Part shown: positions 1 to 64,000 of the stretch, piece by piece
Numbering within the stretch: the stretch's first letter is position 1
Layout: every line of letters begins with the position of its first letter
Origin: Actinophytocola xinjiangensis
GTDB lineage: Bacteria > Actinomycetota > Actinomycetes > Mycobacteriales > Pseudonocardiaceae
Assembly (NCBI RefSeq): GCF_001921215.1
Contig: NZ_MSIF01000002.1
Span: forward strand, 372,001 to 436,000
Length of the DNA: 64,000 bases
Direction: 5' to 3'
The notes under the pieces: generated by a model
What the model was told of the DNA's origin: nothing
Seen by the model: only the letters and a program-made list of their open reading frames with translations
Databases searched by the model: none
Made by a program: the position numbers and the translations under genes

Positions 1-1
1 C

Positions 2-1210
2 CTCGTGCCGCTGGCCATGCTGCTGCGCAACGCCGCCGCCGACCAGGCCGTGCAGCGCGCGACCGTGCAGGCCCAGGCGCTGACCGCGCTCGTGGTGACC
101 ACCGACCGGGAGGCGCTGGACCTGGCCGTGCGGCAGGTCAACGCGCGCACCGACCAGGACGTCACCGTGTTCCTCGACGACACCCGCCTCGGCGTCGCGG
201 TCGATCCCACGCCGCTGGTCGAACTGGCGCGGCGCGGGCGCAGCGAGTCGGCCAGCGTGCCCGGCGGTCAGGAGATCGTGTTCGCCGTGCAGCGCCCGGG
301 ATCCACGACCGCCGTGATCCGCACGTTCGTGCCCGACGCCGACCTGACCAAGGGCGTGCCGAGGGCGTGGCTGCTGCTCGGCGGGCTCGGACTGCTGCTG
401 CTGGCGGTGTCGCTGGTGGTCGCCGACCGGCTGGCCCGCACCTTCGTCAAGTCCACTGTGGACCTCGCGGCGGTGTCCCACCGGCTGGGCGCCGGCCAGC
501 TCGACGCCCGCGCCGACGAGACCGCCCCCGGCGAACTGGGCGTGGTCGCCGGCGCGCTCAACGGCCTGGCCACCCGCATCGACGAGGCCCTGCGCGAGGA
601 ACGCGAGACGATCGCCGACCTGTCCCACCGGGTGCGCACCCCGTTGACCTCACTGCGCATGGACGCCGAGTCACTGTCCGAGAAGGACGGTGAACGGATC
701 ATCGCCGGGGTCGAGGCGGTGAACCGCGCGGTCACCGACGTCATCGGGCAGGCCCGCCGCCGAGGTGTGGCCCCCGAGGCCGCCGTCACCGACGCCGCCG
801 CCGTGGTGACCGCCCGCGTCGCGTTCTGGGCGGTGCTCGCCGAGGACACCGAACGCGCGCTCACCGTCGACGTGCGGCCCGGCCCGCTGCCGGTCCCCCT
901 CAGCCAGGCCGACCTTGAGGCGTGCGTGGATGCCCTGCTGGGCAACGTGTTCGCCCACACCCCGCACGGCACGGCGTTCGCCGTGCGGCTCGACCCGGTG
1001 CCCGGCGGGGCGCGGCTGGTGGTCGCCGACTCCGGGCCGGGCCTGCCGGCCGGACCGGTGCTGCGGCGCGGCGTCAGCGGATCCGGGTCCAGCGGCCTCG
1101 GCCTGGACATCGTGCGGCGGGCGGCCGAACGGACGGGCGGAGCGGTCGAGCTGTCGCCCGGGCGGCGCGGCGGACTGACGGTGACCGTCACGTTCTTAGG
1201 GTCGCGTTAA
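2..1210 (+). CDS. Sensor histidine kinase, C-terminal part (truncated by window edge)
   Basis: The reading frame is open to the window edge, so the N-terminus is missing. The visible ~402 residues show the end of an extracytoplasmic sensor region, a membrane helix (around residues 120-140), a HAMP linker, a HisKA dimerisation helix with the phospho-acceptor in LSHRVRTPLTSL, and a HATPase domain with a G1-type box (ADSGPGLP) and a G2-type box (SGLGLDIVRRAAE). This is a membrane histidine kinase that would phosphorylate a response regulator, whose gene is presumably just upstream and out of view. A PepSY-domain secreted protein follows 75 bases downstream, a common partner of envelope-sensing two-component systems. 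The stimulus cannot be inferred. Confidence 0.9.
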   Translation, partial: LVPLAMLLRNAAADQAVQRATVQAQALTALVVTTDREALDLAVRQVNARTDQDVTVFLDDTRLGVAVDPTPLVELARRGRSESASVPGGQEIVFAVQRPGSTTAVIRTFVPDADLTKGVPRAWLLLGGLGLLLLAVSLVVADRLARTFVKSTVDLAAVSHRLGAGQLDARADETAPGELGVVAGALNGLATRIDEALREERETIADLSHRVRTPLTSLRMDAESLSEKDGERIIAGVEAVNRAVTDVIGQARRRGVAPEAAVTDAAAVVTARVAFWAVLAEDTERALTVDVRPGPLPVPLSQADLEACVDALLGNVFAHTPHGTAFAVRLDPVPGGARLVVADSGPGLPAGPVLRRGVSGSGSSGLGLDIVRRAAERTGGAVELSPGRRGGLTVTVTFLGSR

Positions 1211-1285
1211 CCGGCGGGCAGCGCGGCGCTAGGCCGGTGCCGGCGACAGTGGTGGGGTACGCGATCCCAGGAGGAAGGATCCACC

Positions 1286-1822
1286 ATGAACCGCAGGACC
1301 ATCATCGTCGCGGCCGCCGCGGGGGTACTCGTCGTGTCGGCCGGCAGCGCCATCGCGCTCGCGGCCAACGACCGTAGCGTGAACGCCGCAGACTCGCTGG
1401 CCCTCCAGCCGACCGTGACGTCCTCGACCACCACGTCCACCACCGGCGACACGTCCAGCACGTCGACCTCGCCGACGTCCTCCTCGTCCTCCTCCTCGGT
1501 CACGCCCGCCGGGCCCGGTCTCGGCCCCGACGACGCCGTGGCCCTGGTCCAGAAGCGCCTGGGTGGCGGCCAGGTACACGAGGTGGAGCGCGAGCACGAG
1601 CACGGCCGCCTGGAGTGGAAGGTCGAGATCACCAAGGACGGCGTCACCTACGACATCCGCGTCGACGCGAGCAGCGGCGAGGTCACCCGCGTCGAGACCG
1701 ACGACGATGACAGCGATGACCGCGACGACGACCGCTACGACGACGACCGTGACGACGACCGCCACGGCGACGACGATGACTGGGACGACGACCGGGACGA
1801 CGACAAGGGCGGCGATCGTTGA
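1286..1822 (+). CDS. Secreted PepSY-domain protein with Asp/Arg-rich tail
   Basis: 178 residues, preceded by a strong AGGAGG site. An N-terminal signal or anchor helix (residues 5-28) leads into a Thr/Ser-rich linker (about 48-75). A single PepSY-like domain follows (about 78-135, with DAVALVQKRLGGGQVHEVE and YDIRVDASSGEVTRVE). The last ~45 residues are almost only Asp and Arg with scattered Tyr, His and Trp. PepSY domains are thought to bind or inhibit proteases or act in the envelope. The acidic tail suggests cation binding, which is inference. It probably belongs with the upstream kinase as part of an envelope-stress or metal-sensing unit. Confidence 0.8.
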   Translation: MNRRTIIVAAAAGVLVVSAGSAIALAANDRSVNAADSLALQPTVTSSTTTSTTGDTSSTSTSPTSSSSSSSVTPAGPGLGPDDAVALVQKRLGGGQVHEVEREHEHGRLEWKVEITKDGVTYDIRVDASSGEVTRVETDDDDSDDRDDDRYDDDRDDDRHGDDDDWDDDRDDDKGGDR

Positions 1823-1849
1823 TCGTTTCGCGGGGTTAACCTGCAGGTT

Positions 1850-2389
1850 GTGCACAGGGGCATCAGGGTGCGGTCGACCGACGCGATCCAGCTCGGCCGG
1901 CATGCCACGCGGCTGGACACGTTGTACCGCAGGTGTTTCACCGAGCCGCCGTGGCTGGCGTCGGCGCAGCGGCTCGCCGGTTTCCCCGCCCGCCTCACCG
2001 CCCACCTCGGCCGAAGCGGGTTCGCCGGCCTCGTCGCCGAGGCCGGCGACCAGCTCGTCGGCGCGGTCTACGGCTGGCCGGCGGGCCCGTACCTGGCCAC
2101 CGGCTCGACCTTCGACGACGCCCTGGCCGAGGCGGTGACCCCGGAGGTGGCGGCCCGGCTCGTCGCCCCGGCGCTGATCGTCGCCGAGCTGATGGTCGAC
2201 CCCGGCCACCAGCGGGCGGGCATCGGCCGGGAGCTGCTGGCCCGGTTCGTGGCCGACTGGCCCTCGGCGTGGCTGTGCACCCACCCCGACGCACCGGCGG
2301 CCCGCCTCTACCGCCACGACGGCTGGCGCGCGGAGGCCAACTTCGAGGTCGAGGAGTACCCGATGGTGCTGTTCACGCGCCAGGCGTGA
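1850..2389 (+). CDS. GNAT-family N-acetyltransferase
   Basis: 179 residues with the GNAT fold. The acetyl-CoA-binding motif A is clear around residues 118-130 (VDPGHQRAGIGRELL), followed by the WLCTHPDAPAARLYRHDGW segment typical of motif B. The start used is the GTG at 1850. An in-frame GTG at 1868 has a better purine-rich site (AGGGG, seven bases upstream) and may be the true start. The substrate cannot be predicted. The gene stands alone and converges on the AhpD-like gene, overlapping its 3' end by 17 bases. Confidence 0.82.
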   Translation: MHRGIRVRSTDAIQLGRHATRLDTLYRRCFTEPPWLASAQRLAGFPARLTAHLGRSGFAGLVAEAGDQLVGAVYGWPAGPYLATGSTFDDALAEAVTPEVAARLVAPALIVAELMVDPGHQRAGIGRELLARFVADWPSAWLCTHPDAPAARLYRHDGWRAEANFEVEEYPMVLFTRQA

Positions 2390-2906
2390 GCGCCTCGTCG
2401 ACCGGGGCCCCGGTCAGTCGGTTGGCCATTGTGGACAGTGTGTAGGCGCCGATCCCGAGGACGACCTCCAGTGCCTGTTCCCGGCTGAAGCCGTTGCCCA
2501 GGAAGGCGTTCAGCTGCTCGTCGCTGACTCCGCCGGCGGTGTCGAGCACGTCGACGGTGAACCGCCGAAGCGCCTCCAGTCTCGGAGCGGCGAGCGCTGC
2601 CCCGGTTCGTAGGCCGGCCACCAGCCCGTCGTCGGCCTCCAGCCGAACCAGCGTTGCCGTGTGCATGGCCACGCACACCGCACACTGGTTGCGCACCGAG
2701 ACGGTCATGATCACCGTCTCCCGCTCCAGTGGCGCGAGCGAGGTCGCCTCGAACATCCCGCTCATCCGCAGAAACCCCTCCAGCGCCGCCGGTGACTCGG
2801 CGAGCCGCCCCACGGCCGCGGGCAGGTACCCCAGCCGTTCCGCGACGGCCGTCATGGCGCGGCGCGCGGCCGGCGGGGCGGAGTCGATGGTGTGGTCGAC
2901 GAACAT
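2373..2906 (-). CDS. AhpD-like carboxymuconolactone decarboxylase-family protein
   Basis: 177 residues with the CMD/AhpD helical core and its redox motif CxxC followed by His (NQCAVCVAMHT, about residues 68-78). AhpD-type proteins use this cysteine pair for peroxide or disulfide chemistry. It is transcribed divergently from a MarR regulator with only 26 bases between the two starts, so it is the obvious target of that regulator and probably part of an oxidative or electrophile response. The exact reaction is unknown. Confidence 0.85.
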   Translation of the reverse strand: MFVDHTIDSAPPAARRAMTAVAERLGYLPAAVGRLAESPAALEGFLRMSGMFEATSLAPLERETVIMTVSVRNQCAVCVAMHTATLVRLEADDGLVAGLRTGAALAAPRLEALRRFTVDVLDTAGGVSDEQLNAFLGNGFSREQALEVVLGIGAYTLSTMANRLTGAPVDEALTPGA

Positions 2907-2932
2907 GGCGCACTCCCGCTAAGTTGGACAAC

Positions 2933-3436
2933 GTGGTTGACGAGATAGTAAACCAGGTTGACGACAATGGGCAAGGTTTCGAGCTGCCGCTGCTGTTGTT
3001 CGCCGGCTTCCGCCTGCTCATCGACCGGCTGCACGCCGAACTGGCCAGACAGGGCCACCCCGAGGCCAGGCCCGCGCACGGGTTCGCGCTCCAGGCCATC
3101 GGCCGCCACGGCGCCACCGCGAGCGAGCTGGGCCGCCGCCTCGGCGTCTCCAAACAGGCCGCCGGCAAAACGGTCGACCGCCTCGAACGCCTCGGCTACG
3201 TCGAACGAGCCGACGACGACCACGACGCCCGCCGCAAACTCGTCCGCCTGACCCCCCTGGGGGTGGAGATGCTCACCCGCTCGGCCGCCATCTTCAACGA
3301 CCTCCGCGCGGAATGGGTCAGAACCTTCGGCGCCCGACGAATCCGCGACCTGGAAGCGGTCCTGCGCGCCGCCGTCCCCGCCACGTTCTTCGGCCTCGAC
3401 GCCGCCACCTGGCTCTCCTCGGAAGGCAACCCCTGA
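2933..3436 (+). CDS. MarR-family transcriptional regulator
   Basis: 167 residues from the GTG at 2933. The frame is open further upstream but would run through the divergent AhpD gene, so this start is chosen. The winged-helix domain is visible, with the recognition region TASELGRRLGVSKQAAGKTV (about 60-79) and the wing ADDDHDARRKLVRLT (about 95-110). Such proteins bind short palindromes as dimers and are released by small phenolics or oxidants. The 26-base gap to the AhpD-like gene contains GTTGGACAAC, a near-palindrome that could be its operator. Autoregulation and control of the neighbour are inferred. Confidence 0.88.
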   Translation: MVDEIVNQVDDNGQGFELPLLLFAGFRLLIDRLHAELARQGHPEARPAHGFALQAIGRHGATASELGRRLGVSKQAAGKTVDRLERLGYVERADDDHDARRKLVRLTPLGVEMLTRSAAIFNDLRAEWVRTFGARRIRDLEAVLRAAVPATFFGLDAATWLSSEGNP

Positions 3437-3464
3437 TGCCCACCGCGCCGGAGGTCGGCCCCTG

Positions 3465-4310
3465 ATGTCCGCGATCCCGCCCCGTGTCCGCTGGGCCGTC
3501 GACATCATCGCCCCGGCGGGCGATGACCACCGCCTGGAGCTGGGCTGCGGCCCGGGCGCCGCCGCGGCCCTGGTCTGTGCCCGTCTCACCACAGGGCACC
3601 TTCTCGCCGTGGACCGCTCCCCGGTGGCCGTCGCCCGTACCCGTGAACGCAACGCGGCCTCCGTGGCCGCCGGTCGCCTGACCGTCCGCCAGTCCACCAT
3701 CGCCGGCCTGCTCACCCCGCGCGCCACGGATCCGTTGCCCGCTCCGGAGCCGCGCGTTGCCGGCCCACGCTCCGCTGACCCACGTGCCACCGACCCGCGT
3801 CTCGCGTCTCCGTCGCCTGCCCGCGATCCGTCGCCCACCCCTGTCGACACGGTGTTCGCCGTCAACGTGAACGTCTTCTGGACGACCGACGCCGTCCAGG
3901 AGCTGTCCGTCCTCCACCAGCTCCTGCGCCCCGGCGGCGAACTGTTCGTCCTCTACGGCGCCGCCCCCACCGGTTCGCGTTCCGCAACCCCCGTCGTCGC
4001 CGCCGCGCTCGCCGCCAACGGCTTCGGCGACCTCACCATTCTCCGAAACCACTTCAGGCTCCGGAGTCCGGGCCATCCGAACACCGTGACCTGCGCCTTT
4101 CTCGGTCAGAAGAAAACGGCTGAGGGCGCCCGGACCGATCGGGGGGCGGGGATCCGGGCGCCCACGGGGAAGCGAAGAAACCGGTGTGCGGCAATGTTTC
4201 CACTAGTGGCCACCGCCCCCGGCGAATCCGCCCAGCCTGTGATGATCAGCAGCACCTCCACCCTGTACTCCGGACAGTTCCGCACCTCGCGAAACCACTT
4301 TCGACGCTAG
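3465..4310 (+). CDS. Class I SAM-dependent methyltransferase, probably frameshifted near its 3' end
   Basis: The frame gives 281 residues. Motif I (LELGCGPGAAAALV, about residues 24-37) and the acidic end of the second strand (AVDRSPVAV) mark a Rossmann methyltransferase. A Pro/Ala/Asp-rich insertion (about 85-125) separates motif I from the FAVNVNVFW strand. The last ~60 residues look non-coding. One extra base in the A-run at 4113-4116 would end the protein at the TGA 4121-4123, directly before a perfect 11-bp hairpin (4124-4163), giving about 219 residues, near the usual size of such enzymes. A real indel or a sequencing error is therefore suspected. The substrate is unknown. Confidence 0.6.
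   Translation: MSAIPPRVRWAVDIIAPAGDDHRLELGCGPGAAAALVCARLTTGHLLAVDRSPVAVARTRERNAASVAAGRLTVRQSTIAGLLTPRATDPLPAPEPRVAGPRSADPRATDPRLASPSPARDPSPTPVDTVFAVNVNVFWTTDAVQELSVLHQLLRPGGELFVLYGAAPTGSRSATPVVAAALAANGFGDLTILRNHFRLRSPGHPNTVTCAFLGQKKTAEGARTDRGAGIRAPTGKRRNRCAAMFPLVATAPGESAQPVMISSTSTLYSGQFRTSRNHFRR
4124..4163 (+). terminator. Hairpin inside the apparent methyltransferase tail
   Basis: The arms GGGCGCCCGGA (4124-4134) and TCCGGGCGCCC (4153-4163) are perfectly complementary over 11 bp with an 18-base loop. The hairpin starts one base after an out-of-frame TGA. That placement suits a transcription terminator better than coding sequence and supports the view that the methyltransferase really ends at about 4123. 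No long U-tract follows. Confidence 0.5.
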
Positions 4311-4416
4311 CGGAGAAAACCGGGACCTGTCGTTCCCCGGGCCGGCTGAACAAATTGTCGCGGCCGGTATCCCTGGCCCCCCGAAATACACGGGAATGGC
4401 CTAGCAGAGGTCTCGT

Positions 4417-4827
4417 TCAGGTGGAACTGTCGTCCCGCCGCCACCTGTCCTGGTATCGCGCCGCCTGGTCCGCGTTCGCCTCGGCGTCCGCCAGCCGGCG
4501 CAGTGCCGTGGCGTGTCCCTGTGGGAAACCGTACTTCGCGAGCCGCGCGTCCACGCTCTCCTGCGCGTTCGCGACGGCGAGCCGCAGGCTCACCAGCACC
4601 CCGAGCAGAGTCGCCCCCAGCGCGATCGGCCACGACCCCTCCAGCCCGGAGAGCACCACCAGCAACACCGCGAACAACGGTGCCAACTGGACCAGCACCC
4701 GCAGCAGCACCCGCACCAGCCACGTGCGGCTGGTGGCGTCGTGGCGCACCCAGTCGCGGTAGCGGCCGGGCAGCCGCCCGCCGAACTGGTAGTACACCCA
4801 CAACACCGGGTTGGGCCGACGGATCAT
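4417..4827 (-). CDS. DUF5313-family small membrane protein
   Basis: 136 residues starting at MIRRPNPVLWVYYQFGG. The opening RPNP...W..Y.FGG..P.RYR.WV.HD.T.RTW is the recognisable signature of the actinobacterial DUF5313 family. Two hydrophobic stretches follow (about residues 40-90), then a charged C-terminal segment. Function is unknown for the family. It overlaps the stop of the upstream thioesterase gene by four bases (ATGA), so the two are translationally coupled. Confidence 0.8.
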   Translation of the reverse strand: MIRRPNPVLWVYYQFGGRLPGRYRDWVRHDATSRTWLVRVLLRVLVQLAPLFAVLLVVLSGLEGSWPIALGATLLGVLVSLRLAVANAQESVDARLAKYGFPQGHATALRRLADAEANADQAARYQDRWRRDDSST

Positions 4828-5231
4828 CGCGGCAGGGCGATCGTGCCGGTGGCGGTCGCCACGACGGTCTGCCCGCCGGGGCCGAGCGTGGTCAGCTCCG
4901 CCCGGCACTCGGCCCGCCGGCCGGTCGTCTCACCGGTCACGGCGTGCGCGCGCAGTGTCGTGCCGCGCGCCGGCCGCAGGTAGGAGATGTTCACGCCGCC
5001 GGTCAGCGCCCCGGCACCCAGCACGCTGCCGCCGGCGAAGATCAGCGCCGTGTCGGCGGCGAACGCCAGCACCCCGCAGTGCACCAGGCCGTCGTGCTGG
5101 GTGAGCTCCTCGCGGATGTCGATCTCGATGGTCGCCGCCCCGTCGGTGAACGCGGTCAGCCGCGCGCCGACGAGCACACTGAACGGCTGCGACGCCAGTA
5201 ATCGCCTCGCCGCCTCGATCGATACCGCCAC
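4824..5231 (-). CDS. PaaI-family hotdog thioesterase-like protein
   Basis: 135 residues from a GTG at 5231. The hotdog-fold signature QHDGLVHCGVLAFAADTAL (about residues 48-66) matches PaaI-type acyl-CoA thioesterases, in which this helix carries the catalytic Asn/Asp-Gly region. The C-terminal strands follow the family (ISYLRPARGTTLRAHA). It probably hydrolyses an acyl-CoA, but the substrate is unknown. It is co-transcribed with the DUF5313 gene through an ATGA overlap. Confidence 0.8.
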   Translation of the reverse strand: MAVSIEAARRLLASQPFSVLVGARLTAFTDGAATIEIDIREELTQHDGLVHCGVLAFAADTALIFAGGSVLGAGALTGGVNISYLRPARGTTLRAHAVTGETTGRRAECRAELTTLGPGGQTVVATATGTIALPR

Positions 5232-5264
5232 GGTCCCGATATTGCCACAGGCCCGCCCACCTGC

Positions 5265-6041
5265 TTGTCTCACTGGGTGCGCACTTTCACCCGGCTGCTC
5301 GCCGTGCTGTCGTTGGCCCTGCTCGCCTGCGTGAGCCCGACCGGTCCGGCGGCCTCGGCCGCGACCACCGTCCGCGTGCTCCAGCTCAACCTGTGTCACA
5401 GCGGCGCGGTGTCCTGCTTCAGCGGCGACGCGGTGATGGTCAAGGCGGTCTCGGTGATCGTCTCGACGCGCCCGCAGGTGGTCACGGTCAACGAGGCCTG
5501 CTCCGGTGACGTCGCCCGGCTGCGCACCGCGATGGGCCAGGCGCGGTCGGTCTTCGTCGCCGCGCAGCGGCCCGACGGCACCGCCGTGCGCTGCGCCAAC
5601 GGCCAGGAGTACGGCAACATCGTGCTGGTCGCCGAGTCCCTCGCCGGCGGCGCGGCGGTCAGCGGCCGGTTCACCGCCCAGGACACCGGCAACGAGATGC
5701 GGGTGTGGGCGTGCCTGCCGGCCGGCGCGCTGAGCGCGTGCACCGGCCACCTCTCGGCCCGCAGCGGCACCACCGCGCTGGCCCAGTGCCGTGAGCTGCT
5801 GGCCAGGGCCGTCGGCTACACGGCCAACGGCCCGGCCGTGGTGTCCGGCGACATGAACCTGCGCTACGGGGGCAGCCCCAACGTCCAGGACTGCAACCCG
5901 AGCGGTTTCTACCGCAAGGGCGACGGGTCGGTGCAGCACGTGTTCGCCAGCAAGGACCTGGCCTTCGTCAGCGGCCGGACGATCAGCATGTCGGGCACCA
6001 CCGACCACCCGGCCTGGCTGGTCACCGTCACCATGGCGTAG
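5265..6041 (+). CDS. Secreted endonuclease/exonuclease/phosphatase-family protein
   Basis: 258 residues from a TTG (GTG at 5277 is an alternative). A signal peptide occupies about residues 1-33. The mature part begins VRVLQLNLCHSG, the first strand of the EEP (DNase I-like) fold, and carries NEAC at the metal-binding Glu position, the SGDMNLRYGG motif (Asp and Asn) near residue 203, and a C-terminal SGTTDHPAWLVTV with the catalytic Asp-His pair. It is predicted to be an exported metal-dependent nuclease or phosphodiesterase. Several Cys pairs suit an extracellular location. Confidence 0.78.
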   Translation: MSHWVRTFTRLLAVLSLALLACVSPTGPAASAATTVRVLQLNLCHSGAVSCFSGDAVMVKAVSVIVSTRPQVVTVNEACSGDVARLRTAMGQARSVFVAAQRPDGTAVRCANGQEYGNIVLVAESLAGGAAVSGRFTAQDTGNEMRVWACLPAGALSACTGHLSARSGTTALAQCRELLARAVGYTANGPAVVSGDMNLRYGGSPNVQDCNPSGFYRKGDGSVQHVFASKDLAFVSGRTISMSGTTDHPAWLVTVTMA

Positions 6042-6101
6042 GCCCCTGACCATGGCGTAGGCCGCTTTCGGGTCGCGGTTGTCGGTGCCCGATGCGAACA
6101 T

Positions 6102-7295
6102 GTGTTCGTGACCGGAGCGACCATCCTGCATGCCGACCTCGACGCGTTCTACGCCTCCGTCGAGCAACGTGACGACCCCCGCCTGCGCGGGCGGCCGGTG
6201 ATCGTCGGCGGCGGTGTCGTGCTGGCCGCGAGCTACGAGGCGAAGTCCCACGGCGTGCGTACCGCGATGGGCGGTGGTCGCGCGTTACGCCTGTGCCCGC
6301 ACGCGATCGTCGTGCCGCCGCGCATGTCGGCCTACAGCGCGGCCAGCAAGGCGGTGTTCGAGGTCTTCCGCGACACCACCCCGCTGGTCGAGGGCATCTC
6401 GATCGACGAGGCGTTCCTGGAGGTCGGTGGCCTGCGCCGGATCGCGGGGACCCCGCGCGAGATCGCCGAGCGATTACGCGGGGAGGTCCTCGAGCGGGTC
6501 GGCCTGCCCATCACCGTCGGCGTGGCCAGGACGAAGTTCCTGGCCAAGGTCGCCAGCGGGGTGGCCAAGCCGGACGGCCTGCTCGTGGTGCCTCCGGACG
6601 GCGAACTGGACTTCCTGCACCCCCTGCCGGTCGAACGGCTGTGGGGCGTCGGGAAGGTGACCGCGGAGAAGCTGCACGCGCGCGGCGTGCTGACCGTCGG
6701 GCAGGTGGCGGCCCTGCCGGAGTCCACCCTGGTCGGCATGCTCGGCCGCGCCTCCGGCCGGCACCTGCACGCGCTGGCGCACAACCAGGACCCCCGCCGG
6801 GTCCGCGTGGGCCAGCGTCGCCGGTCCATCGGTGCCCAGCGCGCGCTCGGCCGTTCCACCAGGACCAGGCACGACCTGGAGGCTTTCCTGGCGGCGCTGG
6901 TCGACCGGACGACCCGCCGGCTGCGTACCGCTCGCCGGGTCTGCCGGACGGTGGTGCTGCGGCTGCGCTTCGCCGACTTCACGCGGGTCACCCGCTCGCA
7001 CACGCTGATCCAGTCGACCGACGACACCCAACTCATCCTCGACACCGCAAGGAGGTTGCTGCACGACGCCAGGCCGACGATCGACGAGCGCGGCATCACG
7101 CTCATCGGCGTCGCGCTGTCCAACCTGGACCGGGACAACGCGATCCAGCTCGCCCTGCCCTTCGACGGCACCCCGGCGGGCACGTTGGACGCCGCCCTTG
7201 ACGGTGTCCGTGAACGGTTCGGCACGTCCTCGGTGACCAGAGCGGCCCTGCTCGGCCGCGACCCCGGCCTCTCGGTGCCCGTTCTGCCCGACTGA
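6102..7295 (+). CDS. dinB: DNA polymerase IV (Y-family translesion polymerase)
   Basis: 397 residues. The palm motif ILHADLDAFYASVEQ (about residues 8-22) carries the first metal-binding Asp. GISIDEAFLEV (about 98-108) carries the second Asp-Glu pair. Helix-hairpin-helix segments (PVERLWGVGKVTAEKL) and a little-finger domain follow. Length is normal for DinB. It performs error-prone bypass of damaged DNA. The start may be GTG 6102 or the nearby GTG 6108. It stands alone, with no visible LexA box in the short upstream gap. Confidence 0.93.
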   Translation: MFVTGATILHADLDAFYASVEQRDDPRLRGRPVIVGGGVVLAASYEAKSHGVRTAMGGGRALRLCPHAIVVPPRMSAYSAASKAVFEVFRDTTPLVEGISIDEAFLEVGGLRRIAGTPREIAERLRGEVLERVGLPITVGVARTKFLAKVASGVAKPDGLLVVPPDGELDFLHPLPVERLWGVGKVTAEKLHARGVLTVGQVAALPESTLVGMLGRASGRHLHALAHNQDPRRVRVGQRRRSIGAQRALGRSTRTRHDLEAFLAALVDRTTRRLRTARRVCRTVVLRLRFADFTRVTRSHTLIQSTDDTQLILDTARRLLHDARPTIDERGITLIGVALSNLDRDNAIQLALPFDGTPAGTLDAALDGVRERFGTSSVTRAALLGRDPGLSVPVLPD

Positions 7296-7421
7296 CGAAA
7301 GGAGCCCTTCCCACAACTGAAGACGACTTCGCGTCCGATGTGGATGGTCGCTCGGCGGGCGACCGGCGGCGTTCTGGTGTTGGCTCTGTACCAGTGCGGT
7401 CGGACTCGAGGAGGTGCTGTG

Positions 7422-9122
7422 GTGACCGTTCTGGCCGACGCGGACCTGCGGCTGAACGCCAACGTGGTCGACTACATGCTGCTGGCGATGTACTTCCTCC
7501 TCGTCATCGGTATCGGCTACATGGCCAGACGCCGGGTCTCGACCAGCCTCGACTTCTTCCTGTCCGGGCGGTCGTTGCCCGCGTGGGTCACCGGTCTCGC
7601 CTTCATCTCGGCGAACCTCGGGGCGATCGAGGTCATGGGCATGTCGGCCAACGGCGCCGAGTACGGCATGCCGACCGCGCACTACTTCTGGATCGGCGCG
7701 GTCCCGGCGATGCTGTTCCTCGGCATCGTGATGATGCCGTTCTACTACGGCTCGAAGGTCCGCAGCGTCCCGGAGTTCATGCTGCGCCGGTTCGGCAAGA
7801 CGGCCCACCTGGTCAACGGGATCAGCTTCGCCACCGCCCAGGTCCTGATCGCGGGCGCGAACCTGTTCCTGCTGGCGAGTGTGGTGAACCTGCTGCTGGG
7901 CTGGCCGCTGTGGGTGTCGGTCGTCGTCGCCGCCATGATCGTGCTCAGCTACACGGCGCTGGGCGGGTTGTCGGCCGCCATCTACAACGAGGTCCTGCAG
8001 TTCGTGGTGATCGTCGCCGCGCTGCTGCCGCTGACCATCGTCGGCCTGTACAAGGTCGGCGGCTGGCAGGGTCTGGTCGACAAGGTGAGTGCCGGCCCGG
8101 GCGGTCCGGAGCAGCTGTCGAGCTGGCCGGGCAACCAGCTGACCGGGTTCGAGAACAACTTCCTGTCGGTTCTCGGTCTCGTGTTCGGCCTGGGTTTCGT
8201 GCTCTCGTTCGGCTACTGGACGACGAACTTCGTCGAGGTCCAGCGTGCGCTGGCGGCCAAGAGCATGTCCGCGGCGCAGCGCACACCGATCATCGGCGCG
8301 TTCCCGAAGCTGCTGATCCCGTTCATCGTGATCATCCCCGGCATGGTCGCCGGCGTTGCCGTGACCGAGTTGCAGGGCGAGAACAAGGCTGCCCTGCTGG
8401 CCGGTGACCCGGCCCCCAGCGGAGCGACCTTCAACAACGCCCTGCTGCTGCTGATGCGCGACCTGCTCCCCAACGGCATGCTCGGCGTGGCGATCGCCGG
8501 CCTGCTGGCGTCGTTCATGGCCGGCATGGCCGCCAACCTCAGCTCGTTCAACACGGTGTTCACCTACGACATCTGGCAGACCTACCTGCGCAGGAACCGC
8601 CCCGACGACTACTACCTGCGCGTGGGCCGGGTGGTCACGGTGATCGCCACGGTGCTGGCCATCGGCACGGCGTTCATCGCGTCCACCTACGCGAACCTGA
8701 TGGACTACCTGCAACAGCTGTTCTCGTTCTTCAACGCGCCGCTGTTCGCCACGTTCATCCTCGGCATGTTCTGGCGCCGGATGACCCCGGCGGCGGGCTG
8801 GGTGGGCCTCGTCTCCGGCACCGCGACGGCCGTCCTCGTCTTCGTCCTCACGGAGTCCGGTGTCTGGGTCCTTCCGGGGCAGGGCGGTGCGTTCGTCGGC
8901 GCCGGCGCGGCGTTCGTGGTCGACATCGTCGTCAGCGTCGCGGTCACCGCTGTGACGGCTCCCAAGCCGGCCGACCAGTTGGTCGGGCTGGTCTGGTCGC
9001 TGACGCCCAAGGAATCCCGCCAGCGGTCCACGACCGGTGAGGACGCGGGGTGGTACCGCAACCCCGGTCTGTTGGCGGGGATCGTCCTGGTGATCACGAT
9101 CGTGCTCAACATCATCTTCTAG
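7422..9122 (+). CDS. Sodium:solute symporter (SSS family)
   Basis: 566 residues from the GTG at 7422, chosen because GAGGAGG lies seven bases upstream. About 13 hydrophobic segments are present. The N-terminus has the SSS pattern: MARRRVSTSLDFFLSGRSLP, then the substrate/Na-site helix ISANLGAIEVMGMSANGAEYG. The central ALGGLSAAIYNEVLQF and the late SFMAGMAANLSSFNTVF match the family. It imports a solute with sodium. The substrate is not clear, though sugars are common for this branch. A small membrane gene follows with its ribosome site overlapping this stop codon, so the two form an operon. Confidence 0.88.
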   Translation: MTVLADADLRLNANVVDYMLLAMYFLLVIGIGYMARRRVSTSLDFFLSGRSLPAWVTGLAFISANLGAIEVMGMSANGAEYGMPTAHYFWIGAVPAMLFLGIVMMPFYYGSKVRSVPEFMLRRFGKTAHLVNGISFATAQVLIAGANLFLLASVVNLLLGWPLWVSVVVAAMIVLSYTALGGLSAAIYNEVLQFVVIVAALLPLTIVGLYKVGGWQGLVDKVSAGPGGPEQLSSWPGNQLTGFENNFLSVLGLVFGLGFVLSFGYWTTNFVEVQRALAAKSMSAAQRTPIIGAFPKLLIPFIVIIPGMVAGVAVTELQGENKAALLAGDPAPSGATFNNALLLLMRDLLPNGMLGVAIAGLLASFMAGMAANLSSFNTVFTYDIWQTYLRRNRPDDYYLRVGRVVTVIATVLAIGTAFIASTYANLMDYLQQLFSFFNAPLFATFILGMFWRRMTPAAGWVGLVSGTATAVLVFVLTESGVWVLPGQGGAFVGAGAAFVVDIVVSVAVTAVTAPKPADQLVGLVWSLTPKESRQRSTTGEDAGWYRNPGLLAGIVLVITIVLNIIF

Positions 9123-9131
9123 GAGTTGTTG

Positions 9132-9368
9132 ATGACTACGAAGCGAAGTCGCGTTGCTGCCTTCGACATCCGATTGGTCATCGCTTTGCTGATCGGTGTC
9201 TATGGGGTTGTACTGACGGTGATGGGTGTGGCGTTCACACCGGATTCCGAGATCGATCGGTCGGCGGGCGTCAACATCAACCTGTGGGCCGGGCTCGGGA
9301 TGATCCTGGTGAGTGTGGCGTTCACGTTGTGGGCCGTGTTGCGGCCGTTGCGCCTGCCGGAGGACTGA
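9132..9368 (+). CDS. Small two-helix membrane protein next to the symporter
   Basis: 78 residues. The ATG at 9132 is preceded by AGGAG, which overlaps the symporter stop codon. There are two predicted membrane helices (about residues 14-36 and 48-68) and a short charged N-terminus. Small membrane proteins of this type are often encoded directly after SSS symporters in actinobacteria. A role as an accessory subunit is inferred only from this tight linkage. Confidence 0.7.
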   Translation: MTTKRSRVAAFDIRLVIALLIGVYGVVLTVMGVAFTPDSEIDRSAGVNINLWAGLGMILVSVAFTLWAVLRPLRLPED

Positions 9369-9398
9369 GGCGATCACCGCGGGTGTGAGGACCTGGGT

Positions 9399-9445
9399 CT
9401 CGGCGGCCGGTCCGGGGGTTCGGCTGCCGAGGCCCGGCTTTTGTT
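9399..9445 (+). terminator. Rho-independent terminator after the symporter operon
   Basis: CTCGGCGGCC (9399-9408) pairs with GGCTGCCGAG (9422-9431) over 10 bp with one G-T pair. A T-rich stretch (CTTTTGTTC) starts a few bases later. It lies about 30 bases after the stop of the small membrane protein. Confidence 0.7.
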
Positions 9446-9552
9446 CTTTCGCGCCTTGGTTTCGTGCCTCAAGCCTTTCCCGCCGTGCCCCGCCGGCGCC
9501 CTCGCTCAAGCCTTCCCCGCTGGTGCTGGCAGTGGCTGCGGTGGCGCCTTGG

Positions 9553-9984
9553 TCACCGCACGACGCGTCGGTAGTGGCGTACTCGGCTGGGTAGTGCGAA
9601 GCGTCGGACCAGGTAGGTCAGCAGTCCGCCGATCGCCAGCCAGAGCAGCGCGGCCAGTCCCTCGTTCAGCAGGGTCGCGAGGTTCGCGTTGGCGGGTGTG
9701 AACAAACCGGTCAGGCCCAGGGTGATCCCGGAGGCCCAACTGTCCACGAAGGACGCGAAGCCGTTGCCCATGTTCGCCGACCCCAGGACCAGCACGATGT
9801 GTACGGCCAGCACCACGGCGAACAGCACGGTCACCACGTTGATCACGGTGCAGACGATGTTCACCGTGCGGATTCGGCGGTAGTCGGAGTTGACGACGCC
9901 CTCTTCGACGTACTCGTCCTCGTACGGGGGTGGCTCTCCCGTGTACGGGTCGAGTCGGCTGGTCCTGTCCGGGTCGTAGTCCAT
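9553..9984 (-). CDS. Hypothetical membrane protein
   Basis: 143 residues. An acidic, Pro/Tyr-rich cytoplasmic N-terminus (about 1-36) is followed by a long hydrophobic segment (about 42-70), an amphipathic stretch, and a further helix (about 108-128) before a basic C-terminus. No catalytic motif is recognised and I do not know the family. It is transcribed divergently from the FUSC gene, with about 100 bases between them. Confidence 0.65.
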   Translation of the reverse strand: MDYDPDRTSRLDPYTGEPPPYEDEYVEEGVVNSDYRRIRTVNIVCTVINVVTVLFAVVLAVHIVLVLGSANMGNGFASFVDSWASGITLGLTGLFTPANANLATLLNEGLAALLWLAIGGLLTYLVRRFALPSRVRHYRRVVR

Positions 9985-10083
9985 CGCTACCTCACATCGC
10001 CGGTCGTCGGCTGTTGTTCGGCTACCCGGGGGTGTCTTCGGTAAACCCGCGGCCCGGGCCGGGCGTTGCTAGCCTCGGAGTTC

Positions 10084-11166
10084 GTGCGGTTGGTGAGCAG
10101 GGCCAGGGTTCGGTCGGCGGGGCGCCGGCGGGTGCGCGCGCTGCGCTACATGGCCCTGCCGATCCTCCAGTGCGGGATCGCCGCCGGGGTCGCCTGGCTG
10201 GTCGCCACCAGGGTGTTCGGGCATGAGCGGCCGTTCTTCGCGCCGATCGCGGTGATCATCTGTATCGGGGTCGGGTTGGGGCAGCGGCGGCTGCGGCGCG
10301 TGGTCGAGTTGGTGGTCGGCGTCAGCGTCGGTATCGGGATCGGCGACCTGATCGTGCTGGCCATCGGGACCGGGCCGTGGCAGATCGCGCTGGTCGTCGT
10401 GCTGGCGATGACCGCGGCGGTGCTGCTCGACGGCGGGCCGCTGATCACCGTGCAGTCCGGCGCGTCGGCGGTGCTGGTCGCCGCGCTGCTGCCGGCCAAC
10501 CAGTCCGGTCTCGACCGGATGGTCGACGCGCTCATCGGCGGGCTGCTCGGCCTCGCCGCCGTCGCGTTGTTGCCGGGGAACCCGCCGGAGGTCGCCCGCC
10601 GCCACGCCCGGCAGATGATCATGGCCCTGGCGAGCGGTCTGACCACCGCGGCCGACGCCATCGACGCGCGCGACCCGGACGTCGCCGTGCGGGAACTGCG
10701 GCGCATCCAGTCCCAACAGGCCATCGAGGAGTACCGGGACGCGCTGCGCACCGCCCGCGACATCCTGGCGATCGCGCCGGTCCACTGGCGGCAGCGTCAG
10801 CCGTTGCGCGCCTACATCAGTGCGGCCGAGCCGCTGGACAGCGCCCTGCGCAACGTCCGCGTCCTGCTCCGCAGAACCAGATCCGCCCTCGCCGACGACG
10901 AACCCGTTCCCGCCGCCATCCCCGCCGCCCTGCGCCAACTGTCCGCCGCCACCACCTCCTTCGGCGACCACCTCTGGCACGACCGCAGCGCGGTCCGGCA
11001 GGCCATCGGCGAAGCCGCGGCCTCCATCGACGCCGACGACCTGGCCGGCGGCGGATTCTCCGCCCAGGTCGTGGCCGCCCAACTCCGCTCGGTGGCCGTC
11101 GACCTCCTCCAGGCCACCGGCCTACGTCACGAGGAAGCCCGCGCGGTCCTCCCCCCGATCACCTAG
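10084..11166 (+). CDS. FUSC-family membrane protein (aromatic-acid-exporter-like)
   Basis: 360 residues from the GTG at 10084 (a TTG at 10066 is possible). Six or so tightly packed hydrophobic helices fill the first half, with FAPIAVIICIGVGLGQRR and GGPLITVQSGASAVLVAALL typical of FUSC proteins. The C-terminal half is a cytoplasmic helical region with Arg-rich repeats. FUSC proteins resemble AaeB and fusaric-acid resistance pumps and may export aromatic or acidic compounds. Substrate and regulation are unknown. Confidence 0.8.
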   Translation: MRLVSRARVRSAGRRRVRALRYMALPILQCGIAAGVAWLVATRVFGHERPFFAPIAVIICIGVGLGQRRLRRVVELVVGVSVGIGIGDLIVLAIGTGPWQIALVVVLAMTAAVLLDGGPLITVQSGASAVLVAALLPANQSGLDRMVDALIGGLLGLAAVALLPGNPPEVARRHARQMIMALASGLTTAADAIDARDPDVAVRELRRIQSQQAIEEYRDALRTARDILAIAPVHWRQRQPLRAYISAAEPLDSALRNVRVLLRRTRSALADDEPVPAAIPAALRQLSAATTSFGDHLWHDRSAVRQAIGEAAASIDADDLAGGGFSAQVVAAQLRSVAVDLLQATGLRHEEARAVLPPIT

Positions 11167-11389
11167 CCCGCCCGGTCGGCCGCTCACCATCAGCACGCAC
11201 GGCCCGTGGTCCCACGGCCCCGCCAGCCGCGGCGGCAGAGCCGGTCCAGGGGCGCTGTCGGAGCGTGGCGCCGGGGCGGGTGAACAGGGCCCGTGGCGGC
11301 GGTGCGGCGATCACGACAGGCGTGGCTCACGCAGCGCCGGTGGGGGGTGCGACCGGCGCCGTGGCGGACGGTCGGGGGCGAACGGGTGG

Positions 11390-11614
11390 TTACTGCAGGT
11401 AGTTCTCCACGACGTTTCCTGGGCGGGCCTGGGCCTCGTCGGGGTTCTCGCCGGCGGAGCGGCGGGCTCGGCGCTGGCGCAGCAGGTCCCAGCACTGGTC
11501 CAGCTCCACCGCCAGGTCGCGCAGGCGGGACTGGTCCGGTTCGTCGTGTTGTTCGAGGGAGTGTTCCTCCTTGATCAGGTCGGTGATCCTGGCTGAGATC
11601 TGTTGGTCGTCCAT
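11390..11614 (-). CDS. DUF2630-family small protein
   Basis: 74 residues beginning MDDQQISARITDLIKEEHSL, the recognisable opening of the DUF2630 family found across actinobacteria. The sequence is charged, helical and soluble (LRDLAVELDQCWDLLRQRRARR). The ATG at 11614 is chosen over upstream in-frame codons because it matches the family start. Function is unknown. The 223 bases between this gene and the FUSC stop hold no gene that I can support. Confidence 0.82.
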   Translation of the reverse strand: MDDQQISARITDLIKEEHSLEQHDEPDQSRLRDLAVELDQCWDLLRQRRARRSAGENPDEAQARPGNVVENYLQ

Positions 11615-11636
11615 GGCATCCATGCTGGCACGGGGG

Positions 11637-13361
11637 TCAGAAGACCGCGAACGAGTCGGGCGCCAGGCGGACCCGCTGGTCCGTCGTCTCCACGTCACCC
11701 ACCGTCAGAAGAGGGGGCGTGGGGGGCACGTCCAGGACGACCGTGGTCTCGTCCGGGCCCAGGTTGACCAGCACCCGGTGATCGCCCCGACGGAGGATCA
11801 GGCAGTTGTCCCGGGTGTGGACGCCGAACCGGTCCAGGCGGGGGTCGGCCAGGGCGGGATGGGCACGGCGCAGGGCGATCAGGGACCGGTACGTCTCGTA
11901 CACCGCGCGGTGGGCCGGGTCGTGGAGTTCGGCCCACGGCAGGGTCGAGCGCACGACCGTGCGGTGGTCCAGGGGATCGGGCACCTCCGACTCGCCCCAG
12001 CCGTGGGCCGCGAACTCGGCTCGGCGACCGTCGCGGACGGCCGAGGCCAGGGCCGGGTCGGTGAAGGAGGCGAAGAACTGCCACGGTGAGCTCGCCGCCC
12101 ACTCCTCGCCCATGAACAGCATCGGCGTGTACGGGGAACAGAACACGATCGCGGCGCCGCAGAGCAGGCGTCGCGGCGAGATCGTCGCGCTGAGACGGTC
12201 GCCCCGCGCCCGGTTGCCGATCTGGTCATGGGTTTGCAGATAGCACAGGAAACGGTGCCCGGAATGGCGCGACGGGTCGATCGGCCGCCCGTGCGTGCGC
12301 CCCCGGAACGACGACCACGTGCCGGCGTGGAAGAACGCGCGGCGCAGCGTGGTCGCCAGGGCGCCCGGCTGCGCGAAGTCCCGGTAGTAGCCGTCGGTCT
12401 CGCCGGTCAGTGCCACGTGCAGGGCGTGGTGCAGGTCGTCGCACCACTGGGCGGTCAGGCCGTAGCCGCCGGCGTCGCGGGAGGTGACCAGCTTGGGGTC
12501 GTTGAGATCGGACTCGGCGATCAGGTGCAGCGGGCGGCGCAGGCCGGCCGACAGCGCGTCGACCTCGGCGGCCAGCTCCTCGAGCAGATGGGTCGCGCCC
12601 CGGTCGACCAGGGCGTGCACCGCGTCCAGCCGCAGGCCGTCGACGTGGAAGTCGCGCAACCAGCTCAGGGCGTTGTCGATGACGTAGCGGCGGACCTCGT
12701 CGGAGTCCTGGCCGTCGAGGTTGAGCGCCGGGCCCCAGATCGTGCGCCCCGCGAAGTACGGGCCGAACCGGTCGAGGTAGGCGCCCGACGGGCCGAGATG
12801 GTTGTAGACCACGTCCAGCAGCACGCCGACACCCCGGGCGTGGCACGCGTCGACGAACCGCTTGAACGCCGTCGGCCCGCCGTAGGGCTCGTGCACCGCG
12901 CCCCACGCCACCCCGTCGTAGCCCCAGCCGGCGGTGCCGTCGAACGCGTTGACCGGCAGCACCTCGACGAAGTCGACGCCCAGGTCGACCAGGTGGTCGA
13001 GGTGCTCCAGCGCGGCGTTGAACGTGCCCTGCCCGGTGAACGTGCCGATGTGCAGCTCGTAGATCACCGACCCGGCCAGCGCCCGCCCGGTCCAGGCGCC
13101 GTCGCCCCAGCGGTACGCGCGGTGGTCGTAGCGGCGGGACGGGCCGTGCACGCCGGCCGGCTGCCAGCGTGACCTCGGGTCGGGCAGCGGGGTCGGGTCG
13201 TCGTCGAGCAGGTAGGCGTAGTCGGTGCCGTCGCCGGTGCCCGGGACGTGCGCGTGCCACCAGCCGCGCTCGTCGCGGGTCATGGGGTGCTCGGCGGGCC
13301 CGACGGCCAGCCGCACCCGGTCGCGGTGCGGGGCCCAGACCCAGAAGTGTTCGTCGGTCAT
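11637..13361 (-). CDS. treZ: Malto-oligosyltrehalose trehalohydrolase
   Basis: 574 residues. An N-terminal carbohydrate-binding fold (FWVWAPHRDRVRLAV) precedes a GH13 barrel. Visible barrel motifs are DVVYNHLG, the nucleophile strand DGLRLDAVHAL, the acid/base Glu in LIAESDLNDPK, and FLQTHDQ-like YLQTHDQIGN. TreZ releases trehalose from the end of maltooligosyl-trehalose. The gene starts within the treY stop (ATGA at 13358-13361), so translation is coupled. It completes the TreX-TreY-TreZ route in one transcript. Confidence 0.95.
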   Translation of the reverse strand: MTDEHFWVWAPHRDRVRLAVGPAEHPMTRDERGWWHAHVPGTGDGTDYAYLLDDDPTPLPDPRSRWQPAGVHGPSRRYDHRAYRWGDGAWTGRALAGSVIYELHIGTFTGQGTFNAALEHLDHLVDLGVDFVEVLPVNAFDGTAGWGYDGVAWGAVHEPYGGPTAFKRFVDACHARGVGVLLDVVYNHLGPSGAYLDRFGPYFAGRTIWGPALNLDGQDSDEVRRYVIDNALSWLRDFHVDGLRLDAVHALVDRGATHLLEELAAEVDALSAGLRRPLHLIAESDLNDPKLVTSRDAGGYGLTAQWCDDLHHALHVALTGETDGYYRDFAQPGALATTLRRAFFHAGTWSSFRGRTHGRPIDPSRHSGHRFLCYLQTHDQIGNRARGDRLSATISPRRLLCGAAIVFCSPYTPMLFMGEEWAASSPWQFFASFTDPALASAVRDGRRAEFAAHGWGESEVPDPLDHRTVVRSTLPWAELHDPAHRAVYETYRSLIALRRAHPALADPRLDRFGVHTRDNCLILRRGDHRVLVNLGPDETTVVLDVPPTPPLLTVGDVETTDQRVRLAPDSFAVF

Positions 13362-15607
13362 CGCGGCTCCCTGACCAACAGCGCGACGGGATAGCGGGCG
13401 AGCAGGTCGGCCAGCGGCACGACCTGGGGGACGTCCCGGCCGGTGAGCTGGTCGGTCCACGGGCCGGGCGGCAACGCCAGGACGGTGTCGCGCCAGCCGG
13501 TGTCGGCCAGGGTGACCGGCAGCCGGGTGGCGACCGCGACGACGCCGGTGCGGGCGAAGGCCAGCGCGTGGCCGGCGGCCGGGCCGTCGGCCGGCAGCGG
13601 GCGATAGCCGGTGAACAGGTCGGGCCGGGCCCGGCGCAACCGCAGCACGGTCCGCACGACGTGCAGCTTCGCCGCGCCGGTGGCCTCGGCGGTGGTGTCC
13701 ACGCCGGGCAGCCAGCCGGTCTCCAGCCTGGTCAGCAGGGCGTCGCGGGCGGCGAAGTCGACCGGGCGGCGGTTGTCCGGATCGACCAGCGACAGGTCGT
13801 ACAGCTCGGTGCCCTGGTAGACGTCGGGCACGCCGGGGCCGGCCAGGTGCAGCAGCTTCTGGCCCAGCGCGTTGGACCAGCCGGGGCCGGCGATCCGGTC
13901 GGCGAACGCCGTGACCTCCCCGCGCACGACCGGGTCGGCCAGCACCGCCGCCGGCCAGGCGCGCACGGCGGCCTCGAACCCCTCGTCGCGGTCGACCCAG
14001 CTGGTGCGCAGCTTCGCCTCCTTGGCGGCCTTGTCCAGGTAGGCGGCCAGCCGTGCCGGGGTGATCGGCCACGCGCCGACCAGCGTCTGCCAGGCCAGCT
14101 GGGCCAGGGTCGGCTCGCCGAGCGGGTGCCGGGCCGACCAGCGGCCCACCGCCCGCGCCCACTCGTGCGGCAGCTCGGACAGGACAGCGAGCCGGGCGCG
14201 GACGTCCTCGGAGCGTTTGGTGTCGTGGGTGGACAGCGTGGTCATCCCGGCCGGCCAGGTGGCCTCGCGGGCGGCGCACGCGGCGTGGAACTCGGCCGGG
14301 TCGACGCCGAACCGGGCCGGGTCGCCGCCGACCTCGTTGAGCGCGGTCAGCCGGGGGTAGCGGTAGAAGGCGGTGTCCTCGTCGCCCTTGGCCACGACCA
14401 TGCCGGAGGTCTGCTGGACGCGGGTGGCCAGCTCGCCGTGCGGGTCGGCGCGCACCGCGTGGTCGAGGGCGTTGATCGGGCCGGCCAGGTCGGGGCGCCG
14501 GTCGCGGGCGAGCGCGACGGCGGCGTGCCAGTGCGCGGCGCCTTCCGGCAGGTACGAGCGGTAGACCGGGAAAGCGGCCAGCAGCTCGGCGACCGCCTCC
14601 GGTGGGACGTCCTGCGCGAGCGCGGCGATCCGGCGCACCTCGGCGACCAGCGACCGTTCGGTGATCAGCCGGCGGCTGCGGTGCTCCTCGACGGCGAACG
14701 CGGGCGTGGCGGCCAGCTCGGTGAGCACCGCGCGGCCCGCCGGGTCGACGAACACGCCGCTGAGCTGGCGCAGCGCGTCGTAGCCGGTGGTGCCGTCGAC
14801 CGGCCAGGACACCGGCAGGTCCTCGCCCGGCGCGAGGATCTTCTCCACGACCAGCCAGCAGTCGGTGTGCTCGCGCAGCCGCCGCAGGTAGCCGCCAGGG
14901 TCGGACAGACCGTCGGGGTGGTCGATGCGCAGCCCGTCGACCTCGCCGGCCCGCACCCAGCGCAGCACCTCGGCGTGCGTGGCGTCGAAGACCTCCTGGT
15001 CCTCGACCCGCACGGCCGCCAGCGACGTGACGTCGAAGAACCGCCGGTAGGTCAGTTCGGTGTTGCCCCGCCGCCAGTCGACCAGCCGGTAGTGCTGGCG
15101 CTGGTGGATCTGGTCGGGGGTGCCGTCTCCGGTGCCGGGGGCGATCGGGAACTCGTGCTCGTGGTAGGCGAGCCGGCCCCCGCGCACCTCCAGCGGGGTG
15201 TCGTCGCCGATGACCGGCAGCAGGATCGGGCCGCGGGCCCAGTCGACGTCGAAGTAGGTGGCGTGGCGGGACTCGCGGCCGTGGGTCAGCACGTCCCACC
15301 ACCACGGGTTGGCCGAGGGCACCTCGACCGACATGTGGTTGGGCACCAGGTCCACGACCAGGCCAAGGCCGTACTCGCGGGTGGCGGCGACCAGCGTGGC
15401 CCGGCCATTCTCGCCGCCCCGGTCGGGGTCGGTGCGGGTGGGGTCGACGACGTCGTAGCCGTGGGCCGAGCCGGGCGTGGCGGCCAGCAGCGGGGAGGTG
15501 TAGACGGCGCCGACGCCGAGGCGGTCGAGGTAGCCGGCGAGCCCGGCGGTGGCGGCGAGGTCGAAGGCCGGCTGGACCTGGACGCGGTAGGTGGAGGTGG
15601 GGATCAT
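13358..15607 (-). CDS. treY: Maltooligosyl trehalose synthase
   Basis: 749 residues. The N-terminus STYRVQVQPAFDLAATAGLAGYLDRLGV and early YTSPLLAATPGSAHGYDVVD are diagnostic. The GH13 nucleophile lies in VDGLRIDHPDGLSDP and the acid/base Glu in LVVEKILAPGEDLP. FLSTHDTKRSED-like LSTHDTKRSEDVRARL is conserved. TreY isomerises the terminal alpha-1,4 bond of maltodextrins to alpha,alpha-1,1. It overlaps both neighbours by four bases (ATGA), showing a tightly coupled treX-treY-treZ operon. Confidence 0.95.
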   Translation of the reverse strand: MIPTSTYRVQVQPAFDLAATAGLAGYLDRLGVGAVYTSPLLAATPGSAHGYDVVDPTRTDPDRGGENGRATLVAATREYGLGLVVDLVPNHMSVEVPSANPWWWDVLTHGRESRHATYFDVDWARGPILLPVIGDDTPLEVRGGRLAYHEHEFPIAPGTGDGTPDQIHQRQHYRLVDWRRGNTELTYRRFFDVTSLAAVRVEDQEVFDATHAEVLRWVRAGEVDGLRIDHPDGLSDPGGYLRRLREHTDCWLVVEKILAPGEDLPVSWPVDGTTGYDALRQLSGVFVDPAGRAVLTELAATPAFAVEEHRSRRLITERSLVAEVRRIAALAQDVPPEAVAELLAAFPVYRSYLPEGAAHWHAAVALARDRRPDLAGPINALDHAVRADPHGELATRVQQTSGMVVAKGDEDTAFYRYPRLTALNEVGGDPARFGVDPAEFHAACAAREATWPAGMTTLSTHDTKRSEDVRARLAVLSELPHEWARAVGRWSARHPLGEPTLAQLAWQTLVGAWPITPARLAAYLDKAAKEAKLRTSWVDRDEGFEAAVRAWPAAVLADPVVRGEVTAFADRIAGPGWSNALGQKLLHLAGPGVPDVYQGTELYDLSLVDPDNRRPVDFAARDALLTRLETGWLPGVDTTAEATGAAKLHVVRTVLRLRRARPDLFTGYRPLPADGPAAGHALAFARTGVVAVATRLPVTLADTGWRDTVLALPPGPWTDQLTGRDVPQVVPLADLLARYPVALLVREPR

Positions 15608-17757
15608 GCCGGGTCCCCGGTGCGGCGCAGGACCAGCAGGGACCGGGCGGCGACGGTGACCGTGGCGTCGGCGGTGACGGTGCGGGCGGGGCCGCCGACG
15701 CCGACCAGCGGGCCGCCGGACTCGTCGAAGACCTCGCCGGAGTCGGTGTCGATGGCCACGGTCCACCCGGTGCCGTAGCTCGGGTCGGGAACCTTGATGT
15801 CGATGGCGCCGTCGTGGGCGTTGAAGCACAACAGGAACGAGTCGTCGGTGACCCGCACGCCGCGCGGGTCGAGGTCGGGGATGCCCTCGCCGTTGAGGAA
15901 CACGGCGATGCAGCGGCCGAAGCCCGACTCCCAGTCCCGTTCGGTCATCTCCTCGCCGCCGGGGGTGAACCAGGCGATGTCGCGCAGTTCCTCGCCGCGG
16001 CGGATGGGTCGTCCGGCGAAGAACCGGCGGCGGCGGAACACCGGGTGGTTGTGCCGCAGGGCGATCACCGCGCCGGTGAAGTCGACCAGCTCGCCGTGTT
16101 CGGCCAGCAGCGACCAGTCGACCCAGGACAGCTCGTTGTCCTGGCAGTAGCCGTTGTTGTTGCCGTGCTGGGTGCGGCCGAACTCGTCGCCGTGCAGGAT
16201 CATCGGCACGCCCTGGGACAGCAGCAGGGTGGCGAGCAGGTTGCGCCGCTGGCGGGCCCGCAGGTCGCGGATCTTCTCGTCGTCGGTGGGGCCCTCGGTG
16301 CCGCAGTTCCACGAGCGGTTGTCGTCGGCGCCGTCGCGGTTGCCCTCGCCGTTGGCCTCGTTGTGTTTCTGGTTGTAGGACACCAGGTCGGTGAGGGTGA
16401 AGCCGTCGTGGGCGGTGACGAAGTTGATCGACGCGTAGGGCCGGCGGCCGTCGTCCTGGTAGAGGTCCGACGAGCCGGTGATGCGTGAGGCGAACTCGCC
16501 CAGCGTGGCCGGTTCGCCGCGCCAGAAGTCGCGCACGGTGTCCCGGTACTTGCCGTTCCATTCCGTCCACAGTGGAGGGAAGTTGCCGACCTGGTAGCCG
16601 CCGGGGCCGACGTCCCACGGCTCGGCGATCAGCTTGACCTGGCTGATCACCGGGTCCTGCTGGACGAGGTCGAAGAACGTGGCCAGCCGGTCGACGTCGT
16701 AGAACTCGCGGGCCAGGGTGGCCGCCAGGTCGAAGCGGAAGCCGTCGACGTGCATGTCGGTGACCCAGTAGCGCAGTGAGTCCATGATCAGCTGGAGGGT
16801 GTGCGGGCTGCGCACGTTCAGCGAGTTGCCGGTGCCGGTGTAGTCGAGGTAGAAGCGCCGGTCGTCGTCGACGAGCCGGTAGTAGGACTCGTTGTCGATG
16901 CCGCGCATCGACAGCGTCGGCCCGAGGTGGTTGCCCTCGGCGGTGTGGTTGTAGACGACGTCGAGGATCACCTCGATGCCGGCCTCGTGCAGTGAGCGCA
17001 CCATCGCCTTGAACTCCGGCACCTGGCTGCCCGGCAGGTCGCTGGTGGCGTAGCCGTCGTGCGGGGCGAGGTAGGCGATCGTGTTGTAGCCCCAGTAGTT
17101 CGACAGGCCGCGTTCGGTCAGGCCGTGGTCGTCGAGGAACTGGTGGACCGGCATCAGCTCCACGGCCGTGACGCCGAGGTCCAGCAGGTAGTCGATCATG
17201 GCCGGGTGGGCGAGGCCGGAGTAGGTCCCGCGCAGTTCGGCCGGCACGGCCGGGTGCAGCTTGGTCAGCCCGCGCACGTGGGCCTCGTAGATGACCGTCT
17301 CGTTGTACGGGATCCTCGGCGCGCGGTCGGTGCCCCAGTCGAAGTACGGGTTGATCACCACGCCCCGGATGGTGGACGCCGCCGAGTCGGCGTCGTTGCG
17401 CTCGTCCGGGCGGCCGAACGGGTAGCCGAAGACCGACTCGTCCCAGCGCAGTGTCCCGGCGACGGCCTTGGCGTACGGGTCGAGCAGCAGCTTGTGCGGG
17501 TTGCAGCGCTGCCCGTACTGCGGGTCCCACGGGCCGTGCACGCGGAAGCCGTACTGCTGGCCGGGTCCGACGGCCGGCAGGTAGCCGTGCCAGACGAAAC
17601 CGTCGACCTCGGGCAGCCGCACCCGTTTCTCCTCACCGGAGGAGTCGTACAGGCACAGGTCGACCCGCTCCGCGACCTCCGAGTAGAGCGCGAAGTTGGT
17701 GCCGGCGCCGTCGTAGGTGGCGCCGAGCGGGTAGGGGGAACCGGGCCAGGGTTGCAC
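15604..17757 (-). CDS. glgX: Glycogen debranching enzyme (GlgX/TreX type)
   Basis: 717 residues from a GTG with GAGGAG upstream. The N-terminal CBM48 domain opens [20 protein letters not shown]. The GH13 isoamylase barrel shows [25 protein letters not shown] (nucleophile) and [17 protein letters not shown] (acid/base Glu). It cleaves alpha-1,6 branches, feeding linear maltodextrin to TreY and TreZ. It is the first gene of the coupled trehalose operon. A perfect 20-bp palindrome lies about 85 bases upstream, at the end of malQ, and may be an operator. Confidence 0.95.
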
Positions 17758-17840
17758 GGGTGCTCCTCGGTGGGGCTGAGGTGATCTTCCCTGTCCACGG
17801 TAGATGCTGGACGGGGGCCGAAACCGCGAACGGAACCTTT

Positions 17841-17860
17841 GATCGAATGATCATTCGATC
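17841..17860. promoter_or_regulatory. Perfect 20-bp palindrome upstream of glgX, overlapping the malQ stop
   Basis: GATCGAATGATCATTCGATC is a complete inverted repeat. It includes the malQ stop codon and lies 84-103 bases before the glgX start, in the only sizeable gap of the carbohydrate block. Its AT-rich centre stands out from the surroundings. An operator for a dimeric regulator of the treXYZ operon is the simplest reading. The gap is short and lacks a T-tract, so a terminator is less likely. Confidence 0.5.
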
Positions 17861-19806
17861 GGGGTTGAGGGTCGCGCCTTTCGGAGGGCAGCCACCACGC
17901 GAACGACTACTGGGTGCTGGAGAAGTTCGTCCACCGTCACCGGAAGCGGGATCCGCCAGTTGGGGTATTGATCGATTGTCCCCGGTAGGTTCGGCTGCCG
18001 GGGCTCGCCGAGCGCGTCCTGCGGGGAGGTCAGCAGCAGCGTGCTGGCCGCCGTGGCGAGCAGTTCGTGCAGCGCGACGACGAGGTCGGCCTCGCTGGCC
18101 GGATCCGCCGGCGCCAGGTCGTGCGCGGCGAGTTCGGCGAGCAGTTCCGCGCGGTCGTCGTCGGCGCGTTTCCGTTCCGCCGCAGGGTCTTCCAGCAGTC
18201 CCAGCTCGGCGCGGACGGTCACGTTCTCGCCGCGCAGGAACCCGGCGGCGGTCGGCAGGTCGTGGGTGGAGACCGAGGCCAGCGCGTCGGCCGGCCACCG
18301 CGCCGGGTCCAGCAGCGGCTCGCCCTCGGTCTCCTCGTCGCGCTGGAACCACAGCACCGCCGAGCGCAGCACTCCCCGCTCGCGCAACGTGGTCCGCACT
18401 CCGGCCGACACCGTGCCCAGGTCCTCGCCGACGACGATCGCGCCCGCCCGGTGGGCCTCCAGCGCGAGCACCCCGAGCAGCGCCTCGGCGTCGTAGTGCA
18501 CGTAGGTGCCCTCGCTGGCCGGGCGGCCCGGCGGGATCCACCACAGCCGCCACAGGCCCATCACGTGGTCGATCCGGATCCCGTCTGCCTGCGCGAGCAC
18601 CGCCCGGATGACGTCCCGGAACGGGGTGTACCCGTTGCGCGCCAACAGGTCCGGTCGCCACGGCGGCAGGTTCCAGTCCTGGCCCTGCTGGCTGAACGCG
18701 TCCGGCGGCGCGCCGACGGTCACCTCCGAGGCCAGCACGTCCTGCAACGCCCACGCGTCCGCGCCGGCCGGGTCGACGCCCACCGGCAGGTCGTGCACCA
18801 CACCCACGGCCATCCCGGCCTCACGCGCGGCCGCCCGCACCGACGCGAGCTGCTCGCGGCACAGCCGCTGCACCCAGGCGTGGAAGGCGACCCCGGGACC
18901 GGACCGGTCGGCGCCGCGCGGATGGCGCAGCGCCGGCGGCCAGGTCCGCCAGTCCGGCCCGTGCTCCTGCGCCAGCGCGCAGAACGCGGCGAACTCGGCG
19001 AGGTCCGGTTCGACGTCCCCGACGTCCGGCGCGGTGTGCCGCCACAACAGTTCGAGCGCGGCGAGCTTGGCGGCCCACACGGCGTCGTAGTCGATCAGCT
19101 CGGCGCCCGGGCGCGGCGCGAGCGCGGCGACCTCGGCCCGCACGGCCGGCGGCGCGTCGCGGAACGCGTCGGTCTCGGTGATCCGCAGGTACAGCGGGTT
19201 GGCGAAGCGGCGGCTCGACGGCGAGTACGGGGAACGTTGCAGCGGCGGGACCGGGGTGATCGCCTGCACCGGGTTGACCAGCACGACCCCGGCGTCCTGC
19301 GCGGCCGAGCGGGTCAGCAGCGTGCGCAGGTCGGCGAAGTCGCCGATGCCCCACGAGCCGGCCGAGTGCAGGGCGTAGAGCTGGACCATCCAGCCCCAGG
19401 CCGGCGGCACCGGCGGCAGCGTCGGCGGGGTGACCACGACCGGGATCCGCCGTTCACGGCGCCGGCCGACCGTGAGCGTGTGCCAGCCCAGCGGCAGGTC
19501 CTCGGGCAGCCGGCCGGAGACCGCGCGGACGGTGCCGTCCTCCAGGGTCAGCTCGCCCGGCTCGCCGAGCGCTGGGGTGCGGCCGGCGCGGACCACCAGC
19601 GGGTCCGGCACGGTGATCCGGCCGTGGCGGCGCAGGGCGTCGGACAGCGAGGTGCGCACCGTGGCCGGGGTGCTGGCGTCCACGCCGAGCTGGGCGAGCA
19701 CGTCGGCGACGACGTCCGGCGCGACCTCGACCCGGCGGTGTTCGGTGTCCTCGTAGCTGGTCGCGACGCCGTGCGCGGCGGCCAGTGCGCGCAGTTGGTC
19801 GTCCAT
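17851..19806 (-). CDS. malQ: 4-alpha-glucanotransferase (amylomaltase)
   Basis: 651 residues, GH77. Motifs: GSWGIGDFADLRTLL, PVQAITPVPPLQRSPYSPSSRRFANPLYL, the nucleophile region GIRIDHVMGLWRLWWIPPG, the acid/base Glu in VVGEDLGTV, and SVSTHDLPTAAGF. An N-terminal ~130-residue extension precedes the barrel, as in actinobacterial MalQ. It transfers maltosyl units between maltodextrins and so supplies chains long enough for TreY. It lies 12 bases after the small upstream gene and is followed by the separate treXYZ promoter region. Confidence 0.94.
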   Translation of the reverse strand: MDDQLRALAAAHGVATSYEDTEHRRVEVAPDVVADVLAQLGVDASTPATVRTSLSDALRRHGRITVPDPLVVRAGRTPALGEPGELTLEDGTVRAVSGRLPEDLPLGWHTLTVGRRRERRIPVVVTPPTLPPVPPAWGWMVQLYALHSAGSWGIGDFADLRTLLTRSAAQDAGVVLVNPVQAITPVPPLQRSPYSPSSRRFANPLYLRITETDAFRDAPPAVRAEVAALAPRPGAELIDYDAVWAAKLAALELLWRHTAPDVGDVEPDLAEFAAFCALAQEHGPDWRTWPPALRHPRGADRSGPGVAFHAWVQRLCREQLASVRAAAREAGMAVGVVHDLPVGVDPAGADAWALQDVLASEVTVGAPPDAFSQQGQDWNLPPWRPDLLARNGYTPFRDVIRAVLAQADGIRIDHVMGLWRLWWIPPGRPASEGTYVHYDAEALLGVLALEAHRAGAIVVGEDLGTVSAGVRTTLRERGVLRSAVLWFQRDEETEGEPLLDPARWPADALASVSTHDLPTAAGFLRGENVTVRAELGLLEDPAAERKRADDDRAELLAELAAHDLAPADPASEADLVVALHELLATAASTLLLTSPQDALGEPRQPNLPGTIDQYPNWRIPLPVTVDELLQHPVVVRVVAALRKARPSTPIE

Positions 19807-19817
19807 TCCCCGGCTGT

Positions 19818-20162
19818 TCAGCGGGCCACCGGAGGAGCGAGGTCCTCCCTGGCGGTCAGCAGCGCGGTGCGGGCGCCGTCGGGGTCGGCGTCGGCGAGGT
19901 GGGTCCTGGCGTCGCGCACGGCGTGCACGGCGTGTTCGATGCGGCAGGTGTCGCCGGTGGCCGCGGCCCAGGCCAGGCCGCTGACCAGCAGGTCGTCGAG
20001 GCGGTGGCGGGCCGGCCCGTCCGGGTTGCCGTCGGCGGCGAGCTCGACGAGGACGGTGTCGACGGCCTGGCGCAGCCGGTCGCCGGGGCGCGGGCGTCGC
20101 CGGGGCGTGGGGTCAGCGTGGGGTTGCCGTTGGACGTCTTCGGACAGTCGCTGTTTCGCCAC
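19818..20162 (-). CDS. Hypothetical small helical protein upstream of malQ
   Basis: 114 residues from a GTG at 20162 with GGGGAG six bases upstream. The sequence is Ala/Arg/Asp-rich and helical, with repeated acidic ends (AADGNPDGPARHRLDDLL, DADPDGARTALLTAREDL). There are no transmembrane segments and no known motif. It ends 12 bases before malQ and is probably in the same transcript. A regulatory or structural role in glucan metabolism would be pure inference. Confidence 0.55.
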   Translation of the reverse strand: MAKQRLSEDVQRQPHADPTPRRRPRPGDRLRQAVDTVLVELAADGNPDGPARHRLDDLLVSGLAWAAATGDTCRIEHAVHAVRDARTHLADADPDGARTALLTAREDLAPPVAR

Positions 20163-20356
20163 GATGGCTCCCCGCACTGAAGTCGATTGGCAGGGCCGGC
20201 CGGTCCCCGCTGCCGGCGCGTTCCCTGATCCTCGCACGGTTAAACCCTTCAGCCCAGTCCCGGGATGTTCAGGTCACACCGTAGGCGGCAGCGACTCCGC
20301 TGTGCGGTCGGATCCCCGGTTGGCACCCTGGATCGGGTGAACCCGGACGAGTGGCC

Positions 20357-20389
20357 AACGGCCGGGCAGTGGAGCACCGCCCGGCCGTT
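20357..20389 (-). terminator. Terminator downstream of the SGNH hydrolase gene
   Basis: AACGGCCGGGC (20357-20367) and GCCCGGCCGTT (20379-20389) form a perfect 11-bp stem with an 11-base loop. It begins about 10 bases after the stop of the minus-strand hydrolase. The rest of the gap (20163-20356) shows no gene. Confidence 0.65.
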
Positions 20390-20398
20390 GCCGGACCC

Positions 20399-21202
20399 TC
20401 AGGCGTTGACCGGCACCGAGGTCAGCCCGGCCCGGACCGCCGGGGCGTAACCGGAGGTGTGGCCGACGACCTTGGGGTGGTAGGACTCGATGATCGGGTT
20501 GGACAGGCCGTTGATCCACTCGGCGTCGTCGCACACCGCGTGCCCCATGAAGGCCTGGCGGACGTCGACGAAGGTGAAGCCGTGCGCGGCGGCGCGGGCG
20601 CCGATGGTGGTGGCCAGCAGGTCGGCGGTGGCGTTGAGCTGGGCCTGCTCGTTGGAGCTGATGCGGGCGCCGAAGTTGCACTCCTCGCCGTTGAACAGGC
20701 GCGGGTAGCCGACCACGGCGACCGTCGCGTTGGGGGCCTTCGTGCGGATCTGGGTGTAGAGGTTGTTCAGCAGGCCGGGCAACGTGCTGCGGATGAAGGT
20801 GTTGGCGTTGTTGATCTCGCCGGTGCACTGCCACGGCCACGGCAGGGCGCAGCGGGTGATGACGTCGGCGAAGCCCGCGTCGTTGCCGCCGACCGAGACC
20901 GAGACGAAGCCGGTGCTCGCGGAGAGGCTGCCGAGCTGGTTGAGCACGTCGGGGACGCGTGCGCCCGAGCAGGCGGCGAAGGTCAGCGGGGCGCCGATCT
21001 GCTGGGAGATCAGGACGGGGTAGGCGCTGGGGGAGCGCTTGCAGTCGCCGCTGTCGGAGTAGTAGGTGCGGGTGCCGACACCGGAGGCGTAGGAGTCCCC
21101 GAGGGCGGTGTAGGGGGCGGCGGCGGCCTGGGCGGCCTGGGCGCCGGTGAGGGCGAGGGCGGCGGTGAGGGCGGTGAGCAGGAGCGCTCTGAGTGCTCGC
21201 AT
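20399..21202 (-). CDS. Secreted SGNH/GDSL lipase-esterase
   Basis: 267 residues from the ATG at 21202, which has GGAGG five bases upstream. A signal peptide runs to about residue 28 (AQAAQAAAA). The catalytic blocks are intact: block I ALGDSYASGVG (Ser), Gly in AACSGARV, Asn in SVSVGGNDAGF, and the C-terminal SYHPKVVGHTSGY with the catalytic His. Six Cys suit three disulfides, as in the Streptomyces secreted lipases of this fold. It is an extracellular esterase or lipase of unknown substrate. Confidence 0.9.
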   Translation of the reverse strand: MRALRALLLTALTAALALTGAQAAQAAAAPYTALGDSYASGVGTRTYYSDSGDCKRSPSAYPVLISQQIGAPLTFAACSGARVPDVLNQLGSLSASTGFVSVSVGGNDAGFADVITRCALPWPWQCTGEINNANTFIRSTLPGLLNNLYTQIRTKAPNATVAVVGYPRLFNGEECNFGARISSNEQAQLNATADLLATTIGARAAAHGFTFVDVRQAFMGHAVCDDAEWINGLSNPIIESYHPKVVGHTSGYAPAVRAGLTSVPVNA

Positions 21203-21374
21203 GGGTCCTCCACACGGGTGTGCCGGGGCAGGGATCCGGGCTGTACACAGAGTGCGATGTCGCGTGTGGACAGAGCAATCACCCGTCAAGGTGGAGATTT
21301 TCACAGTATTGCCCCTACTCGACACTTTCTGTCAGCAACGTTTGCCGGAACGGGTGGCGGGGTAAGGCGCACGG

Positions 21375-22430
21375 GTGGCGCTGACCATGGGTGTCGAGGA
21401 AGAGTTCCTGCTGGTGGACGCTGATGGGGAGCTGGCGGGCCTGGGCGTGGAGGTGGTCGGTGCGGCACACGATCCCCAGGGGGTGCTGGAGACCGAGCTG
21501 ACGTGCAGCCAGGTGGAGGCGGTCACCGGCGTCTGCGACACCCCCGAGGGCGTCCTCGGTCAGCTGACCGACCTGCGCGGCGAACTGGCCGGGGCGGCCC
21601 GCCGCCACGGGCTGCGGCTGGTGCCCAGCGGGGTGCCGGTCCTGCCCGAACGACGCCTGTCGATCACCCCCAAGCCCCGGTACCTGCTCATCGCCGAACA
21701 CTTCGGCGCGGCGACCCGCGCCGGTGCCACCTGCGGCTGCCACGTCCACATCGGCATGCCCGACCGGGCGCTGGGGGTATGGGTGATCAACCGGGTGCGG
21801 GCGTGGCTACCGACCCTGCTGGCGGTCACCGCGAACTCGCCCTTCGACGGCATGGACACCGGCTATGCGAGCTGGCGCTACCAGAACTGGTCGCGCTGGC
21901 CGTCCGCCGGCCCACCGCCGCGGTTCGCCTCCCTCGACGAATACGACTCGATAGTCGACGGCCTGTTGCGGTCAGGGGCCATCCTCGACCGGGGAATGGT
22001 CTACTGGGACGTTCGGCTCTCCGAACACCAGCCGACAGTGGAGTTCCGGGTCTCCGACGTGGCCGCCACGGCGGGGGACGCGGCGTTGTTCGCGGCGCTG
22101 GTCCGGGGGTTGGTGGCCCACGTGCTCGACGGTGGCTCGGTGTGCTCCGACGTGTCGCCGGCGGTGCTGCGGGCCAACCTGTGGCGGGCCTCCCGGGACG
22201 GGTTGGGCGGGTGCTGCCTGCATCCGGTCACCGGGGAGGCGGTGCCTGTTCACGAACAGCTGGGGGACCTGTTGGCGATGATCTCCGGGGTTCTGGGGGA
22301 CGACGCGGAGTTCGTTCGGGCCGGCTTGGCGAAACTGCGGGAACAGGGGGGCGGGGCCGATCGGCAGCGCCGGATCTACTCACGTCGTCGTCTGCTCTCC
22401 GACGTCGTGGATGACCTGGCGCTGCGGTGA
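21375..22430 (+). CDS. Carboxylate-amine ligase, GCS2/YbdK type
   Basis: 351 residues from a GTG. The opening GVEEEFLLVD and the central CGCHVHIGMPD are hallmark motifs of the glutamate-cysteine ligase-2 family. SWRYQNWSRWPSAGPPP and VEFRVSDVAAT are also conserved. YbdK-like members show weak gamma-glutamyl-cysteine ligase activity, but their physiological role is uncertain. Actinomycetes make mycothiol, so a true glutathione role is unlikely. It converges with a DUF2277 gene, with 18 bases between the two stop codons. Confidence 0.88.
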   Translation: MALTMGVEEEFLLVDADGELAGLGVEVVGAAHDPQGVLETELTCSQVEAVTGVCDTPEGVLGQLTDLRGELAGAARRHGLRLVPSGVPVLPERRLSITPKPRYLLIAEHFGAATRAGATCGCHVHIGMPDRALGVWVINRVRAWLPTLLAVTANSPFDGMDTGYASWRYQNWSRWPSAGPPPRFASLDEYDSIVDGLLRSGAILDRGMVYWDVRLSEHQPTVEFRVSDVAATAGDAALFAALVRGLVAHVLDGGSVCSDVSPAVLRANLWRASRDGLGGCCLHPVTGEAVPVHEQLGDLLAMISGVLGDDAEFVRAGLAKLREQGGGADRQRRIYSRRRLLSDVVDDLALR

Positions 22431-22448
22431 CCAGCCACGACCGGCCCA

Positions 22449-22721
22449 CTACCCCCGTCGCGCGGCCATCCGGGCCACAACCTCGGGGCGCCGCAACGGC
22501 GGAACGGTCGTCGGCGGCTGGCGCCGGGCCGGCAACTCGGCGAGAACGGCGGCCGTAGCCTCGGCGACCGCCGCGACGGCGGCCTCGAACGGCCCCCGGG
22601 TGCTGTCGGACAGCGACTGGACCCCCGTCACCTTGCGGACGTACTGACGGGCAGCCGCCTCGATCTCCTCGGGTGTCGCGGCTGGTTCCAGGCCTCGGAG
22701 GGCGGTGATGTTTCGGCACAT
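22449..22721 (-). CDS. DUF2277-family protein
   Basis: 90 residues beginning MCRNITALRGLEPAATPEEI, the conserved opening of DUF2277. The middle part RQYVRKVTGVQSLS also fits. The family is widespread in actinobacteria and proteobacteria, is short and soluble, and has no known function. It is transcribed divergently from the lanthipeptide synthetase, sharing a ~140-base intergenic region, but a role in that locus is not implied. Confidence 0.85.
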   Translation of the reverse strand: MCRNITALRGLEPAATPEEIEAAARQYVRKVTGVQSLSDSTRGPFEAAVAAVAEATAAVLAELPARRQPPTTVPPLRRPEVVARMAARRG

Positions 22722-22862
22722 GCCACGAGACTACGTGCGGTTCGCACGGCCTGGGGCATGACAGATGCGTGGTCGTGGCATGACGTTGTGCACTGATGGT
22801 CGGGTCCGACCGTGACGCAGGATTGCCCCGTCCACTGTGGCCGACGAGCGGGGCGATGTCGA

Positions 22863-25448
22863 ATGGAACAGGACTACCAACAGTTCTGCATGGCCGACCC
22901 GTCGTTCTACGACGCCATGCACTCCGAGCAGACCGCCGGCGAGTCCTTCGCGACCGCCTCGCGGACCCTGCCCGATGGCTGGACCATCAGCGACCAGGAC
23001 GACTGGCTGGTCGTCGACCCCGCCCAGCGCCAGGACATCCCCCAGCAGGGCTGGAAGATCCACGCCTCCGCCACGGTGGACAACGCCGAACGTGTCCTGG
23101 GCGCCGTCTGGGACTACTGCGTCCCCCGGGGCATCTCCTTCAAGTTCCTGCGCTCGCTCACCGCGCTCACCGCCCGCGTCTCCAAGTACGCCCCGCGCGG
23201 CTACAGCGGCAAGCTCGTCACCATCTACCCCGAGAACGACACCGCCTGCGAAACCATCCTGCTCGAACTCGGCCGCCTCCTCGACGGCGAACCCAGCCCC
23301 TACATCCTCAGCGACCTGCGCTGGGGCGCCGGCCCCCTCTACGTTCGCTACGGCGCCTTCGCCAACCGCTACACCGTCGACGACCGGGGAGAGGTCGTCG
23401 AGGCGATCGAGGACCCCGACGGCACCCTCGTGCCCGACCGGCGCGACCCCGTGTTCCGTCCGCCGGCCTGGGCGACCCTGCCCGACTTCCTCGCCCCGCA
23501 CCTCGCCGCGCGCAACGCGGTGACCACCACCGAGCTGCCCTACCAGATCGAGCGCGTCCTGCACTTCTCCAACGGCGGCGGCATCTACCTCGCCCGGGAC
23601 ACCCGCACCGACGAGCAGGTCGTGCTCAAGGAGGGCCGCCCGCACGCCGGGCTCGACGCCTGGAAACACGACGCCGTCCAGCGGCTCGGACGCGAGTACG
23701 ACACCCTGCGCGCGCTGGCCGGCATCCCCGGCATCCCCCGGGTGCACGACCTGTTCTGGCTGGGGGAACACCGGTTCCTGGCCATGGAGTACATCGACGG
23801 GGACGTGCTCGGCAAGGCCGTCGTCTCCCGGTACCCGCTGATCGACCCGACGGCCACCCCCGAGCGGTACGCCGACTTCACCGAGTGGGCCGTGCGCATC
23901 CACGAACAGGTCACGCGGACGATCGAGCAGGTGCACGAACGGGGCATCGTCTACGGCGACCTGCACCTGTTCAACATCATCGTGCGCCCCGACGACACGA
24001 TCGCCCTGCTCGACTTCGAGGTCACCTCGGAGGTCGACGAGGTCAGCCGGCCCGGACTGGGCAACCCCGGCTTCGCCGCGCCCTCCTCGGCCAGGGGGTT
24101 CGACATCGACCGGTACTCGCTGGCCTGCCTGCGCCTGGCGCTGTTCCTGCCGATGACCACCCTGCTCGGCCTGCACCGGCTCAAGGCCCGCCACTTCGCC
24201 GAGATCATCGCCGGGCACTTCCCCATCTCGCGGTCCTTCCTCGACCGGGGCGTCAATGTCATCGTGCCGCCGGACACGCCCGCCGCGCCCGACCCGCGCA
24301 CCGACCCCGCCGACTGGACCGAGGTGCGTGACCAGCTCGCCAGGGCCGTGCTGGCCAGCGCCACCCCGCACCGCGAGGACCGGCTCTTCCCCGGCGACCC
24401 CCGCCAGTTCGCCGTCGGCGGGCTGGGCCTGGCCCACGGCGCCGCCGGCGTCCTCTACGCCCTGGACGTCACCGGCGCCGGCCGCTACCCCGAGCACGAG
24501 CGGTGGCTGCTGCGCGGCGCGGCGAACCCGCCCTCGGGCAGCCGGCTCGGGCTCTACGACGGGCTGCACGGCGTCGCGTTCGCCCTCGACCACCTCGGGC
24601 ACCGCCAGCCGGCGCTGGACCTGGTCGAGGTGTGCCTGGCCGAGGACTGGGAGCAGCTGGGCCCCGACCTGTTCGGCGGTCTGTCCGGCGTCGGGCTCAA
24701 CCTGCTCGAACTGGCCGACGCCACCGGCGAGACCGGGCTGCGCACCGCCGGCCTGCGGGCCGCCGAACTGGTCGCCGCCCGACTGGAACCACTGCCCGAA
24801 CCGGACCCTGACGAACCCCGGCCGATCTCCGGCGGCGGCCAGCCACGGGCCGGGCTGCTGCGCGGGTGCGCCGGCCAGGCGATGCTCCTGCTGCGCGCCC
24901 ACGACCTCACCGGCGAGCGGGAGCTGCTCGACCGCGCGGCGCTGGCCCTGCGCCACGACCTGCGGCGCTGCGTCGTCCGGGACAGCGGCACCCTGGAGGT
25001 CGACGAGGGCTGGCGCACGATGCCCTACCTGGACGGCGGCAGCGTCGGCATCGGCATGGTGCTCGACGCCTACCTCGCCCGCGATCCCGACGGCCCGTTC
25101 ACCGACCAGTTCACCGAGGCCGCCGCCGGCGCCTGGCGGGCGGCACAGTCCACGATGTACATCCTGCCCGGACTGTTCACCGGCCGCGCCGGGATCCTGT
25201 TCTACCTCGCCGGCCGCGCCGCCACCGGTGAGCCGCTGGACCGGCAGGTCCGCAACCTCGCCTGGCACGCCCTGCCCTACGGCGGCGGCATGGCCTTCCC
25301 CGGCGACGGCCTGCTGCGGCTGTCGATGGACCTCGCCACCGGCACCGCCGGGGTCCTGCTCGCGCTCGGCGCCGCCCTGCACGACCGGCCGGTGCGCCTG
25401 CCCGGCCTCGGCCTCAAGTCTCCCGCGCCGACCGGTGCGGGTCTGTAG
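22863..25448 (+). CDS. lanKC: Class III lanthipeptide synthetase (lyase-kinase-cyclase)
   Basis: 861 residues. The N-terminal ~210 residues form the phospho-Ser/Thr lyase region (ISFKFLRSLTALTARVSKYA). A Ser/Thr-kinase-like domain follows (about 220-490), with the ATP Lys in VVLKEG (about 255), the catalytic loop YGDLHLFNII and DFE in place of DFG. The C-terminal cyclase-like domain (about 510-850) keeps the barrel (GLYDGLHGVAFALDHLG) but lacks the LanC zinc Cys-His-Cys set, as expected for class III. It would phosphorylate and dehydrate Ser in the precursor and form lanthionine or labionin rings. Exporters and a regulator follow, as in the ram/amf (SapB) loci. Confidence 0.95.
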   Translation: MEQDYQQFCMADPSFYDAMHSEQTAGESFATASRTLPDGWTISDQDDWLVVDPAQRQDIPQQGWKIHASATVDNAERVLGAVWDYCVPRGISFKFLRSLTALTARVSKYAPRGYSGKLVTIYPENDTACETILLELGRLLDGEPSPYILSDLRWGAGPLYVRYGAFANRYTVDDRGEVVEAIEDPDGTLVPDRRDPVFRPPAWATLPDFLAPHLAARNAVTTTELPYQIERVLHFSNGGGIYLARDTRTDEQVVLKEGRPHAGLDAWKHDAVQRLGREYDTLRALAGIPGIPRVHDLFWLGEHRFLAMEYIDGDVLGKAVVSRYPLIDPTATPERYADFTEWAVRIHEQVTRTIEQVHERGIVYGDLHLFNIIVRPDDTIALLDFEVTSEVDEVSRPGLGNPGFAAPSSARGFDIDRYSLACLRLALFLPMTTLLGLHRLKARHFAEIIAGHFPISRSFLDRGVNVIVPPDTPAAPDPRTDPADWTEVRDQLARAVLASATPHREDRLFPGDPRQFAVGGLGLAHGAAGVLYALDVTGAGRYPEHERWLLRGAANPPSGSRLGLYDGLHGVAFALDHLGHRQPALDLVEVCLAEDWEQLGPDLFGGLSGVGLNLLELADATGETGLRTAGLRAAELVAARLEPLPEPDPDEPRPISGGGQPRAGLLRGCAGQAMLLLRAHDLTGERELLDRAALALRHDLRRCVVRDSGTLEVDEGWRTMPYLDGGSVGIGMVLDAYLARDPDGPFTDQFTEAAAGAWRAAQSTMYILPGLFTGRAGILFYLAGRAATGEPLDRQVRNLAWHALPYGGGMAFPGDGLLRLSMDLATGTAGVLLALGAALHDRPVRLPGLGLKSPAPTGAGL

Positions 25449-25472
25449 GAAACCCGATCCAAGGAGAGCATC

Positions 25473-25619
25473 ATGGCGCTTCTCGACCTGCAAGGTATGG
25501 ACAACGCCCCGCAGACCAACAGCGGTGGCAGCTCCTCGTCGGGCCACAGCTGCCCCAGCAACGTCAGCGCCGCGCTCTGCGGCGGCACCAGCGGCCTGAG
25601 CCTGCTGCTCTGCCACTGA
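25473..25619 (+). CDS. lanA: Class III lanthipeptide precursor (SapB/AmfS-like) with three ring motifs
   Basis: 48 residues, with AAGGAGAG upstream and only 24 bases after lanKC. The leader starts MALLDLQGMD, carrying the LLDLQ box used by class III synthetases. The core holds three S-x2-S-x3-C units: S20/S23/C27, S29/S32/C36 and S40/S43/C47. Every Cys is the third member of one unit. AmfS- and SapB-type peptides have two such units, so a third ring is predicted here. The product is probably an amphipathic morphogenetic peptide, with the ring type (labionin or lanthionine) unknown. Leader cleavage cannot be fixed from sequence. Confidence 0.93.
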   Translation: MALLDLQGMDNAPQTNSGGSSSSGHSCPSNVSAALCGGTSGLSLLLCH

Positions 25620-25627
25620 CGTCCGCA

Positions 25628-25649
25628 CCGACGTCGGTACCGACGTCGG
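25628..25649. repeat. 22-bp perfect palindrome plus 12-bp direct repeats after lanA
   Basis: The segment is fully self-complementary around GGTACC and consists of two tandem copies of ACCGACGTCGG, followed by a third, diverged copy to about 25661. It begins nine bases after the lanA stop. It could form the first part of an attenuating structure or be a protein-binding site. Confidence 0.5.
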
Positions 25650-25687
25650 CACTGACGTCTGCGTGACGCGCTGAACCGAAGGCGGAA

Positions 25688-25726
25688 CCGCGGTCCCGGA
25701 CGACTGGCGTTCGTCCGGGGCCGCGG
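25688..25726 (+). terminator. 16-bp stem-loop between lanA and the exporter genes (attenuator candidate)
   Basis: Left arm 25688-25703 and right arm 25711-25726 pair over 16 bp with one G-T pair and a 7-base loop. There is no T-tract. It sits about 35 bases before the first ABC gene. Partial termination here would give more precursor than exporter mRNA, a common arrangement in lanthipeptide operons. This role is inferred. Confidence 0.55.
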
Positions 25727-25760
25727 CCCGTACGCAGGAGTTTAAGCCTCGGGAGACTCG

Positions 25761-27404
25761 TTGACCGCATTCACCTCGATCGCTCGGCATGCCGGCCCGT
25801 GGTTGCCGGTGATCGGAGTCTCGGCGCTGGCCGGAACGCTGGGCATGCTGGCGCTGCCGATCGTGCTCGGCCGGGCCGTCGACGCCCTGGTGTCTGGTGT
25901 GGACAGTGGGTTGTGGATCGGGCTGGCCGCGGGGCTGGTCGTGCTCGGGCTCGCGACCGACCTGACCGACGCGTTCGCCGGGACCGCGTGCGTGGCCGGC
26001 ACCACGGCGTGGCTGCGGGAACGGCTGGTGCGCCGGGTGCTGGCCGCCGGCGAGTCCGGCCGGCGCGGGCTGGACACCGGCGACCTCGTCGGCCGGGTGT
26101 CGGGCAACGCGGCGGAGGCCGCGCAGGCCGGACCGAGCGTGGTGACCGTCGGCACCGCGCTGCTGCCGCCGGTCGGCAGCCTGGCGCTGCTGACCTACCT
26201 GGACGTGTGGCTGGCCGTGGCGTTCCTCGCCGGGGTGGCGCTGGTCGGGGTGGTGCTGCGGACGTTCACCCGGCGAACCGCCGAGGTGATCACCGCGTAC
26301 CTGGAGGTGCAGGGCCGGCTGGCCGCGCGGCTGAGCGAATCGCTGACCGGCGCCCGCACGATCGCCGCCGCCGGGACCGTCGAGCGGGAGCGGGAGCGGG
26401 TGCTCGAACCGCTGCCCGAGCTGCACGCGCAGGGCCGGCGCACCTGGCAGGTGCTGGCCAGCTCGGCCGCCCAGGGCGCGGTCGCCGGGCCGCTGGTGCT
26501 GGTGGCGGTGCTGGCCACGGGTGGACTCGGCCTTTATCACGGGCGGATCACGCCGGGGGAGTTGTTCGCGGCCGGCCAGTACGCGCTGCTCGGCGCCGGC
26601 CTCGGTGGCCTGACCGGGGTGTTCTCCCGCCTCGCCCGGGCCAGGGCGGGCGCGGCCAGGGCCGGCGAGGTCCTCGATGTGCCCGTACCCCCGCACGGCC
26701 AGGCCGTTCTCGGCCCCGGCGCCGGCCGGCTGGAGCTGCGCGGGGTGAGCGTCCGGGCCGGCGAGGTGGCGTTGCTGACCGACGTGGACCTGGACGTCGC
26801 GCCCGGGGCGACGGTCGCGGTGGTCGGCAGGTCGGGGGCCGGCAAGTCCGTGCTGGCGGCGCTGGCCGTCCGCCTGCGCGACCCCGACGAGGGCGAGGTC
26901 CTGCTGGACGGCGTGCCGCTGGCGGCCCTGTCACCCGGCGAGCTGCGGGCGGCCGTCGGCTGCGCGTTCGAACGTCCGGTGCTGGTCGGCGCCACCGTCG
27001 CCGAGGCCATCGACCCCGGTGCCGGGCCGGAGGAGGTCGAGGCGGCGGCGCGGGCCGTGCACGCCCACGACTTCGTCGCCCGCCTGCCCGACGGCTACGC
27101 CACGCCGCTGTCGTCCGCGCCGATGTCCGGCGGTGAACGCCAGCGACTCGGCCTGGCCAGGGCCTGGCGCGCGACCCGCCTGCTGGTGCTGGACGACGCC
27201 ACGTCAAGTCTCGACATGGTCACGGAAATGCACATCACCCACACCCTGACCGAGGGCGACCGCACCCGTCTGGTGGTGACCCACCGGCGGGCGACGGCCG
27301 CCCGCGCCGACCTGGTCCTGTGGCTGGAGAACGGCCGGGTGCGGGCCCTGGCGCCGCACCGGACGCTGTGGGCGGACCAGGACTACCGGAAGGTGTTCGG
27401 ATGA
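25761..27404 (+). CDS. Fused ABC transporter (permease-ATPase) for the lanthipeptide, first subunit
   Basis: 547 residues from a TTG with GGGAG upstream. The N-terminal exporter-type membrane domain has about six helices (residues 10-300). The ATPase domain follows with Walker A GRSGAGKS, signature MSGGERQRLG, Walker B LLVLDDATSSLD and the switch His in VVTHRRA. The Glu normally ending Walker B is Asp here (LDDATS), which often marks a degenerate site in heterodimers. It probably pairs with the next gene product to export the modified peptide, like AmfA/AmfB or RamA/RamB. Confidence 0.9.
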   Translation: MTAFTSIARHAGPWLPVIGVSALAGTLGMLALPIVLGRAVDALVSGVDSGLWIGLAAGLVVLGLATDLTDAFAGTACVAGTTAWLRERLVRRVLAAGESGRRGLDTGDLVGRVSGNAAEAAQAGPSVVTVGTALLPPVGSLALLTYLDVWLAVAFLAGVALVGVVLRTFTRRTAEVITAYLEVQGRLAARLSESLTGARTIAAAGTVERERERVLEPLPELHAQGRRTWQVLASSAAQGAVAGPLVLVAVLATGGLGLYHGRITPGELFAAGQYALLGAGLGGLTGVFSRLARARAGAARAGEVLDVPVPPHGQAVLGPGAGRLELRGVSVRAGEVALLTDVDLDVAPGATVAVVGRSGAGKSVLAALAVRLRDPDEGEVLLDGVPLAALSPGELRAAVGCAFERPVLVGATVAEAIDPGAGPEEVEAAARAVHAHDFVARLPDGYATPLSSAPMSGGERQRLGLARAWRATRLLVLDDATSSLDMVTEMHITHTLTEGDRTRLVVTHRRATAARADLVLWLENGRVRALAPHRTLWADQDYRKVFG

Positions 27405-27429
27405 GACGGCGCTATCTCCTGGCGGCGCG

Positions 27430-29163
27430 ATGAGGCGGGAGATCCGGTTCGCCGCCGGCCAGGTGCGGGCGGGGTCGTTGTGGCGGCTGGGCCTGTGGTC
27501 GCTGCCGGAGGTTCTGCCCACGGCGCTGTCCGGCATCGTCGTGGCGCGCGCGGTGGACGACGGTTTCCTCGCCGGCGACCCGGTTCGGGGACTGGTGTGG
27601 CTGGCGGGGCTGCTGCTGGTGTCGGCCGTCGGCGCGCTCGGAACCCGGATGGTGTTCGGCCACCTCGGCGACGTCACCGAACCCTTCCGCGACGAGCTGG
27701 TGCGCGGGGTCGTCGGTGGGGCGCTGGGCAACGCCGTCGCCGGACGCGGTGACGACGGCGCGCTGGCCAGGCTCACCCGCCAGGTCGAGATCGTGCGGGA
27801 CACGTTCGGCGGCCTGCTGGTGGCCATCCGGGGGTTCGTGGTGACGGCCGTCGCCGTGGTGGTGGGGTCGTTGTCGGTGTCGCCGGTGATCGCCGTACTG
27901 ATCGTGCCGCCGTTCCTCCTCGGGCTGCTCGCGTTCGCGGGGATGCTCGGCCTGGCCGCCGGCCGCCACCGCGTCGCCGTCCTGGCCGACGAGCAGCTCG
28001 CCGCCGTGACGTCCTCGGTGCTCGCCGGAGCCAGGGACGTGACGGCGACCGGAACCGAGGAACACGCCGCCGCCCTGGTCGCCGCGCCGATCGCGGCCCA
28101 GGCCAACGCCGAGCGCCGGCTGGCCGGGGTGGCGGCGCTGCGCACGCTGTGCTTCGCCATCGGCGGGTGGGCGCCGCTGCTGGTGCTGCTGTTCGCCGGC
28201 CGGTGGCTCGTCGACGGCGGCCTGACCGCCGGCGCGCTGATGGGCGGGCTGACGTATGTGCTGTTCGGCCTCCAGCCGGCCCTGCAGAACCTGGTCGGCG
28301 GGGTCGGCGGCAGTGGCCTGCGGTTCGTCGTCACCCTCGGTCGCCTGCTCGACGCCGCCGAACCGCCGCCGTCCGGGCGGCCGGGGGAGCGGGCAAGGTC
28401 GTCACCGGTCGCGAATCCGTCGCCGGGGTCCGGGGCGGGTCGTCGGGAGATCGAGTTGCGGGGGGTCACGTTCGCCTACGGGCCGAGGGCCGAGCCGGTG
28501 CTGCGGGATCTCGACCTGACCGTGCCCGCCGGGGATCACCTGGCGGTCGTCGGGCCGAGTGGGATCGGGAAGTCCACGTTGGTGAGCCTGGTGTGTGGGC
28601 TGGTGGAGCCCGACGCCGGGACGGTCACGGTCGGCGGGATCCCCGCCACCCGGCTGCCACCGGCCGATCGGGTGCTGATCCCGCAGGAGGCGTACGTCTT
28701 CACCGCGACCGTCCGGCGCAACCTCACCTACCTGCACGACGCCTCCCCCGACGAGCTCGACGCGGCGGTGGACGCCGTCGGCGCCCGGCCGCTGCTCGAC
28801 CGTCTCGGCGGCTACGACGCCGACCTCGCGCCGGCCGGGCTGTCGGCCGGGGAGCGGCAGCTGGTGGCGCTGGTGCGGGCCTACCTCGCCCCGGCCCCGA
28901 TCGTCGTGTTGGACGAGGCGACGTGTCATCTCGATCCGGCGGCCGAGCGGGTCGCGGAGGAGGCGTTCGCCGACCGGGGGCGGACGCTGGTCGTGATCGC
29001 GCATCGGATCAGTTCGGCGTTGCGGGCGGGGCGGGTGTTGGTTCTCGATGGAGCCGGGGCCGCGCACGGGGACCACGCGGCGCTCACCGAGAACTCCGCT
29101 CTCTACCGTGAGCTGGTCGGCCACTGGCGCCCGGCCGACGTCCCCGCCCACGCCGGTGGCTGA
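27430..29163 (+). CDS. Fused ABC transporter (permease-ATPase) for the lanthipeptide, second subunit
   Basis: 577 residues. Six membrane helices fill roughly residues 15-300. The ATPase part has Walker A GPSGIGKS, signature LSAGERQL, Walker B IVVLDEATCHLD with the catalytic Glu, and the switch His in VIAHRIS. It thus has the canonical active site lacking in its partner, suggesting an asymmetric heterodimer. It lies 25 bases after the first transporter gene, in the same operon as the synthetase and precursor. There is no C39 peptidase domain, so leader removal must be done elsewhere. Confidence 0.9.
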   Translation: MRREIRFAAGQVRAGSLWRLGLWSLPEVLPTALSGIVVARAVDDGFLAGDPVRGLVWLAGLLLVSAVGALGTRMVFGHLGDVTEPFRDELVRGVVGGALGNAVAGRGDDGALARLTRQVEIVRDTFGGLLVAIRGFVVTAVAVVVGSLSVSPVIAVLIVPPFLLGLLAFAGMLGLAAGRHRVAVLADEQLAAVTSSVLAGARDVTATGTEEHAAALVAAPIAAQANAERRLAGVAALRTLCFAIGGWAPLLVLLFAGRWLVDGGLTAGALMGGLTYVLFGLQPALQNLVGGVGGSGLRFVVTLGRLLDAAEPPPSGRPGERARSSPVANPSPGSGAGRREIELRGVTFAYGPRAEPVLRDLDLTVPAGDHLAVVGPSGIGKSTLVSLVCGLVEPDAGTVTVGGIPATRLPPADRVLIPQEAYVFTATVRRNLTYLHDASPDELDAAVDAVGARPLLDRLGGYDADLAPAGLSAGERQLVALVRAYLAPAPIVVLDEATCHLDPAAERVAEEAFADRGRTLVVIAHRISSALRAGRVLVLDGAGAAHGDHAALTENSALYRELVGHWRPADVPAHAGG

Positions 29164-29168
29164 GGCGG

Positions 29169-29813
29169 TCACAACCAGCCGGACTCCCGCGCGATGCGGA
29201 TGGCGTCGATCCTGGTGCGGGCGCCGGCCTTGCTCATGGCGCTGGACAGGTAGTTGCGCACGGTGCCCTGCGACAGCGACAGCTGCTTGGCGATCTCCGG
29301 CCCGCTGGCCCCGTCGGCCGCCAGCCGCAGGACGTGCCGTTCCCGTGGTGTGAACGGGTTGCGGGCGGCGCCGAGCGCGGCCACCAACAGGTTGCTGTCG
29401 ATCACCGTGCCGCCCCTGGCGACCCCGCGGATCGCCGACAGCAGGCGGGCGGTCGGGGCGTTGCGGTCGATCAGGCCGGGAATGTCGGCCGCCAACAGGT
29501 GCTTGAGCAGCCCGGGCGGCTTGGCGGAGGTCAACGCCACGATCTGGCAGTCCGGCAGCCGCCGGCGCAACTCGTACACGGTCGACGGATCCGCGGACTG
29601 CGCGGCGTCGGCCGACACCACCGCCACGTCCGGGCGCAGTCGCTGCGCCACCGACACCACCTTGAGGTCACACTTCAGGTCGGCCACGACCTCGATGTCC
29701 TCCTCGTCGCCGAGGATGCTGGCCAGCGCCGTGCGCAGCAGCCGCATGTCCTCGGCGATCAACACTCGGATGGTGCCGGTGTGCGTCCGCGCCTCTGCGT
29801 GACGTAATGCCAT
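29169..29813 (-). CDS. RamR/AmfR-like LuxR-type regulator with an atypical receiver domain
   Basis: 214 residues from the ATG at 29813, which has GGAGG five bases upstream. The receiver domain keeps the acidic pair (E21 D22) and T95-S96. At the phospho-acceptor position of the PDVAVV strand there is S67 instead of Asp, and the conserved Lys is R117. The C-terminal LuxR helix-turn-helix is clear (ASGPEIAKQLSLSQGTVRNY). By position next to lanKC-lanA-ABC it should activate the operon, as RamR does. The receiver is probably not phosphorylated in the usual way. The gene converges on the second ABC gene, leaving five bases. Confidence 0.88.
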   Translation of the reverse strand: MALRHAEARTHTGTIRVLIAEDMRLLRTALASILGDEEDIEVVADLKCDLKVVSVAQRLRPDVAVVSADAAQSADPSTVYELRRRLPDCQIVALTSAKPPGLLKHLLAADIPGLIDRNAPTARLLSAIRGVARGGTVIDSNLLVAALGAARNPFTPRERHVLRLAADGASGPEIAKQLSLSQGTVRNYLSSAMSKAGARTRIDAIRIARESGWL

Positions 29814-30202
29814 TCGAACCTCCGTCGGCTGGATCACCTTCCTATTAATTGTCATCATCGCTCATATTCTTGTTACAGGATGTACTCAGTTGGAGTAGCG
29901 CTCATCCAGGGTATTTCTGCGATTTCTTGTTGCTGCTCCGGATGGAGTGGTTGTGCCGGGAATGGTTGTGGTGGCAGTGTTTTCGGCGCGTGCGAATTGG
30001 GTAATCTACTCCCCGCATGAGCCCGTTGTCGGGCGTTCACCCGAGTGGATCAATTCGGCAAGTCCTGCACTGGTTCCGTCATTGGAGACGACTGTGTCCG
30101 TGACGGTCGGGTCGCGCGGCGCGACAGGCCAGCGGACGCTGCTCGGTTGCGTCGGGGGGCGGACATAGACTGGCGGCTCCCCGACCCGAGGAGCGATCAG
30201 GC
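29814..30202. other. 389-base AT-richer intergenic region between the lanthipeptide locus and the herA operon
   Basis: No convincing gene is present. Short open frames lack ribosome sites or coding character. The first ~200 bases, upstream of the RamR-like gene, are clearly lower in GC than the rest of the window (for example CCTATTAATTGTCATCATCG near 29841). This suits a regulated divergent promoter region. A GAGGAG site at 30187-30192 serves the herA-like gene. Confidence 0.5.
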
Positions 30203-31990
30203 GTGACCCAGCCGAACCCCAACGGGGCTGTGCGTACCGGGCCTGACCAGGGCGAAGTCCCGGTGGGGCTGGTGGTGGGTACGGTCGCCGCCAGTCCGTT
30301 GGAGTTCTCGGTGGGGGTGGCGCCGGGGCAGTTCCTGCAGTTGGACGACGTGGTGGCCACCACTCGGGAGCTGCCGGACGGGACGCAGGTGCGGATCGCC
30401 GGTGTGGTGACCAACGTGGAGGCGGGGCATGAGGGGGCGCGGTTCGCCTCCGATGTTTTTCTCATCCAGCAGGGGGCGTTGCCGGCCGAGGTCAGTGAGG
30501 TGGCGGAGGTCACGGTCACCCGCGTCGAGCCCGAGGTGTACGTGCCGCCCCGGCCCGGGGCGGCGGTGCGGCGGGCCACCGGAGCGGAGCGGGACTCCGC
30601 CCTCTACTTCGACACCATGGCGGACGCGAAGTTGCCGGTGGGACTGGGGCGGGACGGGCAACCGGTTTATCTCAACTTCGAGTTCGTGGACGGCACGCGC
30701 GGTGGTCACGTGTCGATCTCGGGGGTTTCCGGGATCGCCACCAAGACCTCGTTCGCGACCTTTCTGCTGCACTCGATCTTCAACTCGGGGGTGTTGCACG
30801 GGGAGGCCCACAACACCAAGGCCCTCATCTTCAGCGTCAAGGGTGAGGACCTGCTGTTCCTCGACTACGGCAACTCCCGGTTGACCGAGGAGTTCCGGGC
30901 GCGGTACGGGCTGCTGGGCCTGCCGGCCACCTCGTTCCGCAACGTCCAGGTGTTCGCGCCGCCCCGGCCGGGGGATCCCAGCGGGACGCCCGACGTCCGC
31001 GCCCGCGACAAGGCGGTCTCTCCCTTCTACTGGACGCTCGCGGAGTTCTGTGAGCAGGAGCTGATGCCGTTCGTCTTCGCCGACGGGGAGGACGAGCGCA
31101 GCCAGTACACGATGCTCATCGGGCAGGTGGCGGCCCGGCTGCGCCGGGACCACACCAGGGTCGGGGCCGACGGGGCGGTCAGCATCTCCGGCGTCGACCC
31201 GGGGCGTGGGGGGCAGCTGCGCAGCTTCGACCAGCTCGTCGGGCTGATCGAGGACGAGCTGCTCGACGAGGACACGCGGCGGGACTGGGTCGCCGGCTCG
31301 ACCTCCACCGGCAGTGTCAACGCGTTCCTGCGGCGGCTGCGGTCGGCCGTGCGCCCGCTGTCGACGATCATCCGGGCCGATCTCAAGGACCGGGGCGACC
31401 GGTCGCTGACCACCTCGCAGGCCCAGGTCACCGTGGTCGACCTGCACAACCTTCCCGACCGGGCGCAGCGGTTCGTCGTCGGTGTCTCGCTGCGCCAGGA
31501 GTTCCGGCGCAAGGAGGAGCAGGGCACCGCCCGCCCGCTCATGTTCATCGTGCTGGACGAGTTGAACAAGTACGCGCCCCGGGACGGGGACAGCCCCATC
31601 AAGCAGATCCTGCTCGACGTCGCCGAGCGCGGGCGGTCGCTGGGGGTCATCCTCATCGGCGCGCAGCAGACCGCCAGCGAGGTCGAGCGGCGCATCGTCG
31701 CCAACTGCTCCATCCGGGTCGCCGGGCGGCTGGACCCCGCCGAGGCGTCGCGGCCCGAGTACGGCTACCTGCCACCCGCCCAGCGGCAGCGCGCGACGAT
31801 CGCCAAGCCGGGCACCATGTTCGTCTCCCAGCCCGACATCCCGGTGCCGCTGGCCATCGAGTTCCCCTTCCCCGCGTGGGCCACCCGCTCGTCGGAGAAG
31901 GGCACCTGGAACGGCGTCGACACCGGCCCCGCCACCCCCGACGACCCGTTCGCCGGGATCGACACCGACGACGACCCGCCCCCGTTCTGA
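30203..31990 (+). CDS. herA: HerA-like ATP-dependent DNA translocase
   Basis: 595 residues. An N-terminal beta-barrel region (about 20-115, as in the HAS-barrel of HerA) precedes a FtsK/HerA-type ATPase core. The P-loop is unusual: SGVSGIATKTS, one residue longer than GxxxxGKT and with Thr before Lys. Walker B is LMFIVLDELNKYAP and the later GVILIGAQQTASEVERRIVANCSIRVAGR fits the sensor/arginine region of HerA. It starts an operon with sbcD, sbcC and a NurA-like nuclease, the gene set that resects DNA ends in archaea. It should form a hexamer that pumps DNA to the nuclease. Confidence 0.82.
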   Translation: MTQPNPNGAVRTGPDQGEVPVGLVVGTVAASPLEFSVGVAPGQFLQLDDVVATTRELPDGTQVRIAGVVTNVEAGHEGARFASDVFLIQQGALPAEVSEVAEVTVTRVEPEVYVPPRPGAAVRRATGAERDSALYFDTMADAKLPVGLGRDGQPVYLNFEFVDGTRGGHVSISGVSGIATKTSFATFLLHSIFNSGVLHGEAHNTKALIFSVKGEDLLFLDYGNSRLTEEFRARYGLLGLPATSFRNVQVFAPPRPGDPSGTPDVRARDKAVSPFYWTLAEFCEQELMPFVFADGEDERSQYTMLIGQVAARLRRDHTRVGADGAVSISGVDPGRGGQLRSFDQLVGLIEDELLDEDTRRDWVAGSTSTGSVNAFLRRLRSAVRPLSTIIRADLKDRGDRSLTTSQAQVTVVDLHNLPDRAQRFVVGVSLRQEFRRKEEQGTARPLMFIVLDELNKYAPRDGDSPIKQILLDVAERGRSLGVILIGAQQTASEVERRIVANCSIRVAGRLDPAEASRPEYGYLPPAQRQRATIAKPGTMFVSQPDIPVPLAIEFPFPAWATRSSEKGTWNGVDTGPATPDDPFAGIDTDDDPPPF

Positions 31991-31998
31991 GGAGGCAC

Positions 31999-33144
31999 AT
32001 GAAGATCCTGCACACCGCCGACTGGCACGTCGGCAAGGTGCTGAAGAACCAGCCGCGCATCGACGAGCAGAAAACCGTCCTGCGTCACCTGGTGCGCGTC
32101 GCGCAGGAGGAGGACGTCGACCTGGTCGTCGTCGCCGGGGACCTGTTCGAGACCTCCGCGCCGAGTCCGCAGGCCCAGGGCCTGGTCATGCACACGCTCA
32201 TGGCACTGCGCGCCGAAGGGCGGCACGTCGTCGTGCTGGCCGGCAACCATGACAGCTCGCGGCTGGTGCACGAGGTGTACCGGCCGGTACTGGGCGAACT
32301 CGGCCTGCACGTCATCGGCACGCCGCAGCGCCCCGACCGGGGCGGCACCACCACCATCGACACCCGCTCCGGGGAGCGGGCCGTCGTCGCCGCGCTGCCG
32401 TTCCTGTCCCACCGCTACGCGGTGCGCGCCGCCGAGGTGCTGCTGCACGACCCGTCGCGGCACAACCAGGACTACGCCAACCGCGTGCGAGCCATCATCT
32501 CGGTGCTGTGCCAGGGTTTCACGCCCGACACCGTCAACGTCGCCACCACCCACGCCACCCTGCTCGGTGGCCGCTGGGGCGGCGGCGAACGCGCCGTGCA
32601 GACCCTGCTCGGCTACGAGATCCCGCCGGACACCTTCCCGGTCACCACCCACTACGCCGCGCTGGGCCACCTGCACCGCTACCAGCAGATCGACGGCCCC
32701 TGCCCGATCGCCTACTCCGGGTCGCCGATCGCGCTGGACTTCGGCGAGGAGGCCAACGAGCCGGTCGCGCTGGTCGTGCACGCCACCCCGGACAGCCGCG
32801 CCCAGATCCGCCCGGTGCCGCTGGTCGGCGGGCGGCCGCTGCGCACGCTGCGCGGCACCCTCGACGAGGTCGTCGCCGCCGGGGAGCAGGCCGGCGAGGC
32901 CTACCTGCGGGTCATCCTCACCCAGAAGGCCAGTGCCGGGCTCGCCGACCAGGTCCGGGACAAGCTGCCGAACACGCTCGACGTGCAGATCGACGAGAAG
33001 TTCCGTGCCCGCGCGGACACCAGGGTCACCCGCTCGCGGATCGGCCGCTCACCGACCGACCTGTTCGCCGACTTCCTGTCCGAACGGGAGATCGACGACC
33101 CCCGTCTCGGCGCCATGTTCGCCGAACTGCTGGAGGAGGCCTGA
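31999..33144 (+). CDS. sbcD: DNA double-strand break repair nuclease SbcD (Mre11 family)
   Basis: 381 residues with AGGAGG upstream. All metallophosphoesterase motifs are present: HTADWHVGK (about residues 5-13), VVVAGDLFE, LAGNHDSSR, TTHATL and LGHLHRYQQI. The C-terminal part matches the capping region. With SbcC it forms an ATP-dependent exo- and endonuclease that opens hairpins and protein-blocked ends. It starts eight bases after herA and overlaps the sbcC start by one base. Confidence 0.95.
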   Translation: MKILHTADWHVGKVLKNQPRIDEQKTVLRHLVRVAQEEDVDLVVVAGDLFETSAPSPQAQGLVMHTLMALRAEGRHVVVLAGNHDSSRLVHEVYRPVLGELGLHVIGTPQRPDRGGTTTIDTRSGERAVVAALPFLSHRYAVRAAEVLLHDPSRHNQDYANRVRAIISVLCQGFTPDTVNVATTHATLLGGRWGGGERAVQTLLGYEIPPDTFPVTTHYAALGHLHRYQQIDGPCPIAYSGSPIALDFGEEANEPVALVVHATPDSRAQIRPVPLVGGRPLRTLRGTLDEVVAAGEQAGEAYLRVILTQKASAGLADQVRDKLPNTLDVQIDEKFRARADTRVTRSRIGRSPTDLFADFLSEREIDDPRLGAMFAELLEEA

Positions 33145-35579
33145 TGCGCCCGCTGCGGCTGATGTTCGAGGGCTTCGGCAGCTACCGCGAGGTCACCGAC
33201 GTCCACCTGTCCGATGTGGACTTCTTCGTCCTCACCGGACCGACCGGGGCCGGCAAGTCGACGGTCATCGACGCGCTGTGCTTCGCGCTCTACGGCACGG
33301 TTCCCCGCTGGGGCAAGAAGGACGCCATCCGCAACGCGCTCGCGCCGTCGGTCAACGAGGGCCGGGTGTGCCTGGTGTTCGAGGCCGCCGGCGGCCGGTA
33401 CGCGGCGGTGCGGCTGCTGCGCCGCTCCGCGCAGGGCACCGTGCAGACCAAGGAGGCGCGGCTGGACCGGCTCGACGACGCCGTGGCGCCCGACGCCGAG
33501 CTGACCACGATCCTGGAGGCGGTCGCCGAGTCGGTCGCCGAGGGCGACAAGGTCACCGGCGCGGTCGGGGAGCTGCTGGGCATCGGCTACGAGCAGTTCA
33601 CCCAGTGTGTCGTGCTGCCCCAGGGCCGGTTCGCCGAGTTCCTGCACGCCAAACCCGGTGACCGGCAGGACCTGCTGATCCAGCTGCTGGCCTACGCGGT
33701 CTACGAGAACGCCGGGCAGCGGGCGCGGGAGCGCGCCAAGGTCGCCACCGGCAAGCTGGAGATGGCCCAGAAACGGCTCGGTGAACTGGGCACGGTCACC
33801 GACGACGTGGTCGCCGCCGCCAGCCGCAAGGTCCGCGAACTCGCCGACCTGGAGTCCACCGTGGAGGAAGCGGTGGACCGGATGGCCGAGCTGCGCACGA
33901 AGTGGACCGAGGCGAACACCGTCGCCCTGAGGGTCCGCGACCAGGACCGGGCACTGGGCGAGCTGCGCCAGCCCGGCGACGTCGTCGACCTGGCCGCCCG
34001 GCTGACGCTGGCCGACGAGGAGATCGCCCGCCGCGCCGAGGAACGGGTCGCCGCCGAGAAGGTCGAGGCGGAGGCCGAGGCCACCCGCACCGGCCTGCCC
34101 GACCCCGCCGCCCTGCAACGGTGGCGCGCCGCCCACACCCGCTCGGCCACCCTCACCGGCCGGCTCGAACGCCTGGAGACCGACGCCACCGCCGCCGAGT
34201 CCGCCGAGGACACCGCCGCCGCCGGGTTCGCCGCCGCCGAACGCGCGCTGGCCGACGCCGAGACCACCAGCGCCGAGGCCGACCGGGCGCACCGCGCGGT
34301 CGCCCTGGCCGCCGACCTCGCCGAAGGCGAACCGTGCCCGGTGTGCCGCCAGCAGGTCACCGACCTGCCCCACCACGAGGTTCCGGCCGACGTTGACACC
34401 GCCCGCGACGCGGTGAGAACGGCGAAAGCCCAGGTCAGCGCCCGGCGCCGGGCCCACGCCGAGGCCAGCAAGGCCACCGCGTCGGCCCGCGCGGAACTCA
34501 CCGCCGCGCACCGCCAGGCGCAGGACCTGGCCGCCGAACTGCGCGACGCGCCGCCCCCGGCCGAGGTCGACGAGGCGCTGACCCGCCGGGAGGCGGCCGA
34601 CGCGGCTCTCGAACGGGCCCGCGCCGCGGTCCGCTCGGCCCGGCGCGCCGAGGAGGACGCCACCCGCCGGCGCACCGCGCTGGTCGAGGAGGAGCGGGCC
34701 GCCTGGTCGGCGCTGCGCGCCAGCCGCGACCAGTTCGTCGCGCTCGGCGTGCCGCCGGTGGAGGGCACCGACCTGGCCGCCGGCTGGCAGGGCCTGCTCG
34801 ACTGGGCGCGGACCCAGCGCGCGGAGCTGTCCGGGCGGGTCACCGAGCTGGAACGGGCCGAGGACGAGCTGCGCACCGAGGGCAGCGCGGTGCGCTCGGC
34901 GCTGACCGAGACGCTGGACGCGCACGGCATCGTGCTGCCCCGCGACGGCAAACCGGACGTGCTGCTGGCCGCGCACCAGGCCGAGGCCCGCCGCGACCTC
35001 GACGACCTGGTGGCCCGCCGCTCCCGGTCGGCCGCGCTCGCCGAGGAGGTGGAGCGCTTCCGGGAGGAGGAGCAGGTCGCCCGGATGCTGGGGAACCTGT
35101 TGAAGTCCAACGGTTTCGAGGCGTGGCTGTGCGCGGAGGCGTTGGACTCGCTGGTGACCGAGGCGTCGGAGATCCTGTTGCAGCTCTCCGGCGGCCAGTA
35201 CGAGCTGGTCCGCGCCGAACGCAACGAGCTGGTGGTGCTCGACCACAACGACGCCGGCACCCGCCGCCCGGTCAACACGCTCTCCGGCGGGGAGACCTTC
35301 CAGGCCTCGCTGGCGCTCGCGTTGGCACTGTCCCACCAGGTCGTTGGCCTCTCCGGCGGCAAGCGCGACCTCAACTCGATGTTCCTCGACGAGGGTTTCG
35401 GCACGCTCGACGAGGCCACCCTGGACACCGTGGCGGCCACCCTGGAGCGGCTCGCCCAGGAGACCGACCGGATGGTGGGGATCGTGACGCACGTGCCGGC
35501 GCTGGCCGAACGGGTCCCGGTGCAGTTCGCCGTCACCCGCGACGGCGCGTCGTCGCGACTGCGGCGGGTCGAGGTGTGA
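33144..35579 (+). CDS. sbcC: SMC-like ATPase SbcC (Rad50 family)
   Basis: 811 residues. Walker A GPTGAGKS near residue 32, then long Ala/Glu/Arg-rich coiled coils interrupted by the zinc-hook CPVC (in [11 protein letters not shown], about residue 400). The C-terminal ATPase half has the signature [19 protein letters not shown] and Walker [17 protein letters not shown]. It is somewhat short for SbcC, so the coiled coils are reduced. It is the ATP-driven clamp of the SbcCD nuclease. The ATG overlaps the sbcD stop (TGATG). Confidence 0.95.
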
Positions 35580-35589
35580 TGGTGAGGCC

Positions 35590-36537
35590 ATGACGGCGCT
35601 GCTGACGTCCACGACCTACACCGTGGACCCGTGGGACCCCGGCTACGGCGTGGCCAGGGGTGACGAGCTGGACGGCCGGGAGTCCACCGCCACCCTCGAC
35701 CTCGACCTGGAGACCCCGGCCGTGCGGTGGCGCCCGGTGACCCCGGCCGGCGGAGCGCTGCCCGGCTCGATCCTGTTCCTCGACGGCGTGCGCCGCATCG
35801 ACGCGCGGATCTGGGTGCACGGCGACGATCCCGAGCCGCAGCCGGGTGTGGTGGCCTCGCTCGCCGCCGGCCTGGTCCGCTGCGACGGCGCCGCCCAGCT
35901 CGTGGACGTGGCGGTCGACCGGAGCCTGTACGCGGCGACCGGCGGGGACATCGAGACCCGCCACGCGCGCTACACCTTCCGCCAGACCCCCGGCGGGCTG
36001 GACAAGCTCACCCTGGGTGTGCAGGGCCGGCTGGCCGCCCTGGAGGTGGAGCTCGCGAACTCGTGGCGCTCGACCAGCGACGTCGAGGACGACCTGCTGG
36101 TGGTGGACGGTCCGCTGCGCGGGCGGACCCACCTGGCCAGGACGGTCGGCTACGTCAAGACCCACCAGAAGTCCTACCTCGGACCGGACCAGGCCGCGGT
36201 GGTCGCGGCGCTGGAGCCGGGCCAGCGCAGCCCGGTGTTCGGCATGGGCACGACCTGGCACCGGCTGTCGTGGTACCTGCGGCTGCCCGGCGCGTCCGCC
36301 GCGCCCTGGTCGGCGACCGTGCGCCTGGAGTGCTCGGCGGAGCTGACCACCGACGAGGCGGTGGCGCTGGCCGACATCACCGCGCGGGTGCTGCCGGGGA
36401 TGGCCAGCACCCCGCACAAGGACCCGCGCGCCCCGCAGAACCTGATCCCGATCGGTGGCCTGGAACGTCAGCTGCGCCACCGCCTCGGTGACGCGTCGCT
36501 GCTCTACCGCTCGCTGCGCGGCGCGCTGGGCGGCTGA
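35590..36537 (+). CDS. nurA: NurA-like nuclease
   Basis: 315 residues. Family-type motifs are visible: [11 protein letters not shown] (about residues 58-68, Asp of motif I), [10 protein letters not shown] (about 171-180) followed by [11 protein letters not shown] (conserved Lys), and a C-terminal [26 protein letters not shown] block. This order (D-G, then DGPL, then G.VK) is that of archaeal NurA 5'-3' nucleases, which work inside the HerA ring. Its place directly after herA-sbcD-sbcC supports this strongly. Such genes are easily left as hypothetical because overall similarity is low. Confidence 0.75.
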
Positions 36538-36599
36538 GTCGTTTCGCGGGCGGCCGGGGCGGGTAGGCCCCGACCACGCGACGCGAGAGGAGACGGCCG

Positions 36600-36884
36600 A
36601 TGCTGCGGATCACCCCGGAGGCGGGCCTGGCCATCAACCGGCTGGTCGAGGGCCAGGGCGGTGGCCTGCGCCTGGAGGCGAAAGCCGACGACCGTGTCGC
36701 CATGTCCTACGCCCCGGTGCCCGACGAGACCGACCTGGTGGTGACCGAGGAGACCAGCGGCGCTTCGGTGCTGCTGGACTCGCTCACGGCGGAGATCGTC
36801 GAGGAGGCGACGTTGGACGTCGACGACACGGTCGAGGGAACCGTCCGGTTCCGGCTCGGCGGTCAGGGTGTGACCGACAGCTGA
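36600..36884 (+). CDS. HesB/IscA-like fold protein without cysteines
   Basis: 94 residues beginning MLRITPEAGLAINRLVEGQGGGLRLEA, which follows the A-type Fe-S carrier fold. The three metal-binding Cys of IscA/HesB are all absent, as in the actinobacterial branch of this superfamily. Its role is therefore unlikely to be Fe-S delivery and is unknown. GAGAGGAGACGG precedes the start. It lies between the nuclease operon and the leftmost enediyne gene, and converges with the latter. Confidence 0.7.
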   Translation: MLRITPEAGLAINRLVEGQGGGLRLEAKADDRVAMSYAPVPDETDLVVTEETSGASVLLDSLTAEIVEEATLDVDDTVEGTVRFRLGGQGVTDS

Positions 36885-36895
36885 GCCGGACGCGG

Positions 36896-38047
36896 TCAGA
36901 GCGAGCGGACGAACGCGCGGATGTCCTTGACCAGCAGCTCCGGGACCTCCATGGCGGCGAAGTGGCCGCCCCGCTCGAACTCGGTCCAGTGGGTGATGGT
37001 CGGGATGTCGCGGTCGGCCAGGCGGCGCAGCGGCAGGAACAGGTCGGCCGGGAACACCGCGACGCCGACCGGGACCGACTGCGGCGGCGGCGACGCGCCG
37101 GTGACCGCGCGCTTGATGTCCTCGGCGCCGTCGTAGTAGAAGTGCGCCGAGGTGCCGCCGGTGGCGGTCAGCCAGTACAGGGTGACCAGCGCGAGGATGC
37201 GGTCGCGGTCGATGGCGTCCTCGGGGACCTTGGCCGAGGCGTCGGTCCACGCCTGGAACTTCTCCACGATCCAGGCCAGTTGGCCGACGGGGGAGTCGGT
37301 CAGGCCGTAGCCCAGCGTCTGCGGGCGGGTCAGCTGGATCTTCATGTAGCCCGAGCCGTCGGCGTCGAAGGCGCCCAGGTGCTGCAGGCGGGCGACGTCG
37401 GTCTCGGACAGGTCGACCATCTCGGCCGGGTCGCCCGACGGGAAGGTCATCAGCATGTTGATGTGGATGGCCTGGACGTGCTCGGGGTCCATCAGGCCGA
37501 GCACCTGCGAGATCACCGAGCCGGCGTCGCCGCCCTGGGCGACGTAGCGGTCGTAGCCCAGTTGGGCCATCAGCTGCGCCCAGGCGCCGGCGACCCTGGG
37601 CACGCTCCAGCCGACGCTGCCCAGCGTGGAGAAGCCGTAGCCGGGGATGGACGGGATGACCAGGTGGAACGCGTCGGCGGGGTCGCCGCCGTGCGCGGCC
37701 GGGTTGGTCAGCGGGCCGATGACGTCGGCGAACTCCAGGAACCCGCCGGGCCAGCCGTGCGAGAGCAGCAGCGGGGTGGCGTCGGGTTCGGGTGAGCGGA
37801 CGTGCAGGAAGTGGATCCGCTCGCCGTCGATCTCGGTGGTGAACTGCGGGTAGCGGTTGAACTCCTCCTCGACGGCCCGCCAGTCGAAGCTCGTGCGCCA
37901 GTACTCGGCCAGCTCCTGCAGGTAGGCGAGCGGAACACCGCGCTCCCAACCGAAACCGGACAACTCGGCCGGCCACCGGGTGTTCGCCAGCCGCTGGCGA
38001 AGATCGTCCAACTGAACCTGGGGAATGTTGATCTGGAACGGTTCCAT
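36896..38047 (-). CDS. Epoxide hydrolase of the enediyne core (SgcF/KedF/NcsF2-like)
   Basis: 383 residues from the ATG at 38047. The N-terminal EHN domain opens [20 protein letters not shown]. The alpha/beta-hydrolase core has the oxyanion [10 protein letters not shown], the nucleophile Asp in QGGDAGS, and the catalytic His in [11 protein letters not shown]. Enzymes of this type in C-1027, kedarcidin and neocarzinostatin pathways open an epoxide on the nine-membered core to a vicinal diol, the point where the beta-amino acid is later attached. It is transcribed divergently from the aminomutase gene. The assignment rests on family and context. Confidence 0.88.
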
Positions 38048-38063
38048 GGCGGTCCTTCTTTTG

Positions 38064-38130
38064 TGCCGAAAGCGACGGGTGATCAGCCGCGCAATGTGTG
38101 TGTGGATCATCTCCGGTGTCGATTTCGGCA
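38064..38130. promoter_or_regulatory. 13-bp inverted repeat in the epoxide hydrolase/aminomutase divergent promoter region
   Basis: TGCCGAAAGCGAC (38064-38076) and GTCGATTTCGGCA (38118-38130) are complementary at 12 of 13 positions, with centres 54 bases apart. They lie in the 224-base gap between two divergent enediyne genes. The spacing suits a regulator that binds both sides of a promoter or loops. No further element was identified in the gap. Confidence 0.4.
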
Positions 38131-38271
38131 TCAACTCCTGCTGTGCTTAGTGACTGCGCACGCGTAGAGAAGCCCAGGTGGGGGCGGGGAAGGCACGATC
38201 GATTCCGGTGGTGAAGCCGCCGCGAATTGATTCCCCGAATGCCACTACGGACACCTTGACGGGGTGAAGAC

Positions 38272-39873
38272 GTGACTCTGCTTGAGAACGATGCTTCCGT
38301 TGACTTCGATGGCGAAAAGCTGGATATCGACAGCATCCGACGGGTCGCCGAGGACCGGACCCCCGTGACGCTCAGCGAGTCCACCTTGGACCGCGCGACG
38401 GTGAGCAGGAAGCAGTTCGAGGACACCATCTGGCAGGGCGTCCCCGTCTACGGCGTGACGACCGGCTACGGCGAGATGATCTACATGCTCGTCGGAACGT
38501 CCAAAGAGGTCGAACTGCAGACGAACCTGGTGCGCAGCCACAGCGCCTGCGTCGGCCCGCTGTTCTCCGAGGACGAGGCCCGCGCCATCCTGGCCGCGCG
38601 GCTCAACGCGCTGTCCAAGGGCTACTCGGCCGTGCGGCCCGAGCTGCTCCAGCGCATCGCGCTCTACCTGAACCTGGGCATCACCCCGGCCATCCCGGAG
38701 ATCGGCTCGCTGGGCGCGAGCGGTGACCTCGGCCCGCTGGCGCACATCGCCTCCACGCTCATCGGCGAGGGCTACGTGCTGCGCGACGGCAAGCAGGTGC
38801 CCACCGGCCCGGTGCTCGCCGAGCACGGCATCGAGCCGCTGCAGCTGCGGTTCAAGGAAGGCCTGTCGCTGATCAACGGGACCTCCGGCATGACCGGTCT
38901 CGGCTCGCTGGTGCTGGGCCGGGCGATCAACCAGGTCCGCCAGGCGGAGATCGTCACGGCGCTGGTCGTGGAGACCATGCTCGGCTCCACCAGCCCGTTC
39001 CAGGCCGAGGGCCACGAGATCGCCCGCCCGCACAAGGGCCAGATCGACACCGCGGCCAACATGCGCGTGCTGCTCAAGGACAGCGGCCTGGCCGTCGAGC
39101 ACGCCGACCTGCGCCGCCAGGCCAAGGAGCAGCAGGACGGTGACGTCTCGCGCACCGACGTCTGGATCCAGAAGGCCTACACGCTGCGCGCCATCCCCCA
39201 GGTCGTCGGCGCGGTGCGCGACACCCTGTACCACGCGACGAACGTGGTGGAGACCGAGATCAACTCCTCGAACGACAACCCGTTGTTCTTCGAGGGCAAG
39301 GAAGTCTTCCACGGCGCGAACTTCCACGGCCAGCCGGTCGCGTTCGTGATGGACTACACCACCATCGCGCTGACCCAGCTGGGCGTGTTCTCCGAGCGGC
39401 GCACCAACCGGCTGCTCAACCGCAACCTCTCGGGCCTGCCCGAGTTCCTGGTCTCCACCGGTGAGCCCGGCCTCAACAGCGGCTTCGCCGGCGCGCAGTA
39501 CCCGGCGACCGCGCTGATCGCCGAGAACCGGACGATCGGCCCGGCCAGCACGCAGAGCGTGCCGTCCAACGGGGACAACCAGGACGTGGTCAGCATGGGC
39601 CTGATCGGCGCGCGCAACGCCCGCCGGGTGCTGGGCAACAACAACTACATCCTGGCCGTGGAGTACCTGGCCGCCGCCCAGGCCGTCGACGTCTCCGGGC
39701 GTCTGGACGGGCTCAGCCCGGCCGGCCGGGCGACCTACGACGCCATCCGGTCGCTGGTGCCCACCCTGGAGCACGACCGGTTCATGGCCGACGACCTGGA
39801 GACCATCGCCTCCGCGCTCTCGCGGGGCGTGTTCCTCGACGCCGTCCGCCAGGCCGGCATCGATCTGCGCTGA
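38272..39873 (+). CDS. MIO-dependent aminomutase (SgcC4-like tyrosine 2,3-aminomutase)
   Basis: 533 residues from a GTG. The MIO-forming triad Ala149-Ser150-Gly151 is in IGSLGASGDLGPLAHIA, and the catalytic Tyr60 lies in VYGVTTGYG. Both are offset by three residues from what I recall for SgcC4. The family includes histidine ammonia-lyases, but length, the downstream SgcC5-like gene and the enediyne context favour conversion of L-tyrosine (or a related amino acid) into the beta-amino acid. That unit would decorate the enediyne core. Substrate and stereochemistry are not proven. Confidence 0.87.
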   Translation: MTLLENDASVDFDGEKLDIDSIRRVAEDRTPVTLSESTLDRATVSRKQFEDTIWQGVPVYGVTTGYGEMIYMLVGTSKEVELQTNLVRSHSACVGPLFSEDEARAILAARLNALSKGYSAVRPELLQRIALYLNLGITPAIPEIGSLGASGDLGPLAHIASTLIGEGYVLRDGKQVPTGPVLAEHGIEPLQLRFKEGLSLINGTSGMTGLGSLVLGRAINQVRQAEIVTALVVETMLGSTSPFQAEGHEIARPHKGQIDTAANMRVLLKDSGLAVEHADLRRQAKEQQDGDVSRTDVWIQKAYTLRAIPQVVGAVRDTLYHATNVVETEINSSNDNPLFFEGKEVFHGANFHGQPVAFVMDYTTIALTQLGVFSERRTNRLLNRNLSGLPEFLVSTGEPGLNSGFAGAQYPATALIAENRTIGPASTQSVPSNGDNQDVVSMGLIGARNARRVLGNNNYILAVEYLAAAQAVDVSGRLDGLSPAGRATYDAIRSLVPTLEHDRFMADDLETIASALSRGVFLDAVRQAGIDLR

Positions 39874-39902
39874 CAAACCGCGATCCGAGAGGTACGACAA
39901 CG

Positions 39903-41249
39903 ATGAGCGACTCGGAGCGTTATCCGGTCTCCTTCGCCCAGCAGATGCTGTGCGTGTTCGACTCGGGTGACCCGAACAGCGGACCGTTCGGGCCCCACCA
40001 CAACATCACCTGGGCGTGGCGGGTCGGCGGCAGCGTCGACACCGCGATCCTGGCGGCCTCGCTGGACGAGGTCGTGGCGCGGCACGAGGTGCTGCGCACC
40101 CGGATCGTCCAGGACGGCGAGGACCTCTACCAGCAGGTCGCGCCGCCGAGCCCGGCCGAGGTGTCCGAGGTGGACCTGTCGGGGGTCGCGGACGGGGACC
40201 GGGACCGGCGCTCCGAGGAGCTGGTGATCGAGCTGGAGGGACAGCGGTTCGGCATCGAGCCGCTGCCCCTGGTCCGCGCGGTGCTCGGCCGGTTCGACGA
40301 CCAGGACTCGGTGCTGGTGCTGATCGCCCACCACGCCGCGGTCGACGGCTGGTCGATGCAGGTCATGGCCAACGACCTGGCCAGCGGCTACGCCCGGCGC
40401 ACCGGCCACGACGTCCCGGCGACCCCGGTGCCCACCCAGTACCGCGACTTCGCGGTCTGGCAGCGCACCGAGCCCGAGGAGGCCCTGCCGGCCGCGCACC
40501 TGGAGTACTGGAAGAACAAGCTGGCCGGCGCGACGATGGTCGCCACGAAGATGGACTACCCGCGTTCGGCGAACCGGCCGGTGAGCACCTCGGTGCTGCG
40601 CTACCCGGTGGCCAGCGAGATCTCCGACGCGCTGACCACGGTCGCCCGGGAGAACCGCGCGACCAAGTTCATGGTGCTGCTGGCCGCCTACAACGTGCTG
40701 GTGGCCCGGCGGACCGGGATCACCGACATCACGGTGGCCACCATCGGCTCCAACCGCAAGCAGGCCAGGTTCCAGGACACGGTCGGCAACTTCACCAACT
40801 TCATCCCGCTGCGCACCGACCTGGCCGGCTGCGAGACGTTCCAGGACGTGCTCGCCAGGACCAGGACGAGCTGCATCGAGGCGTACTCCAAGGAGATCCC
40901 GTTCCTGGTGCTGCTGAGCGTGGCACCCGAGCTGATGTCCTCGGTCGCCACCGACAACGACGCGCTGATGGCGTTCCAGCCGATGCAGCTGCCCTTCACG
41001 CTGGAGGGTGAGCGGGTCGGTGACCTGGAGCTGCGCGGGGTTCCCCGCCGGCGGTCCCAGCAGGTCGGCACGGAGATCCCCGACGGCGCGCTGTGGCAGT
41101 TGGACGTGGCGCCGACCGGCGAGATCCACGCCTACCTCGGCTACAACACGCACAAGTTCACCGAGACCACCATGCGCGTCATGGCCGACGAGTTCGACCA
41201 GGTGCTCAAGGACACGGTTCTCGACCAGCACGGACCCCTGCGGATCTGA
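39903..41249 (+). CDS. Free-standing condensation enzyme (SgcC5-like)
   Basis: 448 residues, a single NRPS condensation domain with no adenylation or carrier domain. The catalytic HHxxxDG is H143-H144-AAV-D148-G149 (AHHAAVDGWSM). The latch and floor regions follow the family (TVGNFTNFIPLRTDL). SgcC5 joins a carrier-bound beta-amino acid to a hydroxyl of the enediyne core, making an ester. The same role is likely here because the aminomutase and epoxide hydrolase are neighbours. No carrier protein for the donor is visible in the window. Confidence 0.87.
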   Translation: MSDSERYPVSFAQQMLCVFDSGDPNSGPFGPHHNITWAWRVGGSVDTAILAASLDEVVARHEVLRTRIVQDGEDLYQQVAPPSPAEVSEVDLSGVADGDRDRRSEELVIELEGQRFGIEPLPLVRAVLGRFDDQDSVLVLIAHHAAVDGWSMQVMANDLASGYARRTGHDVPATPVPTQYRDFAVWQRTEPEEALPAAHLEYWKNKLAGATMVATKMDYPRSANRPVSTSVLRYPVASEISDALTTVARENRATKFMVLLAAYNVLVARRTGITDITVATIGSNRKQARFQDTVGNFTNFIPLRTDLAGCETFQDVLARTRTSCIEAYSKEIPFLVLLSVAPELMSSVATDNDALMAFQPMQLPFTLEGERVGDLELRGVPRRRSQQVGTEIPDGALWQLDVAPTGEIHAYLGYNTHKFTETTMRVMADEFDQVLKDTVLDQHGPLRI

Positions 41250-41264
41250 AGGGCGAGGAGACCC

Positions 41265-42776
41265 ATGAGTGACACGGCAGGCGCGCCGGGGTTCGGGCCA
41301 GCCACCATCGAGGCCGGTGACTCGCGCTACGAGAGCATGCTGCGCGGGGCCAACCACCGGTTCGTCGCCAAGCCCGACCGGGTGAGCGTGGTGACCACCA
41401 CCGAGCAGGTGGTGGCCGTGGTCGGCGACGCGGTCGCCAGCGGCCTGCGGGTCACGGTGCGCAGCGGCGGGCACGGCTTCGAGGGGTTCACCGCGGCCGA
41501 CGGCGGCGTGCTGCTCGACATGTCGGAGATGACCTCGGTCTACTTCGACCAGTCGCGCGGCGCGTTCGCCATCGAGCCGGGGGCGACGCTCGGGCACGTC
41601 TACCGGGTGCTGTTCAAGGGCTGGAACGTGACGATCCCCGGCGGCGAGTGCTCCGAGGTCGGCGTCGGCGGGCACTTCGCCGGCGGCGGCTACGGACCGC
41701 TGTCCCGCCGCCTGGGCGCGGTCGTGGACTACCTGTACGCGGTGGAGGTCGTGGTCGTCGACGCGGACGGGACCGCGCGTGCCGTGGTCGCCACCCGCGA
41801 GCCCGACGACCCGCACCGCGACCTGTGGTGGGCGCACACCGGCGGTGGCGGCGGCAACTTCGGCGTGGTGACCCGGTACTGGGTGCGTTCGCCCGGTACC
41901 ACCGCCACCGATCCGGCCGAGTTGTTGCCCCGGGCGCCGAGCCGCTGGCGGATCGGGTTCTGTCTGTGGCCGTGGGAGTCGATGACCGAGGAGGGTTTCA
42001 CCACCCTGCTGCGCAACGTCGGCGACTGGTTCGAGGCCAACAGCGCGCCCGGTTCGATCCACGCCCAGCACTCCGCCTCGTTCTACGCCTCGCACCGCTC
42101 CGGCGGCGCGCTGCTGGTCCAGGCGATGGTCGACGACGACGTGCCGGGCGCGGAGGACCTGCTCAACGCCTACTTCGACGCGGTCAGCGAGGGCGTGGGC
42201 ATCGAGGGGACCAGGGTGCAGTCGGTCAAGCCGTGGCTGTACTTCGCCTCCTACCCGAACTGGGGCGACCCCGGCACGCCGGACATCCGCCGCGTCAAGA
42301 TCAAGGCCGCGTACCTGCGCAAGGGCTACACCGACCCGCAGATCGCGACCTGCTGGGAGCACCTGACCCGCGAGGACGGCGAGAAGAACCAGCTGATCCT
42401 CATCGGCTACGGCGGCCAGGTGAACACCGTCGACCCGGGCGAGACGGCCACCGCGCAGCGCGACTCGGTGCTCAAGGCGGCGTTGATGGCCGTGTGGGGC
42501 GACGAGAGCGAGGACGACGCGCACATCACCCGGCTGCGGGAGTTCTACCGCGACGTCTACGCCGAGACCGGCGGGGTGCCGGTGCCCGGTGAGCGCAGCG
42601 ACGGGTCGTACATCAACTACCCGGACGTCGACCTCGCCGACCCGGCGTGGAACACCTCCGGGGTGGCGTGGTCCACGTTGTACTACAAGGACAACTATCC
42701 CCGGCTGCGTCAGGTCAAGCTGCGCTACGACCCGCGTGACGAGTTCCGTCACGGCCTGTCGATCGAGCTGCCCTGA
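41265..42776 (+). CDS. Bicovalent-flavin oxidoreductase (berberine-bridge-enzyme-like)
   Basis: 503 residues. The FAD-binding PCMH domain carries both flavin attachment sites: His in TVRSGGHGFEGF and Cys in IPGGECSEVGVGGH. The C-terminal BBE segment ends VAWSTLYYKDNYPRLRQVKLRYDPRDEFRH. Such enzymes oxidise alcohols, sugars or C-H bonds next to aromatic rings, and many tailor natural products. It is 15 bases after the condensation gene in the same operon. Its substrate, core or beta-amino acid, is not known, and I do not recall it as a standard part of enediyne cassettes. Confidence 0.85.
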   Translation: MSDTAGAPGFGPATIEAGDSRYESMLRGANHRFVAKPDRVSVVTTTEQVVAVVGDAVASGLRVTVRSGGHGFEGFTAADGGVLLDMSEMTSVYFDQSRGAFAIEPGATLGHVYRVLFKGWNVTIPGGECSEVGVGGHFAGGGYGPLSRRLGAVVDYLYAVEVVVVDADGTARAVVATREPDDPHRDLWWAHTGGGGGNFGVVTRYWVRSPGTTATDPAELLPRAPSRWRIGFCLWPWESMTEEGFTTLLRNVGDWFEANSAPGSIHAQHSASFYASHRSGGALLVQAMVDDDVPGAEDLLNAYFDAVSEGVGIEGTRVQSVKPWLYFASYPNWGDPGTPDIRRVKIKAAYLRKGYTDPQIATCWEHLTREDGEKNQLILIGYGGQVNTVDPGETATAQRDSVLKAALMAVWGDESEDDAHITRLREFYRDVYAETGGVPVPGERSDGSYINYPDVDLADPAWNTSGVAWSTLYYKDNYPRLRQVKLRYDPRDEFRHGLSIELP

Positions 42777-42787
42777 CGGTGGTCGCG

Positions 42788-43864
42788 ATGCACCTGGCCG
42801 ACTTACCGTCGCGCTCGGCGCTGGCCGGTCGGGCCGCCGGGCTGGTGGGCGTGCTGCGCGGGCTGCCGGCGTGGTCGCCGCACCGTCGGCGGCTGTCCGA
42901 GGAGACGATCCGCGTGCTGGCCGGGGCCGGCGTGTTCCGGCTGCGGGCGCCGCGCGCGTACGGCGGGTTCGACCGGGACACCGAGACGTTGGTCGGGGTC
43001 GCGGTCGAACTGGGCCGGGCCAGCGGTCCGGCGGCGTTCCTGGCGTGTGCGACCTGGGTGCCGACCTGGCTGGCCGCCGGATCCGGTGCCCGCGCGGAGG
43101 TCTTCGCCCGGCCGGACGTGGTGGTGTGCGGCCCGGTGTCGGCGCGTTCCCGGCCGGTGCCGGGCGGCTGGGTGCTCGACGGCCGGTGGGCCTCGGTGCC
43201 CGGGGTGCTGCACGCGCGGTGGCAGGCCGTCGTGACGGTCGCCGGTGGGCGGCCGTCGGTGGCGTTGGTGCCGGTGGCCGACCTGCGGGTGGTCGACGGA
43301 GCGGACGTCACCGACCTCACCGGCGCCGGGGCGGCGGGGGTGGTCGCCGAGGCGGTGTTCGTTCCGGCGCACCGGCTGTCGCCGCTGCCGGCCGGGTCGC
43401 TGGCCGGGGTGCGGGCGGCGTCCTGGGTGGGGCTGGTCGTCGGGCTGGCCAAGGACGCGCGGGACTGGTACCTGGAGGAGCTGGTCACCGACCACGGGCC
43501 GTCGTTCGCCGGCGGTCCGGCGGTGCCGGCGCTGCTCTCGCACGTCCAGGCCGGCCACGCGTTCACCGCGCTGTCCTCGGCCGAACGCGCCGCCAACGAC
43601 CTGGCGTCCACCGTGGACTCCGGGGCGGTGCCGGCGCCCGACGCCGTCGACGAGATCTGCCGGCTCGCCGGCGACACGGTGCACCTGCTCGCCGCGATCA
43701 GCGGACCGGGCTCCTCGGTCCACCGGGTCGCGCGCGACCTGGCCGCCGTCACCGGCCACCTGCTGGCCGAGGAAGACACAGATGTCGGGGACCTGGCGGC
43801 CGGCCGGCCGTACCTGGTCGACCGTCCCGCAACACCGCCGCCGCCGCGAAAGGAAATCAGATGA
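42788..43864 (+). CDS. Acyl-CoA-dehydrogenase-like flavoprotein (possible flavin-dependent monooxygenase)
   Basis: 358 residues from the ATG at 42788. The helical N-terminus (LSEETIRVLAGAGVFRLRAPRAYGGFD) and beta-domain (GPVSARSRPVPGGWVLDGRWASVPG) match the acyl-CoA dehydrogenase superfamily, especially the class D flavin monooxygenase branch (HsaA- or DszC-like). The usual dehydrogenase catalytic Glu is not evident. It might hydroxylate the aryl group or core with reduced flavin from a separate reductase, but no reductase gene is visible. Its stop overlaps the next start (ATGA). The family call is good and the reaction is inferred. Confidence 0.7.
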   Translation: MHLADLPSRSALAGRAAGLVGVLRGLPAWSPHRRRLSEETIRVLAGAGVFRLRAPRAYGGFDRDTETLVGVAVELGRASGPAAFLACATWVPTWLAAGSGARAEVFARPDVVVCGPVSARSRPVPGGWVLDGRWASVPGVLHARWQAVVTVAGGRPSVALVPVADLRVVDGADVTDLTGAGAAGVVAEAVFVPAHRLSPLPAGSLAGVRAASWVGLVVGLAKDARDWYLEELVTDHGPSFAGGPAVPALLSHVQAGHAFTALSSAERAANDLASTVDSGAVPAPDAVDEICRLAGDTVHLLAAISGPGSSVHRVARDLAAVTGHLLAEEDTDVGDLAAGRPYLVDRPATPPPPRKEIR

Positions 43865-44301
43865 CCACCTACCCCACCGACGCGAAACCGGCCGACCAGG
43901 CCTCGGTCGCCGCCCTGACCCAGCAGATGCTGGCGTCCTGGGCCTACGCCGACGCGGACGGGTTCGCCGACCTGTTCATCGAGCAGGGCACGCTGATCCT
44001 GCCCGGCATCTACAAGCAGGGCCGTGAGGACATCCGGGTGTTCGCCAAGGACGCCTTCGAGAACCAGTACAAGGGCACCCAGGTCACCGGCAAGCCGATC
44101 AGCATGCGGTTCTTCGGCCCCGACGTCGCCCTGCTGATCACCAGCGGCGGCGTCATGGCCGCCGGCGAGACCGAGGTCTCCGACGCCCAGGCGATCCGCG
44201 CCTCGTGGTTCGTCCTGCGCGTCGAAGGCCAGTGGCGCCTGGCCGCCTACCAGAACAGCCCCGCCAAGCACCAGCTCCCCGTCCCCGGCTCCGACGACTG
44301 A
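43861..44301 (+). CDS. SgcJ/EcaC-family NTF2-like enediyne protein
   Basis: 146 residues with AAAGGAA upstream. The NTF2-like cone fold is recognisable: TQQMLASWAYADADGFADLFIEQGTLILPG near the N-terminus and WFVLRVEGQWRLAAYQNSP at the end, the pattern of SgcJ. SgcJ-type proteins are conserved in nine-membered enediyne clusters and assist early core formation, though their exact step is unsettled. It is the last gene of the aminomutase operon and is followed at once by a strong terminator. Confidence 0.86.
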   Translation: MTTYPTDAKPADQASVAALTQQMLASWAYADADGFADLFIEQGTLILPGIYKQGREDIRVFAKDAFENQYKGTQVTGKPISMRFFGPDVALLITSGGVMAAGETEVSDAQAIRASWFVLRVEGQWRLAAYQNSPAKHQLPVPGSDD

Positions 44302-44339
44302 CCTGTCCGGTCACCGAAGGCCCAGCCTCGGGTTCCAGC

Positions 44340-44392
44340 GATCCCCGCGACACCCTGGACTTCAGGGAGTCGCGGGGATCGTGTTTCTCAGG
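44340..44392 (+). terminator. Strong two-tier hairpin terminator after the sgcJ-like gene
   Basis: GATCCCCGCGAC (44340-44351) and GTCGCGGGGATC (44369-44380) form a perfect 12-bp stem. Inside it CCCTG and CAGGG add a 5-bp stem with loop GACTT, separated by an A-A bulge. GTGTTTCTC follows. This closes the rightward operon. Confidence 0.8.
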
Positions 44393-44449
44393 ACCTGAAG
44401 GCGACGTTCTTCACGGCATTGGGCCGGCATCTCGGGTGCTGCCATCGAC

Positions 44450-44658
44450 CTCCTCGAGGTGGTCATGGGTGAGCACCGTGCGGGCGTGCTCCGGCACCAG
44501 GAGCAGGCCTTACACCAACTCGGTCGCGTGAGCGTGAACGCGGCCTCGTGTCGCTGGCGAGTCGGCTCACCGCCAACCACGGCGACCACATCCCCCTATG
44601 GAAACTCCTCGAACCAGATTCCGAACGCAGCTGCATCTGCGGATGCAGGTGCTGCTGA
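44450..44658 (+). pseudogene. Possible decayed coding remnant
   Basis: Within the 602-base gap before the next gene (44302-44903), two frames look protein-like in succession. First EVVMGEHRAGVLRHQEQALHQLG, cut here to note only its charged helical look, runs to about 44525. Then another frame gives LVSLASRLTANHGDHIPLWK and ends in a Cys-rich tail (SCICGCRCC) at a TGA, 44656-44658. A frameshift between them would join one short protein. No intact gene, start or family is recognised. It may be a fragment broken when the adjacent repeat-flanked island arrived. Confidence 0.25.
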
Positions 44659-44682
44659 CACCACCGCGACCCGGGCGAGAGG

Positions 44683-44829
44683 CTCGGGGTCTGTCGCCGT
44701 GCCGGTGAGGCCGGCCCGTTCGTGCTGGGAGGACATGGCCGGGTGATCGACCGGGTCGACCCCGTGGCCGGACCGGCGCGGCCGGCGCCGTGCCGGGGGC
44801 GCCGGGGCTCTCCGGCCGGTCGAGCCGAC
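44683..44829 (+). repeat. Direct repeat copy A flanking the internal island
   Basis: 147 bases, aligning with 47757-47903 at roughly 90% or better by eye. The identical runs include GGCCGGCCCGTTCGTGCTGG and GGCCGGACCGGCGCGGCCGG. The copies are non-coding and GC-rich. They enclose exactly the three island genes and lie in the same orientation. Confidence 0.85.
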
Positions 44830-44903
44830 ATGTGCCGAGATGAGCAGATTCGCTGGGGGCCCGGCTGCGGCGCGGGGAGATCGGCTCAGTGGCCGTGTTC
44901 GGG

Positions 44904-45569
44904 TTAGGCAGGTCGTCGGGCTTCGACGATGAGTGTTCCGACGTTGTCGGGTTCGGGTGCGGACTCGACGCGGGCGTTGACGTCGACGAAGCCGTGCTGG
45001 TGGAGCAGGTCGGACCAGGTGTCGGGTTCGTAGGCCCAGCGGTAGATCCAGGTTTGGCGGCCGGTGAAGCCGTTGCCGTACATGCCCTGAATGCCGTAAC
45101 TGCCTGGCACGGCCGGGGCGTGGGAGAAGACGAGCTTCCCGCTGGGCGTGAGCCGGTCACGCACGGCAGGCAGGATGGCGTGGGGGTCGGTGAACCACAG
45201 GGCGCCCCAGATCGAGTACATCGCGTCCCACTGCTGGTCGGTGCCGGTGAGGTAGTCGAGGACGTCGCCGGCGAGGTAGTGGGCGTTGGGCAGGTGCCGC
45301 CATCGGTTGCGCGCGGTGGTCGTCTGCGCTGGGGAGATGTCGATACCGGTGGCGTCGATGCCCTTGGTGGCCAGGGCGGCGACGGCATTGCCGCAGCCGC
45401 TGCCGAGCTCCATCGTGCGGAGGGCGTTGCCGAGTATTTCGTCGCCGGGGCCGTGGCCGTCGTACTGGGTCCAGCCGAACGCGTTCTTCAACGCTTCCTC
45501 GGGGGTCTCGTCCTGGACGCCGGTCGCGTAGTGGTCCCAGTAGCCGATCGGGTCAGTGATGACGGGCAT
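44904..45569 (-). CDS. Class I SAM-dependent methyltransferase (island gene)
   Basis: 221 residues. Motif I is MELGSGCGNAVAALA (about residues 54-68), with ATGIDISPAQ at the second strand and AMYSIWGALWFTD at motif IV. The C-terminus has the NxGTLIVEARRP strand. It resembles small-molecule methyltransferases, but the substrate is unknown. It lies inside the region bracketed by the 147-base repeats. Whether it acts on the enediyne product or on the adjacent Cys-tailed protein cannot be told from sequence. Confidence 0.82.
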   Translation of the reverse strand: MPVITDPIGYWDHYATGVQDETPEEALKNAFGWTQYDGHGPGDEILGNALRTMELGSGCGNAVAALATKGIDATGIDISPAQTTTARNRWRHLPNAHYLAGDVLDYLTGTDQQWDAMYSIWGALWFTDPHAILPAVRDRLTPSGKLVFSHAPAVPGSYGIQGMYGNGFTGRQTWIYRWAYEPDTWSDLLHQHGFVDVNARVESAPEPDNVGTLIVEARRPA

Positions 45570-45733
45570 GAGCGGCGCCTCGCGAGGTGACGGGGGTCAG
45601 AAACCCGGTCACGCTATCGCTGGACGGCCGCGATCACGGGGAGGCAGTCCTCGTAGGCGCGTCAACGGGCAGGTCGCACGAGGTGATCCATTGTGGACTC
45701 CTCGTGCGACCTGCCAACTACAGGTGGAGATGG

Positions 45734-46192
45734 TCAATGGCAGTTGCTTCCGGGGTGGCAGGGAGTGCACTTGGCGAAGTCCTTCTCCCACAGTGGCCAG
45801 TCGATCTCGAATCCGTTGGCCTCGATGACCTCGGCGGTGCGCTGCACGGACCCGTCGTATTTGCGGTCGATCTCGGGGATGTGCTCCAGGAACTGTCCGC
45901 CGAAGTACTGGTGGCAGAACTCCCGGTAGTTGCGGGTGTCAAGGATGAACGCATGCACGGCGATGTCCACCAGCTCACCGCAGCCGATCTCCAGCTGCTG
46001 GCCATGCTTCTCCATCGCGGTGATCAGGTAGGCGATGGCCTGCCCGAACAGCCGGTTGGCCATCACGGTGTCGAAGGGGTAGTCACGGACCAGGAGCTTG
46101 ATCTCCCGTTCCCACACCTCCGGTGCCACGAAACTCTTCGGGTCCCGCCGCGTCGTCGCCTCGTCCGGCCGGACCTTCACTGCTGTGGTCAT
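45734..46192 (-). CDS. Hypothetical protein with Cys-rich C-terminus (island gene)
   Basis: 152 residues, with AGGGAGGGAA upstream. The middle has a His/Tyr/Phe-rich motif, ELVDIAVHAFILDTRNYREFC followed by FLEHIPEID, resembling the repeated unit of glycine-rich-domain (DUF1399-like) proteins. The last residues are KCTPCHPGSNCH, three Cys and two His in eleven residues, suggesting a metal site or a modified tail. It is divergent from the XRE-TPR regulator and points towards the methyltransferase 164 bases on. Function unknown. Confidence 0.6.
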   Translation of the reverse strand: MTTAVKVRPDEATTRRDPKSFVAPEVWEREIKLLVRDYPFDTVMANRLFGQAIAYLITAMEKHGQQLEIGCGELVDIAVHAFILDTRNYREFCHQYFGGQFLEHIPEIDRKYDGSVQRTAEVIEANGFEIDWPLWEKDFAKCTPCHPGSNCH

Positions 46193-46293
46193 GAGTTTCC
46201 CTCCCTTGGTTGGTTACGCTCCGTGCTTCAACTGTCGCTCGGGGCTGGTCTGCGGCGAGAGAAGGCGGCCCGTTCGGCTTGGTTACCGATCTC

Positions 46294-46310
46294 GATCGGC
46301 TCCGCCGATC
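46294..46310. promoter_or_regulatory. Inverted repeat in the divergent promoter of the island regulator
   Basis: GATCGGCTCCGCCGATC has 7-bp perfect arms and a 3-base spacer. Further GATCGG and CCGATC half-sites flank it (46288-46324). It lies between the Cys-tailed gene and the XRE-TPR gene. It is a likely operator for that regulator. Confidence 0.4.
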
Positions 46311-46386
46311 GGCTTGACCGATCAGCTCTCTGCGCCGGGGCGGTTACAGCGCTACGGTGATCTCGGCTCAGCCGTGGAGGGACACC

Positions 46387-47748
46387 GTGAACGTCCTACC
46401 CGCAGACCAATCGTTCGACCCGCACCTGTGGGACCGCCCGCAGATGCGGGTCGCGCTCGCACGGCGCGATGTCAGCGAGGTCTACCGGTTACTCGGCGCC
46501 GTCGGCGTGTCTCAACGCCAGATCGCCGCGCTGACCGGGCAGAACCAGTCCGAGATCTCCGACATCGCCCAGGGCCGGCAGGTCCAGGCATACGACCTGC
46601 TCGCCCGCATCGCCGACGGCCTCGGGATCCCTCGCGGCTACATGGGCCTCGCCTACACCGACACGACGCAACGGCTCGCCAACAGCACGACAGCGCACCC
46701 GGAGGATGCCTGGATGGAACGCCGAACCTTCCTCGGCCTGGTCAGCAAGATCGTCATGGGTGCCACCCTCACCGCAGCCGAACTGAATCAGATCGCTATC
46801 GCCCCGCGCGAGACGCCCGTACCGCAGCGGATCGGCGAGGCCGAAGTCACCCAGCTCCGGGCGTTCACCCGCGCCCTGCGCACCCACGACGCCGCCCACG
46901 GAGCCGGGTCCTGCCGCGACGCAATCCTCGCCCACACCCACTGGGCCCAGTCCCTGCTCACTGCCGACTACACCGACCAGGTCCGACCTGACCTGCTCTC
47001 CGCGGTCGCCGAGGCGAGGACCCTCGCCGGCTGGACCGCCCACGACCTCGGCCTGGCCAGAGAAGCCCGCCAGTACCTCACCCAGGCACTACAGGACACC
47101 CAACAGGCCGGGCAGCCGGCGCACTCTGCGATCGTTCTCTACTACCTCGGCCGGGTGCCGCTGGACAACGGTGACCCTGTCGAGGCGCTCAAGCTGTTCC
47201 AGCTCGGGCAGATCGCCGCCCAGGACTCCCGCTTGACCACACCGGTCGCGTTCCTGCTGGCCAACGAAGCGGTCGCCTACGCACATCTGGGGGACGGCCG
47301 ACAGGCTATAACCGCACTGCGCCGCGCCGAGGACGAGTACGCCCACACTGGCCAGGACGACGCGCATCCCGAGTTCACCCACATGTTCGACGAGGTCGCG
47401 CTCAACACGGCTGCCGCGCGGGTGCACAGTCATCTCGGACTGACGGACAGTGAGCATCGCGAGCAGGCCATCACCCGCCTCGCCCGGACCTTCGACCAGG
47501 ACAACGGCGGCCGTGGACGGCAACGCGCCTTCAACCAGGCATGGCTTGCCACCTGCCACCTCGCCGACGGCGACCCTGCCACCGGCACCACCATCGGCAT
47601 GCATGCCCTCGACGCCGCCCGCAGCATCACATCACCCCGACTGCTTGAAGCGCTCGCGCCATTGCAAGCCCAGACACGGCGCTACCCCCGCCACGACGAA
47701 GCTCGTGAACTCGCCCACACCCTGCAGGCCCTCCGCAACGCCGGCTGA
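46387..47748 (+). CDS. XRE-family regulator with TPR-like C-terminal domain (island gene)
   Basis: 453 residues from the GTG at 46387, which has AGGG six bases upstream. The helix-turn-helix is in SQRQIAALTGQNQSEISDIAQGR (cut: about residues 41-63), followed by a linker with a hydrophobic patch (RRTFLGLVSKIVMGATL) and a long helical-repeat region (about 150-450) with TPR-like units such as ALQDTQQAGQPAHSAIVLYY. XRE-TPR proteins often sense a peptide or small molecule. The divergent Cys-tailed gene is the first candidate target. No link to enediyne regulation is shown. Confidence 0.82.
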   Translation: MNVLPADQSFDPHLWDRPQMRVALARRDVSEVYRLLGAVGVSQRQIAALTGQNQSEISDIAQGRQVQAYDLLARIADGLGIPRGYMGLAYTDTTQRLANSTTAHPEDAWMERRTFLGLVSKIVMGATLTAAELNQIAIAPRETPVPQRIGEAEVTQLRAFTRALRTHDAAHGAGSCRDAILAHTHWAQSLLTADYTDQVRPDLLSAVAEARTLAGWTAHDLGLAREARQYLTQALQDTQQAGQPAHSAIVLYYLGRVPLDNGDPVEALKLFQLGQIAAQDSRLTTPVAFLLANEAVAYAHLGDGRQAITALRRAEDEYAHTGQDDAHPEFTHMFDEVALNTAAARVHSHLGLTDSEHREQAITRLARTFDQDNGGRGRQRAFNQAWLATCHLADGDPATGTTIGMHALDAARSITSPRLLEALAPLQAQTRRYPRHDEARELAHTLQALRNAG

Positions 47749-47756
47749 ACCGGGAC

Positions 47757-47903
47757 CTCGGGGGGTCTGTCGTCGTGCCGGGGAGGCCGGCCCGTTCGTG
47801 CTGGGAGGACGTGGCGGGGTGACCAACCGGGTCGACCCGTGGCCGGACCGGCGCGGCCGGCGCCGTGCCGGGGGCGTCGGGCTCTCCGGCCGGTCGAGCC
47901 GAC
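47757..47903 (+). repeat. Direct repeat copy B flanking the internal island
   Basis: Matches 44683-44829 with a handful of substitutions and two or three single-base indels. It starts nine bases after the stop of the XRE-TPR gene and ends about 60 bases before the terminator of the thioesterase gene. No inverted terminal repeats or transposase were seen. Confidence 0.85.
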
Positions 47904-47961
47904 TGGCCGGGCGAGATCGCACGTGGCCGAGGTGATGCTCGACTTCTCCCGACCACAGGGA

Positions 47962-47997
47962 AACGGGCCCGCCCGCCGGGTGGCGGACAGGCCCGTT
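47962..47997 (-). terminator. Terminator of the PKS-thioesterase operon
   Basis: AACGGGCC (47962-47969) pairs perfectly with GGCCCGTT (47990-47997), and an inner CGCC/GGCG stem lengthens it. It lies 14 bases past the thioesterase stop on the minus strand and is followed there by TTTCCC. It could also stop transcripts leaving the island. Confidence 0.65.
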
Positions 47998-48011
47998 GGT
48001 TCCCGGGTGGG

Positions 48012-48473
48012 TCAGGGGTTGGCGGACACCCGGCGGGCCGGTTGCTCGCTGTTGAACGGTGCCAGCGCGTCGCGCAGTTGGGCCGGGACGCGGGCGGGGA
48101 CGGTTTCGTTGTTGGGTCCCCGCATGCAGGCGATGCGTTGTCGTCCTCGGGCGACCAGGCTCTCGTGGTCGTTCCTGAGCAGGTAGTAGTCGAAGACGAA
48201 CTGGATCTGGGTCTGGGTGAGCTCGTCGAGTCTCATCCGGATGGACAGGTCGTCGAAGGCGGTGATCTCGGCGAAGAACTCGCACTCGGCCTTGAGGGTG
48301 AACAACTTCAGGTCGTCGTGCATGATCTCGGCGAGCACGTCCGGGGCCACCTCGCGCAGGAAGGTCTCTCGGCAGTGTCCCTGCCAGCGCAGGTAGTTCA
48401 CGTAGTAGACGTTGCCGACGAAGTTGGTCTCCTCGAAGCCGACGGTGTGGCGGATCTCGTAGTAGTCACTCAT
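48012..48473 (-). CDS. Enediyne hotdog thioesterase (SgcE10/CalE7-like)
   Basis: 153 residues. The sequence FEETNFVGNVYYVNYLRWQG (about residues 14-33) is the diagnostic motif of enediyne PKS-associated thioesterases. LKAECEFFAEITAFDDLSIRMRLDEL follows in the second half of the hotdog fold. These enzymes release the polyene chain from the PKS carrier domain. It starts seven bases after the PKS stop, so the two are co-transcribed, as in all known enediyne cassettes. Confidence 0.95.
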   Translation of the reverse strand: MSDYYEIRHTVGFEETNFVGNVYYVNYLRWQGHCRETFLREVAPDVLAEIMHDDLKLFTLKAECEFFAEITAFDDLSIRMRLDELTQTQIQFVFDYYLLRNDHESLVARGRQRIACMRGPNNETVPARVPAQLRDALAPFNSEQPARRVSANP

Positions 48474-48480
48474 GCCCTAC

Positions 48481-51400
48481 TCAGCTCTCCTTCCTCGCGA
48501 CCGCGAACACCACCGGCTCCGGCTCGTCGTTGAGGGTGGTGACCCAGGTGGCCACCCGGACGTCTCCGGCCGCGAACACGACCCAGCCGTAGGGCTCGAC
48601 CCGCTCCACGGTCAGCTCCGCGCCATCGGGCACGCAGGCCAGCGCGCTGGTCACCCGGGAGCCGGCGACGTCACCGTCCTCGTCGGCGGACAGCTGGTCG
48701 AGAACGGACTGTCCCACCAGGTCGGTCCACTCCCGCGCCGTGCGCCGCGCCACCGGGGCCACGTCACACGCCGACCACTGCTCGCCGGCCACGACCAGGC
48801 TGACGCCGGCGCCGTGGGCCGAGGAGATCGTGACGCCCTCGGCCGTCGCGCCGCCGTCCGGTCCGAACTGGACGGTCGCCGGTCCGCCGACCGCCCGGCC
48901 GACGGCCCGCTCGACCTGCTCGCGGTGCTCACCGCCCGGCTCGACGACGACCGCGCGGGTGCCGCCCAGGGTGGTCTCCAGGGCGCGCTCCAGGTGGCCG
49001 GTGAGCATGGCGGGGGTCCACGGCCCGCTGCCGTCGCCCTTGCGCACGGCGCGCAGGGTCAGGCCCTGCCACTGCTCGATGACCTGACCGTCCGGGTTGA
49101 GGACGTCGATGTCGTAGGTGTAGCTGTCGCCGTCCTGGACCCGCTCCCGGGCGTCCATGATCACGTACTCGGTCGCCTGGTCGGCCCGCGCGGACAGGTG
49201 CAGCCGCTCCACGCCCTGCGGCAGCAGGGTGGCGTCCGGGACACAGCACTGGATCGCGTGCATCACCGCGTCGCGGGTGCCCGGGTCGGCCAGCGTCAGG
49301 TCCGGCGGCAGGTACGGCGCGAACCACGGCGCGGGCGTCGTCGTCGCCAGCTCCGCCACCGCGTGCCGGGCACTGGCCCGGCGGTAGCTGAGCAGCCGCT
49401 GGAAACGCTTGCCCTGGAACAGGACCGAGCCGTACAGGTCGGTGATCGGGTCCACCGGGACGGTGGTCAGCTCGGTCGCCTCCCTGGTCAGGCCCTGGTC
49501 GGCCAGCTCGGGACGCGGCAGGCGCAGGGTCGTGCGGAAGTGGTCGGCGCCGAAGCCGGTGTCCTCCGCGCGGATCGTCACCGCGACCGTCTCCTCGTCC
49601 TTGACCAGCGCGGCCAGCCGGATCACCGTCGAGTGGCCCGGCCGCACCACGATCGGCCGCAGGAACTCCACGTCCTCCAGCAGCGGCGAGCCGGTCCGGC
49701 CGGTCACCGCCGAGGCGACCTGGGTCATCGCCTCCATGCCGAGCACCGCCGGGAACAGCAGGTCCCCGTCGAGCTGGTGGTCGGACAGGTACGGGTCACT
49801 GCCCGGCGACAGCTCGACCTCGGTGATCAGCTCCACGTCCGGGTAGTGCGCCAGGATCCGGTCGACGAACCGGGTCAGCGGCAGCTCCTGGCCGGTGTCC
49901 AGCGGCAGCGTCGGCAGCCCGCCCATCCGGCCGCTGACCGTCAGGATCGGGCCGGCGTTCGGGTCGGCGAGGACCTGGCGCAGCACGCTCAGGCCGTTCT
50001 CCAGGGAGATCGGCGTGATGCCGTCGCGCAGCAGCATCTGCACCACGCCCAGCTTCTCGCCCATGCCGGCACCGGACCAGACCGACCACTCCAGGGCCAG
50101 CGCCCGCGCGTTCGGGTGCGCGGCCTGGAAGTCGGCGGTGAGCTCGGACATCCAGTCGTTGGCCGTCGAGTAGTGCGCCTCGCCGTTGAGCCCGCCCCGG
50201 CCGATGATGCTGCCGAAGGTGACCAGCAGCTTGATCCGGTCCTGGTCAAGGCCGTCGAGGATGGTCCGCAGGCCGGCGATCTTGGGCGCCAGGGTCTGGT
50301 GGAACTCCTCCTCGGTCAGGTTGGGCAGCGCGCTGGGCACGTTGCGGCCGGCGCCGTGCATGACGGCGGTGACCGTGCCCAGGTTGGCCTGGAACCGGGC
50401 GATGGCCTCGGCGACCTGCGTCGGGTCGGTGACGTCCGCGCGCTCGTACTGGTACTCGATGCCCGCGGCCGCCATCCTGGCCAGGTTCTCCACCAGTTCC
50501 TCGTCCGCGTGCGCCTCGTCCCGGCCGATCAGCGCGAGCTTGGCGCCCGAGTCCAGCGCCATGACCAGCGCGCACTCGGCGGTGATGCCCTTGCCGCCAC
50601 CGGTCACCAGCAGCACGTCCGTGGCGTCCAGCGGGGTCGCGGTGCTGGGCTGGGCCGGCGGCTGGAGCACGGTCAGCAGCGGGACCAGGCGCTGGCCCTG
50701 CTCGTCGTAGCGCACCTCGCTGAACTTCGTGGTCGCGGCGGCCTCGACGAGCACCCGGCGCACCGCCTCGTCCGCCTCGGCCGGGGTGGCCGGGGCGACG
50801 TCGGGCAGCGAGACGATGGTCGTCGGCGCGCCGCCGGACTCCAGGAACGCGGTGCGGGCCAGGCCCGACGCGCCGTACTTCTGCTGCACCACGACGAACC
50901 GGGTGCCCTCGGGAGCGGCGACGGCCGCCTTGCCGGCCGCCAGGAACAGCCCGACGTGCTCCTCACCGTTGGCCGGCAGGCACAGCAGGATGCCGTCGCC
51001 GATGCCGGCCTCGGACAGCGCCGCCCGCAGCCGCTCGGCCAGCGGGTGACCGGGGGAGGCGTGGACCTCCCACGAGCCCTCCGGCCCGGCGCCGATGGTG
51101 ACCCTCGGCTCGCGTGCCGGCACGTAGTCCACCGAGAACGGCCGCACCCACGGGGCGACACCGGTGGCCTCGGCCGTTCCCCGGCTGCCGCCGCCCTGCT
51201 CGGACTCGGCCGCCTCGTCGATGATCTCGGCCAGCTCGCCGAGGGTGACGGTGGCGAAGCTGGTCGTCAGCTCCAGGGTCGGCAGGCCCAGCTCGCGGGT
51301 GACGTCGTTGACGATCTGGCCGACGGTGATCGAGCTCAGGTGCAGGTCGTCCAGCGGGTGGGTGTTGGCCGTGACCGTGTCCAGCGGCAGCTCGACCCGC

Positions 51401-54303
51401 TCGGCGGCCAACTTGCGCAGAAGGTCCAGTGTGGACGGACGGTCGCTCTCCTCCTCGCCACCGGTCTCGGTGCCCGCCGAGGCGTCCGTCGTGGACTCGG
51501 TCAGCGCGGCCAGCTGCTCGATGTCCAGCTCCGGCGCGGTCTCACACGGGTTGGTGAGGAAGTTGGGCGCCACGCTGATGTCCAGCGTCCGCTGCGGACG
51601 GTCGGCCAACAGCGCCTTGGTGTCCACGTCGGCGCCGACGGTGTGCGCGGCGGCGACGGCGTTGAGCAGCGGGGTGAGCGTGGGGTTGTCGGTGTCGGTG
51701 GGCAGGGTGTGCAGGTTCGGGTTGGTGTGGTGGGTGAGCCCGGTCAGCGTCGCGCCGGGGCCAAGCTCGATCGCCAGGACCACGTCGTCGGCCAGCTGGG
51801 TGGCGGCCTGGTGGTACCGGACCGGGTGGGTGACCTGGGTGGTGAGGTGCTCGGTCAGGTCGGTACCCGCGTCCAGCACCTGGCCGGTGACCGTGGAGAT
51901 GACCGTCCCGGTTGGCGTGCCGAACGGGTTGTCGGCGGCCAGGTGCTCACGCAGGTGCGTGGCCGCCGGCTCGACCTGGGGCGAGTGGAAGGCGTGGCTG
52001 GTGTTCAGCCGCGTCGTGGTGACCCCCTGGTCACGGGCGTCGGTGGCGATCGCGTCCACGGTGGCCGTCGGCCCGGCGATGATCGTGTTGTGCGGGCCGT
52101 TGTAGGCGGCGATGACGACGCTGCCGTCGGTCGTGGTGGCGTCGATCAGCTGCTGGGCGATCTCCGGGGTGGTGGTCAGGCTCGCCATGGCACCGCCGGT
52201 GTGGCTGGCGTTGGCCATGGTCGCGCCCCGGGTGGTGGCCAGCGTGACGGCCTGCTCGGGGGTCAGCGCACCGGCCCAGGCCAGCGCCGAGATCTCGCCG
52301 AGGCTGTGCCCGATCGCGGCCGAGGCGCGGATCCCCAGCTGGTCCAGCACGTGCAGCGCGGCCAGCGAGCCGGCGACGATCCGCGGCTGGGCGACCTCGG
52401 TGGCGGTGAAGTCGCGGGTGTCGGTGGTGCCGTCGGTGACGGCCGGGAAGCCGGCCTGGGTGTAGATCGCGTCGGTCGCGGGAAAACGCTGGCGCAGCGC
52501 GCCGCCGGTGCGCGGGTTGGTGCTGGTGCCCTGGCCAGGGAACAGGAAGGCGATCTTGGGTGCGGGGGCGTCCGGCCGCGGCACGTTCAGGTAGGCGCCG
52601 GGGCTGAACAGGTTCTCGCCGGTCTCCAGCGCCGCGAGCAGGCGCTCGATCTTGGCGGTGGCGTCCTCCGGGCTGGAGGTCACGATCGCCGCCCTGGTCC
52701 AGCCGGGCGCACCGGTGGGCCGCTCCTGGGCCAGGGTGGTGGCCAGGTCGGCGATCTCCGCGTAGGACAGCTGCGGGGTCAGGGTGACCAGCTGGGTGAG
52801 CTTGTCGCGCAGGTCCTCGGGGGTGGCGGTGGTGAACAGCAGCAGCTCGGTGTCCTGGCGGGTGGTGACCAGGCTGGTGGCGCTGGCCGGCAGCGTCGTG
52901 GCCCGCGGGGTGTTCGGCGGCTGCTCCAGGGCGATGTGGGTGTTGATGCCCCCGAAGCCCATGGCCGACACACCGGCGCGCACCGGCATGTCGGCCGGCC
53001 ACAGCCCGGCGGTGTCCGGGATGTAGAGCGGGACTTCCGACAGCGTCGGGTGCGCGGTGTGGTGCCCGGTGGCCGGCGGGATGATCTGGTGGTGGATGGC
53101 CAGCGTGGCCTTGATCAGTCCGGCGATACCGGCCGCGGCCTTGGTGTGGCCGATGTTGCCCTTGATGCTCGACAGCGCGGCCGGGCGGGCGGTGGGGTCG
53201 GCGTTGTGCCGGGCGGTGCCGATGGCGTGGATCTCGGTGGCGTCACCGACGGCGGTGCCGGTGCCGTGGCCCTCGAAGTAGGACACGGTGTCCACGCCGT
53301 AGCCGGCGCGGTCGTAGGCGCGGCTGATCGCCAGCTGGTGGCCCTCGGACTCGGGGCGGGTGATGCCGCCCTTGCCGTCCGAGGACATGCCCCAGCCGGT
53401 GATGGTGGCGTAGATGCGCAGGTTGCGCGCGATCGCGTCCTCCTCGCGCATGAGCACCACGACCCCCGAGCCCTCGCCGGGCCAGAAGCCGTTGGAGTCG
53501 GCGTCGTAGATCTTCATCTCGCCGGTGGCCAGCGCGCCGGTCTTGGCGAAGCCGATGACCTCGAACGGGTCGATCGACAGGTCGACACCGCCGGCGACGG
53601 CGACGTCGAGGTCACCGTCGACCAGGGCCTTGGCGCCGGTCACGATGGCCAGCAGCGAGGAGGAGCAGGCGCCGTCGACGGTGAACCCGCCGCCGCCGAA
53701 GTCGAAGTGGTTGCAGATCCGCCCGGCGATCGTGTTCGCCAGGCCACCGGCCAGGGTGTCCTCGTCGATGGCGGGGAACGGGGCCTTGTAGACCGGTTCG
53801 AGGTCGCGCAGGAACCCCTCGACCTCCGAGTCCGACCAGCCCTTGCCCAGCAGGGCGGCGCCGACGGTGCGGCGGACGTAGGGCCAGCGCAGGCGCATCA
53901 GGTTCGCCCGGGAGAACTCACCGGTGAGGCTGTTGCCCAGCACGACGCCGACACCCTTGCGGGGCAGGCCCTCGCCGCCGGGGAAACCGGCGTCCTCCAG
54001 GGCGGTCGCCGCGACGTCCAGTGCCAGCCAGTGGGTGAGGTCGGTGCCGCGGAAGGTGGATCCGGCGATCCGGAACTTGGCGCGGTCGAACTCCCAGTCA
54101 CGCAACACAGCCGCCATACCGGAGTAGAACCGGTCCGGCGCGGCGGGGTCGGCGGACCAGTAGTCATCCCGGTTCATCCGCACATCGGGCAACCGCCTGA
54201 ACGCACGTCGCCCTGCCAGAACATTCTCCCACAAATCCTCAGAACCCGTAGCGTCGGGATAACGCAACCCCAAACCAACAATCGCGATCCGCTCGGTGCT
54301 CAA
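48481..54303 (-). CDS. pksE: Iterative enediyne polyketide synthase (PksE)
   Basis: 1940 residues, a normal PksE length. Order: ketosynthase (about 1-465; Cys near 211 in DGACSSSLL, FEGHGTGTAVGD, NIGHTKAAAG), acyltransferase (about 575-880; GHSLGE near 665, AFHSPQVEPA), unusual carrier domain (Ser near 992 in DDLHLSSITVGQ), ketoreductase (about 1225-1450; GGGKGIT, Tyr in EAHYSTAND), dehydratase (His near 1507 in LSDHQLDGDLLFPA) and a C-terminal phosphopantetheinyl-transferase-like domain (about 1780-1940). That last domain lacks the expected second acidic residue and the E/K of the W-x3-E-x3-K motif. PksE makes the linear polyene precursor of the enediyne core. It is divergent from the unbL operon. 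Confidence 0.96.
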   Translation of the reverse strand: MSTERIAIVGLGLRYPDATGSEDLWENVLAGRRAFRRLPDVRMNRDDYWSADPAAPDRFYSGMAAVLRDWEFDRAKFRIAGSTFRGTDLTHWLALDVAATALEDAGFPGGEGLPRKGVGVVLGNSLTGEFSRANLMRLRWPYVRRTVGAALLGKGWSDSEVEGFLRDLEPVYKAPFPAIDEDTLAGGLANTIAGRICNHFDFGGGGFTVDGACSSSLLAIVTGAKALVDGDLDVAVAGGVDLSIDPFEVIGFAKTGALATGEMKIYDADSNGFWPGEGSGVVVLMREEDAIARNLRIYATITGWGMSSDGKGGITRPESEGHQLAISRAYDRAGYGVDTVSYFEGHGTGTAVGDATEIHAIGTARHNADPTARPAALSSIKGNIGHTKAAAGIAGLIKATLAIHHQIIPPATGHHTAHPTLSEVPLYIPDTAGLWPADMPVRAGVSAMGFGGINTHIALEQPPNTPRATTLPASATSLVTTRQDTELLLFTTATPEDLRDKLTQLVTLTPQLSYAEIADLATTLAQERPTGAPGWTRAAIVTSSPEDATAKIERLLAALETGENLFSPGAYLNVPRPDAPAPKIAFLFPGQGTSTNPRTGGALRQRFPATDAIYTQAGFPAVTDGTTDTRDFTATEVAQPRIVAGSLAALHVLDQLGIRASAAIGHSLGEISALAWAGALTPEQAVTLATTRGATMANASHTGGAMASLTTTPEIAQQLIDATTTDGSVVIAAYNGPHNTIIAGPTATVDAIATDARDQGVTTTRLNTSHAFHSPQVEPAATHLREHLAADNPFGTPTGTVISTVTGQVLDAGTDLTEHLTTQVTHPVRYHQAATQLADDVVLAIELGPGATLTGLTHHTNPNLHTLPTDTDNPTLTPLLNAVAAAHTVGADVDTKALLADRPQRTLDISVAPNFLTNPCETAPELDIEQLAALTESTTDASAGTETGGEEESDRPSTLDLLRKLAAERVELPLDTVTANTHPLDDLHLSSITVGQIVNDVTRELGLPTLELTTSFATVTLGELAEIIDEAAESEQGGGSRGTAEATGVAPWVRPFSVDYVPAREPRVTIGAGPEGSWEVHASPGHPLAERLRAALSEAGIGDGILLCLPANGEEHVGLFLAAGKAAVAAPEGTRFVVVQQKYGASGLARTAFLESGGAPTTIVSLPDVAPATPAEADEAVRRVLVEAAATTKFSEVRYDEQGQRLVPLLTVLQPPAQPSTATPLDATDVLLVTGGGKGITAECALVMALDSGAKLALIGRDEAHADEELVENLARMAAAGIEYQYERADVTDPTQVAEAIARFQANLGTVTAVMHGAGRNVPSALPNLTEEEFHQTLAPKIAGLRTILDGLDQDRIKLLVTFGSIIGRGGLNGEAHYSTANDWMSELTADFQAAHPNARALALEWSVWSGAGMGEKLGVVQMLLRDGITPISLENGLSVLRQVLADPNAGPILTVSGRMGGLPTLPLDTGQELPLTRFVDRILAHYPDVELITEVELSPGSDPYLSDHQLDGDLLFPAVLGMEAMTQVASAVTGRTGSPLLEDVEFLRPIVVRPGHSTVIRLAALVKDEETVAVTIRAEDTGFGADHFRTTLRLPRPELADQGLTREATELTTVPVDPITDLYGSVLFQGKRFQRLLSYRRASARHAVAELATTTPAPWFAPYLPPDLTLADPGTRDAVMHAIQCCVPDATLLPQGVERLHLSARADQATEYVIMDARERVQDGDSYTYDIDVLNPDGQVIEQWQGLTLRAVRKGDGSGPWTPAMLTGHLERALETTLGGTRAVVVEPGGEHREQVERAVGRAVGGPATVQFGPDGGATAEGVTISSAHGAGVSLVVAGEQWSACDVAPVARRTAREWTDLVGQSVLDQLSADEDGDVAGSRVTSALACVPDGAELTVERVEPYGWVVFAAGDVRVATWVTTLNDEPEPVVFAVARKES

Positions 54304-54546
54304 TCTAACCGCCTACTTTCGGAGAACTGGGACAGTCCGCGACATGCGCTTATGGCTAACCACCCAACTGTGCACCAGAGTTGCGGCGAACCAGTTCTTC
54401 TAGTGTGCCGTCCGCTGCTTCGCTTCTCCGACCGTGCGGTCGAGCGGTAAACGGGTTGTCGCCTACCGGCGGGCGCACTCGCAGAGATGCGCCGTGACCT
54501 CGACTGACCGGACTCTGGCATTTGTCCCACGGCGGTGGAGGAACGG

Positions 54547-55572
54547 ATGCCATCTCTTATCGGATCACTGCGCCAGTACGTTCTGGCGCCCAAACTCTCC
54601 TCGGTCACGTTCGCCGAGCGCGGGTTCCCCGGGGCGTCCTCGCCCTCGGCCGAGCACCTGGAGGCCATCCCCCAGTCGGTCATCTGCGGCTTCGAGTGGG
54701 GGATCGCCGCGCGCGACCTGTGGGACGTGCGCCGGCGGCTGGACCTGGTGGTTCCCGAGCAGCGCGGGTTCGCCTACGAGGGCGCCGCGATGGCCTTCGC
54801 CGTGCGCGACTCGATGGCCGGCGGCAGCGGCAAACGCACCCGTGAGCTGCTGCTGGGCCCCGGCGCACCGCACGTGTTCCTCACCTACATCGGCATCGGC
54901 TTCGCCATGGCGCGACTGCCCCGGCCGCTGTGGCGCTCGATCATCCCGGACCTGTCCGGCTCGCCGTACTACCCGACGATGACCTGGCTCGCCGTCGACG
55001 GGTACGGCTTCGACCTGGCCTACTTCAACACCCGCCGCTACGTCGACGAGCAGCGCGTGCCAGCACCCTATCCCTGGGAGGGCTCGCCGGAGTACTTCCC
55101 GCGTGCGGTCGACCAGGGCATCGGGCGGGCACTGTGGTTCATCCACGGCGCCAACGCCGCCGAGGTCACCGAGGCGGTCAACCGCTTCCCCGAAGGGCGT
55201 CGCCCCGACCTGTGGAGCGGGGTGGGCCTGGCCGCGACCTTCGCCGGCGGCGCCAGCGCCGAGGGCCTGGCCCGAGTGCGGGCCGACGCCGGTGAACACC
55301 GCCCCCAGCTGGGCGTCGGCGTGGTCTTCGCGATCAAGGCGCGCACCTTCGCCGGGCACGTACCGGCGCACTCGGCGCTGGCCACCGAGGTGCTCGCCGG
55401 CCTGTCGGTGGACGAGGCGGTGGCCATCGCCGACCGCACCGAGGCCGACGCCACCGCGCCGGCCGACGGCGACGTCCCGCTCTACGAACTGTGGCGCGGC
55501 AGAATTCGATCGCATTTCGAGCGGGCGGAATCCGGCAAGCGTGGAGTCGTGCGCGGCCTGGGCATTGTGTGA
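54547..55572 (+). CDS. DUF1702 enediyne protein (UnbL-type), first copy
   Basis: 341 residues from the ATG at 54547, which has GGAGGA upstream. The family features are FAYEGAAMAFAVRDSM (about 78-93), YIGIGFAMARLPRP, the DGYGFDLAYFNTRRYV block and DQGIGRALWFIHGANA. DUF1702 proteins occur almost only in enediyne clusters and belong to the conserved PKSE/TEBC/UNBL/UNBV/UNBU set. Their reaction is unknown. It is the first gene of a seven-gene rightward operon that diverges from pksE across 243 bases. The next gene is a clear paralogue. Confidence 0.9.
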   Translation: MPSLIGSLRQYVLAPKLSSVTFAERGFPGASSPSAEHLEAIPQSVICGFEWGIAARDLWDVRRRLDLVVPEQRGFAYEGAAMAFAVRDSMAGGSGKRTRELLLGPGAPHVFLTYIGIGFAMARLPRPLWRSIIPDLSGSPYYPTMTWLAVDGYGFDLAYFNTRRYVDEQRVPAPYPWEGSPEYFPRAVDQGIGRALWFIHGANAAEVTEAVNRFPEGRRPDLWSGVGLAATFAGGASAEGLARVRADAGEHRPQLGVGVVFAIKARTFAGHVPAHSALATEVLAGLSVDEAVAIADRTEADATAPADGDVPLYELWRGRIRSHFERAESGKRGVVRGLGIV

Positions 55573-55622
55573 CCATTTCGAGGAAACATGAAAGCCGTTT
55601 CAAAGAGCGGACGGGGATTGAG

Positions 55623-56606
55623 TTGACCATTTCCTGGCGCGCACTACGGCGCCGTATACTGACACCCGACGTCGCCGAGACGAGTCTCGCCAAGCGCGGA
55701 TTCCACAAGAAGTCGCCAGCGGCCAAGGAAAGGCTGGAGACGGTCGGAAAGACGTTCGTCGAGGGCTACGGTCAGGCGGTGGAGTCACGCGGTCCGGATG
55801 ATCTGGAGCGCCGACTCGACGAGGTCCCCGACTGGCTGCGTGGATTCGCCTACGAGGGCGCCGGAATGGGCCTGGCGATCCTCGACGGTCTGCCCTTCGG
55901 CCGCTCGGACAACGTCGCCCGCCTCCTGGCGACCCCGGTCGGCGACACCTACCGCGAGCTGATCTACGTGGGGATCGGCTGGGCCATGGCCCGCCTGCCC
56001 CGGTTCCGCTGGCCCAAGCCGGCCCGGTTGGACGACCAGGTCCTGGTACCGCTGGTGCTCGACGGCTACGGGTTCCACCAGGCCTACTTCCACACCGCGC
56101 GCTACGTCGAGGCCCAGTACCGGGACCCCGGGTTCCCCTGGCCGGGCGGGCGGCACGGGCACTTCGCCAACAACGCCATCGACCAGGGCATCGGCCGCGC
56201 GATGTGGTTCATCGCCGGCACCGACCCCGAGCGGGTCGCCGACCTGATCGACGGCTTCGCCCCCGAGCGCCGCGGCGACCTCTACGCCGGCGCCGGCCTG
56301 GCCGCGACCTACGCGGGCGGGGTCGAGGAGTCCGAGCTGCTGGCGATCCGGCGGCGGGCGGGCGAACACCGGGGCAACCTGGCGCAGGGCAGCGCGTTCG
56401 CCGCGTTCGCCAGGGTACGCGCGGGCATCGTGCCCCCCCATTCGGCACTGGCCGCCAAGCTCCTCTGTGGAACGACTCCGGAGGAACTGGCCAGGGTCAC
56501 CGGTGAGAACCGGCCGGACAACCGGGTCGAGGGCGACCAGCCGGCCTACGAGATCTGGCGGCAACGACTCGCCAACGAGTTTTCCCATGGAGGTGTCAAC
56601 ACATGA
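55623..56606 (+). CDS. DUF1702 enediyne protein (UnbL-type), second copy
   Basis: 327 residues from the TTG at 55623, chosen because LTISWRALRRRI aligns with MPSLIGSLRQYV at the first copy's start. A GTG at 55569 overlapping the previous stop is an alternative. FAYEGAGMGLAILDGL, YVGIGWAMARLPRF, DGYGFHQAYFHTARYV and DQGIGRAMWFIAGTDP match the first copy block for block. The pair therefore arose by an old duplication. As I recall, nine-membered clusters carry two such genes (E2/E3-type), which would support a nine-membered product. It overlaps the next gene by ATGA. Confidence 0.88.
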   Translation: MTISWRALRRRILTPDVAETSLAKRGFHKKSPAAKERLETVGKTFVEGYGQAVESRGPDDLERRLDEVPDWLRGFAYEGAGMGLAILDGLPFGRSDNVARLLATPVGDTYRELIYVGIGWAMARLPRFRWPKPARLDDQVLVPLVLDGYGFHQAYFHTARYVEAQYRDPGFPWPGGRHGHFANNAIDQGIGRAMWFIAGTDPERVADLIDGFAPERRGDLYAGAGLAATYAGGVEESELLAIRRRAGEHRGNLAQGSAFAAFARVRAGIVPPHSALAAKLLCGTTPEELARVTGENRPDNRVEGDQPAYEIWRQRLANEFSHGGVNT

Positions 56607-58573
56607 ACGCGGTACGTGGCTTGCTGCGCAGGCAGCTGACCGGTGTCATCGCGCTCGTGGTCGTCGTCGGTTTCTATTTCGCGGTCGCGCTGCCCGAGAC
56701 CTCGGCCGAGGAGAAGAACGACCTGGCGAGCGAGTACTCGTTCGTCGGCCACAGCGTGGCGCTGCCGGCGTCGGACAAACAGCAGTCGATCCGGGAGGTG
56801 AACCAGGCCTACAAGCACATCGACGCCTGGATCTCCTCGGTCGGCGCCTCGGTCGCGATGAACGACCTGGACGGCGACGGCCTGCCCAACGACCTGTGCC
56901 TGGTCGATCCCCGGACCGACCAGCTGATCATCACGCCGACGCCCGGCAAGAACGACCACCGGTACAAGCCCTTCGAGCTGACCCCGGACCCGCTGCCGGT
57001 CAACGACGTGATGGCGCCGATGGGCTGCGTGCCGGCCGACCTCAACGAGGACGGCCGGATGGACCTGCTGGTCTACATGTGGGGCCGTACCCCGGTCATC
57101 TACCTGGCCAGGGCCGACCACGGCACGCTGTCCCCGGCGGCCTACAAGGCGGTCGAGGCGGTGCCCGGCACGCACTCCGACGCCCAGGGTGTCTACAACG
57201 GACCGCAGTGGAACAGCAACGCGGCCACCGTCGGTGACTTCGACGGCGACGGTCACGACGACATCTTCATCGGCAACTACTTCCCGGACAGCCCCATCCT
57301 CGACGCCTCGCTCGACGGCGGCGTGACGATGAACCACTCGCTGTCCAACGCCCAGAACGGCGGCGGCGGTCACATCCTGCTGTGCGCCGGCGCCAAGGCC
57401 GGCAACGACCCGGAGGCCACCTTCAAGCTCCAGCCCAAGGAAGCCCTCCCCGAGGAGGCCCGTGGCGGCTGGGCACTGGGCGTGAGCGCCAACGACCTCG
57501 ACGGCGACCTGCTGCCCGAGCTGTACATCGCCAACGACTTCGGCCCGGACCGGTTGCTGTACAACAAGTCCACGCCCGGGGCGATCCAGTTCGAGAACGT
57601 CACCACCACCCGCACCCCCGGCACGCCGAAGTCCAAGCGGATCGGTGCCGACTCCTTCAAGGGCATGGGTGTCGACTTCGGTGACTTCAACCACGACGGC
57701 CTCTACGACGCGTTCGTGTCGAACCTGACCGTCTCGTGGGGCATCGTCGAGAGCAACTTCTTCTACACCAACGTCGCCGAGGACCAGAAGGACCTGCGCA
57801 ACCAGCTCCAGGACGGCGAGGCGCCGTTCAAGGACCAGAGCGGGGCCAACGGCACCGCGTGGTCCGGCTGGGCCTGGGACCTCAAGATCGCCGACTTCGC
57901 CAACACCGGCGAGCAGCAGATCGCCCAGACCAACGGGTTCATCCGGGGCGCCACCAACCGCTGGCCCCAGCTGCAGGAACTGGCCATGGCCAACGACGGC
58001 CTGGTCGCCAGCCCCTTCTTCTGGCCCAACGCCAACGCCGGTGACGACATCGCCGGCAGCGAGACCATGCGCTTCTACGTCAAGGGTCCCGACGGCCGCT
58101 ACACCGACCTCGCCCCCGAGCTGGGTCTGGCCGTGCCGATCCCCACGCGCGGTATCGCCACCGGTGACGCCGACGGCGACGGCCTGATCGACATGGCGGT
58201 GGCCCGCCAGTACGGCGAGCCGATCTTCTACAGCAACGAGGCGCCCGACCCGGGCGGCCACCTGAACCTGACCCTGACCCACGAGCAGGACGGGATCGTC
58301 GGCAGTGCGCCGGCCCCCGGCTCGCCGGTCACCGGCGCCCAGGTCAAGGTGACCACCTCGGACGGCAAGACCTACATCCAGCGCGTCGACGGTGGCAGCG
58401 GCCACGCCGGGCGGCGCAGCAGCGAGGTGAACATCGGCCTCGGTGACGCACAGGGACCCGTCGAGGTCATGGTGTGCTGGCGCGACCGTGACGGCCAGGT
58501 GCACGAGGAGAAGCTCAAGCTCAGCCAGGGCCGGCACTCGCTCGTGCTTGGCGACCAGGTCAGGGAGAGGTGA
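56603..58573 (+). CDS. Enediyne protein UnbV (FG-GAP repeats, ASPIC/UnbV domain)
   Basis: 656 residues. An N-terminal membrane anchor or signal (about 12-32) is followed by a beta-propeller of FG-GAP-like repeats with Ca-binding loops (MNDLDGDGLPND, ADLNEDGRMD, GDFDGDGHDD, GDFNHDGLYD, GDADGDGLID). A C-terminal ASPIC/UnbV domain ends it (GGSGHAGRRSSEVNIGLG). The protein should sit on the outer face of the membrane. UnbV is part of the universal enediyne gene set, with unknown function. It is coupled to both neighbours by 4-base overlaps. Confidence 0.92.
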   Translation: MNAVRGLLRRQLTGVIALVVVVGFYFAVALPETSAEEKNDLASEYSFVGHSVALPASDKQQSIREVNQAYKHIDAWISSVGASVAMNDLDGDGLPNDLCLVDPRTDQLIITPTPGKNDHRYKPFELTPDPLPVNDVMAPMGCVPADLNEDGRMDLLVYMWGRTPVIYLARADHGTLSPAAYKAVEAVPGTHSDAQGVYNGPQWNSNAATVGDFDGDGHDDIFIGNYFPDSPILDASLDGGVTMNHSLSNAQNGGGGHILLCAGAKAGNDPEATFKLQPKEALPEEARGGWALGVSANDLDGDLLPELYIANDFGPDRLLYNKSTPGAIQFENVTTTRTPGTPKSKRIGADSFKGMGVDFGDFNHDGLYDAFVSNLTVSWGIVESNFFYTNVAEDQKDLRNQLQDGEAPFKDQSGANGTAWSGWAWDLKIADFANTGEQQIAQTNGFIRGATNRWPQLQELAMANDGLVASPFFWPNANAGDDIAGSETMRFYVKGPDGRYTDLAPELGLAVPIPTRGIATGDADGDGLIDMAVARQYGEPIFYSNEAPDPGGHLNLTLTHEQDGIVGSAPAPGSPVTGAQVKVTTSDGKTYIQRVDGGSGHAGRRSSEVNIGLGDAQGPVEVMVCWRDRDGQVHEEKLKLSQGRHSLVLGDQVRER

Positions 58574-59622
58574 GTAGGGAAATGGTTGTCCAGGAAGCGA
58601 AGACCGGCGGTGGCAAACCGCCCGCCGGTGGGCCGCCGAAGAACCCCAAGGTGGTCAAAGCGCTACGCAGGTTCGCCATCTCGATCACCATCTTCAACAT
58701 CGTCGGGTACATCGTCCTCGGGTTCGAGCAGCCCTGGATCTGGCCTTTCGTCGCGGTGGCCACCGGCTACACCGTCGAGCTGGTCCTGGAGAAGATCGGC
58801 GCGCGGGTCGAGGGGCGCGACCCCCGCTACGCGGGCAACGGGTTCAAGGGCGTCATGGAGTTCCTGTTCCCGGCGCACATCACCAGCCTCGCGCTGAACA
58901 TGCTGATCTACGTCAACGACCGCATCTGGGTGATGATGTTCGCCGTCACCCTGGCCGTGGCCGCCAAGTGGATCCTGCGCGCCCCGGTGCGCGGCAACCT
59001 GCGCCACTACATGAACCCGTCCAACCTCGGGATCCTGATGGTGCTGATCCTGTTCCCGTGGGGCAGCATCGCACCGCCGTACCACTTCACCGAGCACGTC
59101 AACGACGTGGTGGACTGGCTCATCGTCGCGATCATCATCACGACCGGAACGATGCTCAACGCCAAGCTGACCGGCCGGATGTGGCTGATCTTCGGCTGGC
59201 TGAGCTTCTTCGTGCTCCAGGCGTTCGTCCGGGGCTGGCTGTTCGGCACGTCGATCCCGGGTGCCCTGGGCGTGATGACCGGTGTCGCGTTCATCCTGTA
59301 CACCAACTACATGGTGACCGACCCGGGAACCACCCCGTCCAAGCCGTGGGCACAGTTCCTGTTCGGCGCGGGCGTGGCGACCTTCTACGGGATCTTCATG
59401 GTCGCGCACATCGCCTACGGCCTGTTCTTCGCCACGGCGATCGTCTGTCTGATCCGCGGCATGTTCCTGTGGGGCCTGCACTTCGTCGACAAGTCCCGCG
59501 CCCAGTTCGCCGCGGAACAGCAGGCGAAGGCCGAGGCGGAGAAGGCGACACCGCCGGTCGCGGTGATCGGCGACGGTGGCTCCGAGACCGGTGGGCCGGC
59601 GGCCCGCCCGGCCGCGGCGTGA
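58570..59622 (+). CDS. Enediyne membrane protein UnbU (RnfD/NqrB-like)
   Basis: 350 residues from a GTG overlapping the UnbV stop (ATG 58582 is an alternative). About eight to ten membrane helices lie between residues 35 and 300, with the NLRHYMNPSNLGILMVLILF segment typical of RnfD/NqrB-like proteins. The C-terminal tail is Ala/Glu-rich and soluble. UnbU is universal in enediyne clusters. Its resemblance to RnfD hints at electron transfer across the membrane in core maturation, which is inference. The stop overlaps the P450 start. Confidence 0.92.
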   Translation: MSREMVVQEAKTGGGKPPAGGPPKNPKVVKALRRFAISITIFNIVGYIVLGFEQPWIWPFVAVATGYTVELVLEKIGARVEGRDPRYAGNGFKGVMEFLFPAHITSLALNMLIYVNDRIWVMMFAVTLAVAAKWILRAPVRGNLRHYMNPSNLGILMVLILFPWGSIAPPYHFTEHVNDVVDWLIVAIIITTGTMLNAKLTGRMWLIFGWLSFFVLQAFVRGWLFGTSIPGALGVMTGVAFILYTNYMVTDPGTTPSKPWAQFLFGAGVATFYGIFMVAHIAYGLFFATAIVCLIRGMFLWGLHFVDKSRAQFAAEQQAKAEAEKATPPVAVIGDGGSETGGPAARPAAA

Positions 59623-60995
59623 CCGAGACCAGCCGCAGGGTTCCCCCGGGACCGCCCGCCTGGGCGGCCCCGGGGATCCTCCGCCAGCTACGCGCGGACC
59701 GCCTCGGCCTGATGAGCGGGGCGGTCCGCGAGTACGGCGACGCGGTCCGGGTGGCGATCGGCCCGAAGAAGCTCTACATCTTCAACCACCCCGACCACGC
59801 CAAGCACGTCCTGGCGGACAACGCGGCCAACTACCACAAGGGAATCGGCTACACCGAGGCCAAGCGCGCCCTCGGCGACGGCCTGCTGACCAGTGAGGGC
59901 GCGCTGTGGAAGGAACAGCGGCGCACCGTGCAGCCGGTGTTCCAGCACAAGCGGATCGCCGCCCAGGCCGACGTGATCATCGACGAGGCCCTTGGCCTGG
60001 TCGACCGGCTGCGCGCGCACACCGGCCGGCGGGTCGACGTGCTCGACGAGGTCACCGCGCTCACCCTCGGGGTGCTCGGCGCGACCCTGCTCGACGCCGA
60101 CCTCGGCGCGTTCGAGTCGGTCGGCCACTCGTTCGAGGCCGTGCAGGACCAGGCCATGTTCGAGATGGAGACCCTCGGCATGGTCCCGCAGTGGCTGCCG
60201 CTCAAGGGCCAGCGGGCCTTCCGGGCGGCGCGCGCGGACCTGGAGCGGATCGTGGAGATCCTGGTCGCCCAGCGCCAGGCCGAGCCGATCGAGGCCGGCG
60301 ACGACGTGCTGACCCGGCTGATCGCCTCCACCGCGAAGGAGACCGACAAGCGGGTCGCCGACCGGCGGATGCGCGACGAGCTGGTGACGCTGCTGCTGGC
60401 CGGTCACGAGACCACGGCGAGCACCGTCGGCTGGACGCTGCACGCCGTCGGCCAGCACCCCGAGGTGCGCCAGCGGCTGCACGAGGAGGCGCTGGCCGTC
60501 TACGGCGACCGTCGTCCGTCCTATGAGGACCTGACGAAGCTGCGATACACGAACATGGTGCTGCAGGAGGCGATGCGCCTCTACCCTCCGGTGTGGATCC
60601 TGCCCCGGCGGGCGCAGGCCGCCGACGAGGTCGGCGGCTACCACGTGCCGGCCGGCGCCGAGGTGCTGATCTCGCCGTACACCCTGCACCGCCACCCCCG
60701 GTACTGGCCGGAGCCCGACCGGTTCGATCCGCAGCGGTTCGACCCGGACGTGCAGACCGACCGGCCGAGGTACGCGCACCTGCCCTTCGGCGCCGGCCCG
60801 AGGTTCTGTGTCGGCAACCACCTCGGGATGATGGAGGCGACGTTCATCATCTCCACGCTGATGCGCGACCTGCGGCTGGACCCGGTGCCCGGTTTCCAGG
60901 TGAAGCCGGAACCGATGATGTCGCTGCGCCTGGGCGGCGGACTACCCATGCACGTCCACGCCTGGCCGGCGGCCGCCGGCCGCTCCGCGGCCTGA
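59619..60995 (+). CDS. Cytochrome P450 of the enediyne operon (possibly SgcE7-like)
   Basis: 458 residues from the GTG overlapping the UnbU stop. The I-helix is LLLAGHETTAS, the K-helix ExxR is LQEAMRLYP, and the haem loop is PFGAGPRFCVGNH with Cys397. The short Pro-rich N-terminus suits a soluble bacterial enzyme. Being coupled directly to unbU, it most likely oxidises an early or core intermediate, and nine-membered clusters have a conserved P450 in this group. No ferredoxin or reductase gene is visible nearby. Confidence 0.9.
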   Translation: MTETSRRVPPGPPAWAAPGILRQLRADRLGLMSGAVREYGDAVRVAIGPKKLYIFNHPDHAKHVLADNAANYHKGIGYTEAKRALGDGLLTSEGALWKEQRRTVQPVFQHKRIAAQADVIIDEALGLVDRLRAHTGRRVDVLDEVTALTLGVLGATLLDADLGAFESVGHSFEAVQDQAMFEMETLGMVPQWLPLKGQRAFRAARADLERIVEILVAQRQAEPIEAGDDVLTRLIASTAKETDKRVADRRMRDELVTLLLAGHETTASTVGWTLHAVGQHPEVRQRLHEEALAVYGDRRPSYEDLTKLRYTNMVLQEAMRLYPPVWILPRRAQAADEVGGYHVPAGAEVLISPYTLHRHPRYWPEPDRFDPQRFDPDVQTDRPRYAHLPFGAGPRFCVGNHLGMMEATFIISTLMRDLRLDPVPGFQVKPEPMMSLRLGGGLPMHVHAWPAAAGRSAA

Positions 60996-61019
60996 CCAGC
61001 TCAACGTCACGGAAAGTCG

Positions 61020-62234
61020 GTGAACACCATGAGCAACCTCGCGGAAGACCTGTACGGCGAACCGGCGCGGCATCCCAAGGTGGCGGAGTTCGACACGCTG
61101 CGGGCCGCCATCGCCGACGAGCGGGTGCGCGAGCTGTTCCCCTACCGGTTCCTGGCGGCCAACGAGGCGTTCGCGCGCCTGGTCGACGCCACCGCGTACC
61201 GGATCCTCGACTCGATCGACGCGCTGCCCACGCCGACCGGGGCGAGCGTGGCGCGGGCGAAGAAGGAGCTGTCGATCCCGTGGCGCCGCACGGTCCCGCT
61301 GAAGTTCCTCTACGAGCGCCTCGCCGACTCCGGGATCTTCAGCCGGGGCGATGGCCGCTACTTCCCCGGCCCGGCGGCGGTCGAGGAGTTCGAGGCGGTC
61401 GCCGAGGAGCTGAAGGCGCGCGAGCCGGGCGCTGCGGTGGCCGTGGAGATCCTGCGCACCCTGGTCGACGAGGCCCAGACGTTCTTCAGCGGCAAGGCGA
61501 CCGGCGACGAGATCCTGTTCTCGCCGCAGAAGCTACCGCTGTGGCTGAAGTACTTCTCCAACGACAACCTGCTGTACGCGATCAACAACGCGGTCGGCGC
61601 CGAGGCACTGTCGAGGCTGGTGCCCGAGGGCGGCGGCCGGTTCGAGATCCTGGAGATCGGCGGGGGCTGTGGCAGTGCGGCCGACCAGGCGCTGCGCAAG
61701 CTGGGGCCGGCGGTGACCCGCTACCGGTTCACCGAGGTCGCCGAGACCTTCGCCCGGCACGGTGAGCGCGCGGCCACCGCGGCGGCCTCACCGTCCACAG
61801 TGGTCGAGTCGGCCAGGCTGGACATGACGACGTCGTGGGAGGCGCAGGGTGTGGAGCCCGGCACCTTCGACGCGGTGTACTCGGTCAACTGCTTCCACGT
61901 CGCGCCGGACCTCGACTTCGTGGTCAACGAGGCGGCGAAGGCGCTGCGCCCGGGCGGGGCGGTCGTGGTGTCGGAGTGCGTGCGGCCGACCAAGCTGGCG
62001 CGGCCGATCCACGCCGAGATCATCTTCGACTTCCTGGACAGCTTCACCGACGTGATGACCGACCCGGTGAAGCGCCCGACGCACGGCTTCCTGACCCCCG
62101 CCGCCTGGCGCGCCACGTTCGAGGCCACGGGCCTGGACGACGTCACCGTGCTGCCGGACGTGGACGCCATCGCCGAGCAGTACCCGGACTTCGTCGTCGG
62201 CGCGGTCGTGGCCCGAGCGAAGGAGCGTGGATGA
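61020..62234 (+). CDS. SAM-dependent methyltransferase of the enediyne operon
   Basis: 404 residues from a GTG (ATG 61029 is an alternative). A long helical N-terminal half (about 1-190) precedes a Rossmann domain with motif I FEILEIGGGCGSA (about 207-219), DAVYSVNCFHVAPDLDF at motif IV and ALRPGGAVVVSECVRP at motif V. The two-part layout resembles methyltransferases embedded in or acting with polyketide enzymes. It may methylate the core or an attached group. The target is unknown. It follows the P450 by 24 bases and overlaps the next start. Confidence 0.85.
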   Translation: MNTMSNLAEDLYGEPARHPKVAEFDTLRAAIADERVRELFPYRFLAANEAFARLVDATAYRILDSIDALPTPTGASVARAKKELSIPWRRTVPLKFLYERLADSGIFSRGDGRYFPGPAAVEEFEAVAEELKAREPGAAVAVEILRTLVDEAQTFFSGKATGDEILFSPQKLPLWLKYFSNDNLLYAINNAVGAEALSRLVPEGGGRFEILEIGGGCGSAADQALRKLGPAVTRYRFTEVAETFARHGERAATAAASPSTVVESARLDMTTSWEAQGVEPGTFDAVYSVNCFHVAPDLDFVVNEAAKALRPGGAVVVSECVRPTKLARPIHAEIIFDFLDSFTDVMTDPVKRPTHGFLTPAAWRATFEATGLDDVTVLPDVDAIAEQYPDFVVGAVVARAKERG

Positions 62235-63262
62235 TCCGCCCACTGGTCCGGTTCGCCGTACGCCGGTCGCTGACCCACGACACCCGGTACGTCGAGGTCG
62301 TCCGCCCCCGGCGGGCCCGGGGTCTGGTCGCCGAGGTCTACCGCCAGGTGGAGGACGAGTTCGGCACCCTGGCCCCGCCCACCGCGATGCACTCGGTGGC
62401 CCCGGACACGTTGGCCGCGTCCTGGATGATCCTGCGGGAGACGCTGGTCGCCAAGGGCGTGGCTCCCCGGCCGGCGAAGGAGGCGGTGGCCACCGGCGTT
62501 TCGCTGGCCAACAGCTGCCCCTACTGCGCGGATGTCCACGGGATGACGCTGGACGCCATCCCCGACGTTGGCCCGACCGACGAACTGGTGGCCTGGGCAC
62601 GGGGAAGCGCGACCGCGGCCGGTGTCGTGGCGCCGCCGTTCCCGGCCTCGCAGCTGCCGGAACTGGTCGGGGTGGCGGTGGCGTTCCAGTACTACAACCG
62701 CGTCGTCAACGTTTTCCTGAGGGACTCGCCGTTCCCGGCCCACGTCCCGGAGTCGGCGAAACCCAAGGCACGCAAGGTACTCGGCCGCGCACTGCGTCCC
62801 CCGGCCGACGGTGGTCCGCCACCGGGCGGATCGCTGGACCTGCTCCCGGCCGTCGCCCGGCCCTCGGACCTGGCCTGGGCCGGGGAGAACGAGGCGATCG
62901 CCGGCGCGTTCGGCCGCGCCTACGCGGCGGTGGACAACGCCGGCGCACGGTCGGTCCCCAGGTCGGTCCGTGAGCTGGTCGCCGATCGTCTGTCCAGTTG
63001 GGACGGTCAGGCGCCCGGGTTGAGCCGTGCCTGGGTGCAGGACGCGGTCGCCGGCCTGGCGCCGGCCGACCAGCCGGCCGGGCGGCTCGCGTTGGTGGTG
63101 GCGATGTCGTCGTACCAGGTGGACGAGGGCCTGGTCGAGGCGTTCCGGGCCACGGCCCCCGGGGACGAGGTCCTGATGGAGCTGGTGTCGTGGGCGAGCC
63201 TCGCGGCGGCCCGGCGGATCAGCTCGTGGGTGGGGGCGGCCAGTCCGGCCGCAGCGGAGTGA
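62231..63262 (+). CDS. AhpD/carboxymuconolactone-decarboxylase-like protein of the enediyne operon
   Basis: 343 residues. The AhpD signature SCPYCADVHGMTLD (about residues 96-109) gives a CxxC plus His redox site. The rest is helical and duplicated-looking, about twice the size of simple AhpD. In this place it could manage thiol or peroxide chemistry for the reactive enediyne (self-protection), or do a pathway redox step. Both are inference. It is coupled to the methyltransferase (ATGA) and is the last gene before a strong hairpin. Confidence 0.75.
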   Translation: MIRPLVRFAVRRSLTHDTRYVEVVRPRRARGLVAEVYRQVEDEFGTLAPPTAMHSVAPDTLAASWMILRETLVAKGVAPRPAKEAVATGVSLANSCPYCADVHGMTLDAIPDVGPTDELVAWARGSATAAGVVAPPFPASQLPELVGVAVAFQYYNRVVNVFLRDSPFPAHVPESAKPKARKVLGRALRPPADGGPPPGGSLDLLPAVARPSDLAWAGENEAIAGAFGRAYAAVDNAGARSVPRSVRELVADRLSSWDGQAPGLSRAWVQDAVAGLAPADQPAGRLALVVAMSSYQVDEGLVEAFRATAPGDEVLMELVSWASLAAARRISSWVGAASPAAAE

Positions 63263-63269
63263 GACGCAT

Positions 63270-63305
63270 GTCGACCTGACCACCGGCGCGGGTGGTCAGG
63301 TCGAC
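63270..63305. terminator. Perfect 15-bp-stem terminator at the end of the enediyne operon
   Basis: GTCGACCTGACCACC (63270-63284) and GGTGGTCAGGTCGAC (63291-63305) pair without mismatch around loop GGCGCG. It starts seven bases after the AhpD-like stop and serves convergent genes on both strands. Confidence 0.75.
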
Positions 63306-63308
63306 GTA

Positions 63309-63347
63309 GGCCATGGTGTCAGGCCATGGTGTCAGGCCATGGTGTCA
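63309..63347. repeat. Three tandem copies of a 13-bp unit
   Basis: GGCCATGGTGTCA is repeated exactly three times end to end, and the last TCA is the stop codon of the minus-strand reductase-like gene. It looks like a slippage-generated minisatellite. Confidence 0.8.
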
Positions 63348-63890
63348 GGGCGTGCGGGGCCGGTACTTGAGGACCATCGTTCCCTTGTTGCCCTGGACGG
63401 AGCTCGTGAGGTCCAGGCGGACCATCTCGGCGTCCTGGGGGAACAGGCGGTTGTGGCCGGAACCGGCGAGGACCGGGTGGACGAGCAGGGTCAGCTCGTC
63501 GAGCAGGCCCTCGGTCAGCAGGGAGCGGGTCAGCGTCGGGCTGCCGTACACGCCGATCTCGCCGCCGTCGCCCTCCTTGAGGGCGGCCACCTCGGAGAGG
63601 TCACCCTTGATCAGGGTCGTGTTCTGCCAGTCGACGGTGTCGAGAGTTGTTGACACGACGTATTTCGGGGTGTTGTTGATGAAGTTCGTGAACCCGATTT
63701 CCTGGGGCGCGGTCGGCCAGTAGTCGGCCCACTCCGCGTAGGTTCCCCGGCCGAGCAGGATGGCGTCCTGGCGTTCCTGCCCCGCGTTCAGGTCCGCGCT
63801 CATCTCGTCGTCGTAGTCGAATTGCCATTGGTCCGGCGAATCCACCGCGCCATCGAGCGAGTAGAACAGCCACGCGGAGATCTGTCGCAT
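63345..63890 (-). CDS. Dihydrofolate-reductase-like (RibD C-terminal domain) protein
   Basis: 181 residues from the ATG at 63890. The fold is that of the DHFR-like RibD-C family: ISAWLFYSLDGAVDSPDQW at the N-terminus, AILLGRGTYAEWADYW, KYVVSTTLDTVDWQNTTLI and the NADPH-loop-like GEIGVYGSPTLTRSLL, then DELTLLVHPVLAGSGHNRLF. These stand-alone proteins bind NADPH but their substrates are rarely known. It converges on the enediyne operon and is separated from it by a terminator. It is probably outside the cluster, though this cannot be excluded from sequence. Confidence 0.85.
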   Translation of the reverse strand: MRQISAWLFYSLDGAVDSPDQWQFDYDDEMSADLNAGQERQDAILLGRGTYAEWADYWPTAPQEIGFTNFINNTPKYVVSTTLDTVDWQNTTLIKGDLSEVAALKEGDGGEIGVYGSPTLTRSLLTEGLLDELTLLVHPVLAGSGHNRLFPQDAEMVRLDLTSSVQGNKGTMVLKYRPRTP

Positions 63891-64000
63891 CAGGTGAAGG
63901 CTCCTCACGATTTTGGCAAGCCAGGTTCGTCTGAGCATTCAACCTGATCAGAACAATCCATGCCAGTTCGGTCGAGCGCGCGATCAGGCCGCGTCCATCC

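What the first reader, a model, noticed from the sequence alone, without database searches (positions are those of the whole stretch)
36896..63262. Nine-membered-type enediyne biosynthetic locus
The PksE-thioesterase pair diverges from DUF1702/UnbV/UnbU genes, which together form the universal enediyne cassette. Around it are an SgcF-like epoxide hydrolase, an SgcC4-like aminomutase, an SgcC5-like condensation enzyme and an SgcJ-like protein. This is the set linked with nine-membered cores carrying an ester-bound beta-amino acid (C-1027, kedarcidin, maduropeptin). The BBE flavoprotein, the AhpD-like protein and the operon methyltransferase are not familiar to me as a set in known clusters, so the product may be new.
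Basis: partly seen in the sequence, partly recalled or inferred. Interest (0 to 1): 0.85.

Follow-up and report, generated by a model that had tools for sequence, protein, structure and literature searches.

The report
Enediyne cluster with outsourced enzyme activator
This stretch is the first part of a bacterial gene cluster that should make a nine-membered enediyne, a DNA-cutting antibiotic; its central synthase appears to have lost its built-in activating domain, and a stripped-down second synthase farther along the cluster appears to supply that activity.

Summary
Window 36896-63262 holds a full enediyne PKS cassette plus a P450, epoxide hydrolase, tyrosine 2,3-aminomutase, free-standing condensation enzyme and SgcJ homologue. 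An E2-like gene, the published marker of nine-membered cores, is present (E2 label recalled, R3 not compared). The cluster runs on about 50 kb past the window. Actinokineospora fastidiosa carries a closely matching cluster; the papers searched showed no product. No apoprotein gene passed the cut-off in the genome (best 24.7 bits against 25, other contig).

The surprise starts from the window's PksE. Enediyne PksEs normally carry their own phosphopantetheinyl transferase (PPTase) domain. In the window's PksE and in that of A. fastidiosa this domain has lost an essential metal-binding residue. In both clusters a stripped second PksE (276 and 399 aa) keeps an intact PPTase and no working carrier site. 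In two other genomes with a PksE remnant the pattern is reversed. I propose that the PPTase acts in trans. Activity was not tested; two discrete Sfp/AcpS-family PPTases elsewhere in the genome, and four Sphaerisporangium PksEs broken without such a partner, are real counter-arguments.

The parts
36896..38047 (-). epoxide hydrolase (EHN type)
   Evidence: PF06441 1.9e-41; 59% to C-1027 WQO_RS33780, 79% to A. fastidiosa
38365..39873 (+). tyrosine 2,3-aminomutase (SgcC4 type); a longer start at 38272 is possible
   Evidence: TIGR03832 887.6 bits, cut-off 501; 75% to the C-1027 enzyme; MIO Ala-Ser-Gly and the equivalents of its Tyr63 and His93 kept
39903..41249 (+). free-standing condensation enzyme (SgcC5 type)
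   Evidence: PF00668 4.1e-62; 44% to the C-1027 condensation protein; HHAAVDG at residue 143
41265..42776 (+). BBE-type FAD protein
   Evidence: PF01565, PF08031; 86% in A. fastidiosa, no match in C-1027
42788..43864 (+). acyl-CoA-dehydrogenase-like protein
   Evidence: 36% to a C-1027 acyl-CoA dehydrogenase
43861..44301 (+). SgcJ/EcaC family protein
   Evidence: TIGR02246 118.6 bits, cut-off 33.95; 57% to the C-1027 protein
48012..48473 (-). enediyne thioesterase E10, copy 1 (copy 2 lies beyond the window, L010:7698-8162, 8 bp after the mini-PksE)
   Evidence: 73% to the C-1027 thioesterase; 4i4j 3.1e-66; copies 91% identical
48481..54303 (-). PksE: KS-AT-ACP-KR-DH with a degenerate C-terminal PPTase domain. 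Its proposed partner, the 276-aa mini-PksE, lies beyond the window end at L010:6859-7689 (+) = G000:C12:481859-482689
   Evidence: Pfam; 51% to SgcE; KS Cys, AT Ser, ACP Ser, KR Tyr, DH His motifs present; mini-PksE:
48484..49062 (-). PPTase domain of PksE; SgcE D1827-E1829-W1869-E1873-K1877 read D-A-T-A-D
   Evidence: fold still predicted, pLDDT 88.7
54547..55572 (+). DUF1702 protein, E2-like
   Evidence: PF08012 2.1e-139; 57% to one of the two C-1027 DUF1702 proteins
55569..56606 (+). DUF1702 protein, E3-like
   Evidence: PF08012 2.8e-127; 53% to the other C-1027 DUF1702 protein
56603..58573 (+). E4 / UnbV
   Evidence: PF07593; 56% to the C-1027 protein
58582..59622 (+). E5 / UnbU membrane protein
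   Evidence: 67% to the C-1027 protein; no Pfam family
59712..60995 (+). P450 of SgcE7 type
   Evidence: PF00067 1e-85; 60% to a C-1027 P450
61029..62234 (+). cassette methyltransferase
   Evidence: Methyltransf_12; found in 16 of 390 family genomes
62231..63262 (+). AhpD/CMD-like protein
   Evidence: PF02627; 49% to a C-1027 protein

Best explanation
The window opens a nine-membered-type enediyne cluster with a beta-tyrosine branch, shared in large part with Actinokineospora fastidiosa. Its PksE still has the residues to make the polyene (KS, AT, ACP, KR, DH), but its C-terminal PPTase domain is most likely a pseudo-enzyme: folded, catalytically broken. The phosphopantetheine arm on the PksE ACP is most likely added in trans by a mini-PksE about 56 kb downstream. 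The mini-PksE is the remnant of the cluster's older PksE: it sits in the old PksE slot (before TE and E6), has lost KS, AT, KR, DH and the ACP serine, and keeps an intact PPTase. Shown: the genes, the residues, the predicted fold, the order and the reciprocal pattern. Inferred: that the PksE domain is inactive, that the mini-PksE modifies the PksE ACP, and the product class.
Against: No activity is shown. Only two genomes have an intact mini-PksE, their main PksEs are sisters in the PPTase tree (SH-aLRT 92, quick tree) and share two of the losses (E1829, W1869), so part of the decay may be one event. The genome has other PPTases: three ACPS-family matches over the cut-off, one of them inside a large PKS frame; A. 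fastidiosa has one. Sfp modifies the CalE8 ACP in vitro (PMC3107222). Four Sphaerisporangium PksEs lost the same residues with no mini-PksE found in those genomes. In G063 the C-terminal part of the PksE PPTase lies in another frame and no remnant was seen; if that is real and not a sequence error, it is a further broken domain without a partner. The window PksE keeps Asp1827, so residual activity is not excluded, and its broken domain is still predicted to fold. The window PksE has a second odd domain, AT, so unusual divergence is not confined to the PPTase. Four other short-frame matches (G144, G084, G114, G183) were not looked at, and the match list was cut.
Confidence: 0.55

Rival explanations
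1. The mini-PksE is a leftover, and an ordinary Sfp-type PPTase elsewhere in the genome loads the PksE ACP.
For: The own genome has discrete ACPS-family PPTases. Four Sphaerisporangium PksEs lost the same residues without a mini-PksE, and all four genomes carry a similar Sfp-type PPTase with the same two neighbours, on the PksE contig in two. Sfp loads the CalE8 ACP in vitro (PMC3107222).
Against: The mini PPTase pair evolves like intact domains (pN/pS 0.36; 2 of 26 and 1 of 25 leave-one-out invariant columns changed in a 31-row alignment), whereas the two remnants found in genomes with an intact PksE have decayed PPTases.
Confidence: 0.25
2. The mini-PksE PPTase serves the carrier proteins of the beta-tyrosine branch (PCP at 96269-96511, C-A-PCP at 97892-100978 in extended window coordinates) and not the PksE ACP.
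For: Both carriers are in the cluster.
Against: The C-1027 plasmid has similar carriers and one PksE place only (its chromosome was not searched). The domain descends from one that acts on an enediyne ACP, and its intactness tracks the state of the PksE domain in 4 of 4 genomes examined.
Confidence: 0.09
3. Ordinary nine-membered cluster; the substitutions in the PksE PPTase domain are tolerated and it still loads itself.
For: Asp1827 is kept in the window PksE and the fold is still predicted at pLDDT 88.7.
Against: 9 of 24 columns invariant in the other 29 rows are changed in the window PksE and 13 of 24 in A. fastidiosa, which has also lost the Asp; the most changed of those 29 rows shows 4 of 28 by leave-one-out.
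Confidence: 0.11

Closest known systems
C-1027 cluster (sgc), Streptomyces globisporus plasmid SGLP1
   Same: Cassette, P450, E6, aminomutase 75%, hydroxylase 77%, condensation enzyme, PCP, epoxide hydrolase, SgcJ, an O-methyltransferase and P450 pair 66% and 56%; 29 of 62 genes from 36.8 to 112 kb have a best hit of 40% or more.
   Different: No chromoprotein over the cut-off in the genome; no glycosyltransferase among the genes scanned by Pfam; no match to the sgcD, sgcG, GMC oxidoreductase or DUF5987 proteins. SgcE keeps its PPTase residues and the plasmid has one PksE place.
Actinokineospora fastidiosa JCM 3276 cluster, NZ_BMRB01000009.1
   Same: 46 of 62 genes have a best hit of 55% or more (one-way best hits), and there is a PksE with a broken PPTase and a mini-PksE followed by TE and E6.
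   Different: Gene blocks are in another order; the mini-PksE keeps a DH remnant instead of a dead ACP.
RerA/RerB of Rhodococcus erythropolis (PMC11563203)
   Same: A polyene-making iterative PKS whose PPTase is on a separate protein that also carries a thioesterase (passages).
   Different: In the passages seen RerA is described without a PPTase domain; here the main PksE keeps a dead copy and the separate PPTase comes from a dismantled second PksE, with the thioesterase as its own gene.
Group II PPTases (PptT, Sfp)
   Different: About 16% identity; no PF01648 match was listed at its place and no Pfam family for the protein.

Membership tests
Enediyne cluster | PKS cassette E3, E4, E5, E, E10 (set as given in PMC5181780) | tested here: met
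Nine-membered enediyne cluster | E2 present | tested here: met
   both DUF1702 proteins pair off one to one with those of C-1027; rule; which C-1027 protein is E2 is recalled
Nine-membered enediyne cluster | R3 absent | not tested
   no R3 sequence was at hand
Nine-membered enediyne cluster | PksE groups with named nine-membered and away from ten-membered PksEs | not tested
   SgcE was the only named reference PksE; thioesterase closest to SgcE10, then CalE7
Beta-tyrosine-bearing C-1027 type | tyrosine 2,3-aminomutase | tested here: met
   TIGR03832 over cut-off, MIO motif
Beta-tyrosine-bearing C-1027 type | free-standing condensation enzyme, PCP and adenylation protein | tested here: met
Chromoprotein enediyne | apoprotein of the neocarzinostatin family | tested here: not met
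   PF00960 over the cut-off in 0 of 1 genome; best 24.7 bits against 25, on contig C3; best on the cluster contig 14 bits at C12:552121
PksE with integral PPTase | intact metal-binding residues in the C-terminal PPTase domain | tested here: not met
   Glu1873, Trp1869, Lys1877 equivalents lost, Asp1827 kept
PksE with integral PPTase | self-phosphopantetheinylation | not testable with these tools
   needs protein chemistry
Group II PPTase (mini-PksE) | Sfp-like fold and first and third metal residues | tested here: met
   (fold is a prediction)

The most novel reading that the evidence does not exclude
Two PksE genes in one cluster have divided one enzyme between them: one keeps chain building and a dead PPTase, the other has been cut down to the PPTase, which acts in trans. 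If so, the integral PPTase that marks enediyne synthases is dispensable in cis, and the partition is a natural case of complementary degeneration inside a megasynthase pair.
Probability: 0.55. Interest if true: 0.72.

Novelty: new variant of a known kind. Interest (0 to 1): 0.62.

Why it matters
PksE and its built-in PPTase stand at the first step of enediyne biosynthesis. A natural system in which that activity has moved to a separate small protein would show that the step works in trans, offer a clean in vitro test with small proteins, and give a search handle (a PksE with a broken PPTase) for clusters with unusual synthase organisation. The cluster itself has an unusual gene set (TrpC-like and TrpA-like pair, three FAD_binding_4/BBE proteins, no apoprotein over the cut-off), so a new product is likely.

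Tried and rejected
A sequencing error as the cause of the broken PPTase in the window PksE: thought unlikely because the sequence stays in frame and aligned on both sides and A. fastidiosa is broken too, mostly at other places (D1827 and two deleted stretches there, E1873 and K1877 here; E1829 and W1869 in both). Mini-PksEs as a general feature: among the rows listed (390 family genomes, 124 with a match, list cut) only G000 and G012 have a frame under 600 aa at 70% identity or more; in 394 class genomes 17 have a match and every match but the own mini-PksE lies in a frame of 1940 aa or more. The operon at 30203-36537 as self-resistance: its SbcC-like gene is in 5 of 5 other genus genomes searched and in none of 3 genomes of other genera, so it looks like a genus gene set and marks the left border. 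A PKS source for the odd AT domain: no other AT of the own genome matched at 1e-40. The TrpA-like protein as an indole supplier: it keeps the glutamate and has lost the aspartate of the recalled TrpA active site in both genomes (alignment), so I make no claim on its reaction. Papers: searches in the held PMC library; judged by titles and starts of abstracts, none listed is on an enediyne of Actinophytocola or Actinokineospora or on a truncated PksE. Opened: PMC5181780 (passages, one section), PMC3107222, PMC4103896 and PMC11563203 (passages). The PDB sequence search with the mini-PksE gave one match at E up to 1, the CalE8 ACP. The plain Foldseek search did not run; the VIA second look stands in for it. 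The broken domain's model was not searched against structures.

Limits: domain, tree and pN/pS figures come from my own scripts; the PPTase tree is the quick kind with 33 of 71 inner branches open; one-way best hits were used for gene sharing. Eight of 78 loci gave no PksE call of 1500 aa or more and were left out.
Full report
WHAT IS THERE. The window is G000:C12:372001-436000 of a 9.5-Mb genome. Its genus holds Actinophytocola oryzae: G042, listed as same genus, has a contig of exactly the length of NZ_SOCP01000021.1. The left border is put near 36.9 kb: the genes before it (SbcD- and SbcC-like, weakly HerA- and NurA-like) look like a genus gene set. Sgc names of C-1027 proteins are mostly recalled; the identities are computed.

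THE CLUSTER IS LARGER THAN THE WINDOW. In extended window coordinates (contig position minus 372000) C-1027-like genes go on to about 112 kb: MFS pumps, a hydroxylase (77%), an O-methyltransferase and P450 pair (66%, 56%), acyl-CoA dehydrogenase (63%), PCP (46%), a C-A-PCP protein (46%), a TIGR03084 protein (62%), a second thioesterase at 110698-111162 (68%) and E6 at 111164-111712 (50%). An AraC-type regulator lies at 142374-143000 (45% to a C-1027 regulator). A TrpC-like and a TrpA-like protein are shared with A. fastidiosa.

NINE-MEMBERED. PMC5181780 divides clusters by exclusive presence of E2 (nine) or R3 (ten). The two DUF1702 proteins pair off with the two of C-1027. R3 was not compared, and no named ten-membered PksE was available. 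Matches to the C-1027 GMC oxidoreductase and DUF5987 protein, present near PksE in relatives L027 and L061, were not found. A Neocarzinostat-family apoprotein was not found over the cut-off; the best match, 24.7 bits against 25, is on another contig.

NOT A CLUSTER WITH A PRODUCT I COULD FIND, BUT NOT UNIQUE. A. fastidiosa has best hits of 55% or more for 46 of 62 genes, A. oryzae for 19 of 62, C-1027 hits of 40% or more for 29 of 62 (one-way hits). The 61029-62234 methyltransferase occurs in 16 of 390 family genomes, own included.

THE SPLIT SYNTHASE. A search of the own genome with PksE gave, besides other PKSs, an ACP plus PPTase piece of PksE 46 kb past the window end. It is one open frame, called as 276 aa (L010:6859-7689, extended window 109859-110689), followed after 8 bp by a thioesterase and then by E6. 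The A. fastidiosa counterpart is called as 399 aa with the same followers. Aligned with full PksEs, the window copy holds an ACP in which the HLSSI motif reads HLGPI, and the PPTase; the A. fastidiosa copy holds a DH remnant without the His, and the PPTase. In CalE8 the second serine of that motif is the required one (PMC3107222). The PPTase residues equivalent to SgcE Asp1827, Trp1869, Glu1873 and Lys1877 are intact in both mini-PksEs. In the full PksE of the window they read D, T, A, D; in A. fastidiosa A, A, E, K, with two stretches deleted. That Asp1827 of SgcE was mutated in earlier work is recalled and comes from no call.

HOW UNUSUAL THAT IS. In 72 full-length PksEs, 6 have lost Asp1827 or Glu1873: the window, A. 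fastidiosa and four Sphaerisporangium. Of 50 named Pseudonocardiaceae loci plus the window, 2 are broken, the window and A. fastidiosa. Given KR and DH divergence, the PPTase domains of these two are the worst outliers (z -3.5 and -3.4, next -1.3; curve fitted without the six). With other reference domains and all rows in the fit they are again the two lowest (-2.7, -2.4, next -0.9). Between the two genomes the main KS, ACP, KR and DH are 80-88% identical and the PPTase 57% with 33 gap columns; the linker plus AT is also low (54%), through the window's odd AT. The mini PPTases are 74% identical. pN/pS is 0.36 for the mini pair and 0.75 for the main pair; intact pairs gave 0.32, 0.34 and 0.52, pairs of one broken and one intact domain 0.59 and 0.64, KS 0.37 and KR 0.47.

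NATURAL CONTROLS. Two further genomes have a PksE remnant. In G154 a 313-aa remnant lies just upstream of a full PksE; in G006 a 1503-aa remnant without the ACP site lies at 6.1 Mb and a full PksE at 0.43 Mb. In both the full PksE is intact at the PPTase residues and the remnant PPTase has lost the Asp. So 4 of 4 remnant-bearing genomes examined keep exactly one intact PPTase of PksE type. Four other short-frame matches were not examined. G063 has a frame break inside the PPTase and no remnant seen, G239 a frame break on a 5.2-kb contig; sequence errors are possible in both.

ORIGIN. Three relatives (L060, L064, L038, all named Actinophytocola) have PksE-TE-E6, followed in L064 and L038 by homologues of 111724 and 112804 (one extra gene between them in L064) and in L060 by 112804 only; the window genome has mini-PksE-TE-E6-111724-112804. 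The mini-PksE PPTases group together (94) and with these three relatives (81), the two main ones with each other (92), SH-aLRT in a quick tree. The mini-PksE is therefore best read as the older PksE of the lineage, stripped after a second cassette arrived; this is inference.

AGAINST. Four Sphaerisporangium PksEs are broken without a mini-PksE; their genomes share a similar Sfp-type PPTase, on the PksE contig in two of four. The own genome has discrete PPTases. G063 may be a further broken domain without a partner. Nothing here measures activity.

VERDICT. A real nine-membered-type enediyne cluster, probably new as to product, ordinary in kind; its synthase organisation is a new variant worth testing.

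Noticed in passing
window 51544-52503 (AT domain of PksE): The AT domain is about 52% identical to the nearest other PksE AT, while KS, ACP, KR and DH are 80-88% to the nearest; it is the lowest AT outlier (z -3.7). It looks exchanged or fast-evolving; no source found.
   Followed up: partly
window 48012-48473 and L010:7698-8162: The two thioesterases of the own genome are 91% identical as proteins against 74-79% across genomes, and 59 of 60 bases agree in two middle blocks, which suggests gene conversion.
   Followed up: partly
extended window 102083-103557 (C12:474083-475557): A TrpC-like and a TrpA-like gene side by side, shared with A. fastidiosa; the TrpA-like protein has lost the aspartate of the recalled active site in both. 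A possible indole-related moiety.
   Followed up: partly
L040, L041, L062, L083 (Sphaerisporangium): All four PksEs have a broken PPTase and no mini-PksE was found in their genomes; all four genomes share an Sfp-type PPTase in a conserved three-gene block.
   Followed up: partly
L147 (G063:C1:3160001-3180000): The C-terminal part of the PksE PPTase domain lies in another reading frame than the rest; a sequence error is possible. Left as it is.
   Followed up: no
L180 and L178: PksE remnants in G006 (1503 aa, ACP site missing) and G154 (313 aa) with decayed PPTases.
   Followed up: yes
window 30203-36537: SbcD-like and SbcC-like genes flanked by weakly HerA-like and NurA-like ones, a genus-wide set next to a cluster for a DNA-cutting compound.
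   Followed up: partly
L009:897-1442: An Imm21 immunity protein gene inside the cluster (PF15589 1e-54); no partner was looked for.
   Followed up: no
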